A stretch of DNA of 64,000 nucleotides from Tessaracoccus lapidicaptus (GTDB lineage: Bacteria > Actinomycetota > Actinomycetes > Propionibacteriales > Propionibacteriaceae), in assembly GCF_001693815.1 (NCBI RefSeq), contig NZ_MBQD01000011.1, positions 248,001-312,000 on the forward strand, written 5' to 3'. The position numbers and the translations under genes are program-made. Of the stretch, positions 1 through 64,000 are shown piece by piece. Numbering within the stretch: position 1 is the first letter of the stretch; each line of letters starts with the position of its first letter. The notes below the pieces were generated by a model. It searched no databases, had not been told where the DNA came from, and was given only the letters and a program-made list of their open reading frames with translations.

Positions 1-1064
1 TCGCCGCCACGTGGACCTACTTCTTCGCCCAACCCGGAGACGCGCTGTCGGCCAGCTGGGACAAGATCTCCTCCACCCTCTACGCGATGTACGTCGGCTC
101 GCTGGGCTCGTGGGTGGCCATCACGAACACCACCGCCGAGGCCGCGCCGCTCATCTGCGCCGGCCTCGGCGTCGCCGTCGCCTTCAGGGCGGGCCTGTTC
201 AACATCGGCGCCCAGGGCCAGGCGATGGTCGGCGCGCTCAGCGGAGCGTTCGTCGGGTTCACCGTCACAGGGCTGCCGCTGGCGATCCACCTGCCGCTGG
301 TCATCCTCGTCGGCCTGCTCGCCGGGGCCGTGTGGGGCGCCATCGTCGGGGTGCTCAAGGCCCGCACCGGCGCGCACGAGGTCATCGTGACCATCATGAT
401 GAACTACATCGCCGCCAACCTGCTGGCATTTTTCATGCTGCAGAAGGCCTTCCAGGCTCCCGGACGCGCCGACCCGATCTCGCCGGTGCTGGAGTGGAGC
501 GCCACCATGCCGCGCATCGCCGACACCCGGCTGCATCTCGGCTTCCTGCTCGCCCTCCTGGCCGCCGTCCTCGTGTGGTGGCTGCTGGACCGGACCAAGT
601 TCGGCATCCACCTCAAGGCCGTGGGCCTCAACCCGCACGCGGCGGCGACGGCCGGCGCCAGTGTGTCGACCGTCACCATCCTCACCATGGGCCTGGCCGG
701 CGGGCTCGCCGGGCTGGCCGGGGTCCAGGTGGTGACGGCCCCCGAGCTGCTCACCGGCTTCCCACCGCAGATGACCGGCACCATCATCGGCACCCTGGGC
801 TTCGACGCCATCACCGTCGCGCTCCTCGGCCGCTCGCGGCCCCTGGGGGTCGTCCTGGCCGGCCTGCTGTTCGGCGCCCTCAAGGCGTCCCGCCGCACCA
901 TGGTCACCATGGCCGACACGCCCGACAAGCTGACCGACCTCATCCAGGCGCTGATCGTGCTGTTCGTCGCGGCACCGGCCTTCGTCGCCTGGCTCCTGCC
1001 GTTCCTCCGGGAGCGCAAGGTCAAGCGAGCATCCGTTCCGATCGCGAAGGTGGCTGAAGCGTGA
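1..1064 (+). CDS. Nucleoside-type ABC transporter permease, 5' truncated by window edge
   Basis: Membrane permease of an ABC importer of the BPD_transp_2 type that serves BmpA-like nucleoside-binding lipoproteins. The start lies outside the window; the first full codon is at base 3 and 353 residues are visible, ending in TGA at 1062-1064. The protein is almost entirely hydrophobic helices; a cytoplasmic loop reading AVGLNPHAAATAGA in the second half matches the conserved G-x-NP-x-AA loop of this family. It overlaps the next permease by 4 bp (GTGA). The nucleoside substrate is inferred from cdd and add directly downstream. The ATPase and binding protein should lie upstream of the window. Confidence 0.88.
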   Translation, partial: AATWTYFFAQPGDALSASWDKISSTLYAMYVGSLGSWVAITNTTAEAAPLICAGLGVAVAFRAGLFNIGAQGQAMVGALSGAFVGFTVTGLPLAIHLPLVILVGLLAGAVWGAIVGVLKARTGAHEVIVTIMMNYIAANLLAFFMLQKAFQAPGRADPISPVLEWSATMPRIADTRLHLGFLLALLAAVLVWWLLDRTKFGIHLKAVGLNPHAAATAGASVSTVTILTMGLAGGLAGLAGVQVVTAPELLTGFPPQMTGTIIGTLGFDAITVALLGRSRPLGVVLAGLLFGALKASRRTMVTMADTPDKLTDLIQALIVLFVAAPAFVAWLLPFLRERKVKRASVPIAKVAEA

Positions 1065-2353
1065 GCGTCGACATCGTCCCCACCACGGTCGAGAGGGCTC
1101 GCGTCGAGTCGCCGGAGAGTCGCACCCAGCGCATCTCCACCGGGGTCCTCATCACCGTCATCGGCGTCCTGCTGCTGTGGATGGCGTTCACGGTCGACAA
1201 GTCCGGCCAGATCGCGCTGTCCGACGCATTCGCCGACGTCAAGCTGCCCACCCTGGACGTGCCCGGCACTGCCACGGTCCTGCTCAGCGCGCTGCTGGTG
1301 CTGGGCGCCGGCGTCGGCTTCATCACCGGCCGGCTCAGCGCCCGCCTGCGGTTCGTCGCCGGTGTGGCGGCGGGCGCGGGGGTACTGGTCGGCTTCATCG
1401 TGTGGGCCGCGGCCAGCTCGTCGCTGCCGTTCACGCTGACGAGCCAGCTCAACCTGACGCTCGAGTACGCCACCCCGCTGCTCTTCGGCGTCCTCAGCGG
1501 CGTGCTCGCAGAGCGGGCCGGCGTCGTCAACATCGCCATCGAGGGCATGTTCCTCACCGCGGCGTTCGCCGCCTCGCTCACGTTCTCGATCACGCACTCC
1601 TTCGTCGCCGCGCTGTTCGCGGCCGCGCTGGCCGGCGTGATGATGGCCGGCGTGCTCGCGCTGTTCACGCTGCGGTACCTCGTCGACCACGTCATCATCG
1701 GCGTCGTGATCAACCTGCTGGCCTCGGGCCTCACCGGCTTCATCTACCAGCAGCTGGTCGCGAAGAACCTCGCCGCGTACGGCACCGTGCAGCCCATGCA
1801 GGCGTGGCGCGTCCCCGGGCTGGAGTCGATCCCCTTCCTCGGGCCGATCCTGTTCACGCAGAAGCCGTTGACGTACCTCGGCATCCTGGCGGTGCCACTC
1901 GTCTGGTTCCTGCTGTTCCGCACCACGTGGGGTCTGCGCGTGCGCTCGGTCGGCGAGCACCCCCACGCCGCGGACACCGTCGGCATCAACGTGGTGTGGA
2001 CCAAGGCCTCCGCGGTGCTGTTGGGCGGCCTCTTCGCGGGCCTGGGCGGGGCCTACTTCACCGTCGGGTCCGTCGGCGCCTTCCAGGACAACAACCCCAC
2101 CGCGGGAAACGGCTTCATCGCGCTGGCCGCCGTCATCATGGGCCGCTGGAATCCGGTGCTTGCGGCCCTGATGGCGCTGTTCTTCGGGTTCGCCCGGGCG
2201 CTCGCCCAGACCACCAAGCTGATGCAGCTGCCGATCCCCAGCGACTTCATCGAGATGTTGCCGTACCTCGCGACGATCATCGCGGTCGCCGGTCTGGTCG
2301 GGCGGGTCAGGGCGCCGGCGGCCGACGGCATGCACTTCGTGAAGAGCCACTGA
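1061..2353 (+). CDS. Nucleoside-type ABC transporter permease, second subunit
   Basis: Second membrane permease of the same importer, 430 aa, which would pair with the upstream gene product to form the channel. It has a polar N-terminal 25 residues, then hydrophobic segments throughout; the loop VGEHPHAADTVGIN near residue 300 is the family's conserved cytoplasmic loop. The GTG start at 1061 overlaps the upstream stop by 4 bp, and its own TGA overlaps the cdd ATG by one base, so the genes are probably co-translated. The position before two deaminase genes supports nucleoside uptake, although the ligand cannot be read from the permease itself. Confidence 0.88.
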   Translation: MSVDIVPTTVERARVESPESRTQRISTGVLITVIGVLLLWMAFTVDKSGQIALSDAFADVKLPTLDVPGTATVLLSALLVLGAGVGFITGRLSARLRFVAGVAAGAGVLVGFIVWAAASSSLPFTLTSQLNLTLEYATPLLFGVLSGVLAERAGVVNIAIEGMFLTAAFAASLTFSITHSFVAALFAAALAGVMMAGVLALFTLRYLVDHVIIGVVINLLASGLTGFIYQQLVAKNLAAYGTVQPMQAWRVPGLESIPFLGPILFTQKPLTYLGILAVPLVWFLLFRTTWGLRVRSVGEHPHAADTVGINVVWTKASAVLLGGLFAGLGGAYFTVGSVGAFQDNNPTAGNGFIALAAVIMGRWNPVLAALMALFFGFARALAQTTKLMQLPIPSDFIEMLPYLATIIAVAGLVGRVRAPAADGMHFVKSH

Positions 2354-2748
2354 TGGACGTCGACTGGGCACAGCTGCGCACCTCCGCCGTCGCCATGGCG
2401 GGACGCGCCTACGCGCCGTACTCGCACTACCGCGTCGGAGCCGCCGCCCTGGTCGACGACGGGCGGGTGGTGGCCGGCTGCAACGTCGAGAACGCGGGCT
2501 ACGGCGTGACCCTGTGCGCCGAATGCGGGCTCGTGTCCGACCTCGTCGCCGGGGGAGGGGGACGGCTGGTGGCCTTCACGTGCGTCAACGGGGACGGCGA
2601 CGTGATCACCCCCTGCGGGCGCTGCAGGCAGTTGCTGTTCGAGCACGGGGGCCGCGGGCTGCTCATGGAGACCCCGGCGGGCATCCGCACGCTCGACGAC
2701 ATGCTCCCGCAGGCCTTCGGGCCGGACGACCTCGACTCAGGAACGTGA
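2353..2748 (+). CDS. cdd: Cytidine deaminase
   Basis: Zinc-dependent enzyme that converts cytidine and deoxycytidine to uridine and deoxyuridine in the cytosol. The 131-residue length is that of the short tetrameric bacterial form. Zinc and proton-shuttle residues are present: Cys55-Ala-Glu57 and Pro-Cys88-Gly-Arg-Cys91, with the substrate-binding Asn45-Val-Glu47 before them. ATG at 2353 overlaps the permease stop (TGATG). The gene follows nucleoside permeases and precedes adenosine deaminase, so imported nucleosides can be deaminated at once. The tail after residue 110 is poorly conserved. Confidence 0.95.
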   Translation: MDVDWAQLRTSAVAMAGRAYAPYSHYRVGAAALVDDGRVVAGCNVENAGYGVTLCAECGLVSDLVAGGGGRLVAFTCVNGDGDVITPCGRCRQLLFEHGGRGLLMETPAGIRTLDDMLPQAFGPDDLDSGT

Positions 2749-2750
2749 CC

Positions 2751-3821
2751 ATGCTGACGATCGACGACCTGCGCCTGCTGCCCAAGGTGGCGCTCCACGA
2801 CCACCTCGACGGCGGGCTCCGCCCCGAGACCGTCATCGACCACTGCGGCGCCAACGGGCATTCCCTCCCCAGCACGGACCCCGACGAGCTGCGGCGCTGG
2901 TTCTTCGAGGCCGCCGACTCGGGGTCGCTCGTGCGCTACCTGGAGACGTTCGAGCACACCGTCGCCGCGATGCAGACGCCCGCGCAGCTGAGCCGCGTGG
3001 CGCACGAGTGGGTGCTCGACCAGGCCGCCGACGGCGTCGTCTACGCCGAGGCGCGCTACGCCCCGCGCCAGCATCAGCGCCTCGGGTTGACCCTGGAGGC
3101 CGTCGTGGAGGCCGTGCGTGACGGGTTGGCGTCGGGCATGGCCGAGGCCGCCGCCGCGGGTCAGCCCATCGTCGCCCGCCAGATCCTCACCTCCATGCGC
3201 CACACGGAGCCGTCCACCGACATCGCCGAGCTTGCCCTTCGCTACCGCGACGATTCCGTGTGCGGCTTCGACATCGCCGGTGCGGAGGACGGCTTCCCGC
3301 CGTCGCGGTTCGAGCCCGCCTTCCGCCGGCTCAAGCGCGACAACATGTTCTTCACGATCCACGCGGGCGAGGCCCACGGTCTGCCGTCCATCTGGGAGGC
3401 CGTGCAGGTCTGCGCCGCGTCCCGGCTGGGGCACGGCGTGCGGATCGTCGAGGATATCGAGGTCACCGGCGGTACGGCCCGCCTCGGCCGGCTCGCGGCC
3501 TACGTGCGCGACGCCCGCATCCCTCTCGAGGTCTCGCCCTCGTCGAACCTGCAGACCGGCATCGCCCAGCGGATGGCCGACCACCCCGTCGACCTCCTCC
3601 ACCGCCTCGACTTCACCGTCACTGTCAACTGCGACAACCGGCTGATGAGCGCCACGACGATGTCGCGTGAGTTCGCCCTCCTGGTCGAGACGTTCGGGTG
3701 GACGCTCGACGACGTGGAGCAGGTCACCGTCAACGCGATGCGCGCCGCGTTCCTCCACCACGACGAGCGGGAGCGGATGGTCGCCGACGTGATCAGACCC
3801 GCCTACGCCGCGCTCCGGTGA
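2751..3821 (+). CDS. add: Adenosine deaminase
   Basis: Converts adenosine and deoxyadenosine to inosine and deoxyinosine in purine salvage; 356 aa, TIM-barrel amidohydrolase fold. Metal and catalytic residues are all visible: His16-x-His18, His204-Ala-Gly-Glu-Ala, His228 in GHGVRI and Asp295 in NCDNR. AGGA at 2739-2742 lies 8 bases before ATG 2751, which is why that start was chosen; an in-frame GTG at 2745 overlaps the cdd stop (GTGA) and would add two residues. Third enzyme of the nucleoside operon; its inosine product would feed the purine nucleoside phosphorylase at 13838-14635. Confidence 0.95.
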   Translation: MLTIDDLRLLPKVALHDHLDGGLRPETVIDHCGANGHSLPSTDPDELRRWFFEAADSGSLVRYLETFEHTVAAMQTPAQLSRVAHEWVLDQAADGVVYAEARYAPRQHQRLGLTLEAVVEAVRDGLASGMAEAAAAGQPIVARQILTSMRHTEPSTDIAELALRYRDDSVCGFDIAGAEDGFPPSRFEPAFRRLKRDNMFFTIHAGEAHGLPSIWEAVQVCAASRLGHGVRIVEDIEVTGGTARLGRLAAYVRDARIPLEVSPSSNLQTGIAQRMADHPVDLLHRLDFTVTVNCDNRLMSATTMSREFALLVETFGWTLDDVEQVTVNAMRAAFLHHDERERMVADVIRPAYAALR

Positions 3822-4426
3822 TCCTCGAGCTGCCCGCCGCGGCGCGCCGGGTCAGCCTGCGCTGGCGGGCCGACGACGGCGTCCGCGACCTCGTCGGGCA
3901 CCTGGTGGCCGCCAACGACCAGTGGTACGTCGTGCTGCCCGAGGACCGGCCGGCGGTCTGGGTCCCGAGGGACCGGGCCGAAGCGGTGCGGCAGGTCCCG
4001 GAGCGCACGGTCCTGCCGAGCTCGACCCCGGCGGACCTGGAGCGCGCCGTGGAACGGTCCCGACCTGCGCTCCGGCGGGCACGGATCGGGGGATGGCGGC
4101 TGGCAGACGACTCCGTCCTCGCCCTCGGTGACCCCGGGCCCGCCCCCGACGACGCGCTCGACGCCGTCGATCGGTTCGCCGGGGCGCGGGTGGCCGTCCG
4201 GACCCTGCCCGGCGCCCCCGTCGCGGAGCTGACCGAGCTAGCCGCCGCGCGGACGAGCGTCCGGGTGGTGCTGACGGCCTCGTCCCCGAGCGACCCACTC
4301 GGGGGCGTGCCGCTCTCGCGCGGCTGGGCTCTGGACCTCGCCGCGGAGGACGCGGCGGCGCTGTCGGCGGCGGAGGCCGCCGGGTTCACCGAGCACCATC
4401 GCGCTCTCCTGATGGTGCGCGACTGA
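3818..4426 (+). CDS. Short Rv0428c-like protein with SH3-like head, probably lacking the GNAT catalytic core
   Basis: A 202-residue protein whose GTG start overlaps the add stop by 4 bp. Residues 1-60 look like the small SH3-like beta domain that begins Rv0428c-type GNAT acetyltransferases (RVSLRWR then VGHLVAAN...VWVPRD). The next part (IGGWRL...LALGDPGPAPDDALDAV) resembles the N-terminal GNAT lobe of that family, and the last residues (AAGFTEHHRALLMVRD) resemble its C-terminal strand. The middle, where the acetyl-CoA-binding loop should be, appears missing; family members are near 300 aa. Acetyltransferase activity is therefore doubtful. The family assignment rests on remembered sequence patterns only. 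Confidence 0.5.
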   Translation: MILELPAAARRVSLRWRADDGVRDLVGHLVAANDQWYVVLPEDRPAVWVPRDRAEAVRQVPERTVLPSSTPADLERAVERSRPALRRARIGGWRLADDSVLALGDPGPAPDDALDAVDRFAGARVAVRTLPGAPVAELTELAAARTSVRVVLTASSPSDPLGGVPLSRGWALDLAAEDAAALSAAEAAGFTEHHRALLMVRD

Positions 4427-4472
4427 GCAGGGAACGCTGCAGGTACTCGGCGTCGACCTGGCCACCTCGCCC

Positions 4473-4592
4473 ATGTGGGCCGGGATCGGCGGCCTCGGCC
4501 CCATGGTCCTGACCGGCACGTTCGTCTACCTCTTCGTCATCCTGCGCCGCGCACTCAGCGCCGCGCCCGCTCCGGCTACCGTGGGGGCGTGA
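4473..4592 (+). CDS. Possible 39-aa single-span membrane peptide
   Basis: Small open frame in the gap before the histidine kinase, from ATG 4473 to TGA 4590-4592. It would encode one hydrophobic stretch (MVLTGTFVYLFVILRRA) followed by an Ala/Pro tail and overlaps the kinase GTG by 4 bp, as coupled genes do. Against it: no Shine-Dalgarno sequence precedes the ATG, and the kinase promoter-like hexamer lies inside its 3' end. It may be a remnant of a membrane gene or chance coding in GC-rich DNA. Confidence 0.25.
   Translation: MWAGIGGLGPMVLTGTFVYLFVILRRALSAAPAPATVGA
4577..4591 (+). promoter_or_regulatory. Leaderless promoter of the histidine kinase gene
   Basis: -10-like TACCGT at 4577-4582 is followed by 6 bases and the GTG start at 4589, so transcript and protein probably begin at the same base. 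This choice shortens the longest open frame, which reaches up to 4475. Confidence 0.55.
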
Positions 4593-5776
4593 CCACGACC
4601 ACCGCCCCGCGCTGGTCCGCCGCCTGGTGGCTCCGGCTCGGGCAGGCGGTCCTCTTCGTCGGCCTCCTGGCGCTGGCCACCGGCTTCGCGCTGGCCGACG
4701 GCGTCGACTGGCCGCTGCTGATCGTGGACTCCGCGGTCCTCGTCGTGTTCGTCGGCGGCCTCGCGGCCCACGGGCGGTTGGGTGCCACCGGGCGCGCTGC
4801 CTGGGTCGGGCTGCTGTTCCTGGGCACCGTGTGGCTGATGTGGGCGTCCCCGGACTTCCTGTGGGTGGCGTTCCCCCTGTGGCTGCTGGCCGGGGCCGTG
4901 CTCCCCCTGCTGGCCGCGCTGCTGTTGACGGCCGTGACCCTGGCGGTGATCATCACGGTGCTGAGCATGACGGGCGGCGAGACCGTCGGCGCGGTGCTCG
5001 GCCCGCTGGTCGGGGCGCTCGTGGCCCTCGGCCTGGCGCGGGGCACCCTGCTGTTCGAGCACGAGGCGTCCGAGCACCGTCGCCTCCTCGCGGAGGTGCT
5101 GCGCGTCCAGGACCAGACCGCCCGGCTGCAGCGCGAGGCGGGCGTCCTGGCGGAGCGGCAGCGGCTCGCCCACGACATCCATGACACCCTCGCCCAGGGC
5201 TTCTCCTCGATCCTCCTGCTCGCACGGGCCGCCCAGCGGGAGACCGACCAGGCGGCGGCGGTGCGCCTCCTGGCCCAGATCGAGACCACGGCGGCCGACA
5301 ACCTCGCCGAGTCGCGGCGCGTGGTCCTCGCCCTGGCGCCCGACGAGCCCGGCGCGGGCGGCCTCGCGGCGCCCCTGCGCCGCCTCACCGGCGAGGTGGC
5401 CGACGCACTCGGGGCCCGGTGGCAGGTGACGGTGGACCCCGACCTCCCGCGGCTGGCCACGCCCGTCGAGGTCGCGCTGCTGCGCGGAGTCCAGGGGGCC
5501 CTGTCCAACGTCCGCACGCACTCGCGGGCTGGGCACGTCGCCGTGGAGTTGGCCCGAGCCGGGGACGAGGTCCACCTCGACGTCGTCGACGACGGCGTGG
5601 GATTCGATCCCGCCCGGGCCGTCGTCGCCGGGCCCGACGGCGGCTTCGGCCTGCGTGCGCTGCGCGAGCGGTTCACCGAACTGGGCGGGGGCGTCGACAT
5701 CGAGAGCGAGCCGGGCGCAGGCACGGCCGTGACGCTGCGCCTGCCGCTGGTGCGCGCCGAGGAGCGGGCGCTGTGA
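4589..5776 (+). CDS. NarL-system sensor histidine kinase with membrane-embedded N-terminus
   Basis: Membrane sensor kinase of 395 aa. About five hydrophobic segments fill residues 15-150, a short helix rich in Glu, Arg and Gln follows, and the HisKA_3 dimerisation motif LAHDIHDTLAQGF places the phosphorylated His at 198. The HATPase_c domain closes the protein, with N-box Asn307, the DDGVGF and GGFGLRALRER ATP-lid motifs and a final GTAVTLRLP strand. No extracellular sensor loop is large enough to predict a ligand, so it probably senses through its membrane part. The response regulator gene overlaps by 4 bp and is its obvious partner. Confidence 0.92.
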   Translation: MTTTTAPRWSAAWWLRLGQAVLFVGLLALATGFALADGVDWPLLIVDSAVLVVFVGGLAAHGRLGATGRAAWVGLLFLGTVWLMWASPDFLWVAFPLWLLAGAVLPLLAALLLTAVTLAVIITVLSMTGGETVGAVLGPLVGALVALGLARGTLLFEHEASEHRRLLAEVLRVQDQTARLQREAGVLAERQRLAHDIHDTLAQGFSSILLLARAAQRETDQAAAVRLLAQIETTAADNLAESRRVVLALAPDEPGAGGLAAPLRRLTGEVADALGARWQVTVDPDLPRLATPVEVALLRGVQGALSNVRTHSRAGHVAVELARAGDEVHLDVVDDGVGFDPARAVVAGPDGGFGLRALRERFTELGGGVDIESEPGAGTAVTLRLPLVRAEERAL

Positions 5777-6393
5777 TCCGGGTGCTCATCGTCGACGACC
5801 ACCCCGTGGTGCGGTCAGGGCTCCAGGCGCTGCTCGAGGGCGCACCCGACCTCGCCGTCGTCGGGACCGCGGCCTCCGGGGAGGAGGCGCTGCGGCTGAC
5901 GGGTCAGGTGGACCCGGACGTGGTCCTGTGCGACCTGCGCCTCGGCCCCGGCCTCGACGGCGTCGGGGTGACGACGGCGCTGCGAGCGCACACGGGCGGT
6001 CCCGCCGTGCTGATCCTCACGACCTACGACAACGATTCCGACATCACCCGCGCCGTCCTCGCGGGCGCGGCCGGCTACCTGCTCAAGGACGCCCAGCCGG
6101 CGGAGATCATCGCGGGGATCGCGGACGCCGCCGCCGGACGCCTCGTGCTGTCCACCGAGTTGGAGGGCCGCGTCGTGGAGCGCATGACGCAGGGGGTGCC
6201 GTCGCTCAGCGCCCGCGAGCTGGACGTGCTGCGCCTGGTGGCGGAGGGGGTGACCAATCGCGGCATCGCGAAGCGGCTGTACATCTCGGAGGGCACGGTG
6301 AAGACCCACCTGGTGCACGCGTTCGCGAAGCTCGGCGCGGAGTCCCGCACGGCGGCCGTGGCGGCGGCGAGGCGCCACGGTCTCCTGGAGTGA
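5773..6393 (+). CDS. LuxR/NarL-family response regulator
   Basis: DNA-binding response regulator of 206 aa, partner of the kinase that overlaps it (GTGA). Receiver domain: acidic pair Asp8-Asp9, phospho-acceptor Asp54 in LCDLRLG, Thr83/84 and Lys105. The C-terminal GerE/LuxR helix-turn-helix covers about 144-206 (LSARELDVLRLVAEG, then NRGIAKRLYISEGTVKTHL). The target genes are unknown; no ABC exporter, a frequent partner of such pairs, lies next to it in this window. The stop is 4 bp from the convergent DinB-like gene. Confidence 0.95.
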   Translation: MIRVLIVDDHPVVRSGLQALLEGAPDLAVVGTAASGEEALRLTGQVDPDVVLCDLRLGPGLDGVGVTTALRAHTGGPAVLILTTYDNDSDITRAVLAGAAGYLLKDAQPAEIIAGIADAAAGRLVLSTELEGRVVERMTQGVPSLSARELDVLRLVAEGVTNRGIAKRLYISEGTVKTHLVHAFAKLGAESRTAAVAAARRHGLLE

Positions 6394-6397
6394 CGGC

Positions 6398-6946
6398 TCA
6401 GGCGTCGACGTCTCGGAGGTGGTGCACCCACTCGTGGGCGAAGTAGCGCCCCAGCGACAAGGTGGTGAACTCCGCCCCGTCGCCGCGCCGCCCGACCCAG
6501 CCCCATTGGGGGCCCTCGGGCTCGGCCCAGGCCTTCGCCGCACCCTCGGCACGCTCGGCGATGAGGATCCGGGTGGCATTGGCGTCGGAGAGCCAGTACT
6601 CGTCCTCGACGGCGGCCGCGTCCTGGTCCCAGGAGGGGAAGTCGACCGGCTCGCCACCGCCGTCGAGGATCAGGCCGAGCCGGGTGGTCATCACTTCGGT
6701 GACGTCGGCGATGTGCCGGCCGTACTCGATGACCGACCAGGTGGTGGGCGCGGGGCGGGCCGCGGCGCCGCGGCGTTCCACGGCCTTCTGGAAGCGGGCG
6801 GAGAACTCCCGGATCAGGCCGGGCACCGTCTCGGGCGTGACCGCGGCGGGATCGAACCCGCAGTCGGGGCAGGGGCGCTTGGTGACCCACGTCCAGTCCG
6901 TGTCGTCCGGAACGGTGGGCTGGGGCGGGATCGGCGACTCGCTCAT
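6398..6946 (-). CDS. DinB-superfamily (mycothiol-transferase-like) protein with N-terminal CxxC
   Basis: A 182-residue four-helix-bundle protein of the DinB/MDMPI superfamily, in Actinomycetota often metal-dependent thiol transferases that use mycothiol. Histidines suited to the metal triad appear in EYGRHIADV (near residue 74) and in the C-terminal FAHEWVHHL. Unusual for the family is an N-terminal CPDCGF pair (Cys26, Cys29), which could be a small metal or redox site. ATG 6946 is supported by TAGGCT seven bases upstream. The substrate is unknown. It is transcribed divergently from rnhA. Confidence 0.7.
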   Translation of the reverse strand: MSESPIPPQPTVPDDTDWTWVTKRPCPDCGFDPAAVTPETVPGLIREFSARFQKAVERRGAAARPAPTTWSVIEYGRHIADVTEVMTTRLGLILDGGGEPVDFPSWDQDAAAVEDEYWLSDANATRILIAERAEGAAKAWAEPEGPQWGWVGRRGDGAEFTTLSLGRYFAHEWVHHLRDVDA

Positions 6947-6959
6947 GGCCGCGAGCCTA
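6944..6959 (-). promoter_or_regulatory. Leaderless promoter of the DinB-superfamily gene
   Basis: On the minus strand TAGGCT (complement of 6954-6959) is followed by 7 bases and ATG at 6946. Confidence 0.55.
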
Positions 6960-7023
6960 ACCGATCCTGCCCATGGGACCGGTGCACCCCGTGCTGCGCC
7001 GCTGGGCCACATCAGGATTCCAC

Positions 7024-7039
7024 TACGCTCAGGCCCGTG
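7024..7039 (+). promoter_or_regulatory. Leaderless promoter of rnhA
   Basis: TACGCT at 7024-7029, 7-base spacer, then GTG 7037. Decides the start: the open frame runs upstream to 6419 without other support. Confidence 0.6.
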
Positions 7040-7906
7040 ATCGTTGCCGCCGCGGATGGCTCCGCCCTCTCGAACCCCGGACCCGCCGGCTGGGCCTGGT
7101 ACATCAGCGACGACATCTGGGCGGCCGGCGGGTGGGACCACGGCACCAACAACATGGGCGAACTCATGGCCGTGCTCGACCTCCTGCGTTCGACGGCGCA
7201 CCTGGACGAACCGCTGCGCGTCCTGTGCGACTCGCAGTACGTCATCAACTCGCTGACGAAGTGGCTGCCGGGCTGGAAGCGCAAGGGGTGGAAGAAGGGC
7301 GACGGCAAGCCCGTGATGAACGTCGAGCTCATGAAGGACCTCGACGCGGCGCTGCGCGGCCGGAAGGTCGACTTCGAGTGGGTCAAGGGCCACGCCGGCC
7401 ACGCCATGAACGAGGCCGCCGACGAGCGCGCCCGCGCCGTCGCCACGGCCATCCAGCGCGGCGAGCCCTACGACGCGGGACCCGGGTTCCCGGCCACGCC
7501 CCGGCCGAGCGCCCGGACCGACTTCAGCGTCGGCCAGACCGAACCCGAGCCCGACCTGTTCTCCCTCGACGCCCCCGCCGACCCGCCCCCGGCGGTCCCC
7601 GGGTCCGCCACGCCGCGCATGAAGGCCACACTCAGCACGCTCACGCGAGCCGCCGCGGCGCGCCCGGCTGACGCCCAACTCCATCCGGACTACCAGGGGG
7701 TGACGGCCGACGGGGGCGAGGCGCGCACGCCCGTGTGGCCCGCGGAGCCTGAGCCCACGCTGCTCCGCGTGGACACCCTCGCACCCGGGGTGGGCCTCGT
7801 GCGGTGGTCCGGGGGCGACGTCACCGTCTCGGCGATCTGGGTCGAGGTGCCGGCGGGATGGCGCCTCCGATTCGCCCAGGCGAGCGCACCCGCGGCGCGC
7901 CGATAG
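7037..7906 (+). CDS. rnhA: Ribonuclease HI with long C-terminal extension
   Basis: Endonuclease that cuts the RNA strand of RNA-DNA hybrids. Residues 1-145 form a complete RNase HI domain: catalytic Asp7, Glu42, Asp65 and Asp129, with His119 in VKGHAGH. The protein is 289 aa, about 135 longer than a plain RNase HI. The extra part has an acidic Pro-rich linker (about 165-205) and then a compact region with [15 protein letters not shown] and [19 protein letters not shown], vaguely like a DUF4440/SnoaL-type fold; that resemblance is weak. Start GTG 7037 is fixed by the adjacent -10 hexamer. Its stop lies within the metG promoter. Confidence 0.88.
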
Positions 7907-7919
7907 GATGACGCGCATG
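7904..7919 (+). promoter_or_regulatory. Leaderless promoter of metG
   Basis: TAGGAT at 7904-7909, 7-base spacer, ATG 7917. It favours ATG 7917 over the in-frame ATG 7908, which lies inside the hexamer. It overlaps the rnhA stop codon. Confidence 0.65.
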
Positions 7920-9701
7920 AGTCACGTTCTTGCCGCCGTCGCCTGGCCCTACGCCAACGGCCCCCGCCACATCGGTCACGTCTCGGGCTTCGGTGTCCCC
8001 TCCGACGTGTTCGCGCGCTACATGCGCATGGCCGGTCACGACGTGCTCATGGTGTCCGGCTCCGACGAGCACGGCACCGCGATCCAGGTGAAGGCCGACT
8101 CCGAGGGCCTGACGCCGAGGGAGACCGCCGACAAGTACCACCGCCAGATCGTCGAGGATCTCCAGGGCCTGGGGCTGTCCTACGACCTGTACACCCGGAC
8201 GACGACGCCGAACCACTACCGCGTGGTGCAGGACATCTTCACCGCCCTCTACGACAACGGCTACGTCCGCGCCGAAACGCAGATGGGCGCGATCTCCCCG
8301 TCCACCGGGCGCACCCTGCCGGACCGGTTCATCGAGGGCACGTGCCCGCTGTGCGGCTACCACAACGCCCGCGGCGACCAGTGCGACAACTGTGGCAACC
8401 AGCTCGACCCGGCCGACCTCATCGATCCGAAGTCCAAGATCAACGGGGAGACGCCCGAGTTCGTCGAGACCGAGCACTTCTTCCTCGACCTGCCGGCCCT
8501 GGCCCCCATGCTGGGCCAGTGGATCGACAGCCGCGAGGACTGGCGGCCCAACGTGCTGAAGTTCTCCCACAACCTGCTCGCGGAGATCCGGCCGCGCGCC
8601 ATCACCCGCGACCTCGACTGGGGCGTCCCCGTCCCGCTCGAGGGGTGGCGCGACGCCCCCATGAAGCGCATCTACGTCTGGTTCGACGCCGTCATCGGCT
8701 ACCTGTCGGCCTCCGTCGAGTGGGCGAAGCGCTCGGGCGACCCGGAGGCGTGGCGCACCTTCTGGAACTCGACGGCGGCGCGCTCCTACTACTTCATGGG
8801 CAAGGACAACATCGTCTTCCACTCCGTCATCTGGCCCGGCATCCTGCTCGGCGCCAACGGGCAGGGGGTCCACGGCGGCCACGTGCGGGAGTCGCTGGGC
8901 GAACTGCAGCTGCCCACCGAGGTGGTCAGCTCCGAGTTCATGACGATGAAGGGCTCCAAGGTGTCCAGCTCGCGGGGCGCGTCCATCTTCGTGGGGGACT
9001 TCCTCGCCGAGTTCGGCCCCGACGCCCTGCGCTACTACATCGCCGTGGCCGGTCCGGAGAACCAGGACACGGACTTCACCTGGGAGGAGTTCGTCCGGCG
9101 GATCAACTTCGAGCTGGCCAACGAGTGGGGCAACCTCGTCAACCGGTCCGTGTCGATGGCCCACAAGAATGTGGGCGCCGTGCCCGCGGCGGGGGAGCTG
9201 ACCCCGGCCGATCAGGCGCTGCTGGACGAGAGCCGCGCCGCGTTCGCCGTCGTGGGCGAGCACATCGCCGCGCGCCGGTTCAAGGCCGGCATCACTGAGG
9301 CGATGCGCATCGTCGGCCTGGCCAACAAGTACCTGTCGGATCAGGAGCCCTGGAAGCTCAAGGACGACCCCGCCCGCCGCGACACCGTCCTCCACGTCGC
9401 GCTGCAGGTGGTCTCCGACTGCAACACGCTGCTCACCCCCTACCTGCCTCATTCAGCGCAGAAGGTCTTCGAGCTCCTGGGCGGCGAGGGCGTGTGGGCG
9501 GCGCAGCCCCAGATCGTCGACGTGACCGACGAGGACCTGACCTACCCGACGCTGCAGGGCGACTACGCCGCGCAGCAGGCCGTGTGGCAGCCCCGTCCCC
9601 TCCAGGTGGGGGCACCGCTCAGCAAGCCGACGCCGCTGTTCACGAAGCTCGACGAGGCGCTGGGCCTCACCGGGCCGAGCTGGGCGCCGATCGCCGACTG
9701 A
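7917..9701 (+). CDS. metG: Methionyl-tRNA synthetase
   Basis: Class I aminoacyl-tRNA synthetase that charges tRNA-Met, essential for translation; 594 aa. The ATP-binding HIGH motif is His18-Ile-Gly-His21, the KMSKS loop is the variant KVSSS at 348-352, and the connective domain holds a four-Cys zinc site (Cys143, Cys146, Cys156, Cys159). The protein ends after the anticodon-binding helices and lacks the extra C-terminal tRNA-binding domain of long MetRS forms. ATG 7917 was preferred over ATG 7908 because of the promoter hexamer. The 3' end overlaps the convergent kinase gene by 35 bp. Confidence 0.96.
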
Positions 9702-10278
9702 CCATCGTCAGGGCCCGCCGCATCGGGGCCGGCGCGAAGCCGGAGTCCAGTGCGGCGCGGCGCAGTGCGGGTTCGGCGCGGTAGAGCGCCAGCCCGCGGC
9801 GCACCAGCACCGTCGGGGCCTTGCGCCGCTCCTCCAGGTCGCGCGCCAGGCGCCGCACGAAGTTCGCCCACCGGCGGCGGTCCAGCCACACGGCCTCGAC
9901 CGGCATCCCGGCCTCCCGCGCCGCGACGAGCGTTTGAGGGGCGAAGATGCCCTCCGCGACGACGACGGCGGCACCGCCCAGCTCGATCCGCCGGGCGCCG
10001 ACTCGGCGCGACAGCGAGATGTCGTACACCGGGACGTCCGCCTCCCCGTGCTCGAGGAGGCGGCCCAGCGTCGCCAGCGCCAGGTCGCGGTCCCAGCATC
10101 GGACGTCGTCCCAGTCGGGGATCCCCAGGTCAGTGGTGGGGAGGTCCGGGTGGTCCGCGTCCCGGTAGAAGTCGTCGAGGGACAGCGCGACGGCGCCCCC
10201 GTCCGCCGTGGCGAGGCGGGTGAGGCGCGACTTTCCGCTTCCGGACGGGCCGGCGACGAGCAGGAGCGTCCGGGTCAT
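9667..10278 (-). CDS. P-loop uridine-kinase-like protein
   Basis: A 203-residue P-loop NTPase of the uridine kinase/phosphoribulokinase superfamily. Walker A is GPSGSGKS at 10-17; LSLDDFYRD (about 33-41) matches the substrate-binding region of uridine kinases, and [11 protein letters not shown] resembles the lid. It is shorter than Udk and lacks obvious nucleoside-specificity motifs, so the substrate is uncertain. The last 35 bp overlap the end of metG on the other strand. ATG 10278 is supported by a leaderless promoter. Confidence 0.72.
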
Positions 10279-10290
10279 TGGAGAATGCTA
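10276..10290 (-). promoter_or_regulatory. Leaderless promoter of the P-loop kinase gene
   Basis: Minus-strand TAGCAT (complement of 10285-10290), 6-base spacer, ATG 10278. Confidence 0.6.
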
Positions 10291-10309
10291 ACGCCCCGCC
10301 GGCGGGCGG

Positions 10310-12124
10310 CTACCAGGAGCCGCCGCCACCGCCGCCGAAGCCGCCGCCGCCGCTGAAGCCGGAGAACCCGCTGGAACCGCCGGTGGCCTGGCTCATGCCG
10401 TCCATGCGGGCCGCCTGCATGGCCTCCGACATCGAGTGGGTGAGGTTGTTCATGGCGCTCATGAAGTAGTAGCCGTGCAGCAGGTCCGCGCCGACGTACC
10501 AGGAGGTGTCGGCCTGGTAGATGCCCTGCGCTCCCAGGTCGGCGAACAGCTTCGTCCAGCGGTCCGCGACCCCGAACACCATGGCGTAGGGCAGGTACTT
10601 GCTGAAGATGTCCTGGCCCTCCTCGAACTGGAGGGTCTCCTTCTCGGCGGTCCGCAGATACAGCTCGAAGCCCTTGGCCTGCGACAGGTACGCCGACCCC
10701 GTGGCGGTGCGCTTGCGGAACTTGCCCGACATGGCGATGAGGCCGAGCCCGAAGACGGCCAGCGGGATGCCGATGAGCCCCCAGCCGAACCCGGCCGCCA
10801 TGAACGTCAGCAGCAGGCCGCCGCCGATGGCGAGCGCGCCCAGGACGACCGGCACCATCTGCGCCGTCGTCGGGTTGCCCTTGAACCAGCCCTTCTGCAC
10901 CACGGAGTTGTAGAGGCCCGCCCGGGCGTGGGGCAGCACTTCGGCGAACTTGGCCTTGCGCAGCTCCTGCGACGTGCGCACGGCCCGGCCCTGGAAGAGG
11001 TCGCGCAGCAGCGCGTCCTCATACGGCTCGAGGCGTCCCCCCGGGCGGTTGAGGGCCTCGAGGGTGAACTCGTTCTTGGACTGCGAGTGGATCCGCAGGT
11101 ATCCGCGCACCGCGAGGTCGACGATGGTGGCCGACACGTCGATGTTGTCGGCCGTGGTGTCCATGAGCGTCCCGATCTCACCGGGCGTCGCGCCCTTCGG
11201 CGGATGGAACTGCACGGTCACCGGGAACTTGCCCGCCCGCGGGCCGACGCGGGCCTGATCGGCCGCGGTGGGGGTGAGGCCGGGGGTGAGCCCGAGGTAG
11301 ACCTCGTCGCGGGCGTGCCGACGGCGCACGGCCACGAGCGCGGCGATCGCGGCGAGCAGCCCGGCGCCGGTGACGGCGCCCGTGGCAGCGTTGAGCTCGA
11401 ACGCGTTGGCGAGGGTCACCCGCCGCGCCTTCTCCTGCGTCACGCCGGGGAACGTGCCGGCGGGGAAGCCCGCGACCACCTGCATGGTCGTCTTGGGAGG
11501 CAGCGCGTCGAGAGCGTAGGTCGCGGTCGTGCCCTCTGCCTGCGCGGTGCACGGTGTGGTCACGTCGGGGCCGTAGAAGCAGGCCGCGTCGGCCAGCTCG
11601 GCCGGGCCCGTGACGGTGACCGTGATGTCCGAGAAGCGTGACTCCCAGGCGCGGCCGATGACGTCCCAGTTGAACTCGTCGAGGCCGCTCTCCGGATGGT
11701 CGGGCGCGATGAGGCCGGTCACGTCGTAGGTGACGACGTAGTCCTCGGGTGTGCGGTTCCAGATGTTCTCGTTGCCGATGCGCAGGCTGAGGATTCCGTT
11801 GGATTCCTCGGCGTAGACCTCGGCGTTGGCCCCGCTGGTGGAGCTCACGCTGATGTCGGAGTACGTGAAGACGTAGTTCTCGTCCGGGTTGGCGCCGTCC
11901 TCCTGCTCGAGCGGCAGCAGGATGTAGGGGCCGCGGCCCTCGAGCGCGGCGAAGTCCATGGTGAAGTCGATGGTGACCTCGGCCACGCCCTCGCGCGTCA
12001 GGTTGACGTCGACGTCGTAGCGGGTGATGGGCGCCGAGTCGTCCGCCGCCGCGGGGATCACCGCGACCCAGACCGTCGCGAGGGCCAGCATGAGAGCGAG
12101 GAGACCGGCACGCTGCTTCGTCAT
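10310..12124 (-). CDS. DUF2207 membrane protein with Gly-rich C-terminus
   Basis: Predicted membrane protein of 604 aa. An N-terminal signal peptide (LLALMLALATVWVAVIPAAA) leads to an extracellular beta-rich DUF2207 domain (about 35-240), a membrane helix near 260, a large cytoplasmic part, two closely spaced helices near 415-460, and a tail of glycines ending GGGGGGSW. This layout is typical of DUF2207 proteins, whose function is unknown. ATG 12124 was chosen over an upstream in-frame ATG because TACAGT lies six bases before it. Confidence 0.82.
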   Translation of the reverse strand: MTKQRAGLLALMLALATVWVAVIPAAADDSAPITRYDVDVNLTREGVAEVTIDFTMDFAALEGRGPYILLPLEQEDGANPDENYVFTYSDISVSSTSGANAEVYAEESNGILSLRIGNENIWNRTPEDYVVTYDVTGLIAPDHPESGLDEFNWDVIGRAWESRFSDITVTVTGPAELADAACFYGPDVTTPCTAQAEGTTATYALDALPPKTTMQVVAGFPAGTFPGVTQEKARRVTLANAFELNAATGAVTGAGLLAAIAALVAVRRRHARDEVYLGLTPGLTPTAADQARVGPRAGKFPVTVQFHPPKGATPGEIGTLMDTTADNIDVSATIVDLAVRGYLRIHSQSKNEFTLEALNRPGGRLEPYEDALLRDLFQGRAVRTSQELRKAKFAEVLPHARAGLYNSVVQKGWFKGNPTTAQMVPVVLGALAIGGGLLLTFMAAGFGWGLIGIPLAVFGLGLIAMSGKFRKRTATGSAYLSQAKGFELYLRTAEKETLQFEEGQDIFSKYLPYAMVFGVADRWTKLFADLGAQGIYQADTSWYVGADLLHGYYFMSAMNNLTHSMSEAMQAARMDGMSQATGGSSGFSGFSGGGGFGGGGGGSW

Positions 12125-12136
12125 GCGTCCACTGTA
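12122..12136 (-). promoter_or_regulatory. Leaderless promoter of the DUF2207 gene
   Basis: Minus-strand TACAGT (complement of 12131-12136), 6-base spacer, ATG 12124. Confidence 0.55.
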
Positions 12137-12167
12137 TCCGGCGTGGTGAAGCACAGGTGGGCCGGGA

Positions 12168-13832
12168 TCAGCCCTCCATCCCCAGGGCGTCCGCCATCTC
12201 CGCGCGCAGCCGCGCGAGCCGGCCGGCCGCGACCTCGCGCGCCGCCCGCACGTCGGCCGACTCCGCCGCGTCGAGCCGGACCTCCAGGTAGCACTTGAGC
12301 TTGGGCTCGGTGCCCGAGGGGCGGGCCACGACGTGCACGGTGCTGCCGGTGAGCTCGACGGCGTCGGTGGGCGGCAGCGTCGGGGACCCCTCCGCCAGAT
12401 CGAGCACGGTCACCGGCTCGCCGAGGAGGGTCACGGGGGGCTGGGCGCGCAGGCGCGCCATCGCGTCGGCGATGAGGGAGAGATCCGCGACCCGCACCGA
12501 CAACTGAGCCGTGGCCGTGAGGCCGAAGCCGCGGGCGATGTCGTCGAGCAGGTCCGCCAGCGTGCGGCCCTCGGCCTTGAGGCCCGCCACGATCCGCAGC
12601 ACGGTCACGGCCGCGGAGATGCCGTCCTTGTCCGGGACGGCGCGCGCGTCGACGCAGTAGCCGATGGCCTCCTCGTACCCGAACGCCAGGTCCGGCACGC
12701 GCCCGATCCACTTGAAGCCGGTGAGGGTGGTCACGTGGCGGCGGCCGGCGGCCTCGGCCATGCGGCGCAGCAGCGTCGACGAGACGACGGAGTTGGCGAA
12801 GGTGCCCGGAACGCCGCGGGTGATGGCGTCATGGCCCAGCACCGCGCCCAGCTCATCGCCGGTGAGCATGCGCCACGACCCGTCGACCACGGCCGCGACC
12901 GCGCACCGGTCCGCATCGGGATCGTTGGCGATCACGACGTCGGCGCCCTCCGCCTCGGCCAACGCCAGGGCCAGGTCGATCGCGCCCGGCTCCTCCGGGT
13001 TGGGGAAGGAGACCGTGGGGAAGTCCGGGTTGGGGTCCGCCTGCTCGGCCACCTCCACCGGCGCGGGCAGGCCCGCGGCGGCCGCCACCCGGCGCACGGT
13101 CTCCGCACCGACGCCGTGCAGGGCAGTGTGCACCCAGGTGACGTCGCGCGGGGCGCCGTCGGGGTAGAGCGAGGTGACCCGTGCCACGTACGCGTCCAGG
13201 AGGTCGGTCGTCACGTCGCGGCGCTCGTCCGCGCGGGGCAGTGAGGCCCATCCCGCCGCCGCCACGCGCGCGATCTCGGCCGCGATCTCGCCGTCGGCGG
13301 GCGGCACGATCTGGGAGCCGTCGCCGAGGTAGACCTTGTAGCCGTTGTCGGCGGGCGGGTTGTGGGACGCCGTCACGACGACGCCCGCGACGCAGCCGAA
13401 GTGCTGGATACCGAAGGCGACGACGGGGGTCGGGACCGGGCCGTCGGTCCACAGGACCTCGAAGCCGGCGCCGGCGAGGACCTCGGCGGTGTCGCGGGCG
13501 AACTCGTCGGACTTGTGGCGTGCGTCGTGTCCGACGATGACGCGCCCACCGCCCTGTCCGGCGGCGTTCAGCCAGGTACCGAAGCCGGCCGCGGCCTGCG
13601 TGACGACGACGCGGTTCATCCGCGACGGGCCGGGGCCGATGGGCCCGCGCAGCCCCGCGGTGCCGAACTCGAGGGGGCCGGCGAACGCGGAGCGCAGCTC
13701 CGCCAGGGCGGGCTCACGGATGGCCCCGTCGTTGGCCTGCGCGCGCACGATCAGCTCGTCGAGGCGGCCGGCGGTGTCCGGATCCGGGTCGGCGTCGCGC
13801 CAGGCCTGCGCGCGGGTGAACAGCTCGTCCAT
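12168..13832 (-). CDS. Phosphohexomutase (phosphoglucomutase/phosphomannomutase; phosphopentomutase role likely)
   Basis: Alpha-D-phosphohexomutase of 554 aa, the size of actinobacterial PmmB/PGM2-like enzymes. The phosphoserine is Ser156 in TASHNP, the magnesium loop is Asp304-Pro-Asp306-Ala-Asp308, the sugar loop EEAIGYC follows, and the phosphate-binding loop is RPSGTEPK near 515. ATG 13832 follows the nucleoside phosphorylase stop by 5 bp with GAGG upstream, so the two are co-transcribed. That neighbour suggests it can interconvert ribose-1- and ribose-5-phosphate, as PGM2-type enzymes do; this is inference from context. A separate manB lies at 38524. Confidence 0.88.
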   Translation of the reverse strand: MDELFTRAQAWRDADPDPDTAGRLDELIVRAQANDGAIREPALAELRSAFAGPLEFGTAGLRGPIGPGPSRMNRVVVTQAAAGFGTWLNAAGQGGGRVIVGHDARHKSDEFARDTAEVLAGAGFEVLWTDGPVPTPVVAFGIQHFGCVAGVVVTASHNPPADNGYKVYLGDGSQIVPPADGEIAAEIARVAAAGWASLPRADERRDVTTDLLDAYVARVTSLYPDGAPRDVTWVHTALHGVGAETVRRVAAAAGLPAPVEVAEQADPNPDFPTVSFPNPEEPGAIDLALALAEAEGADVVIANDPDADRCAVAAVVDGSWRMLTGDELGAVLGHDAITRGVPGTFANSVVSSTLLRRMAEAAGRRHVTTLTGFKWIGRVPDLAFGYEEAIGYCVDARAVPDKDGISAAVTVLRIVAGLKAEGRTLADLLDDIARGFGLTATAQLSVRVADLSLIADAMARLRAQPPVTLLGEPVTVLDLAEGSPTLPPTDAVELTGSTVHVVARPSGTEPKLKCYLEVRLDAAESADVRAAREVAAGRLARLRAEMADALGMEG

Positions 13833-13837
13833 CTGCC

Positions 13838-14635
13838 TCAGAGCTCCCCGACGATTCCGGCGAGCAGCGCCGCCAGGCGGGGGCCGGCGTCCCGCCCCGC
13901 TTGCAGCACCTCGGCGTGGTTCAGCGCCGACTCGCTCAGCCCGGCCGCCGCGTTGGTGACGAGGGACAGGCCCAGGACCTCCATGCCCGCTTCGCGCGCG
14001 GCGATGGTCTCGAGGGTCGTCGACATGCCGACGAGGTCGCCCCCGAGGATCCCGGCCATCCGGACCTCCGCGGGTGTCTCGTACTGCGGTCCCCGGAACT
14101 GCACGTACACGCCCTCGGGGAGCGCGGTGTCGACGCGGTGCGCCAGGTCGCGCAGCCGGCGCGAGTACGCCTCCGACATGTCGATGAAGGTGGCGCCCAG
14201 GAGGGGGGTGTCGCCCGTGAGGTTGATGTGGTCGGCCAGCAGGACCACGGTGCCCGGCGCCCACGCGGGGTTGAGGCCGCCGCATCCGTTGGTGAGCACG
14301 AGCGTCCCGGCGCCCCAGGCGGCGGCGGTGCGCACGCCGTGGACCACCGGCGCGACGCCGCGACCCTCGTAGTAGTGCGTGCGGCCCGTGAACGTCGCGG
14401 CGACCTTGCCGGCCGGCGTGCGGCTGAGGAGCAGATGTCCGCCGTGTCCCGAGACCACCGGCGTGCTGAAACCGGGCACGACGGCCAGCTCCACGTCGCC
14501 CAGCGGCTCGCCGAGCCGGTCCGCGCCCGAGGACCAGCCCGAGCCGAGCACCAGGGCCAGATCGATGCGGTCGACGTCGAAGCGCGAACGGAGGAAGTCG
14601 GCGGCCTCGGCCGCCAGCGCGAACGGTTCAGTCAC
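13838..14635 (-). CDS. punA: Purine nucleoside phosphorylase
   Basis: Trimeric PNP-type enzyme of 265 aa that splits inosine and guanosine into base and ribose-1-phosphate. Motifs: LVLGSGWS at 29-35 for phosphate, THYYEGRG near 83, TNGCGGLNP near 115, and the purine-contacting QFRGPQYETPAE and LVTNAAAGLS. The GTG start at 14635 is set by the promoter hexamer. It would act on inosine made by adenosine deaminase, and the mutase gene 5 bp downstream can take its ribose-1-phosphate, which makes the pair a natural salvage operon. Confidence 0.93.
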   Translation of the reverse strand: MTEPFALAAEAADFLRSRFDVDRIDLALVLGSGWSSGADRLGEPLGDVELAVVPGFSTPVVSGHGGHLLLSRTPAGKVAATFTGRTHYYEGRGVAPVVHGVRTAAAWGAGTLVLTNGCGGLNPAWAPGTVVLLADHINLTGDTPLLGATFIDMSEAYSRRLRDLAHRVDTALPEGVYVQFRGPQYETPAEVRMAGILGGDLVGMSTTLETIAAREAGMEVLGLSLVTNAAAGLSESALNHAEVLQAGRDAGPRLAALLAGIVGEL

Positions 14636-14647
14636 CCCGCCAGCATA
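14633..14647 (-). promoter_or_regulatory. Leaderless promoter of the PNP-mutase operon
   Basis: Minus-strand TATGCT (complement of 14642-14647), 6-base spacer, GTG 14635. Confidence 0.6.
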
Positions 14648-14677
14648 GTGAGGGCCGCGGCGCCCGGGGGGCTGTGG

Positions 14678-14692
14678 AAAGATGGGCCCGTG
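14678..14692 (+). promoter_or_regulatory. Weak leaderless promoter candidate for the LpdA-like gene
   Basis: AAAGAT at 14678-14683 lies 6 bases before GTG 14690. It lacks the leading T of the window's usual hexamer, but the same AAAGAT spacing recurs at 28876. Confidence 0.35.
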
Positions 14693-16093
14693 ACCAAGGT
14701 TGTGATCATCGGTGGCGGACCCGGCGGATACGAGGCGGCCCTGGTGGCCAACCAGCTGGGGGGCGAGGTCACCCTCATCGAGCGCGAGGGGCTCGGCGGT
14801 GCCGCTGTGCTGAGCGACTGCGTCCCGTCCAAGACCCTCATCGCGACGGCCGAGGTCATGGTCCGGATCGAGAACGCCCGCCAGCTGGGGCTGCACATCG
14901 CAGCACCGGACGTCACCGACGTCGTCCGGGTGGACCTGGGCGAGGTCAACGAGCGGGTCCTGCACCTGGCGCGCGCCCAGTCCGCCGACATCGCACAACG
15001 ACTGCGGCAGGACGGCGTGCATCTCGTGTCGGGCTCGGCGCGGCTCGACGGGCCGCACCGCGTCGTCGCCACCACCGAGAGCGGCGAGAAGGCCTTCGAC
15101 GCCGACATCGTGCTGGTCGCCACCGGCACGACGCCCCGCGAGCTGCCGGAGGCCCGCTGCGACGGCGAGCGCATCCTCAACTGGAAGCAGGTCTACAACC
15201 TCACCGAGGTGCCGAAGCGGCTCATCGTCGTCGGCTCGGGCGTCACGGGGGCCGAGTTCGCGTCGGCCTACGACGGGCTCGGCTGCGACGTCGTGCTGGT
15301 GTCGTCGCGCCGGCAGGTCCTGCCTGGCCAGGACCAGGACGCGGCCGCCGTCCTGCAGCGGGCGTTCGAGCGCCGGGGCATGGAGATCATGAGCGAGTCC
15401 CGTGCCTACGCGGCGCGCCGGGAGGGCGACGAGGTTGTCGTCTCGCTGGAGGACGGGCGCGAGGTCCGCGGCTCGCACTGTCTGATGGCGGTCGGCGCCA
15501 TCCCCAACTCGGCGGGCCTGGGTCTGGAGGACGTCGGGGTCGCGCTGACGCCGTCGGGGCACATCTCGGTGGACCGGGTGTCGCGCACCAGCGTCCGGAG
15601 CATCTACGCCGCCGGCGACGTCACCGGCGTGTTCGCTCTGGCGTCCGTGGCCGCCATGCAGGGCCGCATCGCCATGTGGCACGCGCTGGGCGACGCCGTC
15701 ACGCCGCTCGACCTCCGGCGGGTGTCGTCGAACGTGTTCACCACACCCGAGATCGCCACGGTCGGCATCACGCAGCAGGAGGCCGACGACGGCGACGTTC
15801 GGGTGGCGTCGGTGTTGCTGCCCCTGGCGTCGAACGCGCGCTCCAAGATGCAGGGCTTCACCGACGGCTTCGTCAAGCTGTTCTGCCTGCCGACGACCGG
15901 CATCATCATCGGCGGCGTCGTCGTCGCACCGCGCGCCTCCGAGCTCATCCACGCGGTCTCGATCGCCGTGGCGCAGAAGATCACCGTCGACGACTTCAGC
16001 CAGGCGTTCACGGTCTACCCGTCGATGTCGGGGTCGATCGCCGAGGCAGCGCGGCGGCTGCACAACCGGGACGAGGCGCTGCTGACGACCTGA
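14690..16093 (+). CDS. lpdA: LpdA-type NAD(P)H:quinone/disulfide oxidoreductase-family flavoprotein
   Basis: FAD/NAD-binding flavoprotein of 467 aa in the pyridine nucleotide-disulfide reductase family. N-terminal FAD motif GGGPGGYEA at 8-16, NAD motif VGSGVTGAEFASA near 185, and C-terminal dimerisation domain. The usual redox pair CxxxxC is replaced by GGAAVLSDCVPSK with only one Cys, so it cannot be a classical lipoamide dehydrogenase. The same substitution occurs in M. tuberculosis LpdA (Rv3303c), which acts as a quinone reductase. Start GTG 14690; divergent from the nucleoside phosphorylase. Confidence 0.88.
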   Translation: MTKVVIIGGGPGGYEAALVANQLGGEVTLIEREGLGGAAVLSDCVPSKTLIATAEVMVRIENARQLGLHIAAPDVTDVVRVDLGEVNERVLHLARAQSADIAQRLRQDGVHLVSGSARLDGPHRVVATTESGEKAFDADIVLVATGTTPRELPEARCDGERILNWKQVYNLTEVPKRLIVVGSGVTGAEFASAYDGLGCDVVLVSSRRQVLPGQDQDAAAVLQRAFERRGMEIMSESRAYAARREGDEVVVSLEDGREVRGSHCLMAVGAIPNSAGLGLEDVGVALTPSGHISVDRVSRTSVRSIYAAGDVTGVFALASVAAMQGRIAMWHALGDAVTPLDLRRVSSNVFTTPEIATVGITQQEADDGDVRVASVLLPLASNARSKMQGFTDGFVKLFCLPTTGIIIGGVVVAPRASELIHAVSIAVAQKITVDDFSQAFTVYPSMSGSIAEAARRLHNRDEALLTT

Positions 16094-16099
16094 CGGGCG

Positions 16100-16876
16100 C
16101 TAGTCGTCGAAGAGGCCCAGGAGCAGCGAGAAGCCGCCGATCATGAGGGCGCCGTGCGTGATCTGCCGCAGCGCGGGGTCCGTGCCGTAGCGACCGTAGT
16201 ACCCCTGGGCCCACGGGGCGTACTGCTGGTTCTCCCAATACGGCACCTGGCGGGCCCCCATGGGCACGAGCCGGATCGACGGGTCGTGACCGGTCATAAC
16301 GCGCTGCGCGTCGGCGGCGCAGGCGGGGACGTCGCGGACGGCGCCGCCGGGCGGGGCCCAGCGGACGTTCTGCGTGCTGGGCCCGTGCGCCGGGTCGAAG
16401 AAGCACGGCGGCCGCTTCTCGGGCAGCGGCTGGCCGGTGACTCGGGCCTTGACGCAGGCCACGGCGTACCGGCCGTCCTCCAGGATCTCCGCGATCCGGC
16501 GCACGTCGGCGTCGGTCTGGGCCCGCTGCAGCTGGTTCTTGGCGCCGTCGTAGGCGTCGAGGGCGCGGGTGTAGTCCGCGTGCGCGGCGGCGTCCAGCTC
16601 GCGGCCCACGACGTCGAGGTCGAGGTCGCGCAGTTCGCCGCCGAAGGTGGTGATGTCGGTGTCGAGGGCGGCGCGGGTCCCTGGGGTGATCGGGTGGACC
16701 GGCTGACCGTACGGCTGCGGGTAGCCCACGGCCGGATGGATCTGCTGGGGGGGCCCGTACGGGTCCCCCCAGCCGTGCAGTTGCCGCGGCGGGGGAGCGG
16801 ACCGGCGCGACGTCATGGACACGATCGCGCCGACCACCATCATCACCATGAGCATGGTGAGGAAGCCTGACATCAT
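16100..16876 (-). CDS. Unknown membrane-anchored protein
   Basis: I do not recognise a named family. The 258-residue protein starts with a Met-rich hydrophobic helix (about 4-22), then a Pro/Gln/Tyr-rich linker (25-65), a helical region (70-135) with YTRALDAYDGAKNQLQRAQT, a Cys-containing middle (CVKARVTG, PPCFFDPAHGPS, VPACAADA) and a last hydrophobic helix (ALMIGGFSLLLGLF). The middle cysteines and the FFDPAHGPS segment recall extracellular domains of some actinobacterial envelope proteins. ATG 16876 is placed by a leaderless promoter; an in-frame GTG sits at 16885. It converges on lpdA with 6 bp between stops. Confidence 0.65.
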   Translation of the reverse strand: MMSGFLTMLMVMMVVGAIVSMTSRRSAPPPRQLHGWGDPYGPPQQIHPAVGYPQPYGQPVHPITPGTRAALDTDITTFGGELRDLDLDVVGRELDAAAHADYTRALDAYDGAKNQLQRAQTDADVRRIAEILEDGRYAVACVKARVTGQPLPEKRPPCFFDPAHGPSTQNVRWAPPGGAVRDVPACAADAQRVMTGHDPSIRLVPMGARQVPYWENQQYAPWAQGYYGRYGTDPALRQITHGALMIGGFSLLLGLFDD

Positions 16877-16889
16877 GCTCCCCACGATA
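16874..16889 (-). promoter_or_regulatory. Leaderless promoter of the unknown membrane protein gene
   Basis: Minus-strand TATCGT (complement of 16884-16889), 7-base spacer, ATG 16876. Confidence 0.5.
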
Positions 16890-16910
16890 ACCCCGGGGGC
16901 AAGGCTCAGC

Positions 16911-18686
16911 TCACTCGGCGTCGACGATCTCGCAGATCACCTCGCCCGCGGAGACGGGCTGGCCGGCCGCGACCTTGAGCCCGACGATCACGCCGTCGCG
17001 ATGGGCGTTGAGGGGCTGTTCCATCTTCATGGCCTCGATGACCGCCACGGTCTCGCCCTCACCGACCTGCTGGCCCTCCTCGACGGCGACCTTGACGATC
17101 GTGCCCTGCATCGGGGTGGTCAGGGCGTTGCCCGACGGCGCCGACACCTTCGCACCGCCGCGGTCCCGCTTGGTGGGCTTCCTGACCGCCTTCGTGGCCG
17201 ACGGACGCGCCCCGAAGCCGCCGGGCAACTTGACCTCGACCCGCTTGCCGTTGACCTCGACCGTCAGGACCTCCGGCTCCGGCTGGTCGTCCGGCTCCCC
17301 GATGACGCCGGTGTAGGGCGCGATCTCACCGGCGAACTCGGTCTCGATCCAGCGGGTGTGCACGCCGAAGCGCCCGTCGGCCGCGGTGAAGTCCGGCTCG
17401 TCCAGCACCGCCCGGTGGAACGGCACCACGGTCGGCATGCCCTCCACCCGCAGCTCGGCCAGCGCCCTCCGCGACCGCGCCATGGCCTGGTCGCGGTCCG
17501 CCCCGGTGACGATGAGCTTGGCCACGAGGGAGTCGAACGCTCCCGGGACCGTCATCCCAACGTGGTACCCCTCGTCGACGCGGACACCCGGCCCCGTGGG
17601 GGCGTGCCACTTCACCAGCGTCCCTGGAGCGGGCATGAAGTTGCGTGCCGCGTCCTCGGCGTTGATGCGGTACTCGATGGAGTGGCCGCGGACCTCCGGG
17701 TCGCCGTAGCCGAGTTCCTCGCCCGCGGCGATGCGGAACATCTCCCGGACCAGGTCCAGGCGCGTGACCTCTTCCGAGACCGGGTGCTCGACCTGGAGCC
17801 GCGTGTTGACCTCGAGGAAGGAGATGGTGCCGTCGAGGCCGACGAGGAACTCGCACGTGCCGGCGCCGACGTAGCCGGCCTCCCTGAGGATCGCCTTGCT
17901 GGACTCGTACAGGCGGGCGACCTGGTCGTCGGTCAGGTACGGCGCGGGGGCCTCCTCGACCAGCTTCTGGTGCCGGCGCTGCAGCGAGCAGTCGCGGGTG
18001 GACACCACGACGACGTTGCCGTGCCGGTCCGCCAGACACTGGGTCTCGACGTGGCGCGGCTTGTCGAGGTAGCGCTCGACGAAGCACTCGCCGCGACCGA
18101 AGGCGGTGACCGCCTCGCGGGTCGCCGACTCGAACAGCTCGGGCACCTCCTCCATCGTGCGGGCCACCTTGAGGCCGCGGCCGCCGCCGCCGAACGCGGC
18201 CTTGATGGCGATGGGGAGCCCGTGTGCCTCGGCGAACGCCAGCACCTCGCCGGCGTCCGCGACCGGGTCCGCGGTTCCGGGCACCAGCGGCGCCCCGACC
18301 TTCTGCGCGATGTGGCGCGCCTTGACCTTGTCGCCGAGGGCCTCGATGGCCGACGGCGGGGGGCCGATCCAGATGAGGCCGGCGTCCAGGACGGCCTGGG
18401 CGAAGTGCGCGTTCTCGGCGAGGAACCCGTAACCCGGGTGCACGGCGTCCGCTCCGGAGCGGGCCGCGACGTCCAGCAGCTTGTCGATGTTCAGGTACGT
18501 GTCGGCGGGGGTCGCGCCGTTGAGCGCGAAGGCCTCGTCCGCGAGGGTGACGAAGAGTGACTCCGAGTCCGAGTCCGCGTACACCGCGACCGAGTCGATG
18601 CCCGCGTCGCGCGCCGCGCGGATGACACGGACGGCGATCTCGCCGCGGTTGGCGATCAGAACCTTGGAGATGGCGTCGTTGCCCAC
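16911..18686 (-). CDS. accA3: Acyl-CoA carboxylase alpha subunit (biotin carboxylase plus biotin carrier)
   Basis: Biotin carboxylase and carrier protein in one chain of 591 aa, the AccA3 arrangement. Residues 1-450 form the ATP-grasp biotin carboxylase: [11 protein letters not shown] at the start, GGGGRGLK for ATP, and [14 protein letters not shown] near 290. A basic linker (485-510) precedes the biotinyl domain with EAMKME; Lys554 is the biotinylation site. It would carboxylate biotin for the beta subunit at 20504. GTG 18686 has AGGAGG six to seven bases upstream. The gene has its own promoter and is separated from accD by three small genes. The acyl-CoA substrate depends on the beta subunit. 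Confidence 0.93.
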
Positions 18687-18723
18687 TGGGGTCCTCCTGT
18701 ATTCGGCTTTGCGCCGCAGTCTA
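18684..18723 (-). promoter_or_regulatory. Promoter and strong ribosome site of the carboxylase alpha gene
   Basis: Minus-strand TAGACT (complement of 18718-18723) predicts a transcript with a leader of about 25 bases that contains AGGAGG before GTG 18686. A conventional leadered start, unlike most genes around it. Confidence 0.5.
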
Positions 18724-18777
18724 GCCAGCACTCGGGTCTCGCTGGCGCGCCCGTCCACCGGCTGTGAGACTGGACCC

Positions 18778-19251
18778 ATGCCGACTCCCGACTTCATCAC
18801 CGAGCTGCGCCGACACATCGGGCACGCCCCGCTGTGGCTCATGGGGGCCAACGCGCTCATCGTCCGTGGCGGCGAGGTGCTGCTGGTCCGGCGCTCAGAC
18901 ACGGGGGAGTGGGCGCCGGTCAGCGGGATCGTGGACCCAGGGGAGCACCCTGCGACGACGGCGCGGCGGGAGGCCCTGGAGGAGGCGGGCGTCACCATCG
19001 AGATCGAGCGCCTGGTGTGGCTCGTCGTCACCGATCCGGTCACCTACCCCAACGGCGACCACTGTCAGTACGTCGACCACGGGTTCCGTGCCCGCTGGGT
19101 GGCGGGTGAGCCGCGCGTCGGTGACGAGGAGTCCACCGACGTCGCGTGGTTCCCCGCCGACCGGCTCCCCGAGCCGCGGCACAGGCACCTCGACGCCATG
19201 GTGCGGCTGGCCCTGAGTGAGCCCGGAGACGTGGCGCTGACGTTCGGGTGA
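18778..19251 (+). CDS. Nudix hydrolase
   Basis: A 157-residue Nudix-fold pyrophosphohydrolase. The Nudix box is intact: [23 protein letters not shown] at about 50-72, with the REALEE glutamates that bind magnesium. An N-terminal helix ([14 protein letters not shown]) precedes the fold, as in many actinobacterial Nudix proteins of this class. The substrate cannot be deduced. ATG 18778 follows GAGACT by 6 bases, a weak leaderless pattern. Divergent from the carboxylase alpha gene and convergent with a lipoprotein gene. Confidence 0.88.
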
Positions 19252-19264
19252 GCCGCCCGCGTCG

Positions 19265-19678
19265 CTACTCTGCGCGGTCCGTGCGCAGGCTCAGCGCAGC
19301 GAGGCCGTCGGTGACCGTGAAGGCACCGTCGTGCGTGGCCGACTCGAACAGCAGCGACCCGCCACCGTCGGCGGTGATCGTGAATCCCATGGCGTCGAGG
19401 TGCCGCCGGAGATAGTCCGCGACCTCGGCGCCGGAGGGCTGCGTCAGCACGACGGTGACGTTGTTGCCCGCGTTGATCGCCTCGTCGATGACGACGGTGC
19501 GTGGCAGGGAGAAGCCCGCGGGGGCGTGGGTGAAGCCGAGGTCGGTGAGCAGCACGCCGCCGGCCGGGGCCGTCGCAGCGGCGGCGGGGGCCGGGTTGGG
19601 GCCGGGGGTCGACGCCGGAGCCGCGGCACACCCGGTCACGGCCAGCAGCGCGGCGAGACCCAGGAACATCCGTGACAC
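19265..19678 (-). CDS. Small secreted lipoprotein of unknown function
   Basis: A 137-residue protein with a lipoprotein signal: after VSRMF a hydrophobic stretch ends in the lipobox AVTGC, with the lipidated Cys at 17. An Ala/Pro/Thr-rich spacer (18-42) leads to a small domain (about 45-130) with alternating strands and helices (PSGAEVADYLRRHLDAMGFTIT), a pattern seen in small secreted ligand- or partner-binding domains. No named family recognised. The GTG start is fixed by a leaderless promoter. It lies between the Nudix gene and maf and shares no overlap with them. Confidence 0.72.
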   Translation of the reverse strand: MSRMFLGLAALLAVTGCAAAPASTPGPNPAPAAAATAPAGGVLLTDLGFTHAPAGFSLPRTVVIDEAINAGNNVTVVLTQPSGAEVADYLRRHLDAMGFTITADGGGSLLFESATHDGAFTVTDGLAALSLRTDRAE

Positions 19679-19690
19679 GCCGCCACTCTA
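19676..19690 (-). promoter_or_regulatory. Leaderless promoter of the small lipoprotein gene
   Basis: Minus-strand TAGAGT (complement of 19685-19690), 6-base spacer, GTG 19678. Confidence 0.6.
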
Positions 19691-19701
19691 GCCGGGGGCC
19701 G

Positions 19702-20295
19702 TCAACGCCAGAGCGACTGCCAGGGCACGCCCGCGTCGATCACCATCTGCCGGAACAGCGGCAGGGACACGCCGACGACGTTGTAGGGGTCGCCCTCCAC
19801 CGACGTGACATATGCCCCGCCGCGGCCGTCGATCGTGAAGCCCCCGGCCACCTTCTGCGGCTCCCCGGTGGCCGCGTAGGCAGCGATCTCGTCGTCGGAC
19901 AGGTCGGCGAACCGGACGACGGTCGAGCCCACCCGGGTCGACCGGAACACCTGGGCGCCGCGCCGCACGACGACGAAATGCCCGGTGTGCAGCAGCCCCT
20001 CCCTGCCACGCATCCGCCGCCACCGCTCGGCGGCGGCCTGCTCCGAGCCCGGCTTCCCATGGGCGCGGCCCTCGAACTCCAGCACCGAGTCGCAGGCCAG
20101 GAGCAGCAGGTCCCCCTCGGTCTGGGGGAGCACGGCAGACCCCTTGGCCTCGGCCAGCCGCCCCGCGAGCCGCGGCGGCACCGGATCCGCGACGCTGCGC
20201 TCGTCGAACCCCGACACCAGCACCTCCGGGTCGAGCCCGGCGCGCCGCAGCACGGCGAGGCGCGCCGGCGACTTGGACGCGAGGATGAAGCGCAT
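19702..20295 (-). CDS. maf: Maf-family nucleoside triphosphate pyrophosphatase
   Basis: House-cleaning pyrophosphatase of 197 aa that hydrolyses non-canonical or modified nucleoside triphosphates; historically a septum-inhibition protein. Motifs: FILASKSPARLAVL at 3-16, LACDSVLEFEGRAHGKP near 67-83, and RFADLSDDEIAAYAATGEP with the C-terminal GAYVTSVEGDPYNVVGVSLP. ATG 20295 was chosen; GTG 20301 overlaps the accE stop by 4 bp and would add two residues. The accD-accE-maf order is shared with mycobacteria (from memory), so this is an old operon. Confidence 0.93.
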   Translation of the reverse strand: MRFILASKSPARLAVLRRAGLDPEVLVSGFDERSVADPVPPRLAGRLAEAKGSAVLPQTEGDLLLLACDSVLEFEGRAHGKPGSEQAAAERWRRMRGREGLLHTGHFVVVRRGAQVFRSTRVGSTVVRFADLSDDEIAAYAATGEPQKVAGGFTIDGRGGAYVTSVEGDPYNVVGVSLPLFRQMVIDAGVPWQSLWR

Positions 20296-20297
20296 CG

Positions 20298-20507
20298 TCA
20301 CAGGCGGTGGTAGGTGCGCCACGCGTCCCGCCCGCTCATCAGCGGCGTGCGGACCGTCCGGTAGTACGACGTCCAGCCCCCGGCGATCGGCCGGTCGTCC
20401 GCCGAGCGCAGCCGGTCCGGCCGCGACGACGCCTGGAGCACCGCCATGAGCGCGCCCAGCTCCTCCTCCGTCAGCTGCGGGCCGTTCAGTGAGATGGGCT
20501 CGGTCAT
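20298..20507 (-). CDS. accE: Acyl-CoA carboxylase epsilon subunit
   Basis: A 69-residue epsilon subunit, found only in actinobacterial acyl-CoA carboxylases, where it binds alpha and beta subunits and raises activity. Visible features: the helix [15 protein letters not shown] and the C-terminal signature [20 protein letters not shown], close to the family's W..S.R ending. The ATG overlaps the beta-subunit stop (ATGA) and its own stop meets the maf start, so the three are translated together. Confidence 0.85.
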
Positions 20508-22078
20508 AGCGGGATGTTCCCGTGCTTCTTCGGCGGGAGCGCCTCACGCTTGGTGCGCAGCAGCCGCAGCGCCCGGATGACCTGCGCCCGCGTCTCGTGC
20601 GGGTAGATCACCTGGTCGATGTAGCCCCGGTCGGCCGCGACGTACGGGTTGGTGAGCTCGTCGTCGTACTCCTGGATCAGCCGCGCCCGCTCCGCCTCGG
20701 GGTCCTCCGCGGCGGACAGCTGCTTGCGGTAGAGGATGTTGACGGCGCCCTGGGCGCCCATCACCGCGATCTGCGCCGTGGGCCACGCCAGGTTGATGTC
20801 GGCGCCCAGGTGCTTGGAGCCCATGACGACGTAGGCGCCGCCGTAGGCCTTGCGGGTGATGACCGTCAGCAGCGGCACGGTGGCCTCGGCGTAGGCGTAG
20901 ATGAGCTTCGCGCCGCGCCGGATGATGCCCTGATGCTCCTGGCCGACGCCGGGCAGGAACCCGGGAACGTCGACGAACGTGAGGACGGGGATGTTGAACG
21001 CGTCGCAGGTCCGCACGAAGCGCGCCGCCTTCTCCGCCGAGTCGATGTCGAGGCAGCCCGCGAACACCGTCGGCTGGTTGGCGACGATGCCGATCGAGCG
21101 GCCCTCGATGCGGCCGAAGCCGACGATGATGGAGCCCGCGAACAACTCCATCACCTCGAGGAACTCGTCGTCGTCGAGCACGTTGCGGATCACTTCGCGC
21201 ATGTCGTAGGGCTGGTTGGCCGAGTCGGGGATGAGGTGGTCCAGCTCGCGGTCGTGGTCGGTGATCGTGAGGTCCGCCTCGTCGTCGTCGAAGACGGGCG
21301 GGTCCTCCAAGTTGTTCTGCGGCAGGTAACTCAGCAGCTCCCGCACGTACTCGATGGCGTCGTTCTCGTCCGCGGCCAGGTAGTGGGCGTTGCCGGACTT
21401 CGTGTTGTGGGTGCGGCCTCCGCCCAGCTCCTCCATCGAGACGTCCTCGCCGGTCACCGTCTTGATGACCTCGGGCCCGGTGATGAACATCTGCGACGTC
21501 TTGTCGACCATGACGACGAAGTCGGTCAGGGCCGGCCCGTACACGTGTCCGCCCGCCGCCGCGCCCATGATGAGCGAGATCTGCGGGATGACGCCCGAGG
21601 CGCGTGTGTTGCGCTTGAAGATCTCGCCGTAGAGCGCCAGGGAGACCACGCCCTCCTGGATGCGCGCGCCGCCGCCCTCGTTGATGCCGATGAGCGGCAC
21701 GCCCGTCTTCAGCGCGAAGTCCTGGATCTTGACGATCTTCTCGCCGTACACCTGGCCCAGCGCACCGCCGAAGATGGTGACGTCCTGGCTGAACACGCAC
21801 ACCGGGCGGCCATGGATGGACCCCGTCCCGGTGATGACGCCGTCGCCGAACGGCCGACGGGCGTCCATTCCGAAGGCGCTGGTCCGGTGGCGGGAGAACT
21901 GATCGAACTCGGCGAAACTGCCCTCGTCGAGTAGGGCCATGACCCGTTCACGGGCGGTCATCTTCCCCTTGGCATGCTGCTTCTCCACGGCTTCGACCGA
22001 TCCCGCGTGCACAGCTTCATCGATGCGCACTCCGAGATTCGCGATCCGACCGGCAGTGGTGTGGATGTCGATCTCCAT
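20504..22078 (-). CDS. accD5: Acyl-CoA carboxylase beta subunit (carboxyltransferase)
   Basis: Carboxyltransferase of 524 aa that moves CO2 from biotin to acetyl- or propionyl-CoA. It has two crotonase-like halves. The first oxyanion loop is in GGGARIQEG near 135, the acyl-CoA site in [18 protein letters not shown], and the second half carries [24 protein letters not shown] and [14 protein letters not shown]. Length and context (epsilon subunit, maf, birA) match AccD5-type propionyl-CoA carboxylases, though specificity cannot be settled by reading. ATG 22078 has a leaderless promoter and is divergent from birA by 70 bp. Confidence 0.93.
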
Positions 22079-22090
22079 GGGGTCACGATA
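22076..22090 (-). promoter_or_regulatory. Leaderless promoter of the accD-accE-maf operon
   Basis: Minus-strand TATCGT (complement of 22085-22090), 6-base spacer, ATG 22078. Confidence 0.6.
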
Positions 22091-22135
22091 TCCAGCCGAG
22101 GGCCACACGTCGCCGCTGCCCAGATTCGCGCGCCG

Positions 22136-22151
22136 TAGGATGGCGGCCGTG
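22136..22151 (+). promoter_or_regulatory. Leaderless promoter of birA
   Basis: TAGGAT at 22136-22141, 7-base spacer, GTG 22149. It shares the 70-bp divergent region with the accD promoter. Confidence 0.6.
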
Positions 22152-22931
22152 ACCACACCCGACGCCGGCCGGATCCAGGCAATGCTCCCCGGCGGGAGCC
22201 TGTGGCGCCGCGTCGACGTGGTGTCCACCACCGGCTCCACGAACGCGGACCTCGCGGCCCGGGCCAGGTCGGGGGAGGCGGAGGGCGCGGTGCTGGTCAG
22301 CTCCGAGCAGACCGCCGGCCGCGGCCGCCTCGACCGCACCTGGGTCAGTCCGCCCGGCACGTCGATCTCGATGTCGCTGCTGCTCACCCCCCAACCGCCG
22401 TTCCCGCAATGGGGGTGGCTGTCGCTGCTCGCGGGCATGGCCGTCGCCTCCGCCGTCTCCTCGCTGGGGGGTCCCGCGGCCGGGGTGGGGCTCAAGTGGC
22501 CCAACGACGTGCTCATCCGCGGCCGGAAGGTGTGCGGCATCCTCTCCGAGCGCGTCGAGCACCCCGCCGGCGCCCGCGCCGTCGTCGGCATCGGCATCAA
22601 CGTGGACCTGGCCGCCGACCAGCTTCCCGTGCCCACGGCGACGTCACTCGCGCTGGAGGGCCTGCCGACGGACCAGAGCCGTGTCGTCGCGGCCGTCCTC
22701 ACCGAGTTCGAGACGCAGTACCGGTCCTGGCAGCGGCGGGGCAGCCTCCGCGCCGAGTACGAGGCGCGCTGCGCCTCGATCGGGGCCCCGCTGACCGTCG
22801 TCCTCGACGACAGGCGCGTCTCCGGGACCGGCCGGGGGGTCGACGACGTCGGGCGGCTGCTCGTGACCACCGCGGAGGGCGTCGAGACGTTCGCCGTCGG
22901 CGACGTCGTGCACGCGTCCCTCGGCCGCTGA
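22149..22931 (+). CDS. birA: Biotin-[acetyl-CoA-carboxylase] ligase
   Basis: Attaches biotin to the carrier lysine of biotin enzymes, here most simply Lys554 of the alpha subunit 4 kb away. 260 aa with the biotinyl-AMP loop Gly57-Arg-Gly-Arg60, LKWPNDVLI with the catalytic Lys near 118, and GIGINVDL near 145. There is no N-terminal winged-helix domain, so it is a ligase only and not a biotin-operon repressor. GTG 22149 follows from the promoter position; longer in-frame starts lie inside or before the hexamer. Divergent from accD. Confidence 0.93.
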
Positions 22932-22956
22932 CCGGCGGCGTGCCACACTGGGGCGC

Positions 22957-23454
22957 ATGGCGGTGAAACCCGAGGAGCTGGGCCAGGGCGAGCTGGTGGT
23001 TGTGTCGCTGCGCACCCACGCGAAGGCGCTGATCGTGCCGGTCGTCACGCTCATCGCGACGGCGGCGGTGGTGGGAGCCGGGATCGCCGTGCTGCCCGCC
23101 ACGTGGCAGCCCTGGGGCACCTACGCGCTCGTCGCGGTGGCCCTGATCGCCGTCGTGGCCTGGGTGCTGCTGCCGCTGCTGCGGTGGGCGACCTCCACGT
23201 ACACGATCACCGACCGTCGGATCATCACGCGCCGCGGCATCCTCACCCGCACCGGCCACGACCTCCCGCTGCGGCGCATCACGAACGTCAACTACGAGCG
23301 CTCGCTCACCGACCGCATCCTGGGCTGCGGCACGCTCGTGTTCGAGACCGCCGCGGGTCAGCCGCTGCGGCTGCCGGACGTCCCCGACGTCGAGCGCGTG
23401 CACGTCGCGATCACCGAGCTGCTGTTCCGCGACGACGAGGACCGGGGCGAGTGA
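22957..23454 (+). CDS. Membrane protein with bacterial PH domain (bPH2)
   Basis: A 165-residue membrane protein. Two hydrophobic helices (about 23-45 and 53-77) sit near the N-terminus, followed by a bPH2 domain marked by the typical core [35 protein letters not shown]. Function of such PH-domain membrane proteins is unknown. It lies between birA and purK, the order found in mycobacteria near Rv3278c (from memory). ATG 22957 follows CACACT by 7 bases. Confidence 0.85.
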
Positions 23455-23464
23455 GCGATACGGA

Positions 23465-23479
23465 TATGCTGCCCCGGTG
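23465..23479 (+). promoter_or_regulatory. Leaderless promoter of purK-purE
   Basis: TATGCT at 23465-23470, 6-base spacer, GTG 23477. Confidence 0.6.
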
Positions 23480-24637
23480 ACTCGACGCTATGCCGTGGCC
23501 ATCGCCGGGGGCGGGCAGCTCGCCCGCATGATGCACCAGGCCGCCATCCCACTGGGGATCGACGTGCGGCTGCTCGCGGAGGGACCGGACGTGTCGGCCG
23601 CCCAGGTCATCCCCGCCACCACGGTGGCGGACTACCACGACCTCGACGTGCTCACCGCCTTCGTCGCCGGGGCGGACGTCGTCACCTTCGACCACGAACA
23701 CGTCCCCACGCGGCACCTCGAGCGGCTCGAGGAACTCGTCGCGGTGCGGCCCGGGCCGCAGGCTCTGCGGTTCGCGCAGGACAAGGCCCTCATGCGAGAC
23801 CGCATGACCGAACTCGGCGTGGACTGCCCGGTGTACCGCATCTGCGACACGGCCGGCGAGCTCGCGGCGTTCGGCGACGAGCACGGTTGGCCCATCATCG
23901 CCAAGACGTCGCGGGGCGGCTACGACGGCAAGGGCGTGTGGAAGATCGACGGCCCGGCCGACGCGGGTGTCCCGTTCGAGGGCATGAAACAGGAGTCCGC
24001 CGGCGAGCGCGTGCGCATCGTCGCCGAGGAGTTCATCGACTTCGCCCGCGAGCTGTCGGCCATCGTCGTGCGGTCCCCCTCCGGCCAGGTCGTGGCCTAC
24101 CCGATCAGCGAGACGGTGCAGACCGACGGCATCTGCGTCGAGACTGTCACCCCCGCCCCCGGGCTGGACCCGGCCCGCGCCAGCGCCCTGCAGGCCACCG
24201 CCATCCGCGTGGCCTCCGAGCTCGGCGTCGTCGGCGTCCTGGCCGTCGAACTCATGGAGGCACGCGACGGCCGCATCGTCGTCAACGAGCTGGCGATGCG
24301 CCCGCACAACACCGGCCACTGGACCATCGACGGCGCCCGCACGAGCCAGTTCGAGAACCACATCCGCGCCGCCCTCGACCTGCCGCTCGGCTCACCGGAG
24401 CTGCGCGACGAGGTCGTCGTGATGACCAACGTCCTCGGCGGGGCCGAGGAGGACCTCACCGGCGCGCTGCTGCACGTATTCGCCCGCGACCGCGAGATCC
24501 GGGTCCACCTCTACGGCAAGGAGGTCAAGCCGGGCCGCAAGGTGGGGCACGTCACCGCGCTCGGCACCGACCTCGACGACGTGCGCCGCCGCGCCCACCA
24601 CGCCGCCCGCTACCTGATGGGAGATCCCGATGCCTGA
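23477..24637 (+). CDS. purK: N5-carboxyaminoimidazole ribonucleotide synthase
   Basis: ATP-grasp enzyme of de novo purine synthesis that carboxylates AIR to N5-CAIR with bicarbonate and ATP; 386 aa. Visible motifs: [11 protein letters not shown] at the N-terminus, [10 protein letters not shown] near 70 (the PurK E-x-E-x-V site with Asp and His here), [13 protein letters not shown] near 140 (ATP loop) and [17 protein letters not shown] near 275. purE overlaps its 3' end by 8 bp. The two enzymes act in sequence. Start GTG 23477 is set by the promoter. Confidence 0.95.
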
Positions 24638-25127
24638 GCCGCTCGTCTCGATCGTGATGGGGTCGGATTCCGACTGGCCCACCATGTCGGCCGCCGCCGA
24701 CGCCCTGCGCGAGTTCGACGTCCCGTTCGAGGCCGACGTCGTCTCCGCCCACCGCATGCCCGAGGACATGGTCCGCTTCGGCCGCGAGGCTCACGAGCGC
24801 GGCGTGCGCGTCATCATCGCCGGCGCGGGCGGGGCCGCCCACCTGCCCGGCATGCTGGCGGCCCTCACCCCGCTGCCGGTGATCGGCGTGCCGGTGGCGT
24901 TGAAGTACCTCGACGGCATGGACTCTCTGCTGTCGATCGTCCAGATGCCCGCCGGCGTCCCCGTCGCGACGGTGGCGATCGGCAACGCCCGCAACGCCGG
25001 CCTCCTGGCCGTACGCATCCTCGCCGCTGCCGACGACCGGCTGCGGGAACGCATGGTCGAGTTCCAGGACTCGCTGCGCGACGCCGCGCACGCCAAGGGC
25101 GCCGCGGTCCGCGGCGCCGTCGGCTGA
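24630..25127 (+). CDS. purE: N5-carboxyaminoimidazole ribonucleotide mutase
   Basis: Class I PurE, 165 aa, converts N5-CAIR made by PurK into CAIR. Signature residues: [11 protein letters not shown] at 9-19 for the phosphate and ribose, VSAHRMPE with the catalytic His near 42, [14 protein letters not shown] near 65-78 and [22 protein letters not shown]. It overlaps purK by 8 bp, so it is translated from the same message. The stop is separated by one base from the convergent LCP gene's stop. Confidence 0.96.
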
Positions 25128-25128
25128 C

Positions 25129-26238
25129 TCAGCCCTGGTATTTCTCCAGATCCGTGGTGTCGCCCGCGGCGATGGCCGCGAACACGGCGGCGCTGGCGTC
25201 CTCGTCCCACCGCACGACGGAGCCGACCCCGTCGACGGTGTCGGTGCCGGCGACCGGCACCGTCATACTGATGCCCGCGCCGGTGGTCGCGGCCGCGAAG
25301 CCCAGGCCCACCGCCGCCATGTCGACCAGGCCGGTGTCCTCGCCGCGGGACAGGGACTCGGCGGCCGCCATGTTGAGCCGCCAGTAGCGGACCGGGTTGA
25401 CGAGGCTCGCGGGGGAGATGGCCTCCTTCATGATGGCCGCGATCACCTCGCGCTGCCGCTCGACGCGGCCCAGGTCGCCCTTGGGGTCCGACTTGCGCAT
25501 GCGGGAATAGGCCAGGGCCGTGGTGCCGTCGACCGTCTGGCAGCCCTGGGAGAGCGTCAGGTCGGCGAACGAGTCGTCGATGTCGAACGTGGGGCACACC
25601 TCGATGCCGCCGACGGCGTCGACGACGTGCACGACCCCCTCGAAGCCGACCTCCAGGTACCCGTCGATCTTCACGCCTGTGTTCTCCTCGACGGTGGCCA
25701 CCAACAGCTCCGGCCCGCCGAACGCGTAGGCGGCGTTGATCTTGTTGCTGCTGCGGCCGGGGATGGTCACCAGCGAGTCCCGGGGGAGGGACATGAGGAC
25801 GGGCTTCGAGCCGAGCGGGACGTGCAGCAGCATCATGGTGTCCGCGCGGCCCGAGTCGTCCTCGCGCGCGTCGGAACCCACGAGCAAGATCGTCGTGCCG
25901 GGCTGGTCCGCGGGGCGGTCGCCGTCCGGCGACGCGTCGGTGGAGGTGGTGACCGTCCAGGCGTACGCGGGGGTCCCGATGAGGAACGCCAGCCACAGGA
26001 CCAGGAGTGTCAGGAGCGTCCGCAGGACCGGGCGACGGCGGCGCGGACGGCGTGGCCGGCGGCCGGCGGGCGGCGCGACGGGGGGCTCGCCGGGGGTGGC
26101 CGGGTACGCCGGGCGGGCGCCGCCGGGGGGCGGATAGGCGCCGTCGCGCATCTCCGCGGCCGGCATCACTTCCGTGCGCTCGGGCCGGTCCGGGGACTCC
26201 GCCCGGTACAGCCATTCCATGTCGTCGTTCTTCGCCAC
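25129..26238 (-). CDS. LytR-CpsA-Psr (LCP) family glycopolymer transferase 1
   Basis: Cell-envelope enzyme family that attaches lipid-linked glycopolymers to peptidoglycan. 369 aa: a Pro/Arg-rich cytoplasmic tail (1-70, ending RRPRRPRRRR), one membrane helix (71-93), then the extracellular LCP domain with LLVGSDAREDDSGRADTMML, SLPRDSLVTIPG, KINAAYAFGG and ALAYSRMRKSDPKGDLGRVERQREV. The Arg and Asp residues that bind pyrophosphate are present. GTG 26238 was chosen for the GGAGG five bases upstream; longer frames run past it. Divergent from a second LCP gene. Confidence 0.9.
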   Translation of the reverse strand: MAKNDDMEWLYRAESPDRPERTEVMPAAEMRDGAYPPPGGARPAYPATPGEPPVAPPAGRRPRRPRRRRPVLRTLLTLLVLWLAFLIGTPAYAWTVTTSTDASPDGDRPADQPGTTILLVGSDAREDDSGRADTMMLLHVPLGSKPVLMSLPRDSLVTIPGRSSNKINAAYAFGGPELLVATVEENTGVKIDGYLEVGFEGVVHVVDAVGGIEVCPTFDIDDSFADLTLSQGCQTVDGTTALAYSRMRKSDPKGDLGRVERQREVIAAIMKEAISPASLVNPVRYWRLNMAAAESLSRGEDTGLVDMAAVGLGFAAATTGAGISMTVPVAGTDTVDGVGSVVRWDEDASAAVFAAIAAGDTTDLEKYQG

Positions 26239-26266
26239 CCGGGCCTCCTGTTCCGACCACAGGATA
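26236..26266 (-). promoter_or_regulatory. Promoter and ribosome site of LCP gene 1
   Basis: Minus-strand TATCCT (complement of 26261-26266) predicts a short leader that carries AGGAGG (complement of 26244-26249) before GTG 26238. Confidence 0.45.
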
Positions 26267-26357
26267 CCCAGGCGGTCCGGCCTCCCCCCGCGTGGCGGAT
26301 TTGTCGGCGGGGGGTCCCCGGGTGAGACTGGGGCGAGCCACCGATGAGGAGCCACCC

Positions 26358-27842
26358 TTGACGCCACCACGACCGACCGCGGCGCAGCGCATCCACTCCC
26401 GTCGGGCGTTGGGCTATGTGCTGATGTCGGCCCTTCTCCCGGGTTCCGTGCAGCTGTTCGCGGGCAACCGCGCGGTCGGCCGCCTCGCGACCCGCGTGTA
26501 CGGGGCGGCCGCGCTGGTCTGCGTGATCGTCGCGTTCGGCCTCCTGGTGCTGCGCGGCCCGACGCTGGGACTGCTCCTGCAGCCGTGGCTCACCGGCGCG
26601 CTCCGGGTGGTCCTGTGGACGCTGTTCGTGGCCTGGGTGCTCCTCCTGATCGACGCGTGGCGCCTGGCGCACCCGCTGCGGCTGGAGCGCCGCCGGCGGC
26701 TGGCGCTCACCGCGCTGGCGCTCGGCACGATCCTCGCCGTCGCCGGGGTGACGACCACCGCCACCGAGGCCCTCGTGGCCGCGCGCAACGTCGGTCAGCT
26801 GTTCGGCGGGGGCGGTGAGACCGACCTCAAGGAGGGCCGCTACAACATCCTCCTCCTGGGCGCCGACTCCGCGGAGTCGCGCGAGGGCCTGCGCCCGGAC
26901 TCCATCAACGTGGCGTCCATCGACGCCGAGACGGGCCGCGCTGTCCTCTTCGGGCTGCCGCGCAACCTCCAACGGGTGCCGTTCCCCGAGTCCTCCCCGC
27001 TGCACCCGCGCTACCCCGACGGGTACGTGTGCGACGGCGGCGAGTGCATGCTCAACGGCATCTGGACCCTCGGGGAGGAGAACGCCGACCTCTATCCCGG
27101 GCGCGACGCCGGCCTCGAGGCTACTAAGGAGGCCGTCGAGGAGACCCTCGGGCTCGAGCTCAACTACTACGCGCTGATCGACATGCACGGCTTCCAGTCG
27201 CTCATCGACGCCATGGGCGGCATCCGCCTCGACATCGGCCGGCGCATCCCGATCGGCGGCGCCAACGGCGCCCAGGTCACCAAGTGGATCGAGCCCGGCG
27301 AGAACGTGCTGCTCGACGGCTACCACGCCCTGTGGTTCGCGCGGTCCCGCTCCGACTCCAGCGACTACGAGCGGATGCTGCGGCAGAAGTGCGTCATGTC
27401 CGCCATGGTGCACCAGCTGGACCCCCTGACGGTGGCCACCAAGTTCGTGGCGCTGAGCGAGGCGGGCAAGGACCTGCTGCGCACCGACATCGGGACCGGG
27501 GCCATCAACGACCTGGCCGAACTGGCCCTCCGCGTGCGGGACCAGGGCATGACGGCGGTCAACTTCATCCCGCCCATGATCGTCTCCGCGGAACCGGACT
27601 TCGAGCTCATCCGCGCCACGGTCGACAAGCACCTGTCCGGGGAGCCCACCGTCGAGCCGAGCCCGGCGCGATCGTCGTCGGCGGCCTCGCCCACGGCCAC
27701 CCCGAAGAAGACCGCCGACAAGCCCGAGGAGTCGACGTCGGCGGCGCCCACGTCGTCGCGGTCGTCGGCGCCCGCGCCCAAGCCGTCGGCCGAGGCCAGC
27801 ACCGAGACCACGAATCTGGCAGCCGTCTGCGCGGTCAGCTAG
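26358..27842 (+). CDS. LCP-family glycopolymer transferase 2 with multi-span N-terminus
   Basis: Second LCP protein, 494 aa if it starts at TTG 26358. Four hydrophobic segments occupy about 15-135 (LGYVLMSALLPGSVQLFAGN first), then the extracellular LCP domain: ILLLGADSAESREGLRPDSINVASI, GLPRNLQRVP, LNGIWTLGEE and WFARSRSDSSDYERMLRQKCVM. A Ser/Thr/Pro/Ala-rich tail (about 425-485) ends in AVCAVS. GGAG at 26348-26351 supports TTG 26358; GTG 26322 is an in-frame alternative that would place the start before the likely transcript. Upstream of a glycosyltransferase gene in the same direction, so it may ligate a polymer that enzyme helps build. Confidence 0.86.
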   Translation: MTPPRPTAAQRIHSRRALGYVLMSALLPGSVQLFAGNRAVGRLATRVYGAAALVCVIVAFGLLVLRGPTLGLLLQPWLTGALRVVLWTLFVAWVLLLIDAWRLAHPLRLERRRRLALTALALGTILAVAGVTTTATEALVAARNVGQLFGGGGETDLKEGRYNILLLGADSAESREGLRPDSINVASIDAETGRAVLFGLPRNLQRVPFPESSPLHPRYPDGYVCDGGECMLNGIWTLGEENADLYPGRDAGLEATKEAVEETLGLELNYYALIDMHGFQSLIDAMGGIRLDIGRRIPIGGANGAQVTKWIEPGENVLLDGYHALWFARSRSDSSDYERMLRQKCVMSAMVHQLDPLTVATKFVALSEAGKDLLRTDIGTGAINDLAELALRVRDQGMTAVNFIPPMIVSAEPDFELIRATVDKHLSGEPTVEPSPARSSSAASPTATPKKTADKPEESTSAAPTSSRSSAPAPKPSAEASTETTNLAAVCAVS

Positions 27843-27869
27843 GTTGGGCCCCTGGGGAAGGAGGGCCAC

Positions 27870-28844
27870 GTGCAGCCGGTGAGCGTCGTGATGCCGATCC
27901 GCAACGAGGAGAAACACCTCCGCGCGGCGGTCGCCCGCGTCCGCGAGCAGCACTACCCGGGGGACCTCGAACTGCTGCTCTGCGTCGCCCCCAGCGAGGA
28001 CCAGACACGCCGGATCGCCGAGGAACTCGCCGCCGAGGACCCGCGCGTCGTGGTGCTGGACAATCCCACGGGCTACACGCCGGCCGGACTCAACATCGGC
28101 ATCCGCCGCGCACGCCACGACGTCATCGTGCGCGTCGACGGCCACGGCGAGCTGAGCCGCGACTACATCGCCACGGCGGTGCGCCTGCTCGAAGACACGG
28201 GGGCCGCCAACGTCGGCGGGCTCATGGACGCTCAGGGGACCAGCCCGCTGTCCGAGGCCATCGCCGCCGCGTACAACTCCCGCCTCGGGCTCGGCGGTGG
28301 CGGCTTCCACCTGGCCGACACGCCCCCCGGCCCGGCCGACACGGTGTTCCTGGGCGTGTTCCGCAAGGCCGTTCTCCTGGAAGTGGGCGGCTTCGACGAG
28401 AGCCTGCACCGTGCACAGGACTGGGAGCTCAACTACCGGCTGCGCCGCGCCGGCCACCTCGTCTACTTCCACCCGGACCTCAGGGTCGTCTACCACCCGC
28501 GCGACAGCTACCGGGCCCTTGCCCAGCAGTTCTTCACCACCGGCCAGTGGCGGCGCGAGGTGGCCCGGCGCCATCCGGACACGCTCTCGCCGCGCTACCT
28601 GGCTCCTCCGTCGGCCGTCGTGGGCATCGGCGGGGGGCTTCTCGTCGGGGTGGTGGGTCTGGCGAGCCGCAACCGCGGGCTGGCGCTCTTCCTCGCCGCG
28701 CCGCTGAGCTACGCGCTCTTCCTGCTCGTCGCTATGTGGGCCATGCGCGGGGTGTCGCCGGCGGCCCGGCTCCGGCTGCCGCTGGTGCTGGTCATCATGC
28801 ACGTCATGTGGGGGGCCGGATTCCTCCGCGGTCGCCCTGAGTGA
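27870..28844 (+). CDS. Family 2 glycosyltransferase with C-terminal membrane helices
   Basis: Inverting GT-A glycosyltransferase of 324 aa. The nucleotide-sugar half has VSVVMPIRNEEKHL at 4-17, IVRVDGHGELS near 90 (DxD-like) and FDESLHRAQDWELNYRLRRAGH near 172-193, which holds the ED/QDWE catalytic motif. Two or three hydrophobic helices (about 245-310) anchor it to the membrane. Similar proteins in Actinomycetota modify envelope polysaccharides; the sugar is unknown. GTG 27870 has GGAGG seven bases upstream. It follows LCP gene 2 by 27 bp. Confidence 0.87.
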   Translation: MQPVSVVMPIRNEEKHLRAAVARVREQHYPGDLELLLCVAPSEDQTRRIAEELAAEDPRVVVLDNPTGYTPAGLNIGIRRARHDVIVRVDGHGELSRDYIATAVRLLEDTGAANVGGLMDAQGTSPLSEAIAAAYNSRLGLGGGGFHLADTPPGPADTVFLGVFRKAVLLEVGGFDESLHRAQDWELNYRLRRAGHLVYFHPDLRVVYHPRDSYRALAQQFFTTGQWRREVARRHPDTLSPRYLAPPSAVVGIGGGLLVGVVGLASRNRGLALFLAAPLSYALFLLVAMWAMRGVSPAARLRLPLVLVIMHVMWGAGFLRGRPE

Positions 28845-28887
28845 CCGGCGGGTGACCGGCCTCCCGCGGGCATGGAAAGATGGGGGC

Positions 28888-30228
28888 ATGCACCCCGCCG
28901 AGTCCGCCAGCGAGCTGCTGCTCCAGGCCCAGCTCCTCGCGGACCGGGTCCGCGCGGAGGCCGAGGCCGACGCCGCCGCCGTGCGCGCCGAGGTGGCGGG
29001 GCTGGCCCGTGAGCGCGACGAGATCCGTGCCGAGGCGGACTTCGCCCGGCACCGCCTCGACGAGGCCCGCGCGGACGCCGCGCACCGGTTGCAGGCCGCC
29101 GCCGAGCAGGCGGGGACCATCATCGAGGGCGCCGAGCGCACCGCCGACGAGCTGGTGGCGGGGGCGCGGTCGGAGGCCGAGGATCTGGTCGCGGCCGCCA
29201 CCGCGGAGGCCGAGCGGATCCGCGCGGCGGCCACCGCCGAGGCCGAGGCCGGCGCCCGCAGCTTCGCGGCTTGGCGCGCCGACCAGGAGGCCGAGGCGGA
29301 CGCCACCCGCGCCGCCGCCGCCAGCGGGATCGCCGACGAACGGGCCGAATGGGACGCCGAGCTGACCAGGCTCCGGACCGAGGCCGCCGCGGATGCGGAA
29401 CGCCGCGTGTCCGAGGCCGACGCCCGGGCCCGGGAGACCCTCGAGGCGGCCCGCCGGCACGCCGAGGACCTGGGTCGCGAGGCCGAGGAGGCGCTCGCCG
29501 CCGCCGCCACCCGGGCCGCCGCCGTCGTCGCACACGCCGAGGAGGAGGCCCGCGGCCGTCTCGCCGACGCCGACGCCCAGCTGGCCTGGGCCCGCGACAC
29601 CGTGGCGGGGCTGCTCGCCGGGGCGCGCGCCGACGCCGCCCGCACCACACGCCTCACGCACCTCGACGTGGCGGGGAGAGCCCGCGCCGCCCGTGCACGG
29701 ATCGCCGCCACGCTGGGCCGGAGCGTCGACGTGGCCAGGAGCCGCCTGCGCGCCGCCCAGCTGGAGGCCGACGACGTGCGCGCCCGCGCCGACGCGGAAC
29801 TCGCCGCCGCCGCCGACCACGCGGCCCGCACCAGGGCCGACGCCGAGGAACGCGCCCGTGAGATCGAGACGCGGGCGGCGCGCGAGGCCGACGCCGTCGT
29901 GCGGCGGGCCACCGAGCGCATCGCCGACGCCGAGGCCGACGCGGCGGTGGTGCGGGAGCGGATCAGCGCGGACCTCGAGCGCTCGCAGCGCGCCTCCTTC
30001 GAGCGGACCCGCGCCACCCGCGAGGAGGCCACCAGACTGCTGGCCGAGGCCCGCGTCGAGGCCGAGACGGTCCGCACGCAGGCCCGCGAGATGCTCGACT
30101 CGGCCCGCGCCGAGGTCGCGCGGCTCACGAGTCGCCGTGACGCCATCACCCAGCAGCTCAACTCACTCTCCGGAGTGATCGAGGCGCTGGCCGTCCCCGG
30201 AACCCCCACCCAGAACGAGGAAGCATGA
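28888..30228 (+). CDS. Long Ala/Glu/Arg-rich coiled-coil protein
   Basis: A 446-residue protein that is almost entirely predicted helix: heptad-like repeats of Ala, Glu, Asp and Arg such as ADRVRAEAEADAAAVRAEV and ARADAELAAAADHAARTRADAE run from residue 10 to 430. No enzyme motif and no signal peptide are seen. It resembles cytoskeletal coiled-coil scaffolds of polar-growing Actinomycetota (FilP/Scy-like) in composition only. ATG 28888 follows AAAGAT by 6 bases. The next gene overlaps by ATGA and carries a DivIVA-like head, so the two products probably work together. Confidence 0.75.
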   Translation: MHPAESASELLLQAQLLADRVRAEAEADAAAVRAEVAGLARERDEIRAEADFARHRLDEARADAAHRLQAAAEQAGTIIEGAERTADELVAGARSEAEDLVAAATAEAERIRAAATAEAEAGARSFAAWRADQEAEADATRAAAASGIADERAEWDAELTRLRTEAAADAERRVSEADARARETLEAARRHAEDLGREAEEALAAAATRAAAVVAHAEEEARGRLADADAQLAWARDTVAGLLAGARADAARTTRLTHLDVAGRARAARARIAATLGRSVDVARSRLRAAQLEADDVRARADAELAAAADHAARTRADAEERAREIETRAAREADAVVRRATERIADAEADAAVVRERISADLERSQRASFERTRATREEATRLLAEARVEAETVRTQAREMLDSARAEVARLTSRRDAITQQLNSLSGVIEALAVPGTPTQNEEA

Positions 30229-31262
30229 CCACACCCAGTTTCCGTACCGTGCTGCGCGGCTATGAGCCCACGCAGGTCGACGCCGAGATCTCCACGCTGC
30301 AGCAGGCCCTGGACTCGGCTCGCGCCGAGCTCGGCGAGCTGAGCGTCCAGCTCAAGGAATCGCAGCAGCGCCAAGCCGACGTGGAGCAGCGCGCCGCCGC
30401 CGCGGCCGCCCGGGCCGAGGAGGCCGGACGCGCCACGCAGCTGGCGTCCCGGCCCACGTACGCGGACCTGGGCGAACGCGTCGGGCAGATCCTCACCCTC
30501 GCCGAGGAGGAGGCCGTCGACATCCGTCGCCGCGCCACCGAGGAGGCGCGCTCGATGCTCGACGACGCCGCCCGCCAGGCGCAGGCCAAGGCCGCGGACG
30601 CCGACCGCTACGCCATCGACACCAGGTCCTCGGCCGACGCCGACGCCGAGGCCCGCCTCACCGGCGCCCAGCGCCGCGCCGACGAGATCCTGGACCAGGC
30701 GGACCGGGAGGCGTCAGCCCGCCGCGAGGAGGCAGAAGCCCTCTACGAGGCCCAGCAGGCCCGGGCCGCGCAGGCCGCCGCGGACTTCGAGCGCACCCTC
30801 GCGGACCGCAGGGACTCGGCCGCCGCGGACTTCGAGACCGCGATGGGTCAGCGCGACGCCCAGCTGCGCGCCGCGGAGGAACAGCTCCGCTCGGCGGAGG
30901 CCGAGGCGCAGCGGATCGTCTCCGATGCCACCTCCCACGCCGAGGCCGTGCGCTCGACGGCGCAGCGGGAGGCCGACGAGCTGGTGGGCGAGGCCCGCAG
31001 CCGGGCCGAGCGCATCCGCCGCGACTCCGACCGCGAGCTGGCCGCCCTCACCCAGCGCCGCGACTCGATCACGGCCCAGCTGACCAACGTCCGCCAGATG
31101 CTGGCCACGCTCGGGGGAGGGGCCGCGGCCGCCGTCGTCGACGTGCCGGAGGTGGCCGTACCGGCGCCGGACGAGCAGCCCCAGCCGGCGGACGAGCCCG
31201 CGCCCGCGGCCGAGACCGACGCCGCGGACGAGGAGCTGCCGCAGGAGGACGGGACCGACTGA
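30225..31262 (+). CDS. DivIVA-like coiled-coil protein
   Basis: A 345-residue protein with a short N-terminal segment FRTVLRGYEPTQVDAEI at 6-22 that matches the DivIVA head pattern (F-x-x-x-x-x-G-Y-x-x-x-x-V-D), followed by coiled coil to about residue 290 and an acidic Pro/Ala tail. In DivIVA proteins the head binds curved membrane and the coil oligomerises. It differs from Wag31 in length and repeats, so it is a paralogue rather than the main polar growth protein. ATG overlaps the preceding coiled-coil gene by 4 bp (ATGA), which suggests a two-part scaffold. Confidence 0.76.
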   Translation: MTTPSFRTVLRGYEPTQVDAEISTLQQALDSARAELGELSVQLKESQQRQADVEQRAAAAAARAEEAGRATQLASRPTYADLGERVGQILTLAEEEAVDIRRRATEEARSMLDDAARQAQAKAADADRYAIDTRSSADADAEARLTGAQRRADEILDQADREASARREEAEALYEAQQARAAQAAADFERTLADRRDSAAADFETAMGQRDAQLRAAEEQLRSAEAEAQRIVSDATSHAEAVRSTAQREADELVGEARSRAERIRRDSDRELAALTQRRDSITAQLTNVRQMLATLGGGAAAAVVDVPEVAVPAPDEQPQPADEPAPAAETDAADEELPQEDGTD

Positions 31263-31269
31263 CCCGGGG

Positions 31270-31920
31270 TCAGAGCCGGCGCGCGCGTTCCTCGGCGGCG
31301 ATCGAGGTGGCGCGCTCCGGCGCGACGCCGATGGCGATGACCGTCGAGCCGGCCCCCGCGACGGGCGCCAGCAGTCCGGCACTCAACGCCTGGGCGGCAT
31401 CGGGATCCACGAGCAGCACGCGGTCGTCGCTCGCGGGGACCGGCGCGACCGGGGAGCCGGCCCACAGCGTCGACTCCCCGAGCGGCGATGGGTCGTGCAC
31501 GTCGGGCTGGGCGAACACCTCCCGGTAGTCGACGGCCCCCTCGGGCGGCTGCGGGAAACCCAGCCCCAGGGGATGCAGGGAGCAGGCCACCGTCGTGGCC
31601 GCGCGGCGCTCGTCGCCCGGCCCCACCACCAGCAGGTCGGCCCCCGTCACCCCTGGCTCGACGGGGCACCCGCGCTGCCAGGCCGCGGCCGTCCACACGA
31701 GAGTGACCCAGTGCGCGGGATGCGTCGCGGCGATCGCGAGGTCGATCGGCTCCCCGTCGTCATGGCCCAGGTCGGCGATGAGATTGGCCGTCTTGTCCAC
31801 CCAGTTGGCGAACGTGACGGCGGACAGTTCGACCCGGGAGCCGTCGGCACCGTCGTAGAACGTGATGAGGGGCGGGGCGCCGAGGCGCGCCACGCGCCGT
31901 CGTAGGGCATCGATCAGCAT
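31270..31920 (-). CDS. TIGR03089 family protein
   Basis: A 216-residue actinobacterial protein of the TIGR03089 type, which resembles the N-terminal part of AMP-binding (acyl-CoA synthetase-like) enzymes but is far too short for catalysis. Visible: LITFYDGADGSRVELSAVTFANWVDKTANL, a pattern like the N-terminal edge of adenylating enzymes, and a later LLVVGPGDERR. No ATP-binding P-loop of that superfamily is present. Function is unknown. ATG 31920 is placed by TAGGAT seven bases upstream. Divergent from manC. Confidence 0.8.
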   Translation of the reverse strand: MLIDALRRRVARLGAPPLITFYDGADGSRVELSAVTFANWVDKTANLIADLGHDDGEPIDLAIAATHPAHWVTLVWTAAAWQRGCPVEPGVTGADLLVVGPGDERRAATTVACSLHPLGLGFPQPPEGAVDYREVFAQPDVHDPSPLGESTLWAGSPVAPVPASDDRVLLVDPDAAQALSAGLLAPVAGAGSTVIAIGVAPERATSIAAEERARRL

Positions 31921-31933
31921 GTCTGCGATCCTA
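31918..31933 (-). promoter_or_regulatory. Leaderless promoter of the TIGR03089 gene
   Basis: Minus-strand TAGGAT (complement of 31928-31933), 7-base spacer, ATG 31920. Confidence 0.6.
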
Positions 31934-31947
31934 GGCCCGCGATTCGC

Positions 31948-31962
31948 TAGCCTCCTCGCATG
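31948..31962 (+). promoter_or_regulatory. Leaderless promoter of manC
   Basis: TAGCCT at 31948-31953, 6-base spacer, ATG 31960. Its -10 is only 14 bp from the divergent TIGR03089 -10. Confidence 0.6.
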
Positions 31963-33039
31963 CGTTATGTCGTCATCATGGCCGGCGGGTCGGGCACGAG
32001 GCTGTGGCCGCTATCCCGCCAGGGCCGTCCCAAGCAGCTGCTGGAGCTCTTCGACGGCCGCTCCCTCCTGCGGCTCGCGTACGAGCGCCTGGTCGGGCTC
32101 GTCGAACCGGACCACATCCTCGTCTGCACGGGCCGCGCCTACGCCGACGACGTGGCCCGCCAGCTGCCCGAGCTGCCGCACGGCAACATCCTGGGCGAGC
32201 CCGAGGGCCGTGACTCCCTCAACGCCGTGGCGTGGTCCGCCGCCGAGGTGGCACACCGGGACGCCGACGGCGTCGTCGCCATGGTGACCGCGGACCAGGT
32301 GATCTCGCCGGTGGAGGAGTTCCAGCGGAGCCTGCGGGTCGCCTTCGAGGTCGCGGAGAGCCGGCCGATGGCCCTGGTCACGCTCGGGGTGGTGCCCACA
32401 TCGCCGCACACCGGATACGGCTATCTGCACCGCGCGGAGGAGGTGCCCGGCTTCCCGGGGGTGCACCGCGTGGCTCAGTTCAAGGAGAAGCCGTCGCGGG
32501 AGGTGGCCGAGGCCTACCTGGCGACGGGGGAGTACTGGTGGAACGCCGGCATGTTCGTGTGGCGGGCCGCGACGCTGCTGGGTCAGCTCGACCAGCTGCT
32601 GCCCCACACCGCCGAGACGGTGCGCACGATCGTGGCGCAGCCGGAGCGCCTGGACGAGCTGTTCCCGAAGCTGACCAGGATCTCCGTCGACTACGCCGTG
32701 ATGGAGCCCGCCTCGGCGGGCCGCACCGACGGCGAGGTGGTGAGTGTCCCGCTCGCGATTGACTGGCGCGACGTCGGCGGCTTCGTGTCCCTGGCGGAGC
32801 TCCTGCCGCACGACGCGCACGGCAACGCCGTCGAGGGGCGTGCGGTGTCGCTCGACTCGGCGGGGTGCGTCGTCATCAACACCGCCGGTGACGAGCACGT
32901 CGTCGCCACCATCGGGCTCGAGGACCACCTCGTCGTCGCCACCCCGACCGCGACACTGGTCGCGCACCTCGGCGACGCGGAGCGCGTCAAGGAGCTCGTG
33001 GCGATCGTGCGGGAGGTCGCCGGGCCCCGATTCGCGTGA
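31960..33039 (+). CDS. manC: Mannose-1-phosphate guanylyltransferase
   Basis: Makes GDP-mannose from mannose-1-phosphate and GTP; 359 aa. The nucleotide-binding signature MAGGSGTRLWPLSRQGRPKQ sits at 6-25, VTADQVISP near 108 replaces the usual TPADH, and FKEKPSREVAEAYL with WNAGMFVW follows near 175-200. There is no C-terminal isomerase domain, so it is the short single-function form. It belongs with manB at 38524, which supplies mannose-1-phosphate, and with nearby glycosyltransferases. Mycobacterial equivalents lie near whiB2 too. ATG 31960 has a leaderless promoter. Confidence 0.94.
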   Translation: MRYVVIMAGGSGTRLWPLSRQGRPKQLLELFDGRSLLRLAYERLVGLVEPDHILVCTGRAYADDVARQLPELPHGNILGEPEGRDSLNAVAWSAAEVAHRDADGVVAMVTADQVISPVEEFQRSLRVAFEVAESRPMALVTLGVVPTSPHTGYGYLHRAEEVPGFPGVHRVAQFKEKPSREVAEAYLATGEYWWNAGMFVWRAATLLGQLDQLLPHTAETVRTIVAQPERLDELFPKLTRISVDYAVMEPASAGRTDGEVVSVPLAIDWRDVGGFVSLAELLPHDAHGNAVEGRAVSLDSAGCVVINTAGDEHVVATIGLEDHLVVATPTATLVAHLGDAERVKELVAIVREVAGPRFA

Positions 33040-33067
33040 TCTGTCGCGATGGATTAACGTTCGGCGC

Positions 33068-33124
33068 TTGACCGATCAAAATCACTCGTGTGTAATTTCA
33101 ACCAGCGAAGGGAGGCAAGGCATG
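33068..33124 (+). promoter_or_regulatory. Conventional promoter and ribosome site of whiB2
   Basis: TTGACC at 33068-33073 and TAATTT at 33093-33098 (19 bases apart; 18 if GTAATT is read) lie in an unusually AT-rich stretch, followed by AAGGGAGG at 33108-33115 six bases before ATG 33122. One of the few -35/-10 pairs in the window. Confidence 0.5.
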
Positions 33125-33385
33125 GACGACGTCGTCACGCTCTTCCTCGATGACATCGACGATGGCGCGTTCGCGTGGCAGGCCGAAGCGCTGTGCGCCC
33201 AGACGGATCCCGAGGCCTTCTTCCCCGAGAAGGGCGGGTCCACGCGGGAGGCCAAGCGGGTGTGCCTGAACTGCACGGTCCGTGCCGAGTGCCTGGAGTA
33301 CGCACTCGCCCACGACGAGCGGTTCGGCATCTGGGGCGGGCTCTCCGAGCGCGAGCGCCGCAAGCTCAAGCGCACCGCCGTCTAG
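33122..33385 (+). CDS. whiB2: WhiB2/WhmD-type iron-sulfur transcription regulator
   Basis: Small redox-sensitive regulator needed for septation and cell division in mycobacteria and Streptomyces (WhmD/WhiB). 87 aa with the four cluster-binding cysteines Cys25, Cys48, Cys51 and Cys57, the GIWGG turn at 69-73 and the basic C-terminal DNA-contact tail ERERRKLKR. The sequence around Cys25 (ALCAQTDPEAFFPEKGGSTREAK) is that of the WhiB2 subgroup. It is placed beside the mannose and envelope locus as in mycobacteria. The promoter differs from its neighbours' and may be its control point. Confidence 0.95.
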   Translation: MDDVVTLFLDDIDDGAFAWQAEALCAQTDPEAFFPEKGGSTREAKRVCLNCTVRAECLEYALAHDERFGIWGGLSERERRKLKRTAV

Positions 33386-33401
33386 GTCCGCGGCGCACTG
33401 G

Positions 33402-33438
33402 TAGCCTCAGAGGCTGACCGAGCGCTGGAGGACTGTTG
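33402..33438 (+). promoter_or_regulatory. Promoter and ribosome site of the giant glycosyltransferase gene
   Basis: TAGCCT at 33402-33407 predicts a leader of about 20 bases with GGAGG at 33427-33431 before TTG 33436. Confidence 0.4.
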
Positions 33439-36390
33439 ACCGACGAACCGCTGCACGGCCGCCTGGAGGACCTCTGGTCCTGGATCGAGAACGAGGACCC
33501 GGCCGGTGAGACGCCGGCCGTCGACCCCGCCGACGTCGTCGCCGTCATGGTCGTCCACAACGCCGCCGAGTGGCTCCCACGCCAACTGCTCGCGCTGGCG
33601 GGGCTCCAGCCCCGGCCCGGCCGGCTGATCGCGGTGGATACCGGGTCCACCGACTCCTCCCCGGAACTGCTCGCCGCCGCCGCCGCGGAGGGGGTCGTCG
33701 ACGAGGTGCGCACGGTGGACGCCGACGTCGTGTTCGGGGCCGCGGTCGCCGCCGGGCTCGCCGACGCCGAGCCCGAGTGGGTCTGGCTGCTGCACGACGA
33801 CTCCGCCCCACGCCGCGACACGCTCGCCCACCTGCTCGAGGGGGCCCGCCAGGCGGATCTCGTCGTGCCGAAGCTGCTGCAGCCCAAGCGCCGCAACTAC
33901 CCCGACACGCTCTCCGAGGCCGGCCAGGCCATCACCGCGGGCGGCATCCGCGTGCCGCTGGTGGAGGAGGGCGACGTCGACCAGCGCCAGACGGAGCCGA
34001 CGGAGGTCCTCGGCGGCTCCACCGCCGGGATGCTCGTGCGCGGCTCGGCGTGGCGCGAGACGGGCGGGCTGGCGCCCGAGGTGCCGCGACACCGCGACGG
34101 CGTCGAGTTCGGCTGGCGCGTCAACGCCCTCGGCTACCGCGTGCTGACCTGGCCCGACGCCGCGCTGGTCCACAGGCGGGCCGGTCGCACGGGGGAGCGG
34201 CCCGCGGCGGGCCACCCCCACCTCGACGACCGCCTCGCCGCCCTGCGCGTCGCCGGGTCCCGCGGCGCGTCCCGCCCCGGCCTGGCCGCGGCGTCGCTGG
34301 TGCGGGCCGCGGGCTTCCTGCTCGCCAAGTCGCCGGGCCACGCCCGCGCCGAGCTATCCGCCCTGCGGACCCACCTCGCCACCCCCGAGGCGACGCGGTC
34401 CCTGGCCGCGCGCTTCCCGGAGGAGGACCACACTCCCGCCGAACTCCTGCCCAACCGGTTCTGGCCCGTGCGCCACGCGGTCGACCGGCTCGGCTCCGGC
34501 CTCGCCGACCGCTTCCGCGACCTGCGCGACTCGGACACCACGATCGACGACCTCACCGGCGACGACTTCGCGGGCGGGCGGGCCGAGCGCCGCGTCCTCT
34601 CGCCGGTCACGCTGGTGCTCGTCGTGCTGATCGTCGCCGCGGCGGCTGCCGCCAGGACGCTCCTGGGCCTCGGCGCCGTCTCGGGCGGCGGGCTGCTGCC
34701 CGCGCCCGCCTCGCTGGCCGCCGCCTGGCAGGCGTACCTGACCGGTGAGGCGCCCTGGCTGGGCGCCGCCGCGGTCGCGTCCCTGGCCGGCCTGGGCAGC
34801 CCCGGATGGGCCGCGTTCCTGGCGCTGCTGGCGGCGCCGGTGCTGGCGGCCCTGGCCGCGCTCGCGCTCCTGCGGCGGCTCGGCCTCGAGCCCGCCGCCG
34901 CGTCCGGCGGGGCCGCCGCCTGGGCGGCCGCCACCCTCGTCCTGGGTCTCGTCACGGCGGGCGACATCACCGGCATGGTGCTCGCCGTCGCCGGGCCCCT
35001 GCTCGCCCGGTCCCTGCACGCGGTCCACCACAACACGGCCGGGGGCGCCGAGCGGCTGCGGGCACCCGCCGGTGCCGGGGTCTGGCTGCTCGTGGTCACG
35101 GTCGTGTGGCCGCTCGCGCTGCCGTTCGCGACGGCCGGGGCCGTCTGGTGGGTGCTGCGGGACCGCAGCCGCCTCGCCGAGGCCCTCACCGCCGTCGGCC
35201 CGCCGTGGCTCGTCGTGGCGCCCTGGCTGCCCACGCTGCTGCGGTACCCGGGCCGCTGGCTGACCGGCGTCGACCCGCTGGCCTGGCCGGACTACCCCCC
35301 GGCGTCGAGCGCGCTGATCCTCGGCCGGATCCTGCCCTCGGGGCTGCCGCTGTGGCTCAACGTGGTCGTCGTCTCCGCGCTGGCCGTCACCGCCGCCGTC
35401 GGGCTCGCCCGGTTGCGCGACCGCGGCTGGCGCCTCGCCGTCGGCGCGATCGGCGCGCCCCTCATCCTGGGGGCCCTGCTGTCGCGGGTGGTGGTCACGG
35501 TCGACGGTGGCACCGCCAGGCCGCTGCTGTCGCCGTGGGCGCTCCTCGTCGTCGCGGCGCTCCTGGCGCCCCCGCTGCTCGCCGAGGCGAGGCGGCCGGC
35601 CCGCCGGCCGCTGGTGCCGGGGCTGCTGCTGGCGCTGGGGATCCTCGCCGCGGGCGTCTGGGCGGTCGTCGGCTTCGCCGGCCCGGTCCGCGAGCAGGCC
35701 TCCGTCCTGCCGGGCTACGTCCGCGACGTGGTGACCTCCGAGCGCGACACCCGCGCCCTCCTCATCGAGCTCGACGACGGCGAGCAGGTCTCCTGGAACG
35801 CCGTCGACTCCCGCCGGCCCCGATGGGGGGCTGCGGAGCGCAACCCGGTCGGCGACTTCGCCCCTGATCTGCAGGCGCTGGTGCAGGCGTTTGCCACCGG
35901 AACGGTGCCCGACGACGTCGCCGCCCAGCTCACGTCTCTGGGCGTCTCACACGTGTGGCTGCGTGGCTTCGGGCCGGAACTGCGGGCGGCCCTCGACAAC
36001 GCTGCCGGGCTCAGCAGCGCGGCCGCCGACGCGGACACCGTCGTGTGGACCGTGACCGGTCTCGTCTCTCGTGTCACCCTCGTCGACGGCGACACGAGCG
36101 GGCCCGTCCTGCGCGGCGAGGTACCCGACGGGGCCGCGGACCGGACGCTCGTCGTCGCCGAGCCGCCCGGCGCGGACTGGGCGGCCACAGTGGACGGCCG
36201 TGAGCTGGAGCGGGCGGACGCGGACGGTCGGCTGACGTTCGCCCTCGGTGCGGACGGCGGCGACCTGGACGTCGGCCCCCGCGAACACACCGGCCGCGCC
36301 GTATGGCACGGCGCAGTGCTGGCGCTGATCGCGATCCTGGCGGCGCCGAGTCTGGGCGGCGCCGCGGTGGCACGAAGGGGGCAGGAATGA
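33436..36390 (+). CDS. Giant membrane glycosyltransferase (GT2 head, multi-span body)
   Basis: A 984-residue envelope glycosyltransferase. Residues 35-260 form a GT2 domain: VVAVMVVHNAAEWL, LIAVDTGSTDSSPELL, WVWLLHDDSAPRRDTL (acidic metal site) and FGWRVNALGYRV. About ten to twelve membrane helices lie between 390 and 760, and a soluble C-terminal region (765-960) faces outside before a final helix. This layout is common next to whiB in Actinomycetota. The acceptor is unknown. The TTG start at 33436 has GGAGG four bases upstream. The following DUF5719 gene overlaps by ATGA and is a likely partner. Confidence 0.85.
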   Translation: MTDEPLHGRLEDLWSWIENEDPAGETPAVDPADVVAVMVVHNAAEWLPRQLLALAGLQPRPGRLIAVDTGSTDSSPELLAAAAAEGVVDEVRTVDADVVFGAAVAAGLADAEPEWVWLLHDDSAPRRDTLAHLLEGARQADLVVPKLLQPKRRNYPDTLSEAGQAITAGGIRVPLVEEGDVDQRQTEPTEVLGGSTAGMLVRGSAWRETGGLAPEVPRHRDGVEFGWRVNALGYRVLTWPDAALVHRRAGRTGERPAAGHPHLDDRLAALRVAGSRGASRPGLAAASLVRAAGFLLAKSPGHARAELSALRTHLATPEATRSLAARFPEEDHTPAELLPNRFWPVRHAVDRLGSGLADRFRDLRDSDTTIDDLTGDDFAGGRAERRVLSPVTLVLVVLIVAAAAAARTLLGLGAVSGGGLLPAPASLAAAWQAYLTGEAPWLGAAAVASLAGLGSPGWAAFLALLAAPVLAALAALALLRRLGLEPAAASGGAAAWAAATLVLGLVTAGDITGMVLAVAGPLLARSLHAVHHNTAGGAERLRAPAGAGVWLLVVTVVWPLALPFATAGAVWWVLRDRSRLAEALTAVGPPWLVVAPWLPTLLRYPGRWLTGVDPLAWPDYPPASSALILGRILPSGLPLWLNVVVVSALAVTAAVGLARLRDRGWRLAVGAIGAPLILGALLSRVVVTVDGGTARPLLSPWALLVVAALLAPPLLAEARRPARRPLVPGLLLALGILAAGVWAVVGFAGPVREQASVLPGYVRDVVTSERDTRALLIELDDGEQVSWNAVDSRRPRWGAAERNPVGDFAPDLQALVQAFATGTVPDDVAAQLTSLGVSHVWLRGFGPELRAALDNAAGLSSAAADADTVVWTVTGLVSRVTLVDGDTSGPVLRGEVPDGAADRTLVVAEPPGADWAATVDGRELERADADGRLTFALGADGGDLDVGPREHTGRAVWHGAVLALIAILAAPSLGGAAVARRGQE

Positions 36391-37643
36391 TCCGCAGACT
36401 CGCACTCAGCGTCGTCGCGCTGGCCGTGCTCGCCGGCGTGGCGCTCGGCCTGGCGGCCCTCAGCCCCCTGCGCAAGCCGGCGCCGGAGGCAGTCGACCTG
36501 CCCCGTACCACCCGCCTCACCTGCGCCGCCGCGGGCCAGGTCCTCGTGGACGCGGCGGGGGAGGTGAGCGTCGCACCGCTCGACGGAGACGGGCAGAGCC
36601 TCCAGGCACCCGGCCAGGTCGCCGCTGAGGGGCCGGTACGGATCGTCGCGACCCAGGAGGTCACCGCCTCCATCCTGGTCGACAGCCCGCAGCGGGCGCT
36701 GGCGCCGTGCGCGGCTCCGGTCACCGCAGGCATGGTGCTCGTCGCGGACCCGGCCGCCACGGAGCTGGTCCTGGTCAACAGCGATGCCGGCGAGGCGGCC
36801 GTCGACCTGACGCTCCTGGGGCCGGACGGCGAGATCTCCGCCGTCGGGGCCCGCGGGATCGCGATCGCGCCCGGCGTCACACGGCGGGTCGCGCTCTCCG
36901 TCCTCGCCCCCACGGGCCCCGTCGGCGTCGTCTTCCGGGCCAGCCAGGGTCGGGTCGCGCTGCTCGCGACAGCCGTCGAGGGACGCCCCGCGCGTTTCGC
37001 GGCCCCGGCCACCACCGCGACCGAGCACCTGCTGCCCGTGGCGGCCGCCGGCGCCACCGCCACGGAGCTGCTGGTCAGCAATCCCGGCCAGGAGCGCGTG
37101 GACATCGCGCTCGAAGGGCTCGGCCCCGAGGGACCCTACGTCCCCGCGGTCAGCGACGGCCTGTCCGTGGCGCCCCTCAGCACCGTCCGGATCGCGCTGT
37201 CGGGGCCGCTGGCCGGCGAGGCGACCGCCATCCGGGTCACCTCATCATCCCCGGTGGGGGCGGCTCTGCAGACGACGGCCGGCGGCCAGGCGGCCACCGT
37301 CGTCGCCGGCGAGCCGGCCGCGGAGCTGCGCGGCGTGGTGCCGGGGGCCGGCGCCCTTCACCTCAGCAACCCCGACCATGCGGAGGCCGTCACCGCGACC
37401 GTGACGCTCACCGCCCTGGGCGGCTCGGCCACCTCCGCCGACGTCGAGGTGCCGGTCGGCAGCACCGTCTCGGTCCCACTCCCCGCGGGGGACCCGGTGT
37501 CGGTGTCCGTCGCCGCCGATGGGGCCCTGCTGGCGGCGGCCTCGTCCGCGACGCCCGCCGGGACCGTGGTGGCGCCCCTCACCCCGCGCGGTGAGGGGGA
37601 GGATGCGGCGGTGCCGGCCGTGCTGGAGCCGGGGCTGCGCTGA
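36387..37643 (+). CDS. DUF5719 family secreted/membrane-anchored protein
   Basis: A 418-residue protein with an N-terminal membrane anchor or signal (LALSVVALAVLAGVALGLAAL) and an extracellular part rich in beta strands. Repeated segments of the form ELVLVNSDAGEAAVDLTLLGPDGE, ELLVSNPGQERVDIALEGLGPEG and ALHLSNPDHAEAVTATVTLTALGG look like three or more Ig-like beta-sandwich repeats. The family is conserved beside the giant glycosyltransferase but its role is unknown. It overlaps that gene by 4 bp, so the two are probably made together. Its stop abuts the convergent zincin-like gene (TGATCA). Confidence 0.75.
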   Translation: MIRRLALSVVALAVLAGVALGLAALSPLRKPAPEAVDLPRTTRLTCAAAGQVLVDAAGEVSVAPLDGDGQSLQAPGQVAAEGPVRIVATQEVTASILVDSPQRALAPCAAPVTAGMVLVADPAATELVLVNSDAGEAAVDLTLLGPDGEISAVGARGIAIAPGVTRRVALSVLAPTGPVGVVFRASQGRVALLATAVEGRPARFAAPATTATEHLLPVAAAGATATELLVSNPGQERVDIALEGLGPEGPYVPAVSDGLSVAPLSTVRIALSGPLAGEATAIRVTSSSPVGAALQTTAGGQAATVVAGEPAAELRGVVPGAGALHLSNPDHAEAVTATVTLTALGGSATSADVEVPVGSTVSVPLPAGDPVSVSVAADGALLAAASSATPAGTVVAPLTPRGEGEDAAVPAVLEPGLR

Positions 37644-38078
37644 TCAGTCGTCCTCGTCCCAGTCGTCGCCGCCGAGTTCCTCGATGCTGCGGCCCGTCAG
37701 GGTGCTGAGCTGCTCCACGATCGTGCGGTGCACCAGCCGGCGCAGTTCGGCGCGGGACCGCGCCCGGTGCTCCAGCGGGCGCTCGAAGATGACGATCTGG
37801 GCGGTCTGCCCGCGTCCGGGCTCGAGGGCTGCCGACAGCGGAACCCGGTCCCCGGACCACGCGACGTTGAGGTGCGGCACCTCCTCGACGCCGACGACCA
37901 CGCCCGAGAGGGCGTCGGGGGCGACGGCGGCGATGTCGGCCATGGCGGACGTCACGCAGTGGTTGAAGTAGTCCACCCGTGAGGGGCGGCGCAGCGGCAC
38001 GGGGCGGCCCGTCCACGGGTTGGGGCCGGCCAGCGGACCCCGGATGCCGCGGCCGTGGCGATCTCGTCTGCGTGGCAT
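37644..38078 (-). CDS. Zincin-like metallopeptidase-family protein with degenerate active site
   Basis: A 144-residue protein of the small actinobacterial metallopeptidase family (Rv3259-like). A basic head (MPRRRDRHGRGIRGPL) is followed by VTSAMADIAAVAP, a strand TAQIVIFERPLE and a helix RRLVHRTIVEQLSTLTG. The helix stands where zincins have HExxH, but only the first His is kept and the second zinc His is absent; peptidase activity is doubtful. Acidic C-terminus. ATG 38078 is placed by TAAGGT seven bases upstream. The family accompanies DUF3499 and manB in Actinomycetota. Confidence 0.72.
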   Translation of the reverse strand: MPRRRDRHGRGIRGPLAGPNPWTGRPVPLRRPSRVDYFNHCVTSAMADIAAVAPDALSGVVVGVEEVPHLNVAWSGDRVPLSAALEPGRGQTAQIVIFERPLEHRARSRAELRRLVHRTIVEQLSTLTGRSIEELGGDDWDEDD

Positions 38079-38091
38079 ACGCGTCACCTTA
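38076..38091 (-). promoter_or_regulatory. Leaderless promoter of the zincin-like gene
   Basis: Minus-strand TAAGGT (complement of 38086-38091), 7-base spacer, ATG 38078. It faces away from the DUF3499 promoter 13 bp further on. Confidence 0.55.
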
Positions 38092-38103
38092 GCCCTCCTC
38101 CAG

Positions 38104-38118
38104 TACCCTCTGTCCGTG
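38104..38118 (+). promoter_or_regulatory. Leaderless promoter of the DUF3499 gene
   Basis: TACCCT at 38104-38109, 6-base spacer, GTG 38116. Confidence 0.55.
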
Positions 38119-38490
38119 CGCAGATGTTCCCGTACCGCGTGCGTCGCCCCCGCCATCGCGACGCTCACCTACGTGTACGCCGACTCCACCGCCGTCCTCG
38201 GCCCGCTGGCGCTCGCCGCAGAGCCGGGATCCTACGACCTGTGCTCCGTGCACGCGGGGCGCACGAGCGCGCCCATGGGCTGGGAGATCATCCGGCTGCC
38301 CCTCGACGGCAGGGCCCCGGAGCCGCCCCAGGCGTCGGACGACCTCATGGCCCTCGCCGACGCCGTGCGCGCCATCGGGCTGCGCCACGACGAGCCCGCC
38401 CCGCCCGCGGCGGCCCCGGCCCGGGACGCGGAGCCTCCGGTCCCCGGTGGCCGCGGCGGACACCTGCGCCTGGTGCAGTCGAACGACTGA
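38116..38490 (+). CDS. DUF3499 family protein
   Basis: A 124-residue actinobacterial protein of unknown function (Rv3258c family). The conserved half is at the N-terminus: VRRCSRTACVAPAIATLTY, then ADSTAVLGPLALAAEPGSYDLCSVHAGR and WEIIRL. Cys4, Cys9, Cys43 and a nearby His suggest a small zinc-ribbon-like site. The second half is a Pro/Ala-rich tail that varies among relatives. The GTG start is set by the adjacent promoter hexamer. It lies just before manB as in mycobacteria. Confidence 0.82.
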   Translation: MRRCSRTACVAPAIATLTYVYADSTAVLGPLALAAEPGSYDLCSVHAGRTSAPMGWEIIRLPLDGRAPEPPQASDDLMALADAVRAIGLRHDEPAPPAAAPARDAEPPVPGGRGGHLRLVQSND

Positions 38491-38510
38491 GCGCCGGCGC
38501 CGCCAGGCGA

Positions 38511-38526
38511 TACGCTTGGCCCCGTG
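38511..38526 (+). promoter_or_regulatory. Leaderless promoter of manB
   Basis: TACGCT at 38511-38516, 7-base spacer, GTG 38524. Confidence 0.6.
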
Positions 38527-39873
38527 CTCGACCCGCAGATCTTCAAGGCCAATGACATCCGAGGCATCGTCGTCGGCGACCACCCCCAGTGGGACGAGGA
38601 CGGCGCCCGCCGCCTCGGCGCCGCCTTCGTCGACCTGCTGGGTCCCGCGGAGTTCGTGCTCGGCCGCGACATGAGGGTGCTCGGGCGCGAGCTCTCGCTG
38701 GCGTTCATCGACGGCGCCCGGCGCGCCGGCGCCTCCGTCGTCGACATCGGGCTCGCCTCCACCGACGGCCTGTGGTTCGCGTCCGGGTGGCTGCGCGTCC
38801 CCGGGGTGCAGTTCACCGCCAGCCACAACCCCAGCGACTACAACGGCATCAAATTCTGCCTGGCCGACGCCGCACCGGTCCCCGCGGACTTCATGACTCG
38901 CCTGCGGGACCGCGCGGGCACCGTCGAACTGGGCGCCGAGGTGCTCGGGGGCTACCGGGAGCTGGACGCGCTGGAGCCCTACGCCGACCGGCTGGGGGAC
39001 CTGGTGCCGATGCGCGGGGACCGCGACCTGACCGTGGTGGTCGACGCCGGCAACGGCATGGCGGGGCACACGGCGCTCACCGCACTGGCCGGCCGCGGGC
39101 TGGACATCGTCGGCCTCTACCTGGAACTCGACGGCAGCTTCCCGAACCACCCTGCCAACCCGCTGGAGCCGGAGAACCTCGTCGACGCGCAGCGCGCCGT
39201 CCTGGAGCAGGGGGCCGACCTCGGCCTGGTGTTCGACGGCGACGCCGACCGCTGCTTCATCGTCGACGAGCGTGGCGAGGTGGTGGACCCGTCCGTCATC
39301 ACCGCCGTGATCGCGGTCGCGGAGCTGGGCAGGCATCCCGGCTCGACCGTCATCACCAACACCATCACCTCCTGGTGCGTGGGGGAGGCCGTGGCGGCCC
39401 ATGGGGGCCGCGTCGAGCAGTCGAAGGTCGGCCACACGTACGTCAAGGCGCTGATGGCGCGCACGGGGGCCGTCTTCGGCGGCGAGCACTCGGCGCACTA
39501 TTACTTCCGGGACTTCTGGTCGGCCGATACCGGCATGCTCGCGGCGCTGCACGTCATCGAGCTCGTGCGCGAGTCCGGCCGGCCGCTGTCGGAGCTGGCC
39601 TCGGTGTACGACGGCTACCACCGCTCGGGTGAGCTGAACTCCACGGTCGACGACGCCGACGAGTGCATGGACCGGGTGGCCGCGGCGTTCGCGGACCGGG
39701 GCGACGCGGACCGCGTCGACGGCCTGAGCGTGCGCAACCGGGACGGCGGCTGGTGGCTCAACCTGCGCCCCAGCAACACCGAGCCGCTGCTGCGCCTGAA
39801 CGTCGAGGCCCGCGACGACGCCACCATGCGCGCCCTGCGCGACGAGGTCCTCGCCCTGGTGCGGCGGGGATAG
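38524..39873 (+). CDS. manB: Phosphomannomutase
   Basis: Converts mannose-6-phosphate to mannose-1-phosphate for GDP-mannose; 449 aa, typical ManB/PMM-PGM length. Phosphoserine Ser100 in TASHNPSDYNGIK, metal loop Asp238-Gly-Asp240-Ala-Asp242-Arg, sugar-binding GGEHSAHYYF near 320 and phosphate loop RPSNTEPLLR near 422. With manC 6 kb upstream it supplies GDP-mannose. GTG 38524 is placed by TACGCT. Its stop codon is itself part of a TAGAGT hexamer that may serve the Trm112-like gene. Confidence 0.93.
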   Translation: MLDPQIFKANDIRGIVVGDHPQWDEDGARRLGAAFVDLLGPAEFVLGRDMRVLGRELSLAFIDGARRAGASVVDIGLASTDGLWFASGWLRVPGVQFTASHNPSDYNGIKFCLADAAPVPADFMTRLRDRAGTVELGAEVLGGYRELDALEPYADRLGDLVPMRGDRDLTVVVDAGNGMAGHTALTALAGRGLDIVGLYLELDGSFPNHPANPLEPENLVDAQRAVLEQGADLGLVFDGDADRCFIVDERGEVVDPSVITAVIAVAELGRHPGSTVITNTITSWCVGEAVAAHGGRVEQSKVGHTYVKALMARTGAVFGGEHSAHYYFRDFWSADTGMLAALHVIELVRESGRPLSELASVYDGYHRSGELNSTVDDADECMDRVAAAFADRGDADRVDGLSVRNRDGGWWLNLRPSNTEPLLRLNVEARDDATMRALRDEVLALVRRG

Positions 39874-39904
39874 AGTGGATCAGCCCCGAGGAGGAGTCAC
39901 CATG
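39871..39904 (+). promoter_or_regulatory. Promoter and ribosome site of the Trm112-like gene
   Basis: TAGAGT at 39871-39876 overlaps the manB stop and would give a short leader with GAGGAGG at about 39888-39894 before ATG 39902. Confidence 0.4.
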
Positions 39905-40093
39905 AGCGACAACACGATGCAGCTCTCGCCCGAGTTCCTGGCGGTCGCGGCATGCCCCGCCTGCCACGCGAAGTTCGCCGTCGACTACGACAAGCAGGAG
40001 CTCGTCTGCACCAACCAGTCGTGCGCACTGGCCTATCCCGTCCGGGACGACATCCCGATCCTGCTGATCGACCAGGCCCGCAGCACGCTCTGA
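39902..40093 (+). CDS. Trm112-family zinc-ribbon protein
   Basis: A 63-residue protein with a zinc ribbon, Cys18-x2-Cys21 and Cys36-x4-Cys41, followed by the family ending YPVRDDIPILLIDQA. In eukaryotes Trm112 activates methyltransferases; bacterial versions are small, widespread and mostly uncharacterised. GAGGAGG upstream fixes ATG 39902. It is separated by 5 bp from the SIS-like gene, a conserved pairing in Actinomycetota. Confidence 0.87.
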   Translation: MSDNTMQLSPEFLAVAACPACHAKFAVDYDKQELVCTNQSCALAYPVRDDIPILLIDQARSTL

Positions 40094-40098
40094 CGGCC

Positions 40099-41106
40099 AT
40101 GTTCTTCGACGACTCCCGGCTGGAGGACCCCTCGCTGGAGCTGCATCAGGGGTTGCGGTGGCTCGCCTCGACGGGGGCGCGGATCCGGCGCGCCGCGCTG
40201 ACCGAACCCGTGGGGCACCTGGAACGGGCGGACCGCCCGCGGGGCATCCTCGCGCTCGGGGCCGAGTCGCGGCTGGTGCGGGCCGTGCTGGAGGGGGCGT
40301 GTCCGGTCCCGTTCATGGCCTGGCCCGGACCCGGGCTGCCCGCCTGGGTGGGGCCGCTCGACCTCACTGTCGTCCTGGGCGACCACGAGACGCCCGAGTG
40401 GGTGCTGGAGTGTGCCGCGGAGGCCGCGCGGCGGGGTTCGACGATGATCGTCGCGGCGCCAGAGACGTCCCGCCTGGCGCAGGTCACGGCATCGACGTCG
40501 ACCACGCTCATCCCGGTGACGGAGCCGGACCCGCTGGCAGCGGCCGTCGCAGTCCTGTCGCTGCTCGGGGACCTGGGGCTCGGCCCCGAGGTGCACACCG
40601 GGCACGTCGCGGACGCCGCCGACCTGGTCGCGGAGGCGTGCGCGCCCGTCCGTGACCTGTCCGACAACCCAGGTAAGGAACTCGCGCTGTGCCTGGGCGA
40701 CACGCTGCCGCTCATCTGGGGCGGCACCGTCCTGGCCGGCCGGGCCTCGCGCCGGATCGCCGAGGCAGTGCGCCGGGCGTGCGGCCGCCCCGCCCTCGCC
40801 GCCGACGCCTCCGAACTCGACACGCTCCTCGCGGCAGTGCGGCCGCGGGACCCGTTCGCCGACCCTCTCGAGGCGCCCACCGACGTCCAGCCCTGCCTCG
40901 TGCTGCTCGACGACGACAAGCTCCCGGATCGCGTCAGCGGCGTCGCCCGGCGCCTGTCGGCCCGCGCCGACGCCGTCGGGGTGCGGGTGGCCCGCATCTC
41001 CTCCGGCGACGCCGACCTGGTGTCCAGCGACGTCGAACGCTACGTGACGCTCCTGCAGCGTGGCCTGTACGGTGCTGCCTACCTGGAGATCGGGCTGGCA
41101 GACTAG
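40099..41106 (+). CDS. SIS-like sugar isomerase-family protein (Rv3256c type)
   Basis: A 335-residue protein resembling Rv3256c, related to the SIS-fold phosphoglucose/phosphomannose isomerases. Seen: an N-terminal helix region, [17 protein letters not shown] (first SIS strand-helix), [36 protein letters not shown] (second strand pair), and the C-terminal part [33 protein letters not shown] that matches the isomerase C-terminal domain. Catalytic residues are not obvious, so the reaction is uncertain; a mannose-6-phosphate isomerase role would fit, since no manA is seen in the window. ATG 40099. Confidence 0.68.
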
Positions 41107-41111
41107 CGGCC

Positions 41112-41558
41112 ATGAACACGGTCCTCGTCCTCAACGGTCCCAACCTCGGGCGGCTCGGCACCCGCCAGCCCGAGGTCTACGGCGGCACGACCCACGCGGA
41201 TCTCGCGGAACACCTCGTCGAGACCGGCCGCGGCATGGGCCTGGAGGTCGAGGTCCGGCAGACGGACCACGAGGGCGAGATGATCGCCTGGCTGCACGAG
41301 GCCGCCGACACCGGCGCCGCCGTCGTCCTCAACGCCGGGGCGTGGACGCACTACTCCTACGCCGTCGCGGACGCCGCCGCCCTGGTCAGCCGCTACGTGG
41401 AGGTCCACATCTCCAACGTGCACGCGCGCGAGGAATTCCGCAGCCACAGCGTGCTCTCAGCCAAGGCGTCGGGCATCATCATCGGCTGCGGCGTCGGCGG
41501 CTACGACCTCGCGCTGGCCCACCTCGCCGCGACCGGGGAGGCGTCCACGGCCGGGTAG
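41112..41558 (+). CDS. aroQ: Type II 3-dehydroquinate dehydratase
   Basis: Shikimate-pathway enzyme that dehydrates 3-dehydroquinate; 148 aa, the standard size. [18 protein letters not shown] at 7-24 holds the active-site loop with Tyr23, Asn74 and His80 lie in [12 protein letters not shown], and His104 and Arg110 lie in [15 protein letters not shown]. No other shikimate gene is near. It sits between the SIS-like gene (5 bp away) and sahH, whose promoter hexamer uses the aroQ stop codon. The duplicated or relocated copy could support quinate use or be the only copy; the window does not tell. Confidence 0.93.
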
Positions 41559-41568
41559 AGTGGCCCGC

Positions 41569-41571
<3 letters not shown>
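41556..41571 (+). promoter_or_regulatory. Leaderless promoter of sahH
   Basis: TAGAGT at 41556-41561 (includes the aroQ stop), 7-base spacer, GTG 41569. It favours GTG 41569 over the in-frame GTG 41560 that lies inside the hexamer. Confidence 0.6.
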
Positions 41572-42966
<1,395 letters not shown>

Positions 42967-42970
42967 CGCG

Positions 42971-43210
42971 TTACTCCTTGTTGAAGGACTCCCAGATCTC
43001 CTTGCACTCAGGGCAGACGGGGTACTTCTCGGGGTTCTTCGTCGGGACCCACACCTTGCCGCACAGCGCGACGACGGGGGTCCCGTTGACCATGGCCGCC
43101 ATCAGCTTGTCCTTCGGGACGTAGTGCGAGAAGCGGTCCTGGTCACCGTCTTCGAAGAGTTCGGTCCGTTCGTCGACGACGGTCTTTGCTCCGGGGGCCA
43201 GCTCAGTCAT
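42971..43210 (-). CDS. DUF3039 family protein
   Basis: A 79-residue actinobacterial protein of unknown function. Conserved residues His29, Cys50, Cys66 and Cys69 (HYVPKDKL, VALCGKVWVP, PVCPECKEIW) could bind one zinc. ATG 43210 has TAGCAT six bases upstream. Convergent with sahH (4 bp between stops) and divergent from an MFS transporter. Its wide conservation in the phylum suggests a core role. Confidence 0.85.
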   Translation of the reverse strand: MTELAPGAKTVVDERTELFEDGDQDRFSHYVPKDKLMAAMVNGTPVVALCGKVWVPTKNPEKYPVCPECKEIWESFNKE

Positions 43211-43222
43211 GTCCCCATGCTA
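43208..43222 (-). promoter_or_regulatory. Leaderless promoter of the DUF3039 gene
   Basis: Minus-strand TAGCAT (complement of 43217-43222), 6-base spacer, ATG 43210. Confidence 0.6.
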
Positions 43223-43254
43223 GTGCGATGCAAGAATGACTGTCCGGAGGTGTC

Positions 43255-44622
43255 ATGCGGGACTCGGGGCGCGGCGTGCTGATCGCGGGCATCATGCTGT
43301 CGGTCTTCTCCATCGCGTTCCAGTCGATCGGGCTGGCCACGGCGATCCCGACCGTGATGGCGTCGTTCGACGCCGGGCACCTCTACCCCTGGGCCTTCAC
43401 CACCATGGTGTCGGGCATGCTCGCCGCGACGATCATCGCGGGCCGGGTGGCCGACGTGCGGGGCCCGGCGGCGCCCATGTACGCCGGGTTCGCGCTGTTC
43501 GCCGTCGGCCTGGTGCTCGGGTGGCTGGCGCCCAACGTGTGGACCGTCCTCGCCGCCCGAGCGGTGCAGGGACTCGGTGCCGGTGCCCTCAACCTCACCC
43601 TGTCGGTGACCGTCGCCCACGGGTTCGAGCCCCGCGAGCGGCCGCGGGTCATGGCGCTGGTGTCGTTCTGCTGGCTCCTGCCCGCCTTCGTGGGCCCGCC
43701 GTTCGCCGCGTGGCTGACGGGCATCGACTGGCGGCTCGTCTTCGCCGCCATGCTGCCGCTGGTGACGGTGGCGTTCGTGCTCACCGTGCCTGGGCTCCGC
43801 GCGGTCCAGGCACGGTTCCGTCCCGGGGAGGACGACGTCGCCCCCGTGGCGGCGCTGCCCACCGTCGCGGTGACCGTCGGCCCGTCGCTGGTGCTCTTCG
43901 CGGGCCAGGACCTCGGCTGGGTCAGCTGGCTCTCGGCGGTCGCGGGGGTGGCCGCGCTGGTCTGGGGCCTGCCGCGCATCCTGGCGCCGGGCACGCTGGG
44001 GCTGGCCGCGGGCATCCCGAGCGTGGCCCTCAGTCGCGCCATCCAGGCCGGCTCGTTCTTCGCCGCGGAGACCATCCTGGTCGTCACCCTGCAGCAGCTG
44101 CGCGGCCTCAGTCCGTACCAGGTCGGGTGGGCGCTGACGGTCGGCAGCATCGGCTGGACCGCCGGCTCGTGGCTCCAGTCCCAGGCCTGGGTGCGGCTGG
44201 ACCGCAACGACTACGTCACAGTCGGGGCGGCGACGTCGAGCGTGGGCATCGCCGCCATCACGGCGTTCGCCTGGTGGCCGGACATCCCGCTCGCCGTCGG
44301 CCTCGGCGCGTGGGTGATCGCGGGGCTAGGGATGGGGCTCACCATGCCCTCCTCGGCCGTCGCGGTCATGAGCCTGTCCGGGGGCCACGAGCAGGGTCGC
44401 AACCAGTCGTCGATGCAAGTGGCCGAATCGGTGGGCAACTCGGTCATCACGGCGGTGGCCGGCGGGCTCTACACCGCGCTCCTGACCGCCGAGCCCGCGG
44501 CGCTGTCCTACACGACCACCTTCGCCTTCCTCCTGGTCGCCTCCGCGCTCGCGATCGTGGTCAGTCGCCGCATCGGGCGCATCCCGAACGAGCTCACCAG
44601 GTCTGGCATCCTTGAGCCATGA
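43255..44622 (+). CDS. MFS transporter (drug:H+ antiporter type)
   Basis: Major facilitator with 455 aa and 12 to 14 hydrophobic helices, close to the DHA2-like actinobacterial exporters. The loop between helices 2 and 3 reads AGRVADVRGPAAP and helix 5 carries LVSFCWLLPAFVGPPFAAWLTG, resembling the antiporter motif C (Gx6Gx3GPxxG). The substrate is unknown. ATG 43255 has GGAGG five bases upstream. The stop overlaps the RDD gene start by 4 bp (ATGA). Confidence 0.88.
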   Translation: MRDSGRGVLIAGIMLSVFSIAFQSIGLATAIPTVMASFDAGHLYPWAFTTMVSGMLAATIIAGRVADVRGPAAPMYAGFALFAVGLVLGWLAPNVWTVLAARAVQGLGAGALNLTLSVTVAHGFEPRERPRVMALVSFCWLLPAFVGPPFAAWLTGIDWRLVFAAMLPLVTVAFVLTVPGLRAVQARFRPGEDDVAPVAALPTVAVTVGPSLVLFAGQDLGWVSWLSAVAGVAALVWGLPRILAPGTLGLAAGIPSVALSRAIQAGSFFAAETILVVTLQQLRGLSPYQVGWALTVGSIGWTAGSWLQSQAWVRLDRNDYVTVGAATSSVGIAAITAFAWWPDIPLAVGLGAWVIAGLGMGLTMPSSAVAVMSLSGGHEQGRNQSSMQVAESVGNSVITAVAGGLYTALLTAEPAALSYTTTFAFLLVASALAIVVSRRIGRIPNELTRSGILEP

Positions 44623-45347
44623 CTTACTCCCCCCAGCAGCCGCCCCCCGGCTGGTACCCCGATCCCGCAGGCTCTGACGGTGAGCGCTACTGGGACGGCA
44701 TCGCGTGGTCACAGGCGACGAGGGACCGCCAGCCGGTGCCGCCGCCGTACGCCCCGCCGCAGCGGGAGGCGCAGTACCAGGGCTATCAGGGTCCCTCCCA
44801 GGGCTACCAGGGCTACGGCTCCCCGGGCGGGGACCCGCGCTACCAGGGGCGCCGGTTCGCGGGGTTCGGCCAGCGGCTGCTGGGCTACATCATCGACTCG
44901 ATCCTGCTCGGGATCGCCACCCAGATCGTCGGGACGGCGCTCGGCCTCGGCGGCGCCATCGACGCTGCCCTGGGCCGGTGGGAGCGCGACGTCCTGGTCT
45001 ACGCGGAGAACCCCGTCGGGACCCTGCCTCTGCCCGGCGAGGACCTGTGGATGGCGCTGGTGTACAGCGGCATCGTCGGCGCCACGCTGGCCGCGATCTA
45101 CCGCACGGTGCTCTACGGGACGCTGAGCGCCACGCTCGGGCAGCTCGCGCTCGGCCTGCGGGTCGTCAAGGCCGACGCACCGGCCGACTCGAAGCTCGAC
45201 TGGACCACCGCCGCGGTCCGCGGCATCGTCAGCGCCGTCCTCTACGAGACGATCGGCTTCATCAACGGCATCTTCGCCGCCTTCACCCGGGAGAAGCAGA
45301 CGCTGGGTGACCTCATCGCCAGGACCCACGTTCTCAAGACCCGGTAA
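44619..45347 (+). CDS. RDD-family membrane protein with DUF2510 N-terminus
   Basis: A 242-residue protein. Residues 7-35 match a DUF2510 motif (PPPGWYPDPAGSDGERYWDGIAWSQ), followed by a Tyr/Gln/Gly-rich stretch with YQGYQG repeats (about 55-75) and an RDD domain (from FAGFGQRLLGYIIDSIL near 85) with three membrane helices. RDD proteins are often tied to ion or solute handling, but the role here is unknown. ATG overlaps the MFS stop. A CATCCT hexamer six bases upstream might give a second start of transcription. Confidence 0.85.
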   Translation: MTYSPQQPPPGWYPDPAGSDGERYWDGIAWSQATRDRQPVPPPYAPPQREAQYQGYQGPSQGYQGYGSPGGDPRYQGRRFAGFGQRLLGYIIDSILLGIATQIVGTALGLGGAIDAALGRWERDVLVYAENPVGTLPLPGEDLWMALVYSGIVGATLAAIYRTVLYGTLSATLGQLALGLRVVKADAPADSKLDWTTAAVRGIVSAVLYETIGFINGIFAAFTREKQTLGDLIARTHVLKTR

Positions 45348-45356
45348 AGGACCACC

Positions 45357-47510
45357 GTGACTGACCGCAACCCCGGCCTGACGCAGCTCGCCGACCGCTT
45401 CGGCATCGCCCAGGAGTTCTGGGACTGGAAGGGCCGCCACGTCGCCATCCCGGCGGACACCATCGCCGCGGTGCTGGCGGCCTTCGGCGTGGACGCCGCG
45501 ACCCAGGAGTCCGCCGAGCGCGAGCTGGGCCGCCTGGAGGACGACCGGTGGCGCCGGGTGGTCCCGGCGTGCACCGTCGTCGAAGAGGGTCAGGGTGTCC
45601 ACGTCGACGTGCACGTCCCGGCCGGCTCGGGGGCGCAGGTGTACGTCCTCCTGGAGTCCGGCGAGAGCCGCCCGGCGTGGCAGAGCACCAACGACACGCC
45701 GGACCGCTGGGTCGACGGCGCCCCGCGCGGGGAGGCGACGTTCTGGCTGGGCTCGGACCTTCCCACGGGCTATCACCGGGTGGTGGCCAGCACGGACGAG
45801 GGCGTCAGCACGGGGGCGCTCATCGTCACGCCGTCGTTCGTCGGCTTCCCTCCGGCCATGCGCGGGCAGCGCATCTGGGGCTACGGCACGCAGCTGTACT
45901 CCGTGACGTCGAAGCGGTCCTGGGGGATCGGCGATCTCGCGGACCTGGGAGACCTCATCACGTGGTCGGGCGCCAGGCAGTTCGCCGGCTATGTGCTCAT
46001 CAACCCCCTGCACGCGGCGCAGCCGGTGCCGCCGATGGAGCCGTCGCCCTACCTGCCGGCGAGCCGGCGCTTCATCAACCCGATCTACATCCGGCCGGAG
46101 GCGATCGACGAGTTCGCCACTCTGCGCCGTGGCGACCGGCTACGGGTCAAGGCGCTGCGCAAGCAGGCGCAGTCGGCCGGCGACGCCAGCGGCAGCATCG
46201 AGCGCGACGCCGTCTGGCCGTTGAAGATCGAGGCGCTGCGCATCATCCACGCGGCCGGGATGCGGTCGGCGCGACGGATCGCGTTCGACGACTTCCGGCG
46301 CCGCGAGGGCCACGGCCTGCGGGATTTCGCGGTGTGGTCCAGCCTGTGCGGCACCTACGGCCAACTGTGGAACGAGTGGCCTGAGGAGCTGCAGCGCCCG
46401 TCGACCCTCGCCGTCTCCGCCTACGCGCACGAGCACGCCGAGGACATCGACTTCTACGAGTGGCTGCAGTGGATCGCCCAGACGCAGGTGTCGGCCGCGC
46501 AGACCGACGCCGCCGAGGTCAACATGCCCGTCGGCATCGTCACCGACCTGGCGGTGGGGGTGCACCGCTTCGGCGCCGAGACCTGGATGATGCCCGACGT
46601 GTTCGCCCAGGGGATGAGCGTCGGCGCGCCGCCGGACCAGTACAACCAGACCGGCCAGGACTGGGGACAGCCGCCCTGGCGTCCCGACAAGCTCGAGGAG
46701 CTCGAGTACCAGCCGTTCCGCGCGATGGTCGCGGCGGCCCTGCGCCGCGTCGGCGGCGTCCGGATCGATCACATCATCGGCCTGTTCCGCTTGTGGTGGG
46801 TGCCGCAGGGCGCGGGTCCCACCAACGGCACCTATGTGCGCAACAACCACGAGGCTCTCGTCGGCATCCTGGCGCTGGAGGCGCAGCGCGCCCAGGCTCT
46901 GATCGTCGGCGAGGACCTCGGGACGGTGGAACCGTGGGTGCGCGACTACCTGGCGCGCCGGGGCATCCTCGGCACGTCGGTGTTGTGGTTCGAGACTGGT
47001 GCCGACGGCGGACCGCTGCCGGCCGACGCGTGGCGCGAGTACTGCATGGCGTCGGTGACGACACACGACCTGCCGCCGACGCTCGGCTACCTCGCCGGCG
47101 ACCACGTTCGGCTCCGCGACCACCTCGGGCTCCTCACGGAGCCATTGGGGGAGGAACTCGCCGGCGCGCAGCGCGAGCAGGCCGGATGGATCAACAAGCT
47201 GCTTGCCGACGGGCTGCTCACCGACGAGGAGGCCGAGGACCCGGTCGAGGTGATGCTGGCGCTGCACAAGTTCCTGCTGCGGACGCCGTCGAAGGTGCTG
47301 CTCGCCGGTCTCACGGACGCGGTGGGGGAGCGTCGCGCCCAGAACCAGCCCGGCACCGTCGACGAGTACCCGAACTGGCGGGTGCCGCTCGGCGACGCCA
47401 GAGGCCGTCGGATCCTGCTCGAAGACATCTTCAAGGCCCCGCTGCCCAAGCGGCTGGCCGCGGTGATGAACGGCGTCGACGAGTTGCCGGAGTCGCGCTG
47501 GGGTCGTTGA
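45357..47510 (+). CDS. malQ: 4-alpha-glucanotransferase
   Basis: Amylomaltase (GH77) of 717 aa that transfers glucan segments between alpha-1,4-glucans, in glycogen or maltodextrin metabolism. N-terminal beta-sandwich extension (1-150), then the catalytic barrel: WGIGDLADL near 185, nucleophile Asp in GVRIDHIIGLFRLWWVP near 470, acid Glu in IVGEDLG near 518 and transition-state Asp in VTTHDLPPT near 568. The long N-terminus is typical of actinobacterial MalQ. The GTG start has AAAGGA upstream. No other glycogen genes are near; two hairpins follow its stop. Confidence 0.94.
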   Translation: MTDRNPGLTQLADRFGIAQEFWDWKGRHVAIPADTIAAVLAAFGVDAATQESAERELGRLEDDRWRRVVPACTVVEEGQGVHVDVHVPAGSGAQVYVLLESGESRPAWQSTNDTPDRWVDGAPRGEATFWLGSDLPTGYHRVVASTDEGVSTGALIVTPSFVGFPPAMRGQRIWGYGTQLYSVTSKRSWGIGDLADLGDLITWSGARQFAGYVLINPLHAAQPVPPMEPSPYLPASRRFINPIYIRPEAIDEFATLRRGDRLRVKALRKQAQSAGDASGSIERDAVWPLKIEALRIIHAAGMRSARRIAFDDFRRREGHGLRDFAVWSSLCGTYGQLWNEWPEELQRPSTLAVSAYAHEHAEDIDFYEWLQWIAQTQVSAAQTDAAEVNMPVGIVTDLAVGVHRFGAETWMMPDVFAQGMSVGAPPDQYNQTGQDWGQPPWRPDKLEELEYQPFRAMVAAALRRVGGVRIDHIIGLFRLWWVPQGAGPTNGTYVRNNHEALVGILALEAQRAQALIVGEDLGTVEPWVRDYLARRGILGTSVLWFETGADGGPLPADAWREYCMASVTTHDLPPTLGYLAGDHVRLRDHLGLLTEPLGEELAGAQREQAGWINKLLADGLLTDEEAEDPVEVMLALHKFLLRTPSKVLLAGLTDAVGERRAQNQPGTVDEYPNWRVPLGDARGRRILLEDIFKAPLPKRLAAVMNGVDELPESRWGR

Positions 47511-47514
47511 TCCC

Positions 47515-47568
47515 CCGGCCGCGCGCCGTCCGGCGGCCGGCCTGACCGCCGGAGTCTGGCGACTCCGG
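47515..47568 (+). terminator. Two tandem hairpins after malQ, possible terminator
   Basis: A 7-bp stem (47515-47521 with 47534-47540) and a perfect 8-bp stem with a 4-base loop (47549-47556 with 47561-47568) lie 4 to 58 bases past the malQ stop. There is no T-run, as is common for actinobacterial terminators. Confidence 0.4.
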
Positions 47569-47589
47569 ACGGGGGACGGACGCGATGGC

Positions 47590-47681
47590 TAGTCTGGGCA
47601 GCCAGGGGTCTCGCGCACGGCCGCGCGATATCCCCACCCGGTCGCCGGCACCGACGACGCAACGGCAAGGAGCGGATCATG
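47590..47681 (+). promoter_or_regulatory. Possible promoter and ribosome site of the cytidylate-kinase-like gene
   Basis: TAGTCT at 47590-47595 would give a leader near 75 bases; AAGGAG at about 47668-47673 precedes ATG 47679. Unusually long leader for this window. Confidence 0.3.
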
Positions 47682-48329
47682 GGCGCAATCACTGTCTCTC
47701 GCCAACTCGGCAGCCACGGGGCACGCATCGCCAGGGGCGTGGCCATGAAGCTGGGCTGGCCCATCGCCGACAAGAGCACGATCAACGGCGTGATCAAGCA
47801 GTACGGACTCATCCACCTCGATCACCTCTACGGCGACAAGCCGCCCACCTTCTGGGATCTGTTCGACCACGACAGCGTCCTGACGATCGAGTGGATGAAC
47901 AAGACCGTCCAGGCGATCGCGGCCCAAGGTGACGCCGTCATCCTCGGGCGGGGCGGGGTCGCGGTCCTGAAGGACTACGCGGGCGTCCTGGACGTGTTCA
48001 TCAAGGCCCCCGACGACGTGCGCGCCGAACGCATCAGCCTCCGCGACGACATCCAACAGTCGGAGGCAGCGCGCAAGGTCGCCGCCGACGATCAGGCACG
48101 CGCCAAGTTCACGCGGCTCATCTACTCCAGGGACTGGGCCGACGAGAAGAACTTCGACCTCGTCATCGACACCGGCCAGGTCACCGATGAGGCGGCGATG
48201 GACCAGATCATCGACGCCTACCGGGCCCGGATGGCCGGCCAGCCCGCCGGTCCCCGCGTCGCGGACATCCGGCCCGATCCGGTCCTGGCGGACACGGTGA
48301 GGGAGCAGCTGGCCCGACATCGGCGGTGA
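47679..48329 (+). CDS. Cytidylate-kinase-like P-loop protein
   Basis: A 216-residue protein of the AAA_26/cytidylate-kinase-like family. It begins [26 protein letters not shown], where GSHGARIA takes the place of the P-loop, and carries LGRGGVAVL near 88 and [13 protein letters not shown] near 108. Regular Cmk has GPxGxGKS, so this variant loop makes the substrate uncertain; relatives phosphorylate unknown small molecules or sense nucleotides. A clear AAGGAG stands before ATG 47679. It lies alone between malQ and pncB. Confidence 0.78.
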
Positions 48330-48397
48330 CGCTCACGCCACCACGGGGCGGTGGGACGGCGCCGGGAGTGCCCGCCGTCGCCCCCCCGCCGCGGGGG

Positions 48398-49750
48398 TCA
48401 GAGGTTCGGCACCACCGGGGCGGCCTGGTAGGGGTTCGTGGTCTCGTCGCCCGCCGAATCGAGGATGATCGTCTCCAGCGCCGGGTCGCCCTTCGAGATG
48501 CGCAGGGCGGCTACCGGGAGTTCGGCACGGGACTGCTCGTGACGGCGACGGGCGTCGTCCAGGGTCGCATGGTGCACGAGCTCCCCGGCGCGGTAGATCG
48601 GCACGAGCAGGTTGCGGTCGTTGCCGTCGTCGACCGGCGGCGTGCCCAGCCCGATGACCTCCGACTCGGCCCGGCCGTCGGCACCGCGCCGGCGCATCGC
48701 GAACTTCCTGCCGCCCAGGGTGTTCTTGCCCTTCGACTTCTTCGCGACGGGGGTCATGGGGGCGCTCGGGTCGTCCGAGTCCGCCCGGGCGACCAGCTTG
48801 TAGACGAAGCCGCAGGTCGGGTGGCCCGAGCCGGTCACCAGCGACGTGCCGACGCCGTAGCCGTCGACGGGGGCGCCCTGCAGTGCGGCGATCTGCCACT
48901 CGTCGAGGTCGGAGGTCACCATGATCCGGGTGTGCGTGGCGCCGAGGTCGTCGAGCAGGTCGCGGGCGCGGCGGGCCGCGATCGCGAGGTCGCCGGAGTC
49001 GAGGCGGATGGCGCCCAGCCGGCCGCCGGTCAACTCGATGCCGGTGCGGATGGCGTCGTCGATGTCGTAGGTGTCGACGAGCAGCGTCGTGGCATGCCCC
49101 AGGGTGTCGATCTGGGCGCGGAACGCGTCCTCCTCGCTGTCGTGCAGCAGCGTGAACGAGTGCGCGGCGGTCCCGATCGTCGGCACGCCATAGCTGCGGC
49201 CCGCCTCCAGGTTCGATGTCGTCGCGAAGCCCGCGACATACGCGGCCCGCGCCGCGGCCACGGCGGACCACTCCTGCGTGCGCCGCGACCCCATCTCCGC
49301 GCAGGGCCGGTCCCCGGCCATGGCGGTCATGCGGGAGGCGGCCGCGGCGATGGCCGAGTCGTGGTTGTAGACGCTGAGCAGGATCGTCTCGAGGATGCAG
49401 GCCTCCGCGAAGGTGCCCTCGACGGACAGGACGGGGGAGCCGGGGAAGTACACCTCGCCCTCGGGGTAACCCCAGATGTCGCCCGAGAACCGGTAGCCGG
49501 CGAGCCATTCGGCCAGATTCTCCCGGATGATGCCGCGTTCCATCAGCCACGTGAGTTCGGCCTCGTTGAACCGGAAGCGTTCGATCGCCTCGATCACGCG
49601 TCCCAGGCCGGCGACCACCCCGTAGCGGCGCCCCTCCGGCAGTCGCCGGGTGAACAGGTCGAAGAGGCTGCGCCGATTCGCCGTGCCGGCGTTCATCGCG
49701 GCCTGCACCATGGTCAGCTCGTAGTGGTCGGTGAGCAACGCGGTGGTCAT
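48398..49750 (-). CDS. pncB: Nicotinate phosphoribosyltransferase
   Basis: NAD salvage enzyme that joins nicotinate to PRPP; 450 aa. N-terminal [32 protein letters not shown], the active-site His in [11 protein letters not shown] near 135 and [20 protein letters not shown] near 310 (phosphate site) are present. ATG 49750 has a leaderless promoter whose -10 overlaps that of clpS on the other strand. The convergent stretch to the cytidylate-kinase-like gene holds a weak 5-bp stem only. Confidence 0.94.
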
Positions 49751-49763
49751 GGACGGCACCCTA
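49748..49763 (-). promoter_or_regulatory. Leaderless promoter of pncB
   Basis: Minus-strand TAGGGT (complement of 49758-49763), 7-base spacer, ATG 49750. It shares bases 49762-49763 with the clpS -10. Confidence 0.6.
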
Positions 49764-49777
49764 TCCTTGGGGGCATG
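49762..49777 (+). promoter_or_regulatory. Leaderless promoter of clpS
   Basis: TATCCT at 49762-49767, 7-base spacer, ATG 49775. Divergent from and overlapping the pncB -10. Confidence 0.6.
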
Positions 49778-50068
49778 TCCAGTGCAGCCGATGGCGGAGT
49801 CGAGATCCTCGAGGCACCCGCGGAGGCCGCGGAAGCCGTCCATCAGTGGGTCACGATCGTGTGGGACGACCCAGTCAACCTGATGAGCTACGTCACCTAC
49901 GTCTTCCAGGAGTACTTCAAGTACCCGCTCGAGAAGGCCGAGGAGCTGATGTTGAAGGTGCATCACGAGGGGAAGGCCGTGGTGTCCACCGGGAACCGCG
50001 AGGCCATGGAGAAGGATGTGCTCGCCATGCAGGGTTACAACCTCTGGGCCTCGATGGAGCAGATGTGA
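49775..50068 (+). CDS. clpS: ClpS adaptor protein
   Basis: Adaptor that brings N-degron proteins to the ClpAP/ClpCP protease; 97 aa. The core has [23 protein letters not shown] (the D-D-x-N-L-M segment that binds N-degrons) and [15 protein letters not shown]. The N-terminal 25 residues are an acidic flexible extension as usual. ATG 49775 is placed by the promoter. The DUF2017 gene overlaps by GTGA, a pairing conserved in Actinomycetota. clpC/clpA is not in the window. Confidence 0.93.
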
Positions 50069-50658
50069 GCCTCGACAACGACGACATCGTCTGGGCGTTC
50101 GACGGCAGGGACGGCCGCGCACACGCGCTGGCGGCCATGCTGCATCTCTACGCGGAGAACCTCGAGGCGCTGCTGCCGACCGAGAGCGACGACGCGTTCG
50201 AGCAGATCGTCGCCGACCTCGCCGACGACCCCACCACCCGCATGCTCGGCAACCCGCGGCTGGCCCGCCTCTTCCCGCCGGCGCTGAGCGACCCGAAGGG
50301 CAGCGACGAGTTCTGGCGCGACTCCATCCATTCCCAGGCCCGGGCCCGCCTCGCCGCCGCGCGCGTCGTGGTGGAGGACCTCAGCGACTGGGAGGGCTTC
50401 GTGCCCGTCACCCTGGCCCGCGCCGACGACTGGGCCAAGGTGATCGGGGCGCTGCGGCTGTTCTGGTACACCGAGATCGCCGGCCCGGGCCGCCTCGACG
50501 AGCCCACCGCGCAGGCCTTAGCCGAGGACGGCGGACTGCACGACCTCATCGACTGGCTGGGCTTCCTGCTGGAGGACCTGCTGGAGTCGCGGCAGACGTG
50601 CCTGCAACTCAACGCCAGCCTGGACCCAGACGAGTTCGGCGAGGCGGACCCGGAGTGA
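50065..50658 (+). CDS. DUF2017 family protein
   Basis: A 197-residue protein of the DUF2017 family, found next to clpS in Actinomycetota. Mostly helical: [19 protein letters not shown] near the start, [22 protein letters not shown] in the middle and [25 protein letters not shown] at the end. Function unknown; the coupling to clpS (4-bp overlap) suggests a role in the same proteolytic pathway. No membrane segment or catalytic motif is seen. Confidence 0.87.
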
Positions 50659-50664
50659 CCGGCC

Positions 50665-50680
50665 TACAATCGGGCACGTG
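50665..50680 (+). promoter_or_regulatory. Leaderless promoter of murI
   Basis: TACAAT at 50665-50670, 7-base spacer, GTG 50678. The closest to consensus of all the hexamers. Confidence 0.65.
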
Positions 50681-51517
50681 AGCGACCTCCTCGACCGGCC
50701 CATCGGCGTCTTCGATTCCGGGTTCGGTGGTCTCACGGTCCTGCGGTCGCTCGTCGAGCAGCTGCCCAACGAGGACTTCATCTATCTGGGCGACACCGCC
50801 CGCGCACCCTACGGCCCGCGCTCCATCGCGGAGGTGCGCCGCTTCGCGCTGCAGGGCCTCGACTTCCTGGTGGCCCAGGGCGTGAAGGCGCTGGTCATCG
50901 CGTGCAACTCGGCCTCGTCGGCCGTGCTGCGCGACGCGCGCGAGCGCTACGACGTGCCCATCACCGAGGTCGTGCTGCCGGCCGCCAGCCGCGCGGTGGC
51001 AGCGACCCGCAACTCGCGGGTGGCCGTCGTCGCCACCGAGTCGACGGTGAACTCGCGATCGTACGACGACGCGTTCGCCATCGCCCCCCACATCACCCTG
51101 ACGGCCCAGGCGTGCCCGCGCTTCGTCGAGTTCGTCGAGGCGGGGATCACGGGTGGCGACGAGCTCCTCACCGTCGCGCGCGAGTACCTCGAGCCGGTCA
51201 TCAAGGCCCAGGCCGACACCCTCATCCTCGGCTGCACGCACTACCCGCTGCTCAGCGGCGTCATCAGCTACGTGCTGGGCAACGGGGTGACGCTCGTCTC
51301 GTCGGCCGAGGCGTGCGCGCAGTCCACCTACGCGCAGCTGACGCAGGCCGGCCTGCTGCGGCACCAGCCGCGCGAGGCCACGCGCACGTTCCTCACCACC
51401 GGCGACGCCACGGACTTCCAGGGCATCGGCCGGCGCCTCCTCGGGGGCTTCGTCACCGATGTCCGGCAGGTCCGGATCGATGCAGATTCGCCGCAGCCGC
51501 TCGCGCCGGTAGGTTAG
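50678..51517 (+). CDS. murI: Glutamate racemase
   Basis: Makes D-glutamate for peptidoglycan; 279 aa. Cofactor-independent two-cysteine racemase: acid/base Cys76 in ACNSASS and Cys186 in GCTHYP, with Asp13-Ser in FDSGFGGLT and [11 protein letters not shown] near 36-46. GTG 50678 is supported by TACAAT. It leads the murI-rph-rdgB-thyA run; rph has its own promoter sequence 5 bases past... the murI stop region, so expression may be split. Confidence 0.95.
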
Positions 51518-51525
51518 GCGCCATG
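51510..51525 (+). promoter_or_regulatory. Leaderless promoter of rph
   Basis: TAGGTT at 51510-51515, 7-base spacer, ATG 51523. The hexamer lies inside the last codons of murI. Confidence 0.6.
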
Positions 51526-52248
51526 ACGGTGACCCGAGTCGATGGCCGCGCTCCCGACGAGCTGCGGCAGGTGCGCTTCTCCCGCAACTGGCTGGACCAC
51601 GCGGAGGGCTCGGTGCTGGTCGAGTTCGGCCGCACCCGCGTCCTGGTGGCGGCCTCCGTGACGGTGGGCGTGCCCCGCTGGCGGGCTGGCACCGGGCTCG
51701 GCTGGGTCACCGCCGAATACGCCATGCTGCCCCGCGCGACCCACACCCGCAGCGACCGCGAGTCGATCAAGGGCCGGGTCGGCGGACGCACGCACGAGAT
51801 CTCGCGGCTCATCGGCCGCGCCCTGCGCGCCGTCGTTGACTACAAGGCGCTGGGCGAGAACACCATCGTCCTCGACTGCGACGTGCTGCAGGCCGACGGT
51901 GGGACCCGCACCGCGGCCATCACCGGCGCATACGTCGCGCTGGCTGACGCCGTCGAGCATCTGCGCCGCCTCGGCGCGCTGGCCGGTGAGCCGTTGACGG
52001 ATTCCGTGGCCGCCGTGTCGGTGGGCTTCAACAGCGACGGCGTCGCGCTGCTCGACCTCGCCTACGAGGAGGACTCGGCCGCCGAGACCGACATGAACAT
52101 CGTCATGACCGGCTCCGGCCGCTACATCGAGGTCCAGGGCACCGCGGAAGGCACCCCGTTCAGCCGGGCGGAGCTCGACACGCTGCTGGACCTGGGCGCC
52201 GCCGGCTGCGCGCAGCTGACCCACCTCCAGCAGGAGGCGTTGGCATGA
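51523..52248 (+). CDS. rph: Ribonuclease PH
   Basis: Phosphate-dependent 3' exoribonuclease that trims tRNA 3' ends; 241 aa, full length. Motifs: [50 protein letters not shown] with the active-site arginines, and [24 protein letters not shown] near 120-143. Downstream rdgB overlaps by ATGA. The order murI-rph-rdgB is widely conserved in Actinomycetota. Confidence 0.95.
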
Positions 52249-52868
52249 GGCTGCCGGAGAGGCTCGTCCTCGCCACGAACAACCCCAAGAAACTCGCCGA
52301 ACTCCGCCGCATCCTGGAGGCGGAGGGCGTGGGCGTCGCAGTCCTCGGTCTGGCGGACGTCGCTCGCTACCCCGAGCCGCCGGAGACGGAGCGCACCTTC
52401 GAGGGCAACGCCTTCCTCAAGGCGTCCGCGGCCGCCCGGGAGACGGGGCTCGTCGCCGTCGCCGACGACTCCGGCCTGGAGGTGGACGAACTCAACGGCA
52501 TGCCGGGGGTGCGGTCCGCGCGCTGGGCCGGTCCCGCGTGCGACGACGAGGACAACAACCAGCTCCTCCTCGCCCAGCTCGACGGCGTGCCCACCGACCG
52601 CCGCACCGCCCGCTTCGTGTGCGCGCTGGCGATGGTCTCCCCGACGGGCGAGCGGAAGGTGTGGCACGGGACCATGCCCGGCCGCATCGCGGAGGCGCCC
52701 GAGGGCGACGGGGGCTTCGGCTACGACCCGTTGTTCGTCCCCGCCGGGCTCGCGGTGACGTCGGCGGAACTGACGGCCGAGGAGAAGGACTCCATCAGCC
52801 ACCGCGGGATGGCGGTGCGGTCCTTCGTCGACTACCTCAAGACGCTGTCGCAGGAGGGTGCCGCGTGA
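52245..52868 (+). CDS. rdgB: dITP/XTP pyrophosphatase
   Basis: HAM1-type house-cleaning enzyme that removes inosine and xanthosine triphosphates; 207 aa. It carries [16 protein letters not shown] near the start, [12 protein letters not shown] near 46-57, [24 protein letters not shown] near 72-95, and [11 protein letters not shown] with SHRGMAV near the end. The ATG overlaps rph and its stop overlaps thyA, both by 4 bp. Confidence 0.95.
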
Positions 52869-53677
52869 AGCAGTACCTTGATCTGCTCCGGCACATCGTC
52901 GACACCGGTGTCGACAAGTCGGACCGCACCGGCACCGGCACCAGGTCCGTGTTCGGCTACCAGATGCGCTTCGACCTGGCCGACGGCTTCCCGCTCGTCA
53001 CCACGAAGAAGGTGCACACACGGTCGGTGTTCGGCGAGCTGCTGTGGTTCCTGCGCGGCGACACCAACATCGGCTGGCTGCACGACAACGGGATCTCGAT
53101 CTGGGACGAGTGGGCCGACGAGGAGGGCAACCTCGGCCCCGTCTACGGCTACCAGTGGCGGTCCTGGCCCACGCCCGACGGCCGGCACATCGACCAGCTG
53201 GCCCGCGTCGTCGACTCGCTGCGGACCAACCCCGATTCGCGCCGGCACATCGTCAGCGCCTGGAACGTCGCGGACGTCGACGACATGGCGCTGCCTCCCT
53301 GCCACGCCATGTTCCAGTTCTACGTCGCGCCGGCCGATGACGGGGGCCCCGGCGTGCTGAGCTGCCAGCTCTACCAGCGTTCGGCGGACGTGTTCCTCGG
53401 CGTGCCGTTCAACATCGCCTCCTACGCGCTGCTCACCCACCTCGTCGCCCAGGTCACGGGGCTGCGGGTGGGGGAGTTCGTCCACACGCTCGGCGACGCC
53501 CACATATACGCCAACCACATGGAGCAGGTCTCCGAGCAGCTGTCGCGCGCGCCGCGGCCCCTCCCGACTCTGCGGCTCAACCCCGACGTCACGCAGCTGG
53601 ACGCGTTCACGCTGGCCGACATCGAGGTGGAGGGCTACGACCCGCACCCGGCCATCAAGGCGCCCATCGCCGTGTAG
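52865..53677 (+). CDS. thyA: Thymidylate synthase (ThyA type)
   Basis: Makes dTMP from dUMP with methylene-tetrahydrofolate; 270 aa. Catalytic Cys146 in [10 protein letters not shown], dUMP-binding RRHIVSAWN near 127, [12 protein letters not shown] and [11 protein letters not shown] near 218 are all present. GTG 52865 overlaps rdgB. Dihydrofolate reductase, which recycles its folate product, is one gene further on; a DUF1707 protein lies between them. Confidence 0.96.
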
Positions 53678-53683
53678 CGGCGG

Positions 53684-53698
53684 TAGCCTACGCGCATG
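53684..53698 (+). promoter_or_regulatory. Leaderless promoter of the DUF1707 gene
   Basis: TAGCCT at 53684-53689, 6-base spacer, ATG 53696. It may also drive folA and dinB. Confidence 0.6.
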
Positions 53699-54505
53699 AG
53701 TGAGCTGAGGCCGACGTTCGCCGAGCGGGACCGCTATCTCGACCTGCTCTCCACGGCCTACGCCGACGGCCGGCTGGACGAGAAGGAGTTCGAGGCGCGC
53801 AGCAATGGCGTGCTCGCCGCCGTCACCCACCGCGACGCCATGGCTCAGTTCGAGGGCCTGCCCCGGCCGGCCATCGCGCCTGTCGATCAGCCGCCGGCGG
53901 CGTTCCGGCCGCAGCCTGGCCCGCCCGCCGTGTTCGAGCCGCGCACGAACCGGCGCGGACTGCTCGTCGGCGGTGTCGCGGTGGTGGCCGTGGCGGGTCT
54001 CGGGTTGGCGGGCGTGACGGTGATGCGGGCCCCGACGTCGATGTCCGGGGGCGTCGAGGAGATGTGGATGCCCGGCGAGTTTGCGATCGACTCCATCTTC
54101 ATCGACGGCGTCAGCGAGGCGATGGCGGCACTCGCCGACCGCGGGTTCGACCAGGTCGCCCACCTGCGCGTCACCATGGACCAGATCACCGGCATGGCGA
54201 CCACGGAACGCTCACCCGGTGAGGGCGCCGAGTTCGTGTTCACGCCTGGCGGCGCTCTGGACGTCACCGAGGACGGCGTGGCCGGGGCCCCGGCCGGGGT
54301 TCCGCTCGCCGAGGTGGAGCGCTGGACGGCGACCGCCGTCGAGGCCACGGGCTTCCAGGCCAGCGGCGAGGTCGTCGACCTTGAGATGTCCGCGATCGAC
54401 GGTGCGCCGCATGGCACCGTGTGGGTGTCCAACGGCTCGTCGACCGGGTGGGCGGAGATCGACGCGAACGGCGAACTGGTGTCGTTCCAGACGGTGGAGG
54501 AATGA
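53696..54505 (+). CDS. DUF1707 single-pass membrane protein
   Basis: A 269-residue protein. Residues 5-55 are a DUF1707 domain (RDRYLDLLSTAYADGRLDEKEFEARSNGVLAAVTHRD), then a Pro-rich linker, a membrane helix at about 97-117 (GLLVGGVAVVAVAGLGLAGV) and an extracellular part of about 150 residues without a recognised family (ADRGFDQVAHLRVTMDQITGMATTER, VWVSNGSSTGWAEID). It resembles membrane sensors or anti-sigma-like proteins in layout only. It lies between thyA and folA with its own leaderless promoter, and folA overlaps its stop. Confidence 0.78.
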   Translation: MSELRPTFAERDRYLDLLSTAYADGRLDEKEFEARSNGVLAAVTHRDAMAQFEGLPRPAIAPVDQPPAAFRPQPGPPAVFEPRTNRRGLLVGGVAVVAVAGLGLAGVTVMRAPTSMSGGVEEMWMPGEFAIDSIFIDGVSEAMAALADRGFDQVAHLRVTMDQITGMATTERSPGEGAEFVFTPGGALDVTEDGVAGAPAGVPLAEVERWTATAVEATGFQASGEVVDLEMSAIDGAPHGTVWVSNGSSTGWAEIDANGELVSFQTVEE

Positions 54506-54984
54506 TGCGGATCGTCGCGATCGCGGCCGTGGCCGACAACTGGGTGATCGGCTCCGGCGAGGACATGCTCTGGCACATCCCGGAGGACTTCCGGCGCTTC
54601 CAAAAGGTGACCACCGGCAACACCGTCATCTTCGGCCGCCGCACCCACGAGCAGATCGGACTGCTGCCGGACCGCCGCATCATCGTCGTCACCCGGGACC
54701 CGGACTGGAGCGACGACGGGGTCGAGGTCGCCCACTCCATCACCGAGGCCCTGGACCTGGCCGCCGAGACGCCGGATCGGATCTGCTTCGTCGGGGGCGG
54801 CTCGCAGATCTACGAGGCGGCCTGGCCCTACCTCACCGAGCTCGACATCACGCACGTGCACCAGCAGCCCGAGGGCGCGGCCCGGTTCCCGGTCATCTCG
54901 CCGCGGGAGTGGACCGAGGTGTCGCGGGAGATCCGGGAGGGCTTCCACTTCGCCCGATACCTGCCGGCCCCTCCTGCCGGCTGA
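54505..54984 (+). CDS. folA: Dihydrofolate reductase
   Basis: NADPH-dependent reduction of dihydrofolate; 159 aa. MRIVAIAAVADNWVIG, MLWHIPEDFRRF with active-site Asp28, GNTVIFGRRTHEQI and RICFVGGGSQIYEAAWPYLTELDITHV are the expected DHFR motifs. Two ATGs stand side by side (54502, 54505); the second is taken because GGAGG at 54496-54500 lies four bases before it, one before the other. It regenerates folate used by ThyA, one gene upstream. Confidence 0.94.
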   Translation: MRIVAIAAVADNWVIGSGEDMLWHIPEDFRRFQKVTTGNTVIFGRRTHEQIGLLPDRRIIVVTRDPDWSDDGVEVAHSITEALDLAAETPDRICFVGGGSQIYEAAWPYLTELDITHVHQQPEGAARFPVISPREWTEVSREIREGFHFARYLPAPPAG

Positions 54985-54992
54985 TCGGCCCG

Positions 54993-56327
54993 ATGACCCG
55001 ACGCATCCTCCATCTGGACCTGGATGCCTTCTTCGCTGCCGTCGAGCAGCGTGACAAGCCGAGCCTGCGCGGGAAGGCGGTGGTGGTCGGCGGCGCCGGG
55101 CCGCGCGGAGTCGTCGCGACGGCCTCCTACGAGGCGCGCCGGTTCGGGGTCCGCTCCGCGATGGCGGGCACCGAGGCGCGCCGCCGCGCGCCGAACGCCG
55201 CGTTCCTGGGTGGCCGGTTCGCGGCCTACCGGGAGTCGTCGCGGATCGTCATGGGGCTGCTACGCGAGGTCTCGCCGCTGGTCGAGCCGCTGAGCTTCGA
55301 CGAGGCGTACGTCGATCTCGGGCCGACCCGTTGGGCCGAGCATGAGCTGGAGGACCGCGTGGCGAACCTGCGCGCCGAGCTGACCCGGCGCACGGAGGGC
55401 TTGACGGCCTCCGTCGGTGTGGCGTCGTCGAAGTTCCTCGCCAAGCTGGCCTCCGAGGCCGCCAAACCCGACGGGGTGCGCATCCTGGACCCGGCCGAGG
55501 AACTCGACTTCCTCGCGCCGCTGCACGTGCGGGCGATGCCGGGGGTGGGGCCCGCGACCGAACAGCGCCTCGTCGCGATCGGCGTCCACACCGTGGCGGA
55601 GCTGCGCGAGGCGGACCCGGCCGAGCTGATCCGCGAACTCGGCCAGGCAGCGGGGGAGGGGCTGGCCGCACTGGCGTGGGGGCGCGACGACCGCGCGGTC
55701 CAACCCCAGCGGGAGCCGAAGTCGATCTCCACGGAGGACACGTTCGCCACCGACCTCACGGACCGCGCCCAGCTGGAGCAGATCCTGCGCCGCGATGCGG
55801 CGGCCGTCACGGCACGGCTCCGCAAGGCGGGGTACTTCGCACGGACCGTCACGCTCAAGGTGCGATTCCCGGACTTCACGACCCGGACCGTGGCGCGCCG
55901 GCTCGGCGGCGCGACCGACGCCGAGGACGTCATCACGGCGACCGGACTGGCGCTGCTGGGCGAGATCGACGTGCGGGCGGGCGTCCGGCTGCTCGGCATC
56001 GGCGTGAGCAACTTCTCGACCTCGGCGCAGGAGCGGCTGTTCGGTGACGAAGACGCCGGCGCGACGTCCGCGAGCACGTCCGTGGAGGACGGTGACGTCG
56101 GGCTCAGCGGCGTGCGGGGTCGCGGTTTTCACCCCGGTGCCGACGTGATCCACGACGAGTGGGGGCGCGGCTGGGTCTGGGGGTCGGGTCTCGGCCGCGT
56201 GACGGTGCGGTTCGAGACGCGACAGACGGGCCCGGGCCCCATCCGCACGTTCGCCGTCGACGACGAGGCGCTGCGCCCCGCGGACATCGACCCGCTGCCC
56301 GCGGCAGTCGCGGAGTCCGACGACTAG
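54993..56327 (+). CDS. dinB: DNA polymerase IV
   Basis: Y-family translesion polymerase of 444 aa. Palm residues: ILHLDLDAFFAAVEQ at 5-19 with metal ligands Asp9 and, near 106, SFDEAYVDLG; steric-gate Phe13; KFLAKLASEAAKPDG near 150. The little finger covers about 245-350, after which come an acidic Ser/Thr-rich stretch (DEDAGATSASTSVEDGDVG) and a C-terminal domain with GRGFHPGADVIHDEWGRGWVWGSGLGRVTVRFE, a fold often appended to actinobacterial DinB. No beta-clamp motif of the QLxLF kind was found with certainty; QERLFG may serve. ATG 54993 is 8 bp after folA. Confidence 0.93.
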   Translation: MTRRILHLDLDAFFAAVEQRDKPSLRGKAVVVGGAGPRGVVATASYEARRFGVRSAMAGTEARRRAPNAAFLGGRFAAYRESSRIVMGLLREVSPLVEPLSFDEAYVDLGPTRWAEHELEDRVANLRAELTRRTEGLTASVGVASSKFLAKLASEAAKPDGVRILDPAEELDFLAPLHVRAMPGVGPATEQRLVAIGVHTVAELREADPAELIRELGQAAGEGLAALAWGRDDRAVQPQREPKSISTEDTFATDLTDRAQLEQILRRDAAAVTARLRKAGYFARTVTLKVRFPDFTTRTVARRLGGATDAEDVITATGLALLGEIDVRAGVRLLGIGVSNFSTSAQERLFGDEDAGATSASTSVEDGDVGLSGVRGRGFHPGADVIHDEWGRGWVWGSGLGRVTVRFETRQTGPGPIRTFAVDDEALRPADIDPLPAAVAESDD

Positions 56328-56360
56328 CCGCCGCGTCGCCACGCGCCCATAGCGCCTGCC

Positions 56361-56381
56361 CGTTCGCTGAGGTCGCGCCCG
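56361..56381 (+). repeat. Direct repeat, truncated copy (21 bp)
   Basis: Matches only the first 21 bases of the longer repeat units that follow; ends where unit one begins 3 bp later. Confidence 0.6.
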
Positions 56382-56383
56382 CA

Positions 56384-56443
56384 CCGTTCGCTGAGGTCGC
56401 GCCCGACGGCGGAGCCGTCCGGGCGAGTCTCGAAGCCGACGCC
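56384..56443 (+). repeat. Direct repeat copy 1 (60 bp)
   Basis: First 60 bases of the unit are identical to copies 2 and 3; the last 13 bases, including the second hairpin, are missing. Contains the hairpin GACGGC-GGA-GCCGTC. Confidence 0.85.
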
Positions 56444-56447
56444 ATCC

Positions 56448-56520
56448 CCGTTCGCTGAGGTCGCGCCCGACGGCGGAGCCGTCCGGGCGAGTCTCGAAGC
56501 CGACGCCGCAGGCGTCGATC
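56448..56520 (+). repeat. Direct repeat copy 2 (73 bp)
   Basis: Complete unit with two perfect hairpins, GACGGC-GGA-GCCGTC and GACGCC-GCA-GGCGTC. Identical over its full length to copy 3 located 390 bp downstream. Confidence 0.9.
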
Positions 56521-56559
56521 CCTCAACCCCGTCCGCTGATGGTGTGGGGAGCCGTGACC

Positions 56560-56645
56560 CGACGCTCGGGCGGCCCTCGTGGACGGGTGGTCTGTTCAGG
56601 TGAACGGATGGCTGAGGTTGAGTAGCCGAGGCCGCCCGAGCGTCG
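56560..56645. repeat. 16-bp perfect inverted repeat with 54-bp interior
   Basis: CGACGCTCGGGCGGCC at 56560-56575 is the exact reverse complement of 56630-56645. It lies between direct repeat copies 2 and 3 and could be the ends of a tiny non-autonomous element or a large stem. Confidence 0.7.
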
Positions 56646-56837
56646 GTTCCCGTCTCCCCCCACTGGTTCGACGGTGGCGTGGCCGGGTCCGGGTGCGTGC
56701 CGGCGGGGCGGCCCTGGCAGGGGTTCGTCTAGGCGGGACGCCAGCCGGGCGATCCTCGGGTTGGGCATCACTGCGCGCAGCCGCCCCCCGTCCCACCCCC
56801 TCGCGGGACCCCATCGATCGCTGGGTTGGCGCCGGCA

Positions 56838-56911
56838 CCGTTCGCTGAGGTCGCGCCCGACGGCGGAGCCGTCCGGGCGAGTCTCGAAGCCGACGCCGCA
56901 GGCGTCGATCC
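56838..56911 (+). repeat. Direct repeat copy 3 (74 bp)
   Basis: Identical to copy 2 over 73 bases and ends 54 bp before the DUF222 gene start. Both hairpins are intact. Confidence 0.9.
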
Positions 56912-56964
56912 GTGACCGAAGCACCGATCCGAAATTGTCAGTGGCCCCTGTCAGAATAGTTCAC

Positions 56965-58404
56965 ATGAGTGATTCCATGCGCGAGCAGATGCAGCGATCC
57001 ATCGCTGCACTGTGGGACGCCGCGCTGTCACTCACCACCGACGACACCCCCGCAGACCGCCTCTCCGGCCTCGTCGCCGCGGTCACCGAGGCCGAAGCCC
57101 AACTGGCTGGTCTACGCCTCCATCTCCTGCATGAGGCGAAGCTGGCCGCGGCGGAGAGCGTGATCGATGGGGTGCGGCAGTCGGTGCGCACCACCCCCGC
57201 CCAGGCCACCGCCAGTCTCCGGCTCGCGCAGGACCTGTGCGATCGGTTCCCGCTGATCGGCGCCGCCTTGAACGACGGCACCATCTCGCTGCCCCAGGCC
57301 GACGCCATCGTCACCGGCTTGCGGAAGCTCCCTGGGCGATTGACCCGGGCGGAGCTGACGCGCTGCGAGGAGGAGATCCTCGCCCACACCGACACCCTCG
57401 GCCCGTCCGAGCTGCGAGTGTTGGCGGCGCGTCTGGTCGAGATCATCGACCCCGACGCATCGGATGCCGACGATGCGAAGCGCCTCGCGCGGGAGGAAGC
57501 CGCAGCTCATCGGGGTCGGTTCCTACGTCTCGCGCCGGACTATCACGGCTCCATGCGCATCACCGGACAGTTGCCGGTCGCGGACGCGGCGTTGTTGATT
57601 GCGCAACTGGACGCCTTGATGCCGGACGCCTCCACCTACACCTCCGCCGGGGAGGCCGCGTCCCGGGACGCGCGCCGGGCGGATGCGCTGGTCCTGCTCA
57701 CCCAGAAAGCCGCCAACATCGGAACGCTGCCCAGGCATGGTGGGGACAGGCCGCAGTTGCACGTCACCCTCGACCTCGACACCCTCACCACCGGCCTCGG
57801 CAAGGCCGGCTTGATCGGTCTCGACGACGTCGACGGCCTCTCCGCCGGCGAGGTCCGCCGCCTGGCGTGCGATGCCGGGATCATCCCCGTCGTGCTGGGC
57901 GGACCATCCCGCCTGCTGGATGTGGGCCGGACCTACCGCATGTTCACTCCCGGCCTGCGGGCAGCGCTGGTGCAGCGCGACGGTGGCTGCGCGTTCCCCG
58001 GCTGTGCCGCCACCCCGGCTTGCTGCGAGGCGCATCACATCGTCCCCTGGTGGCAGGGCGGGGACACCCGGCTAGGAAACGGCGTGCTGCTCTGTCCGCA
58101 CCATCACCGCCTGGTGGAACCGGATCCTCTGCAGTCGGAGCAGTCGCAGTGGCGGGTGGATCTGGATCCGGTGACCGGGCTGCCGTGGTTCACCCCACCG
58201 CGACACATCGACCCGGCCAGACGCCCCCGGCAACACCGCCGCTTCCGGCTCCGACAGATCCGGGCCGGGGCACCACCGGGCCCAGACGACGACCCGCCCA
58301 ACACGGACCCGCCCGACTCTCCCGGCACCGGTCCGGCCGACCACCGTTCGGATCTGGACGACCTCATCCGCCGCTCCGCCGCCATCTGGGGCGGTGAGGG
58401 CTAA
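56965..58404 (+). CDS. DUF222 domain HNH endonuclease (REP13E12-type)
   Basis: A 479-residue protein with an N-terminal DUF222 domain (about 1-300, helical, with TPAQATASLRLAQDLCDRFPLIGAALNDGTISLPQADAIV) and a C-terminal HNH nuclease: CAFPGCAATPACCEAHHIVPWWQGGDTRLGNGVLLCPHHHRLVE at about 350-393, with metal His and Cys residues complete. A Pro/Arg/Asp-rich tail follows. This is the architecture of the 13E12 repeat family of mycobacteria, present in many copies and linked to prophage attachment. The ATG at 56965 lies shortly after three hairpin repeats. The stop overlaps the convergent DUF2254 gene by 4 bp. Activity and mobility are not shown. Confidence 0.9.
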   Translation: MSDSMREQMQRSIAALWDAALSLTTDDTPADRLSGLVAAVTEAEAQLAGLRLHLLHEAKLAAAESVIDGVRQSVRTTPAQATASLRLAQDLCDRFPLIGAALNDGTISLPQADAIVTGLRKLPGRLTRAELTRCEEEILAHTDTLGPSELRVLAARLVEIIDPDASDADDAKRLAREEAAAHRGRFLRLAPDYHGSMRITGQLPVADAALLIAQLDALMPDASTYTSAGEAASRDARRADALVLLTQKAANIGTLPRHGGDRPQLHVTLDLDTLTTGLGKAGLIGLDDVDGLSAGEVRRLACDAGIIPVVLGGPSRLLDVGRTYRMFTPGLRAALVQRDGGCAFPGCAATPACCEAHHIVPWWQGGDTRLGNGVLLCPHHHRLVEPDPLQSEQSQWRVDLDPVTGLPWFTPPRHIDPARRPRQHRRFRLRQIRAGAPPGPDDDPPNTDPPDSPGTGPADHRSDLDDLIRRSAAIWGGEG

Positions 58405-59711
58405 GGCTGGGCTGGGGGCAGGACCACCGTGGTGGAGCGACTCGTGGCGACGTACTCCCGCAGAGCGCCCAGGTCCCTCGTGTCCAGTTGGCCGGCCGCC
58501 GCTGTGAGCAACTCGTCGACGCGATCATCGACCCGCGCGGCGATGGTCGGGTCCACGGCTGCGGCCCGGATCCGGGCGGCCAGGTCCACGAGGGTCTCGA
58601 GCACGATCCGCGACCCGGCGCCGTAGGGGCGGATGTGGTCGAACGGCATGTCCACGATCTCGGCGGTCTCGACGAGGCGCAGGTAGAGCCTGGGCGCTCC
58701 GGCGTCGTCGACGAGGATGGTGCCGGTGTCGGGCCGCGACACCGCCAGCAGGATGCCGACCGCGACCTCCTCGACCGCGTTGATGGCCGTGTACGGGTCG
58801 TTGATGCCGGGGGACAGGGCCCGGACGGCGAGCTCGACGACCTGTTGCTCGGCGAACCGCACATCCTGCTCGGTGGTGCGGGAGGCCCCGACGTGCACGT
58901 GGTCCCGGATCCGGGACTCCGCGGCGTCGCGCCGCTCCGCCGGCCAGACGAGCGCAAGCGGTTCGTCGCCGACGACCTGGTCCCCGACCCGCTTGAGCAG
59001 CCGGGCGGAGGCGTCGACGTCGGCCATGTCATGGGCGAGGGCCTCGACGTCGACATTCGTGAGGTATCCGGTGCGCCCGAGGGTGACGACGGCGCCCCCG
59101 TCGGCGGGCGGCTCGAAGGATTCGATGCGCTCGTCGTCGGGATCGAGCCAGTTGTCGGCGACCGCCCGCCGGAAGTCGTCGGTGGCGCCGTTGACCAGGT
59201 TGTCCACCTGCACCGAGCCCGCGATGTGGTGGATGAACCACACGAACAGGAACACGTCGATGACCCCGAGCCCGATCGCGCCGTTGACGGCGAGGTGCGG
59301 GACGAAGGCAGTGCCGTCGTCGGACTCGGACCGGATGGTGCGCAGTACCAGCAGGGTGTAGACGAACGTGGCGACGAGCACACCCAGGACGATCTGGTTG
59401 TTGCGGTCGCGCATGAAGTTGCGCACCAGCCGCGGCCCGTACGAGGTCGACGCGGTGCTGATCACCGAGATGGTGATCGAGAACGCGGTCCCGGCGACCC
59501 CGAGGAACGACGCGACGGCCGACAGTAGCGCGCGGGCGCCGTCGACTCCGGTCGCGAACAGGAACCCCTCGAGGAGGGGCGGCAACGTGAGAGCCGAGCG
59601 GTCCACGGCCACGAGTGCCTGGGACACCACGATGGCCCCCGCGATGAAGATCGCCGGGATGAACCAGAAGCGTTGCGGAATGCCGGCCAGCCAGCTGCGG
59701 AGTCTGCCCAT
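58401..59711 (-). CDS. DUF2254 family membrane protein
   Basis: A 436-residue membrane protein of unknown function. Four hydrophobic helices lie at about 15-35, 60-85, 107-127 and 143-165; the large C-terminal part is soluble, with RALSPGINDPYTAINAVEEV (a DUF2254 signature) near 290 and ILVDDAGAPRLYLRLVETAEIVD. The ATG at 59711 follows TAGCCT by six bases. Convergent with and overlapping the DUF222 gene by 4 bp at the stops; divergent from thpR. Confidence 0.88.
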   Translation of the reverse strand: MGRLRSWLAGIPQRFWFIPAIFIAGAIVVSQALVAVDRSALTLPPLLEGFLFATGVDGARALLSAVASFLGVAGTAFSITISVISTASTSYGPRLVRNFMRDRNNQIVLGVLVATFVYTLLVLRTIRSESDDGTAFVPHLAVNGAIGLGVIDVFLFVWFIHHIAGSVQVDNLVNGATDDFRRAVADNWLDPDDERIESFEPPADGGAVVTLGRTGYLTNVDVEALAHDMADVDASARLLKRVGDQVVGDEPLALVWPAERRDAAESRIRDHVHVGASRTTEQDVRFAEQQVVELAVRALSPGINDPYTAINAVEEVAVGILLAVSRPDTGTILVDDAGAPRLYLRLVETAEIVDMPFDHIRPYGAGSRIVLETLVDLAARIRAAAVDPTIAARVDDRVDELLTAAAGQLDTRDLGALREYVATSRSTTVVLPPAQP

Positions 59712-59723
59712 GGGCAGAGGCTA
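59709..59723 (-). promoter_or_regulatory. Leaderless promoter of the DUF2254 gene
   Basis: Minus-strand TAGCCT (complement of 59718-59723), 6-base spacer, ATG 59711. Faces away from the thpR promoter 15 bp further on. Confidence 0.6.
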
Positions 59724-59738
59724 GTGGAGGGCCGCGGC

Positions 59739-59754
59739 TAGGGTTGGCGCTATG
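59739..59754 (+). promoter_or_regulatory. Leaderless promoter of thpR
   Basis: TAGGGT at 59739-59744, 7-base spacer, ATG 59752. Confidence 0.6.
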
Positions 59755-60321
59755 GGAGCGCGCATGTTCACCGCCGTCCTGCCGCCCGCCCCCGCCGTCG
59801 CGGAGCTCGACGCGCTGTTGGAGCCCCGCCGCGGCGCGGACCCGACGCTGCGGTGGACCCGGCCGGAGGGGTGGCACGTCACGACGTCGTTCATGGCCGA
59901 TGTGCCGGCCGCGTCTCTCGAGCGCCTCGAGGAGAACCTCGCCGAGGTGGCGCAGCGGGCGCATCCGTTCGTCATCCGGCTCGCCGGAGGGTTGGCCTTC
60001 CCGCACGCGGGGAGGGCCAGGATCCTCGCCCTGGGGGTGCCGGAGGGTCACGTCGAGTTGGCGGCGCTGTCGTCGTCCTGCCGGGGTGCCGCGAGTCGTG
60101 CGGGGGCCGAGGCGGACGGCGCCCGATTCGTCGGTCACCTCACATTGGCCCGGCACAACCGCGGCCTCACCGCGGTGCGTTGGCTGGAGATCCTCGACTC
60201 GTTCCCCGGCTGGCGCTGGACGGCCGAGGAACTGTGCCTGGTGGAGTCCCATCCCGGCGCCCGCTACGAGGTGGTGTCGCGGTTCCCGCTGGGCGGAGCG
60301 GTCGGGCGTCACCTAGACTAG
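59752..60321 (+). CDS. thpR: RNA 2',3'-cyclic phosphodiesterase (2'-5' RNA ligase-like)
   Basis: A 189-residue 2H phosphoesterase. Both catalytic HxT motifs are present, His42-Val-Thr44 and His129-Leu-Thr131, at the spacing of the 2'-5' RNA ligase/ThpR family. It probably opens 2',3'-cyclic phosphates on RNA. ATG 59752 is placed by the promoter. Its stop (TAG 60319-60321) overlaps a TAGACT hexamer that may drive the tRNA 20 bp downstream, so it and the tRNA are close but need not be co-transcribed. Confidence 0.85.
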   Translation: MGARMFTAVLPPAPAVAELDALLEPRRGADPTLRWTRPEGWHVTTSFMADVPAASLERLEENLAEVAQRAHPFVIRLAGGLAFPHAGRARILALGVPEGHVELAALSSSCRGAASRAGAEADGARFVGHLTLARHNRGLTAVRWLEILDSFPGWRWTAEELCLVESHPGARYEVVSRFPLGGAVGRHLD

Positions 60322-60340
60322 GGCCGCCCCGCAGGGGCGA
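60314..60340 (+). promoter_or_regulatory. Possible promoter of tRNA-Leu
   Basis: TAGACT at 60314-60319, then a short hairpin (60326-60330 with 60334-60338) directly before the tRNA. No clear -35. Confidence 0.35.
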
Positions 60341-60422
60341 GCCGAAGTGGTGGAATTGGCAGACACGCAGGATTTAGGTTCCTGTGCCTTCGGGCGTGAG
60401 GGTTCAAGTCCCTTCTTCGGTA
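60341..60422 (+). tRNA. tRNA-Leu (anticodon UAG)
   Basis: Cloverleaf with acceptor stem 60341-60347 paired to 60415-60421 (one G-U pair at the top), D-arm TGGAATTGGCAGACAC, anticodon stem CAGGA/TCCTG around loop TTTAGGT with anticodon TAG at 60375-60377, the long variable arm of class II tRNAs (TGCCTTCGGGCGT) and T-arm GAGGG-TTCAAGT-CCCTT. Discriminator A at 60422; CCA is not encoded. Reads CUA codons, a rare Leu codon in GC-rich genomes, and possibly other CUN. Confidence 0.93.
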
Positions 60423-60455
60423 CCGCGTAAATCCGGGTTCAGCCAACCTGTGAGA

Positions 60456-60473
60456 ACCTGAGAAAGCTCAGGT
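60456..60473 (+). terminator. Perfect 7-bp hairpin after tRNA-Leu
   Basis: ACCTGAG-aaag-CTCAGGT 34 bases past the tRNA end. No T-run; it could stop the tRNA transcript or be part of the leader of the peptidase gene. Confidence 0.4.
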
Positions 60474-60556
60474 GTGAAGCCCCCTGTCAGGTCCACGGCG
60501 GGCCCATTCTGTGTGCTGGCAAGCTGTGTAAGTGGCCAGTCGACGTTTGGTGAACG

Positions 60557-60571
60557 CTGAGAAATTCTCAG
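60557..60571. promoter_or_regulatory. 15-bp perfect palindrome upstream of the M23 gene, operator candidate
   Basis: CTGAGAA-A-TTCTCAG is fully symmetric and lies 36 bp before the GTG of the M23 peptidase gene. The same CTGAG core recurs at 60459-60462 and 60578-60582, so a regulator or RNA structure may use it. Confidence 0.4.
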
Positions 60572-60607
60572 AATGGTCTGAGGTATTCCGACCAGAAAGG
60601 TTCCCGC

Positions 60608-61690
60608 GTGAACTTCGATCCATCCATCCAGCCACGCCGCGCCCTCGACTGGGCACCTCGCCCCACGGCCTGGTGGCGCCGCTCAGCGGTCGCGGCTCTG
60701 GCCACTGCCTCCGTCGGGCTGGGTTCCCTCGCCGTGGCAGCGCCCGTGTCGGCGGCCGAACCGGAGCCGACCACCGCCGCCGTCACCGTCGAGGTCGAGC
60801 CCGCCTCGAGCGTGTCCGTCGACATCACGCCGGCCTCGGACGAGCGGGCCGGCTCGGACTCCGCGTCGGGAGCCGCCGATGAGGCAGGGCAGGGCGCCGA
60901 GAAGGAGCCCATCGACGAGCAGGTCGCCGAGGAGCCCGCCGCTCAGGAGCCGGGAATGGCTGAGCCTGCCGCGGAGGAGCCTGCAGCCGACCAGCCTGCA
61001 GCCGAACAGCCCGCGGCCGAACAGCCCGCGGCCGAACAGCTCGCGGCCGAACAGCTCGCGGCCGAACAGCTCGCGGCCGAACAGCCCGAACCCGAACAGC
61101 CCGCCGCGGAAGCGCCCGCCGCCGCCGCGCCGACCACCTCCGCCGCGCGCCGGTCGGCGTCCTCGACGGCACCCGAGACGCCCAGCCCCGCCTCCACGCC
61201 GCGGCGTGCCGCGACCTCGCCGGGATCGGCCGCGACGGTCGCCGCCGGCACGGCCGCTCTCGCGGCGGTCGACGGCGCCTCGCTTCCCCTCGCTCCTGGG
61301 ACATTCCGGGTGAGCGCGCTGTTCGGCGCGACGGGCAGCTGGGCGAGCTACCACACCGGCATGGACTTCTCGGCGGCCTCCGGGGCGCCGGTGCATGCCG
61401 TGGTGTCGGGCACGGTCGTCGCCACCACCGCGGGCTCCTGGGCGGGCACGCACGTCGCCATCCAGGCCGCCGACGGATCCTCCACGCTCTACGCCCATCT
61501 GAGCGGCAGAACGGTCTCCGTGGGGGACCGCATCGAGGCCGGCGAGGTGCTCGGATACGTCGGCGACACCGGCCGCGCCTTCGGCGACCACCTGCACTTC
61601 GAGTACTACCCGGCCGGCGTGACCCCCGGTGACGTCTACGGCGCCACCGACCCGCTGGCCTACCTGGCGGGCCTCGGCCTGGCGCTCTAG
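60608..61690 (+). CDS. Secreted M23-family peptidase with PAAEQ repeat linker
   Basis: Extracellular protein of 360 aa. The signal peptide has a long n-region with WWRR, hydrophobic core and VSA near 49. Then an acidic linker (51-215) with eight 5-residue repeats, mostly PAAEQ or LAAEQ (125-164), and a C-terminal LytM/M23 domain: HTGMDFSA, YAHLSG and HLHFEY supply the zinc ligands. It should cleave peptidoglycan peptide bridges or activate other hydrolases. GTG 60608 has AAAGG about six to ten bases before it. The leader of 185 bp is unusually long here and contains dyads. Confidence 0.88.
   Translation: MNFDPSIQPRRALDWAPRPTAWWRRSAVAALATASVGLGSLAVAAPVSAAEPEPTTAAVTVEVEPASSVSVDITPASDERAGSDSASGAADEAGQGAEKEPIDEQVAEEPAAQEPGMAEPAAEEPAADQPAAEQPAAEQPAAEQLAAEQLAAEQLAAEQPEPEQPAAEAPAAAAPTTSAARRSASSTAPETPSPASTPRRAATSPGSAATVAAGTAALAAVDGASLPLAPGTFRVSALFGATGSWASYHTGMDFSAASGAPVHAVVSGTVVATTAGSWAGTHVAIQAADGSSTLYAHLSGRTVSVGDRIEAGEVLGYVGDTGRAFGDHLHFEYYPAGVTPGDVYGATDPLAYLAGLGLAL
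60980..61099 (+). repeat. 15-bp minisatellite inside the M23 gene (8 units)
   Basis: Eight in-frame 15-bp units. Units 3-4 are identical and units 5-7 are identical, a sign of recent unit duplication. They encode five-residue repeats of the PAAEQ/LAAEQ kind. Confidence 0.9.
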
Positions 61691-62343
61691 CCGACCCACC
61701 TCTCGCCCACGGGGACCGGGGAGAGCGAGCCCGCCGACAACGTCGCCATGGCGACGGCGAGTTCGTCCTCGGTCCCCGCCTGCACGGCTACGGTGATGTG
61801 CGCCGCGTCGGTCCACTCGACCCCGTCCACCACCACTGACGCCCCCGACGGCAGCACCAGACCTCGGAGCTGATCCTCGACCCCGCCGGCGGCGGCGAAG
61901 CCGACGTCGACGCGCAGCACCCGGCACAGCCGGACCTCGCGGACCCCGGAGGCCGCGATCCCCGCGGCGACCGCGTCCGAGTAGGCGCGCACCAGACCTC
62001 CGGCGCCGAGCTTGATGCCGCCGAAGTAGCGGGTGACGACGGCCACCACGTCGGTCAGGCCGTTCTTCTGCAGCACCTGCAGCATCGGGACGCCCGCGGT
62101 GCCGGCGGGCTCCCCGTCGTCAGAGCTGCGTGCGGTGCGCCCGTCTGGGCCCAGGACGAACGCCGAGCAGTGGTGCCGGGCGTCGAAGTGCGCCGAACGT
62201 CGTTCCTCGACGACGGCGCGGGCCGCCTCCTCGGTCTCGACGCGACGCAACCGGGTGAGGAACCTCGAGCGCTTGATCTCCAACTCGACGTCAACGCCGC
62301 CGTCCACGGCGGTGTCGATGGTGCGGAAGGCGGTACTAGACAC
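61687..62343 (-). CDS. YigZ/IMPACT family protein
   Basis: A 218-residue protein of the YigZ family (UPF0029 plus a C-terminal DUF1949-like ferredoxin fold). Motifs: EIKRSRFLTRLRRVETEEAA near 24, HFDARHHCSAFVLG near 53, SSDDGEPAGTAGVPML near 73 and VTRYFGGIKLGAGGLVRAYSDA near 103-124. Ribosome-related functions were proposed for relatives. GTG 62343 overlaps the upstream peroxiredoxin gene by 8 bp, so it is likely in one operon with it. The stop overlaps the convergent M23 gene stop by 4 bp. Confidence 0.9.
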   Translation of the reverse strand: MSSTAFRTIDTAVDGGVDVELEIKRSRFLTRLRRVETEEAARAVVEERRSAHFDARHHCSAFVLGPDGRTARSSDDGEPAGTAGVPMLQVLQKNGLTDVVAVVTRYFGGIKLGAGGLVRAYSDAVAAGIAASGVREVRLCRVLRVDVGFAAAGGVEDQLRGLVLPSGASVVVDGVEWTDAAHITVAVQAGTEDELAVAMATLSAGSLSPVPVGERWVG

Positions 62344-62815
62344 CCAGTTCGCGGCGCAGCTTGGCCACGTGCCCCGTCGCCTTCACGTTGTACTGGGCGA
62401 CCCGGACGGTGCCGACCCCGTCGCCGTCGACGTCGATGACGAACGTCGAGCGCAGCACGCCCTCGATCTCCTTGCCGTACAGCTTGCGGGGGCCGTAGGC
62501 GCCGTAAGCGTCGTGTACGACCCGCTCGGGGTCGGCCAGCAGGGTGAAGCCCAGGTCCGAGGACTTGCTGAACTTGGCCAGCCGCTCCACGGGGTCGGGG
62601 GAGCAGCCCAGCACGCTGTACCCGGCGTCGTGGAACGCGTCGATGGCCGTGGAGAAGTCCACGGCCTGCGTGGTGCAGCCCGGCGTCATGGCGGCGGGGT
62701 AGAAGTAGAGGATCACCGCGCGGCCGGCGAAGTCGGCCAGCGAGACCTCGTCACCGTCCTGGTTCGGGAGCGTGAAGGATGGCGCGGTCGAGCCCGTGGT
62801 CAGTCGTGCGGTCAT
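62336..62815 (-). CDS. bcp: Peroxiredoxin (BCP/PrxQ type) without the usual resolving Cys
   Basis: Thiol peroxidase of 159 aa that would reduce hydrogen and organic peroxides. The peroxidatic Cys is Cys47 in AAMTPGCTTQAV, and LPNQDGDEVSL and YFYPAAMTPG are typical. The resolving Cys five residues on in standard PrxQ is Val here (CTTQAVDF); another Cys at 71 (VLGCSPDP) could act instead. ATG 62815 follows TAGAAT by seven bases; an ATG at 62824 lies inside that hexamer. yigZ overlaps its end. Confidence 0.9.
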   Translation of the reverse strand: MTARLTTGSTAPSFTLPNQDGDEVSLADFAGRAVILYFYPAAMTPGCTTQAVDFSTAIDAFHDAGYSVLGCSPDPVERLAKFSKSSDLGFTLLADPERVVHDAYGAYGPRKLYGKEIEGVLRSTFVIDVDGDGVGTVRVAQYNVKATGHVAKLRRELGV

Positions 62816-62828
62816 GCGCGACATTCTA
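62813..62828 (-). promoter_or_regulatory. Leaderless promoter of the peroxiredoxin-yigZ operon
   Basis: Minus-strand TAGAAT (complement of 62823-62828), 7-base spacer, ATG 62815. Confidence 0.6.
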
Positions 62829-62859
62829 GAGGGCTGGAGCCCCGGGGCCGGCGGGTCGA

Positions 62860-62895
62860 TAGGCTGGGGGACAGTCAGTGGAGGAGAACCGCATG
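62860..62895 (+). promoter_or_regulatory. Promoter and ribosome site of the DUF3618 gene
   Basis: TAGGCT at 62860-62865, predicted leader of about 20 bases with GGAGGAGA at 62880-62887, ATG 62893. Confidence 0.45.
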
Positions 62896-63228
62896 TCTAA
62901 TGGCTCTAACCGTTCCGTGGAGGACATCCGCGCCGACCTCGCCGCGAACCGGGCGAAGCTCGCCCAGGCCGCGTCGGATGCCGTGGAGTCCGTCAAGCCG
63001 GCGAACATCGCCCGGGCCGCGCTCGACGAGACGAAGCTGTTCGCCAAGACCGAGTTCGAGGCGGTCGCCTCCCAGGTGCGCGACGACGAGGGCGGCTGGC
63101 GCACCGACCGGCTCCTCGCCATCGGTGGCGCGGTGCTCGGGCTGGTCGTGTTCGCCGTGACCATCAACTCGATCGCGAAGCGCCGGACATCGCTGGAGGC
63201 GCGGGCCCGCCGGGCGATCTCAGGCTGA
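62893..63228 (+). CDS. DUF3618 family membrane protein
   Basis: A 111-residue protein with the DUF3618 helix near the start (SVEDIRADLAANRAKLAQAASDAV), a polar middle and one membrane helix near the end (LLAIGGAVLGLVVFAVTI) followed by a basic tail KRRTSLEARARRAI. Function unknown. ATG 62893 is favoured over GTG 62878, which lies inside the Shine-Dalgarno region. Divergent from the peroxiredoxin gene. Confidence 0.85.
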   Translation: MSNGSNRSVEDIRADLAANRAKLAQAASDAVESVKPANIARAALDETKLFAKTEFEAVASQVRDDEGGWRTDRLLAIGGAVLGLVVFAVTINSIAKRRTSLEARARRAISG

Positions 63229-63313
63229 TCGCTCCCGCACCGGGGCCGGCGCCGGTCGCGCGGGGCCCCGACCTCGCCGCGGGGCGCGCCCGGGCGTGTT
63301 GTTTGCTAGGCCC

Positions 63314-64000
63314 ATGCGTCGCCTCTTCGCCCTGTGGATCGTGCTCCCACCGGCCCTGATGGGCTGCACGGGAGATGCCGCCGTGTCCCCGTCGCCCACC
63401 ACCTCCACGCCCTCCAGCGCACCTGCGAGCCCCACGCCGAGTCCGACGCCCACGCCATCGCCCAGCCCGAGCCCGTCGCCCAGCCCGTCCCCCGTGGACG
63501 TGTTGCCGGCCGGCGTCATCAACGTCCTGTTCTTCGGGACGGACTCGCGCGATCCGAAGTCGCTCGGCGGCAATGCCGACGCCATCATCGTCGCCCAGCT
63601 GTCCGCCGACCACCAGAGCATGACGCTGGTCTCGATCGCCCGCGACACCTACGTCGACTATGCCGGGGGTGGGCGCGGAAAGATCAACGGCAGCTTCCCG
63701 GCCGGCGGCACCGAGAAGCTCCGGGGTACGGTGTCGAACCTCCTCGGCGGGCTGCCGATCCACTACGTCGTCCAGGCGAACTTCACCGGGTTCATCAACA
63801 TCACCCGGTGGCTCGACGGATTCGACGTACAGAACCAGAAGGCCACCAGCGTCACGGTGCAGAGCACCGGGCGACGCGTCACGTTCCCGGCGGGCACCAT
63901 CACGCTCGGCGGGACCGACGCCCTCATCTACAGCCGCGAGCGCAAGACGATGCCTCTCGGCGACCTCGACCGCGCCCAGCGGCATCGCGCCGTCCTCAGC
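63314..64000 (+). CDS. LCP-family lipoprotein 3, 3' truncated by window edge
   Basis: Open through the last base; 229 codons visible. Signal and lipobox: MRRLFALWIVLPPALMGC, lipidated Cys18. A Ser/Pro/Thr tail (30-60) of the PSPSPSPSP kind follows, then an LCP domain: VINVLFFGTDSRDPKSLGGNADAIIVAQL, LVSIARDTYVDYAGGGRGKINGSF and LIYSRERKTMPLGDLDRAQRH, with conserved Asp/Arg pairs. Unlike LCP 1 and 2 it is a lipoprotein rather than a membrane-helix protein. ATG 63314 follows TTTGCT by 6 bases, weak leaderless support. Confidence 0.85.
   Translation, partial: MRRLFALWIVLPPALMGCTGDAAVSPSPTTSTPSSAPASPTPSPTPTPSPSPSPSPSPSPVDVLPAGVINVLFFGTDSRDPKSLGGNADAIIVAQLSADHQSMTLVSIARDTYVDYAGGGRGKINGSFPAGGTEKLRGTVSNLLGGLPIHYVVQANFTGFINITRWLDGFDVQNQKATSVTVQSTGRRVTFPAGTITLGGTDALIYSRERKTMPLGDLDRAQRHRAVLS

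Follow-up and report, generated by a model that had tools for sequence, protein, structure and literature searches.

Throughout the window, that is, the whole 64-kb stretch of Tessaracoccus lapidicaptus DNA analysed here, the hexamer TANNNT stands 6 or 7 nucleotides ahead of ATG or GTG start codons, and a leaderless architecture is very probably the best explanation for the genes that it leads. On sequence grounds, this reading is well supported by a -10-type hexamer, scarce Shine-Dalgarno sequences, a pyrimidine at position -1, a gene context that fits promoters, and retention in relatives. The phenomenon as such is already established, with the signal, its spacing and its meaning in print since 2011 and a mapping of leaderless mRNAs in this family following in 2013.

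Both strands of the window were scanned for TANNNT at a spacing of 6 or 7 before a start codon. This exact recount returned 27 ATG/GTG codons, 14 on the plus and 13 on the minus strand, in agreement with the preliminary description; the first hexamer begins at 4577 and the last finishes at 62828. The candidate -10 elements, with hexamer position, strand, distance to the start codon and gene, are:

4577..4582, plus, TACCGT, 6 nt before GTG 4589, sensor histidine kinase-like
6954..6959, minus, TAGGCT, 7 nt before ATG 6946, 182 aa, no NCBIfam match; divergent from rnhA
7024..7029, plus, TACGCT, 7 nt before GTG 7037, ribonuclease H (rnhA)
7904..7909, plus, TAGGAT, 7 nt before ATG 7917, metG; TAG is the stop of the upstream rnhA ORF
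10285..10290, minus, TAGCAT, 6 nt before ATG 10278, uridine kinase-like
12131..12136, minus, TACAGT, 6 nt before ATG 12124, 604 aa, weakly matches a membrane-protein domain
14642..14647, minus, TATGCT, 6 nt before GTG 14635, purine-nucleoside phosphorylase
16884..16889, minus, TATCGT, 7 nt before ATG 16876, 258 aa, no NCBIfam match
19685..19690, minus, TAGAGT, 6 nt before GTG 19678, 137 aa, no NCBIfam match
22085..22090, minus, TATCGT, 6 nt before ATG 22078, carboxyltransferase, mmdA-like; divergent from birA
22136..22141, plus, TAGGAT, 7 nt before GTG 22149, birA
23465..23470, plus, TATGCT, 6 nt before GTG 23477, purK
31928..31933, minus, TAGGAT, 7 nt before ATG 31920, TIGR03089 family
31948..31953, plus, TAGCCT, 6 nt before ATG 31960, manC
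38086..38091, minus, TAAGGT, 7 nt before ATG 38078, 144 aa, no NCBIfam match
38104..38109, plus, TACCCT, 6 nt before GTG 38116, 124 aa, no NCBIfam match
38511..38516, plus, TACGCT, 7 nt before GTG 38524, manB, phosphomannomutase
41556..41561, plus, TAGAGT, 7 nt before GTG 41569, sahH; TAG is the stop of the upstream ORF
43217..43222, minus, TAGCAT, 6 nt before ATG 43210, 79 aa, no NCBIfam match
49758..49763, minus, TAGGGT, 7 nt before ATG 49750, pncB; TA in common with the clpS hexamer
49762..49767, plus, TATCCT, 7 nt before ATG 49775, clpS
50665..50670, plus, TACAAT, 7 nt before GTG 50678, Asp/Glu racemase family, murI
51510..51515, plus, TAGGTT, 7 nt before ATG 51523, rph; final T is base 1 of the upstream gene's TAG stop
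53684..53689, plus, TAGCCT, 6 nt before ATG 53696, DUF1707 protein
59718..59723, minus, TAGCCT, 6 nt before ATG 59711, DUF2254 membrane protein
59739..59744, plus, TAGGGT, 7 nt before ATG 59752, LigT-like, thpR
62823..62828, minus, TAGAAT, 7 nt before ATG 62815, peroxiredoxin

Twenty-five of these codons are in frame with called genes, and the remaining two (14635 minus and 22149 plus) are the starts of purine-nucleoside phosphorylase and BirA, both missed by the first gene calling. The motif was found at 17 of 360 ATG codons in gene frames versus 0 of 829 elsewhere, and at 8 of 862 GTG codons in gene frames versus 2 of 1569 elsewhere, these two being 14635 and 22149 again. Among 565 TTG codons in the window a single one, at 33068, carries the motif; this match is probably due to chance, since the gene caller favours ATG 33122, which has GGGAGG upstream. 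The earlier estimate of fewer than one chance match among the window starts was right.

To place these counts, a sample of 1.26 Mb of the same genome with 1049 genes was used, called by our own crude, motif-blind program from simple coding scores. At spacings 6 and 7 together, the motif stands before 117 of 972 blind starts (the other genes having been moved to other classes by overlaps), before 23 of 1957 in-frame RTG codons at most 120 nt past the blind start, 5 of 17,519 internal in-frame ATG/GTG codons, 2 of 6158 sense off-frame RTG codons and 6 of 34,701 antisense ones. The equal frequency at starts and at non-start ATG/GTG codons that would have spoken against the signal is thus not what is seen. 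No counter-selection against internal copies was seen either, as internal in-frame RTG codons show 0 and 5 matches at spacings 6 and 7, and 0-6 at others. Outside called genes, 113 of 10,612 RTG codons carry the motif, spacing 6 accounting for 63 and spacing 7 for 50, with 14-35 at each other spacing, an excess that we take to be true starts upstream of blind calls. Dinucleotide shuffling of 1045 upstream regions over 100 rounds, the type of control that the preliminary description had proposed, gave 5.1 +/- 2.0 matches with a maximum of 14, against 117 observed, and the pattern is therefore beyond chance.

For each gene, the motif-bearing candidate start closest to the blind start was then retained, with TTG excluded by design, which yielded a leaderless set of 202 genes (135 ATG and 67 GTG). 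The blind call coincides with the motif start in 117 of them and differs in 85. Across the 1049 genes, the spacing peaks sharply, with 100 cases at 6 and 102 at 7, versus 4 at 5 and 15 at 8; at blind starts the corresponding values are 66 and 51, while every other spacing in the range 0-20 has 0-9. The narrow spacing had been put forward as a striking feature, but it equals the standard geometry from -10 to +1, 6-7 bases being usual between the -10 element and the RNA start.

The leaderless share, likewise highlighted earlier, stands out locally: it amounts to 27 of 64 called genes in the window versus 175 of 985 across the remainder of the sample, and the window is an outlier within the genome sample. 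An unusually high share in the genome was rejected, with 202 of 1049 genes (19%) for exact TANNNT. Allowing a non-T first base would add approximately 100 genes by a pooled baseline or, on our reading, approximately 80 if only spacings in the same reading phase are compared.

Mechanistically, TANNNT would be the -10 element of promoters read by a housekeeping sigma factor, where RNA polymerase would melt the DNA and initiate transcription on a purine that lies 7-8 bases further downstream. This purine, with a pyrimidine ahead of it, would be the first base of the ATG or GTG start codon; the mRNA would therefore carry neither a 5' leader nor a Shine-Dalgarno sequence, and ribosomes would begin at its 5'-terminal start codon. 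The proposal of leaderless mRNAs in the preliminary description draws support from the Shine-Dalgarno counts, the base at -1, the gene context and the orthologues. Scanning from -19 to -5 detected a Shine-Dalgarno sequence in 1 of 202 leaderless genes versus 317 of 847 others, a scarcity partly forced, because the hexamer sits within the scanned stretch. A pyrimidine occupies -1 in 169 of 202 leaderless versus 486 of 847 other genes, as expected if RNA begins on the start codon. It counts against the reading that the base profiles contained no clear -35 box. As for gene context, the motif occurs in 0 of 176 genes that overlap a same-strand upstream gene and in 111 of 308 genes with a divergent neighbour, a contrast favoured by positioning leaderless genes by the motif start and others by the blind start.

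Conservation was evaluated in the best 30 family loci per search, with in-frame candidate starts of any kind near the match accepted and loci shorter than 3000 bases dropped (1 of 30 for clpS, 3 of 30 for peroxiredoxin, 1 of 30 for manC, none for sahH and malQ). The host lies within Actinobacteria, its MetG being 82-88% identical to Tessaracoccus and Arachnia-type records. Among these best matches, the signal stands at spacing 6 or 7 in 29 of 29 loci for manC and 26 of 27 for peroxiredoxin, with none at 5 or 8 in either case, and in 19 of 30 for sahH, with 7 more at 8; for metG it does so in 55 of the best 80 of 591 loci. In clpS, the full TANNNT is present in 5 of 29 loci and CANNNT replaces it in 18, whereas the control malQ, which is not leaderless in the window, shows the signal in 6 of 30. 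The ambiguous starts of peroxiredoxin (62815) and metG (7917), said earlier to be fixed by the motif, are thereby supported, and that of sahH (41569) in part. Class-wide the signal is weaker: 14 of 29 for peroxiredoxin, where 5 loci are short and the anchor may be wrong, and 5 of 9 for manC, one of the 5 positives (L308, E 5e-4) being a weak match. Two side observations belong here. The manC counts at spacings 15-25 stem, on our reading, from further in-frame ATG/GTG codons in the neighbourhood of that hexamer. In addition, in-frame stops had been reported in orthologues of malQ (45357); in the four such loci examined (L293, L295, L296 and L297), the stops fall among the final codons of the match and so look like normal gene ends.

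Could the pattern have been made by start-site choice or base composition, as an annotation artefact or by chance? Starts were indeed taken from simple coding scores, and 85 of 202 leaderless starts depart from the blind call. However, the caller is motif-blind and its own starts still peak at spacings 6 and 7 (66 and 51, against 0-9 at each other spacing from 0 to 20), shuffles return 5.1 matches against 117, and orthologues retain the signal, so that we give this possibility practically no weight. It is also very improbable, if slightly less so, that the hexamer serves translation or binds a regulator instead of forming part of a promoter. Its fixed distance to the start codon would suit such a role, but the hexamer is the same as the -10 consensus reported from transcription start site (TSS) mapping in the same family (PMC3848588), and none of the 176 genes overlapping a same-strand upstream gene carries it, although those genes would need a signal for translation no less.

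Another alternative, which we consider unlikely, accepts the -10 boxes as real and places the RNA start one base before the codon at spacing 7, resulting in 1-nt leaders. The optimal -10 to TSS distance of 7 bp given in PMC12825309 would put the spacing-7 TSS on -1; nevertheless, -1 is a pyrimidine, a poor initiating base, in 94 of 102 genes at spacing 7, more strictly than at spacing 6 (75 of 100; p=0.001). This alternative concerns half of the genes and overlaps with the leaderless explanation, and the likelihoods expressed here do not sum to one.

The leaderless explanation agrees with published systems. Zheng et al. (2011) described TA-led (leaderless) genes in Actinobacteria, with TANNNT approximately 12 bp before the start and a mean share of 19.2 percent of genes, ranging from 2.3 to 29.8 (PMC3160421); consensus, distance and meaning are the same here, with no difference in kind, and outside the window the share is a usual one for the phylum, at 19 percent in our sample. 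In Propionibacterium acnes, of the same family, Lin et al. (2013) reported a -10 TAnnnT and leaderless mRNAs with start codons on the TSS, 68 percent ATG and 29 percent GTG, versus 135 and 67 of 202 here, with TTG excluded (PMC3848588); those mRNAs were measured by RNA-seq, whereas the T. lapidicaptus case is known from sequence alone. Mycobacteria likewise combine a TANNNT -10 with RTG at +1 and C at -1, and lack a conserved -35 (PMC3898074, PMC4633059): the preferred TSS context in M. tuberculosis has C in position -1, a purine in +1 and T in +2 (Cortes 2013, PMC3898074), a 5'-end ATG or GTG is necessary and sufficient (Shell 2015, PMC4633059), and a gene that is leaderless in one mycobacterium is frequently so in the other (PMC3898074, PMC4633059). 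They differ in belonging to another order and in being documented by RNA-seq, plus ribosome profiling in Shell 2015.

Overlap between opposite-strand -10 hexamers occurs in three divergent pairs of the sample, whose start codons are separated by 19, 24 and 25 bp; as both presumed TSSs are start codons, the intergenic region is just 18-24 bp. In pncB/clpS, where the region between the two genes measures 24 bp, the opposite-strand elements overlap at 49762-49763. The pairs resemble the bidirectional promoters with a shared -10 described by Warman et al. (2026), whose frequent TSS distances are 18, 10 and 23, and differ in that both presumed TSSs here coincide with start codons (PMC12825309). Searches on both strands of family loci allowed NANNNT and a spacing of 8 for the plus strand, and took minus-strand ORFs as the presumed pncB or TIGR03089 genes. 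Among the best 30 matches, one dropped in each case, clpS loci have the signal on both strands in 23 of 29, and manC loci have a minus-strand signal before an ORF of at least 120 aa in 23 of 29, two of these ORFs being 406 and 421 aa long and therefore probably other genes. A conserved distance within divergent pairs was rejected, as start-to-start values at clpS loci range from 25 to 210 bp and each hexamer keeps its place by its own start. A leaderless gene in such GC-rich genomes would need hardly any upstream DNA, and its -10 could consequently use neighbours' signals. We tentatively suggest, with rather less than even confidence, that leaderless -10 elements are assembled from other genes' signals, in divergent pairs with base-sharing -10 boxes and in genes whose -10 TAG doubles as the preceding gene's stop, as recurrent compact arrangements; at the divergent pairs, polymerase would take one direction at a time.

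Finally, the motif yields start-codon corrections. An in-frame ATG or GTG within the -10, nine bases ahead of the start, acts as a decoy in 35 of 102 spacing-7 genes, and the blind caller chose it in 16 of these 35. Moreover, the family loci provide gene-by-gene evidence consistent with a leaderless state kept across the family at manC and peroxiredoxin.

Scanning both strands of the window for TANNNT followed by a 6- or 7-base spacer and ATG, GTG or TTG returned 27 ATG/GTG codons with this signal, 14 on the plus and 13 on the minus strand, exactly as counted in the preliminary description; the single TTG match is probably due to chance. Twenty-five of the 27 are in frame with called genes, while none of the 829 window ATG codons outside called gene frames carries the signal. 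The remaining two begin a purine-nucleoside phosphorylase (14635, minus strand) and BirA (22149, plus strand), both missed by the first gene caller.

The T. lapidicaptus genome comprises 3.09 Mb in 27 contigs, of which stretches totalling 1.26 Mb with the window (the sample; G+C 0.71) were analyzed, with 1049 genes called blind to the motif. The signal precedes 117 of 972 blind starts, against 5.1 +/- 2.0 matches in dinucleotide shuffles of the upstream regions, which bears out the enrichment over shuffled controls that the preliminary description had proposed as a check. Nor was there the equal frequency at non-start ATG/GTG codons that it had named as contrary evidence: the signal was found at 5/17,519 internal in-frame codons, 6/34,701 antisense codons and 23/1957 in-frame codons within 120 nt inside genes. 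A peak was also detected outside called genes (113/10,612), and these codons are taken to be true starts upstream of the blind calls, because 67 of the 202 starts chosen by the signal are displaced from the blind start, by two or more codons upstream or in another way (117/202 show no offset). When every in-frame candidate in the vicinity of the called start was admitted, TANNNT occurred in 100 genes at spacing 6, 102 at 7, 15 at 8, 4 at 5, and 2-12 at each spacing from 9 to 24. The signal share at spacing 6 or 7 is thus 202/1049 genes (19.3 percent, or 18.1 percent after baseline).

Several features of these 202 genes support their reading as leaderless, which is very probably right, with RNA 5' ends placed from sequence. 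P. acnes, a member of the same family, has a measured -10 consensus identical to the hexamer (PMC3848588). Between -19 and -5, a Shine-Dalgarno was found in 1/202 signal genes versus 317/847 others and 1087/17,015 internal ATG/GTG codons, a scarcity partly forced, since the hexamer fills part of that interval. In addition, a pyrimidine directly precedes the start codon in 169/202 signal genes, versus 486/847 and 8984/17,015, respectively. This preference is stricter at spacing 7 (94/102) than at spacing 6 (75/100; p=0.001); at spacing 7 that base falls at the usual RNA-start distance, and so should be a poor initiator. In the base profiles, TA tends to be followed by G and the hexamer by GG (58-61 percent each), whereas no -35 stands out clearly. 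None of the 176 genes that overlap a same-strand gene upstream has the signal, versus 111/308 facing a divergent neighbour, as expected of promoters.

Leaderless expression at such genes is established knowledge, with up to 40 percent of transcripts reported as leaderless, in 21.6 percent of bacterial species (PMC9581028). Two aspects initially regarded as striking proved ordinary: the narrow 6-7 spacing is the usual distance from -10 to RNA start, and the sample share equals the mean published for Actinobacteria, 19.2 percent (PMC3160421), being high only in the window. There, 27/64 genes carry the signal versus 175/985 in the rest of the sample (Fisher p=1.1e-5, uncorrected for the choice of window), and the excess persists when three gene contexts are considered separately (p 0.002 to 0.02). 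Among 64-kb bins on sample pieces of at least 64 kb, none exceeds the window; the nearest (25/62 and 24/64 genes) both overlap it.

Conservation was evaluated by searching the family with each gene and keeping its 30 best loci, minus any short ones. TANNNT at spacing 6 or 7 was found in 29/29 manC, 26/27 peroxiredoxin and 19/30 sahH loci (seven more at spacing 8), and in 6/30 for the control malQ, which is not leaderless in the window. Class-wide, the signal is weaker (peroxiredoxin 14/29, manC 5/9). For metG, 55 of the best 80 of 591 loci carry it, with spacing 8 counted in 21; by record title these 80 are mostly Propionibacteriaceae and Pseudonocardiaceae. MetG shares 88 percent identity with two Tessaracoccus records and 82-85 percent with Arachnia-type ones, which places the window in a Propionibacteriaceae genome. 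In clpS, 5/29 loci have the full hexamer and 18/29 have CANNNT, in which the first T is lost and the A and last T are retained; in the sample, relaxing the first T gains approximately 80-100 genes, and relaxing the A or last T few or none. Both strands bear a signal in 23/29 clpS loci, where the distance between the two start codons varies from 25 to 210 bp while each hexamer keeps beside its own codon.

Of the 154 divergent gene pairs in the sample, 22 have the signal at both genes. In three of these 22 the hexamers overlap, the starts being separated by 19, 24 and 25 bp; E. coli is known to have shared -10 elements (PMC12825309). At pncB/clpS (49750-49775, divergent), both probably leaderless, the hexamers share one TA and the entire intergenic region is 24 bp. 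Furthermore, in eight leaderless genes of the sample the preceding gene's TAG stop forms the first three bases of the -10 (stop codons: 862 TGA, 148 TAG, 39 TAA); the -10 elements of metG (TAG 7904-7906) and sahH (TAG 41556-41558) begin in this way. Among the titles retrieved in literature searches, we found no account of leaderless genes with bidirectional promoters or of a stop codon overlapping a -10, and we do not claim their absence from print.

At 7908, 41560 and 62824, a decoy ATG/GTG lies within the -10, in frame and nine bases upstream of the start. Such in-frame decoys occur in 35/102 spacing-7 genes of the sample, and can mislead start callers.
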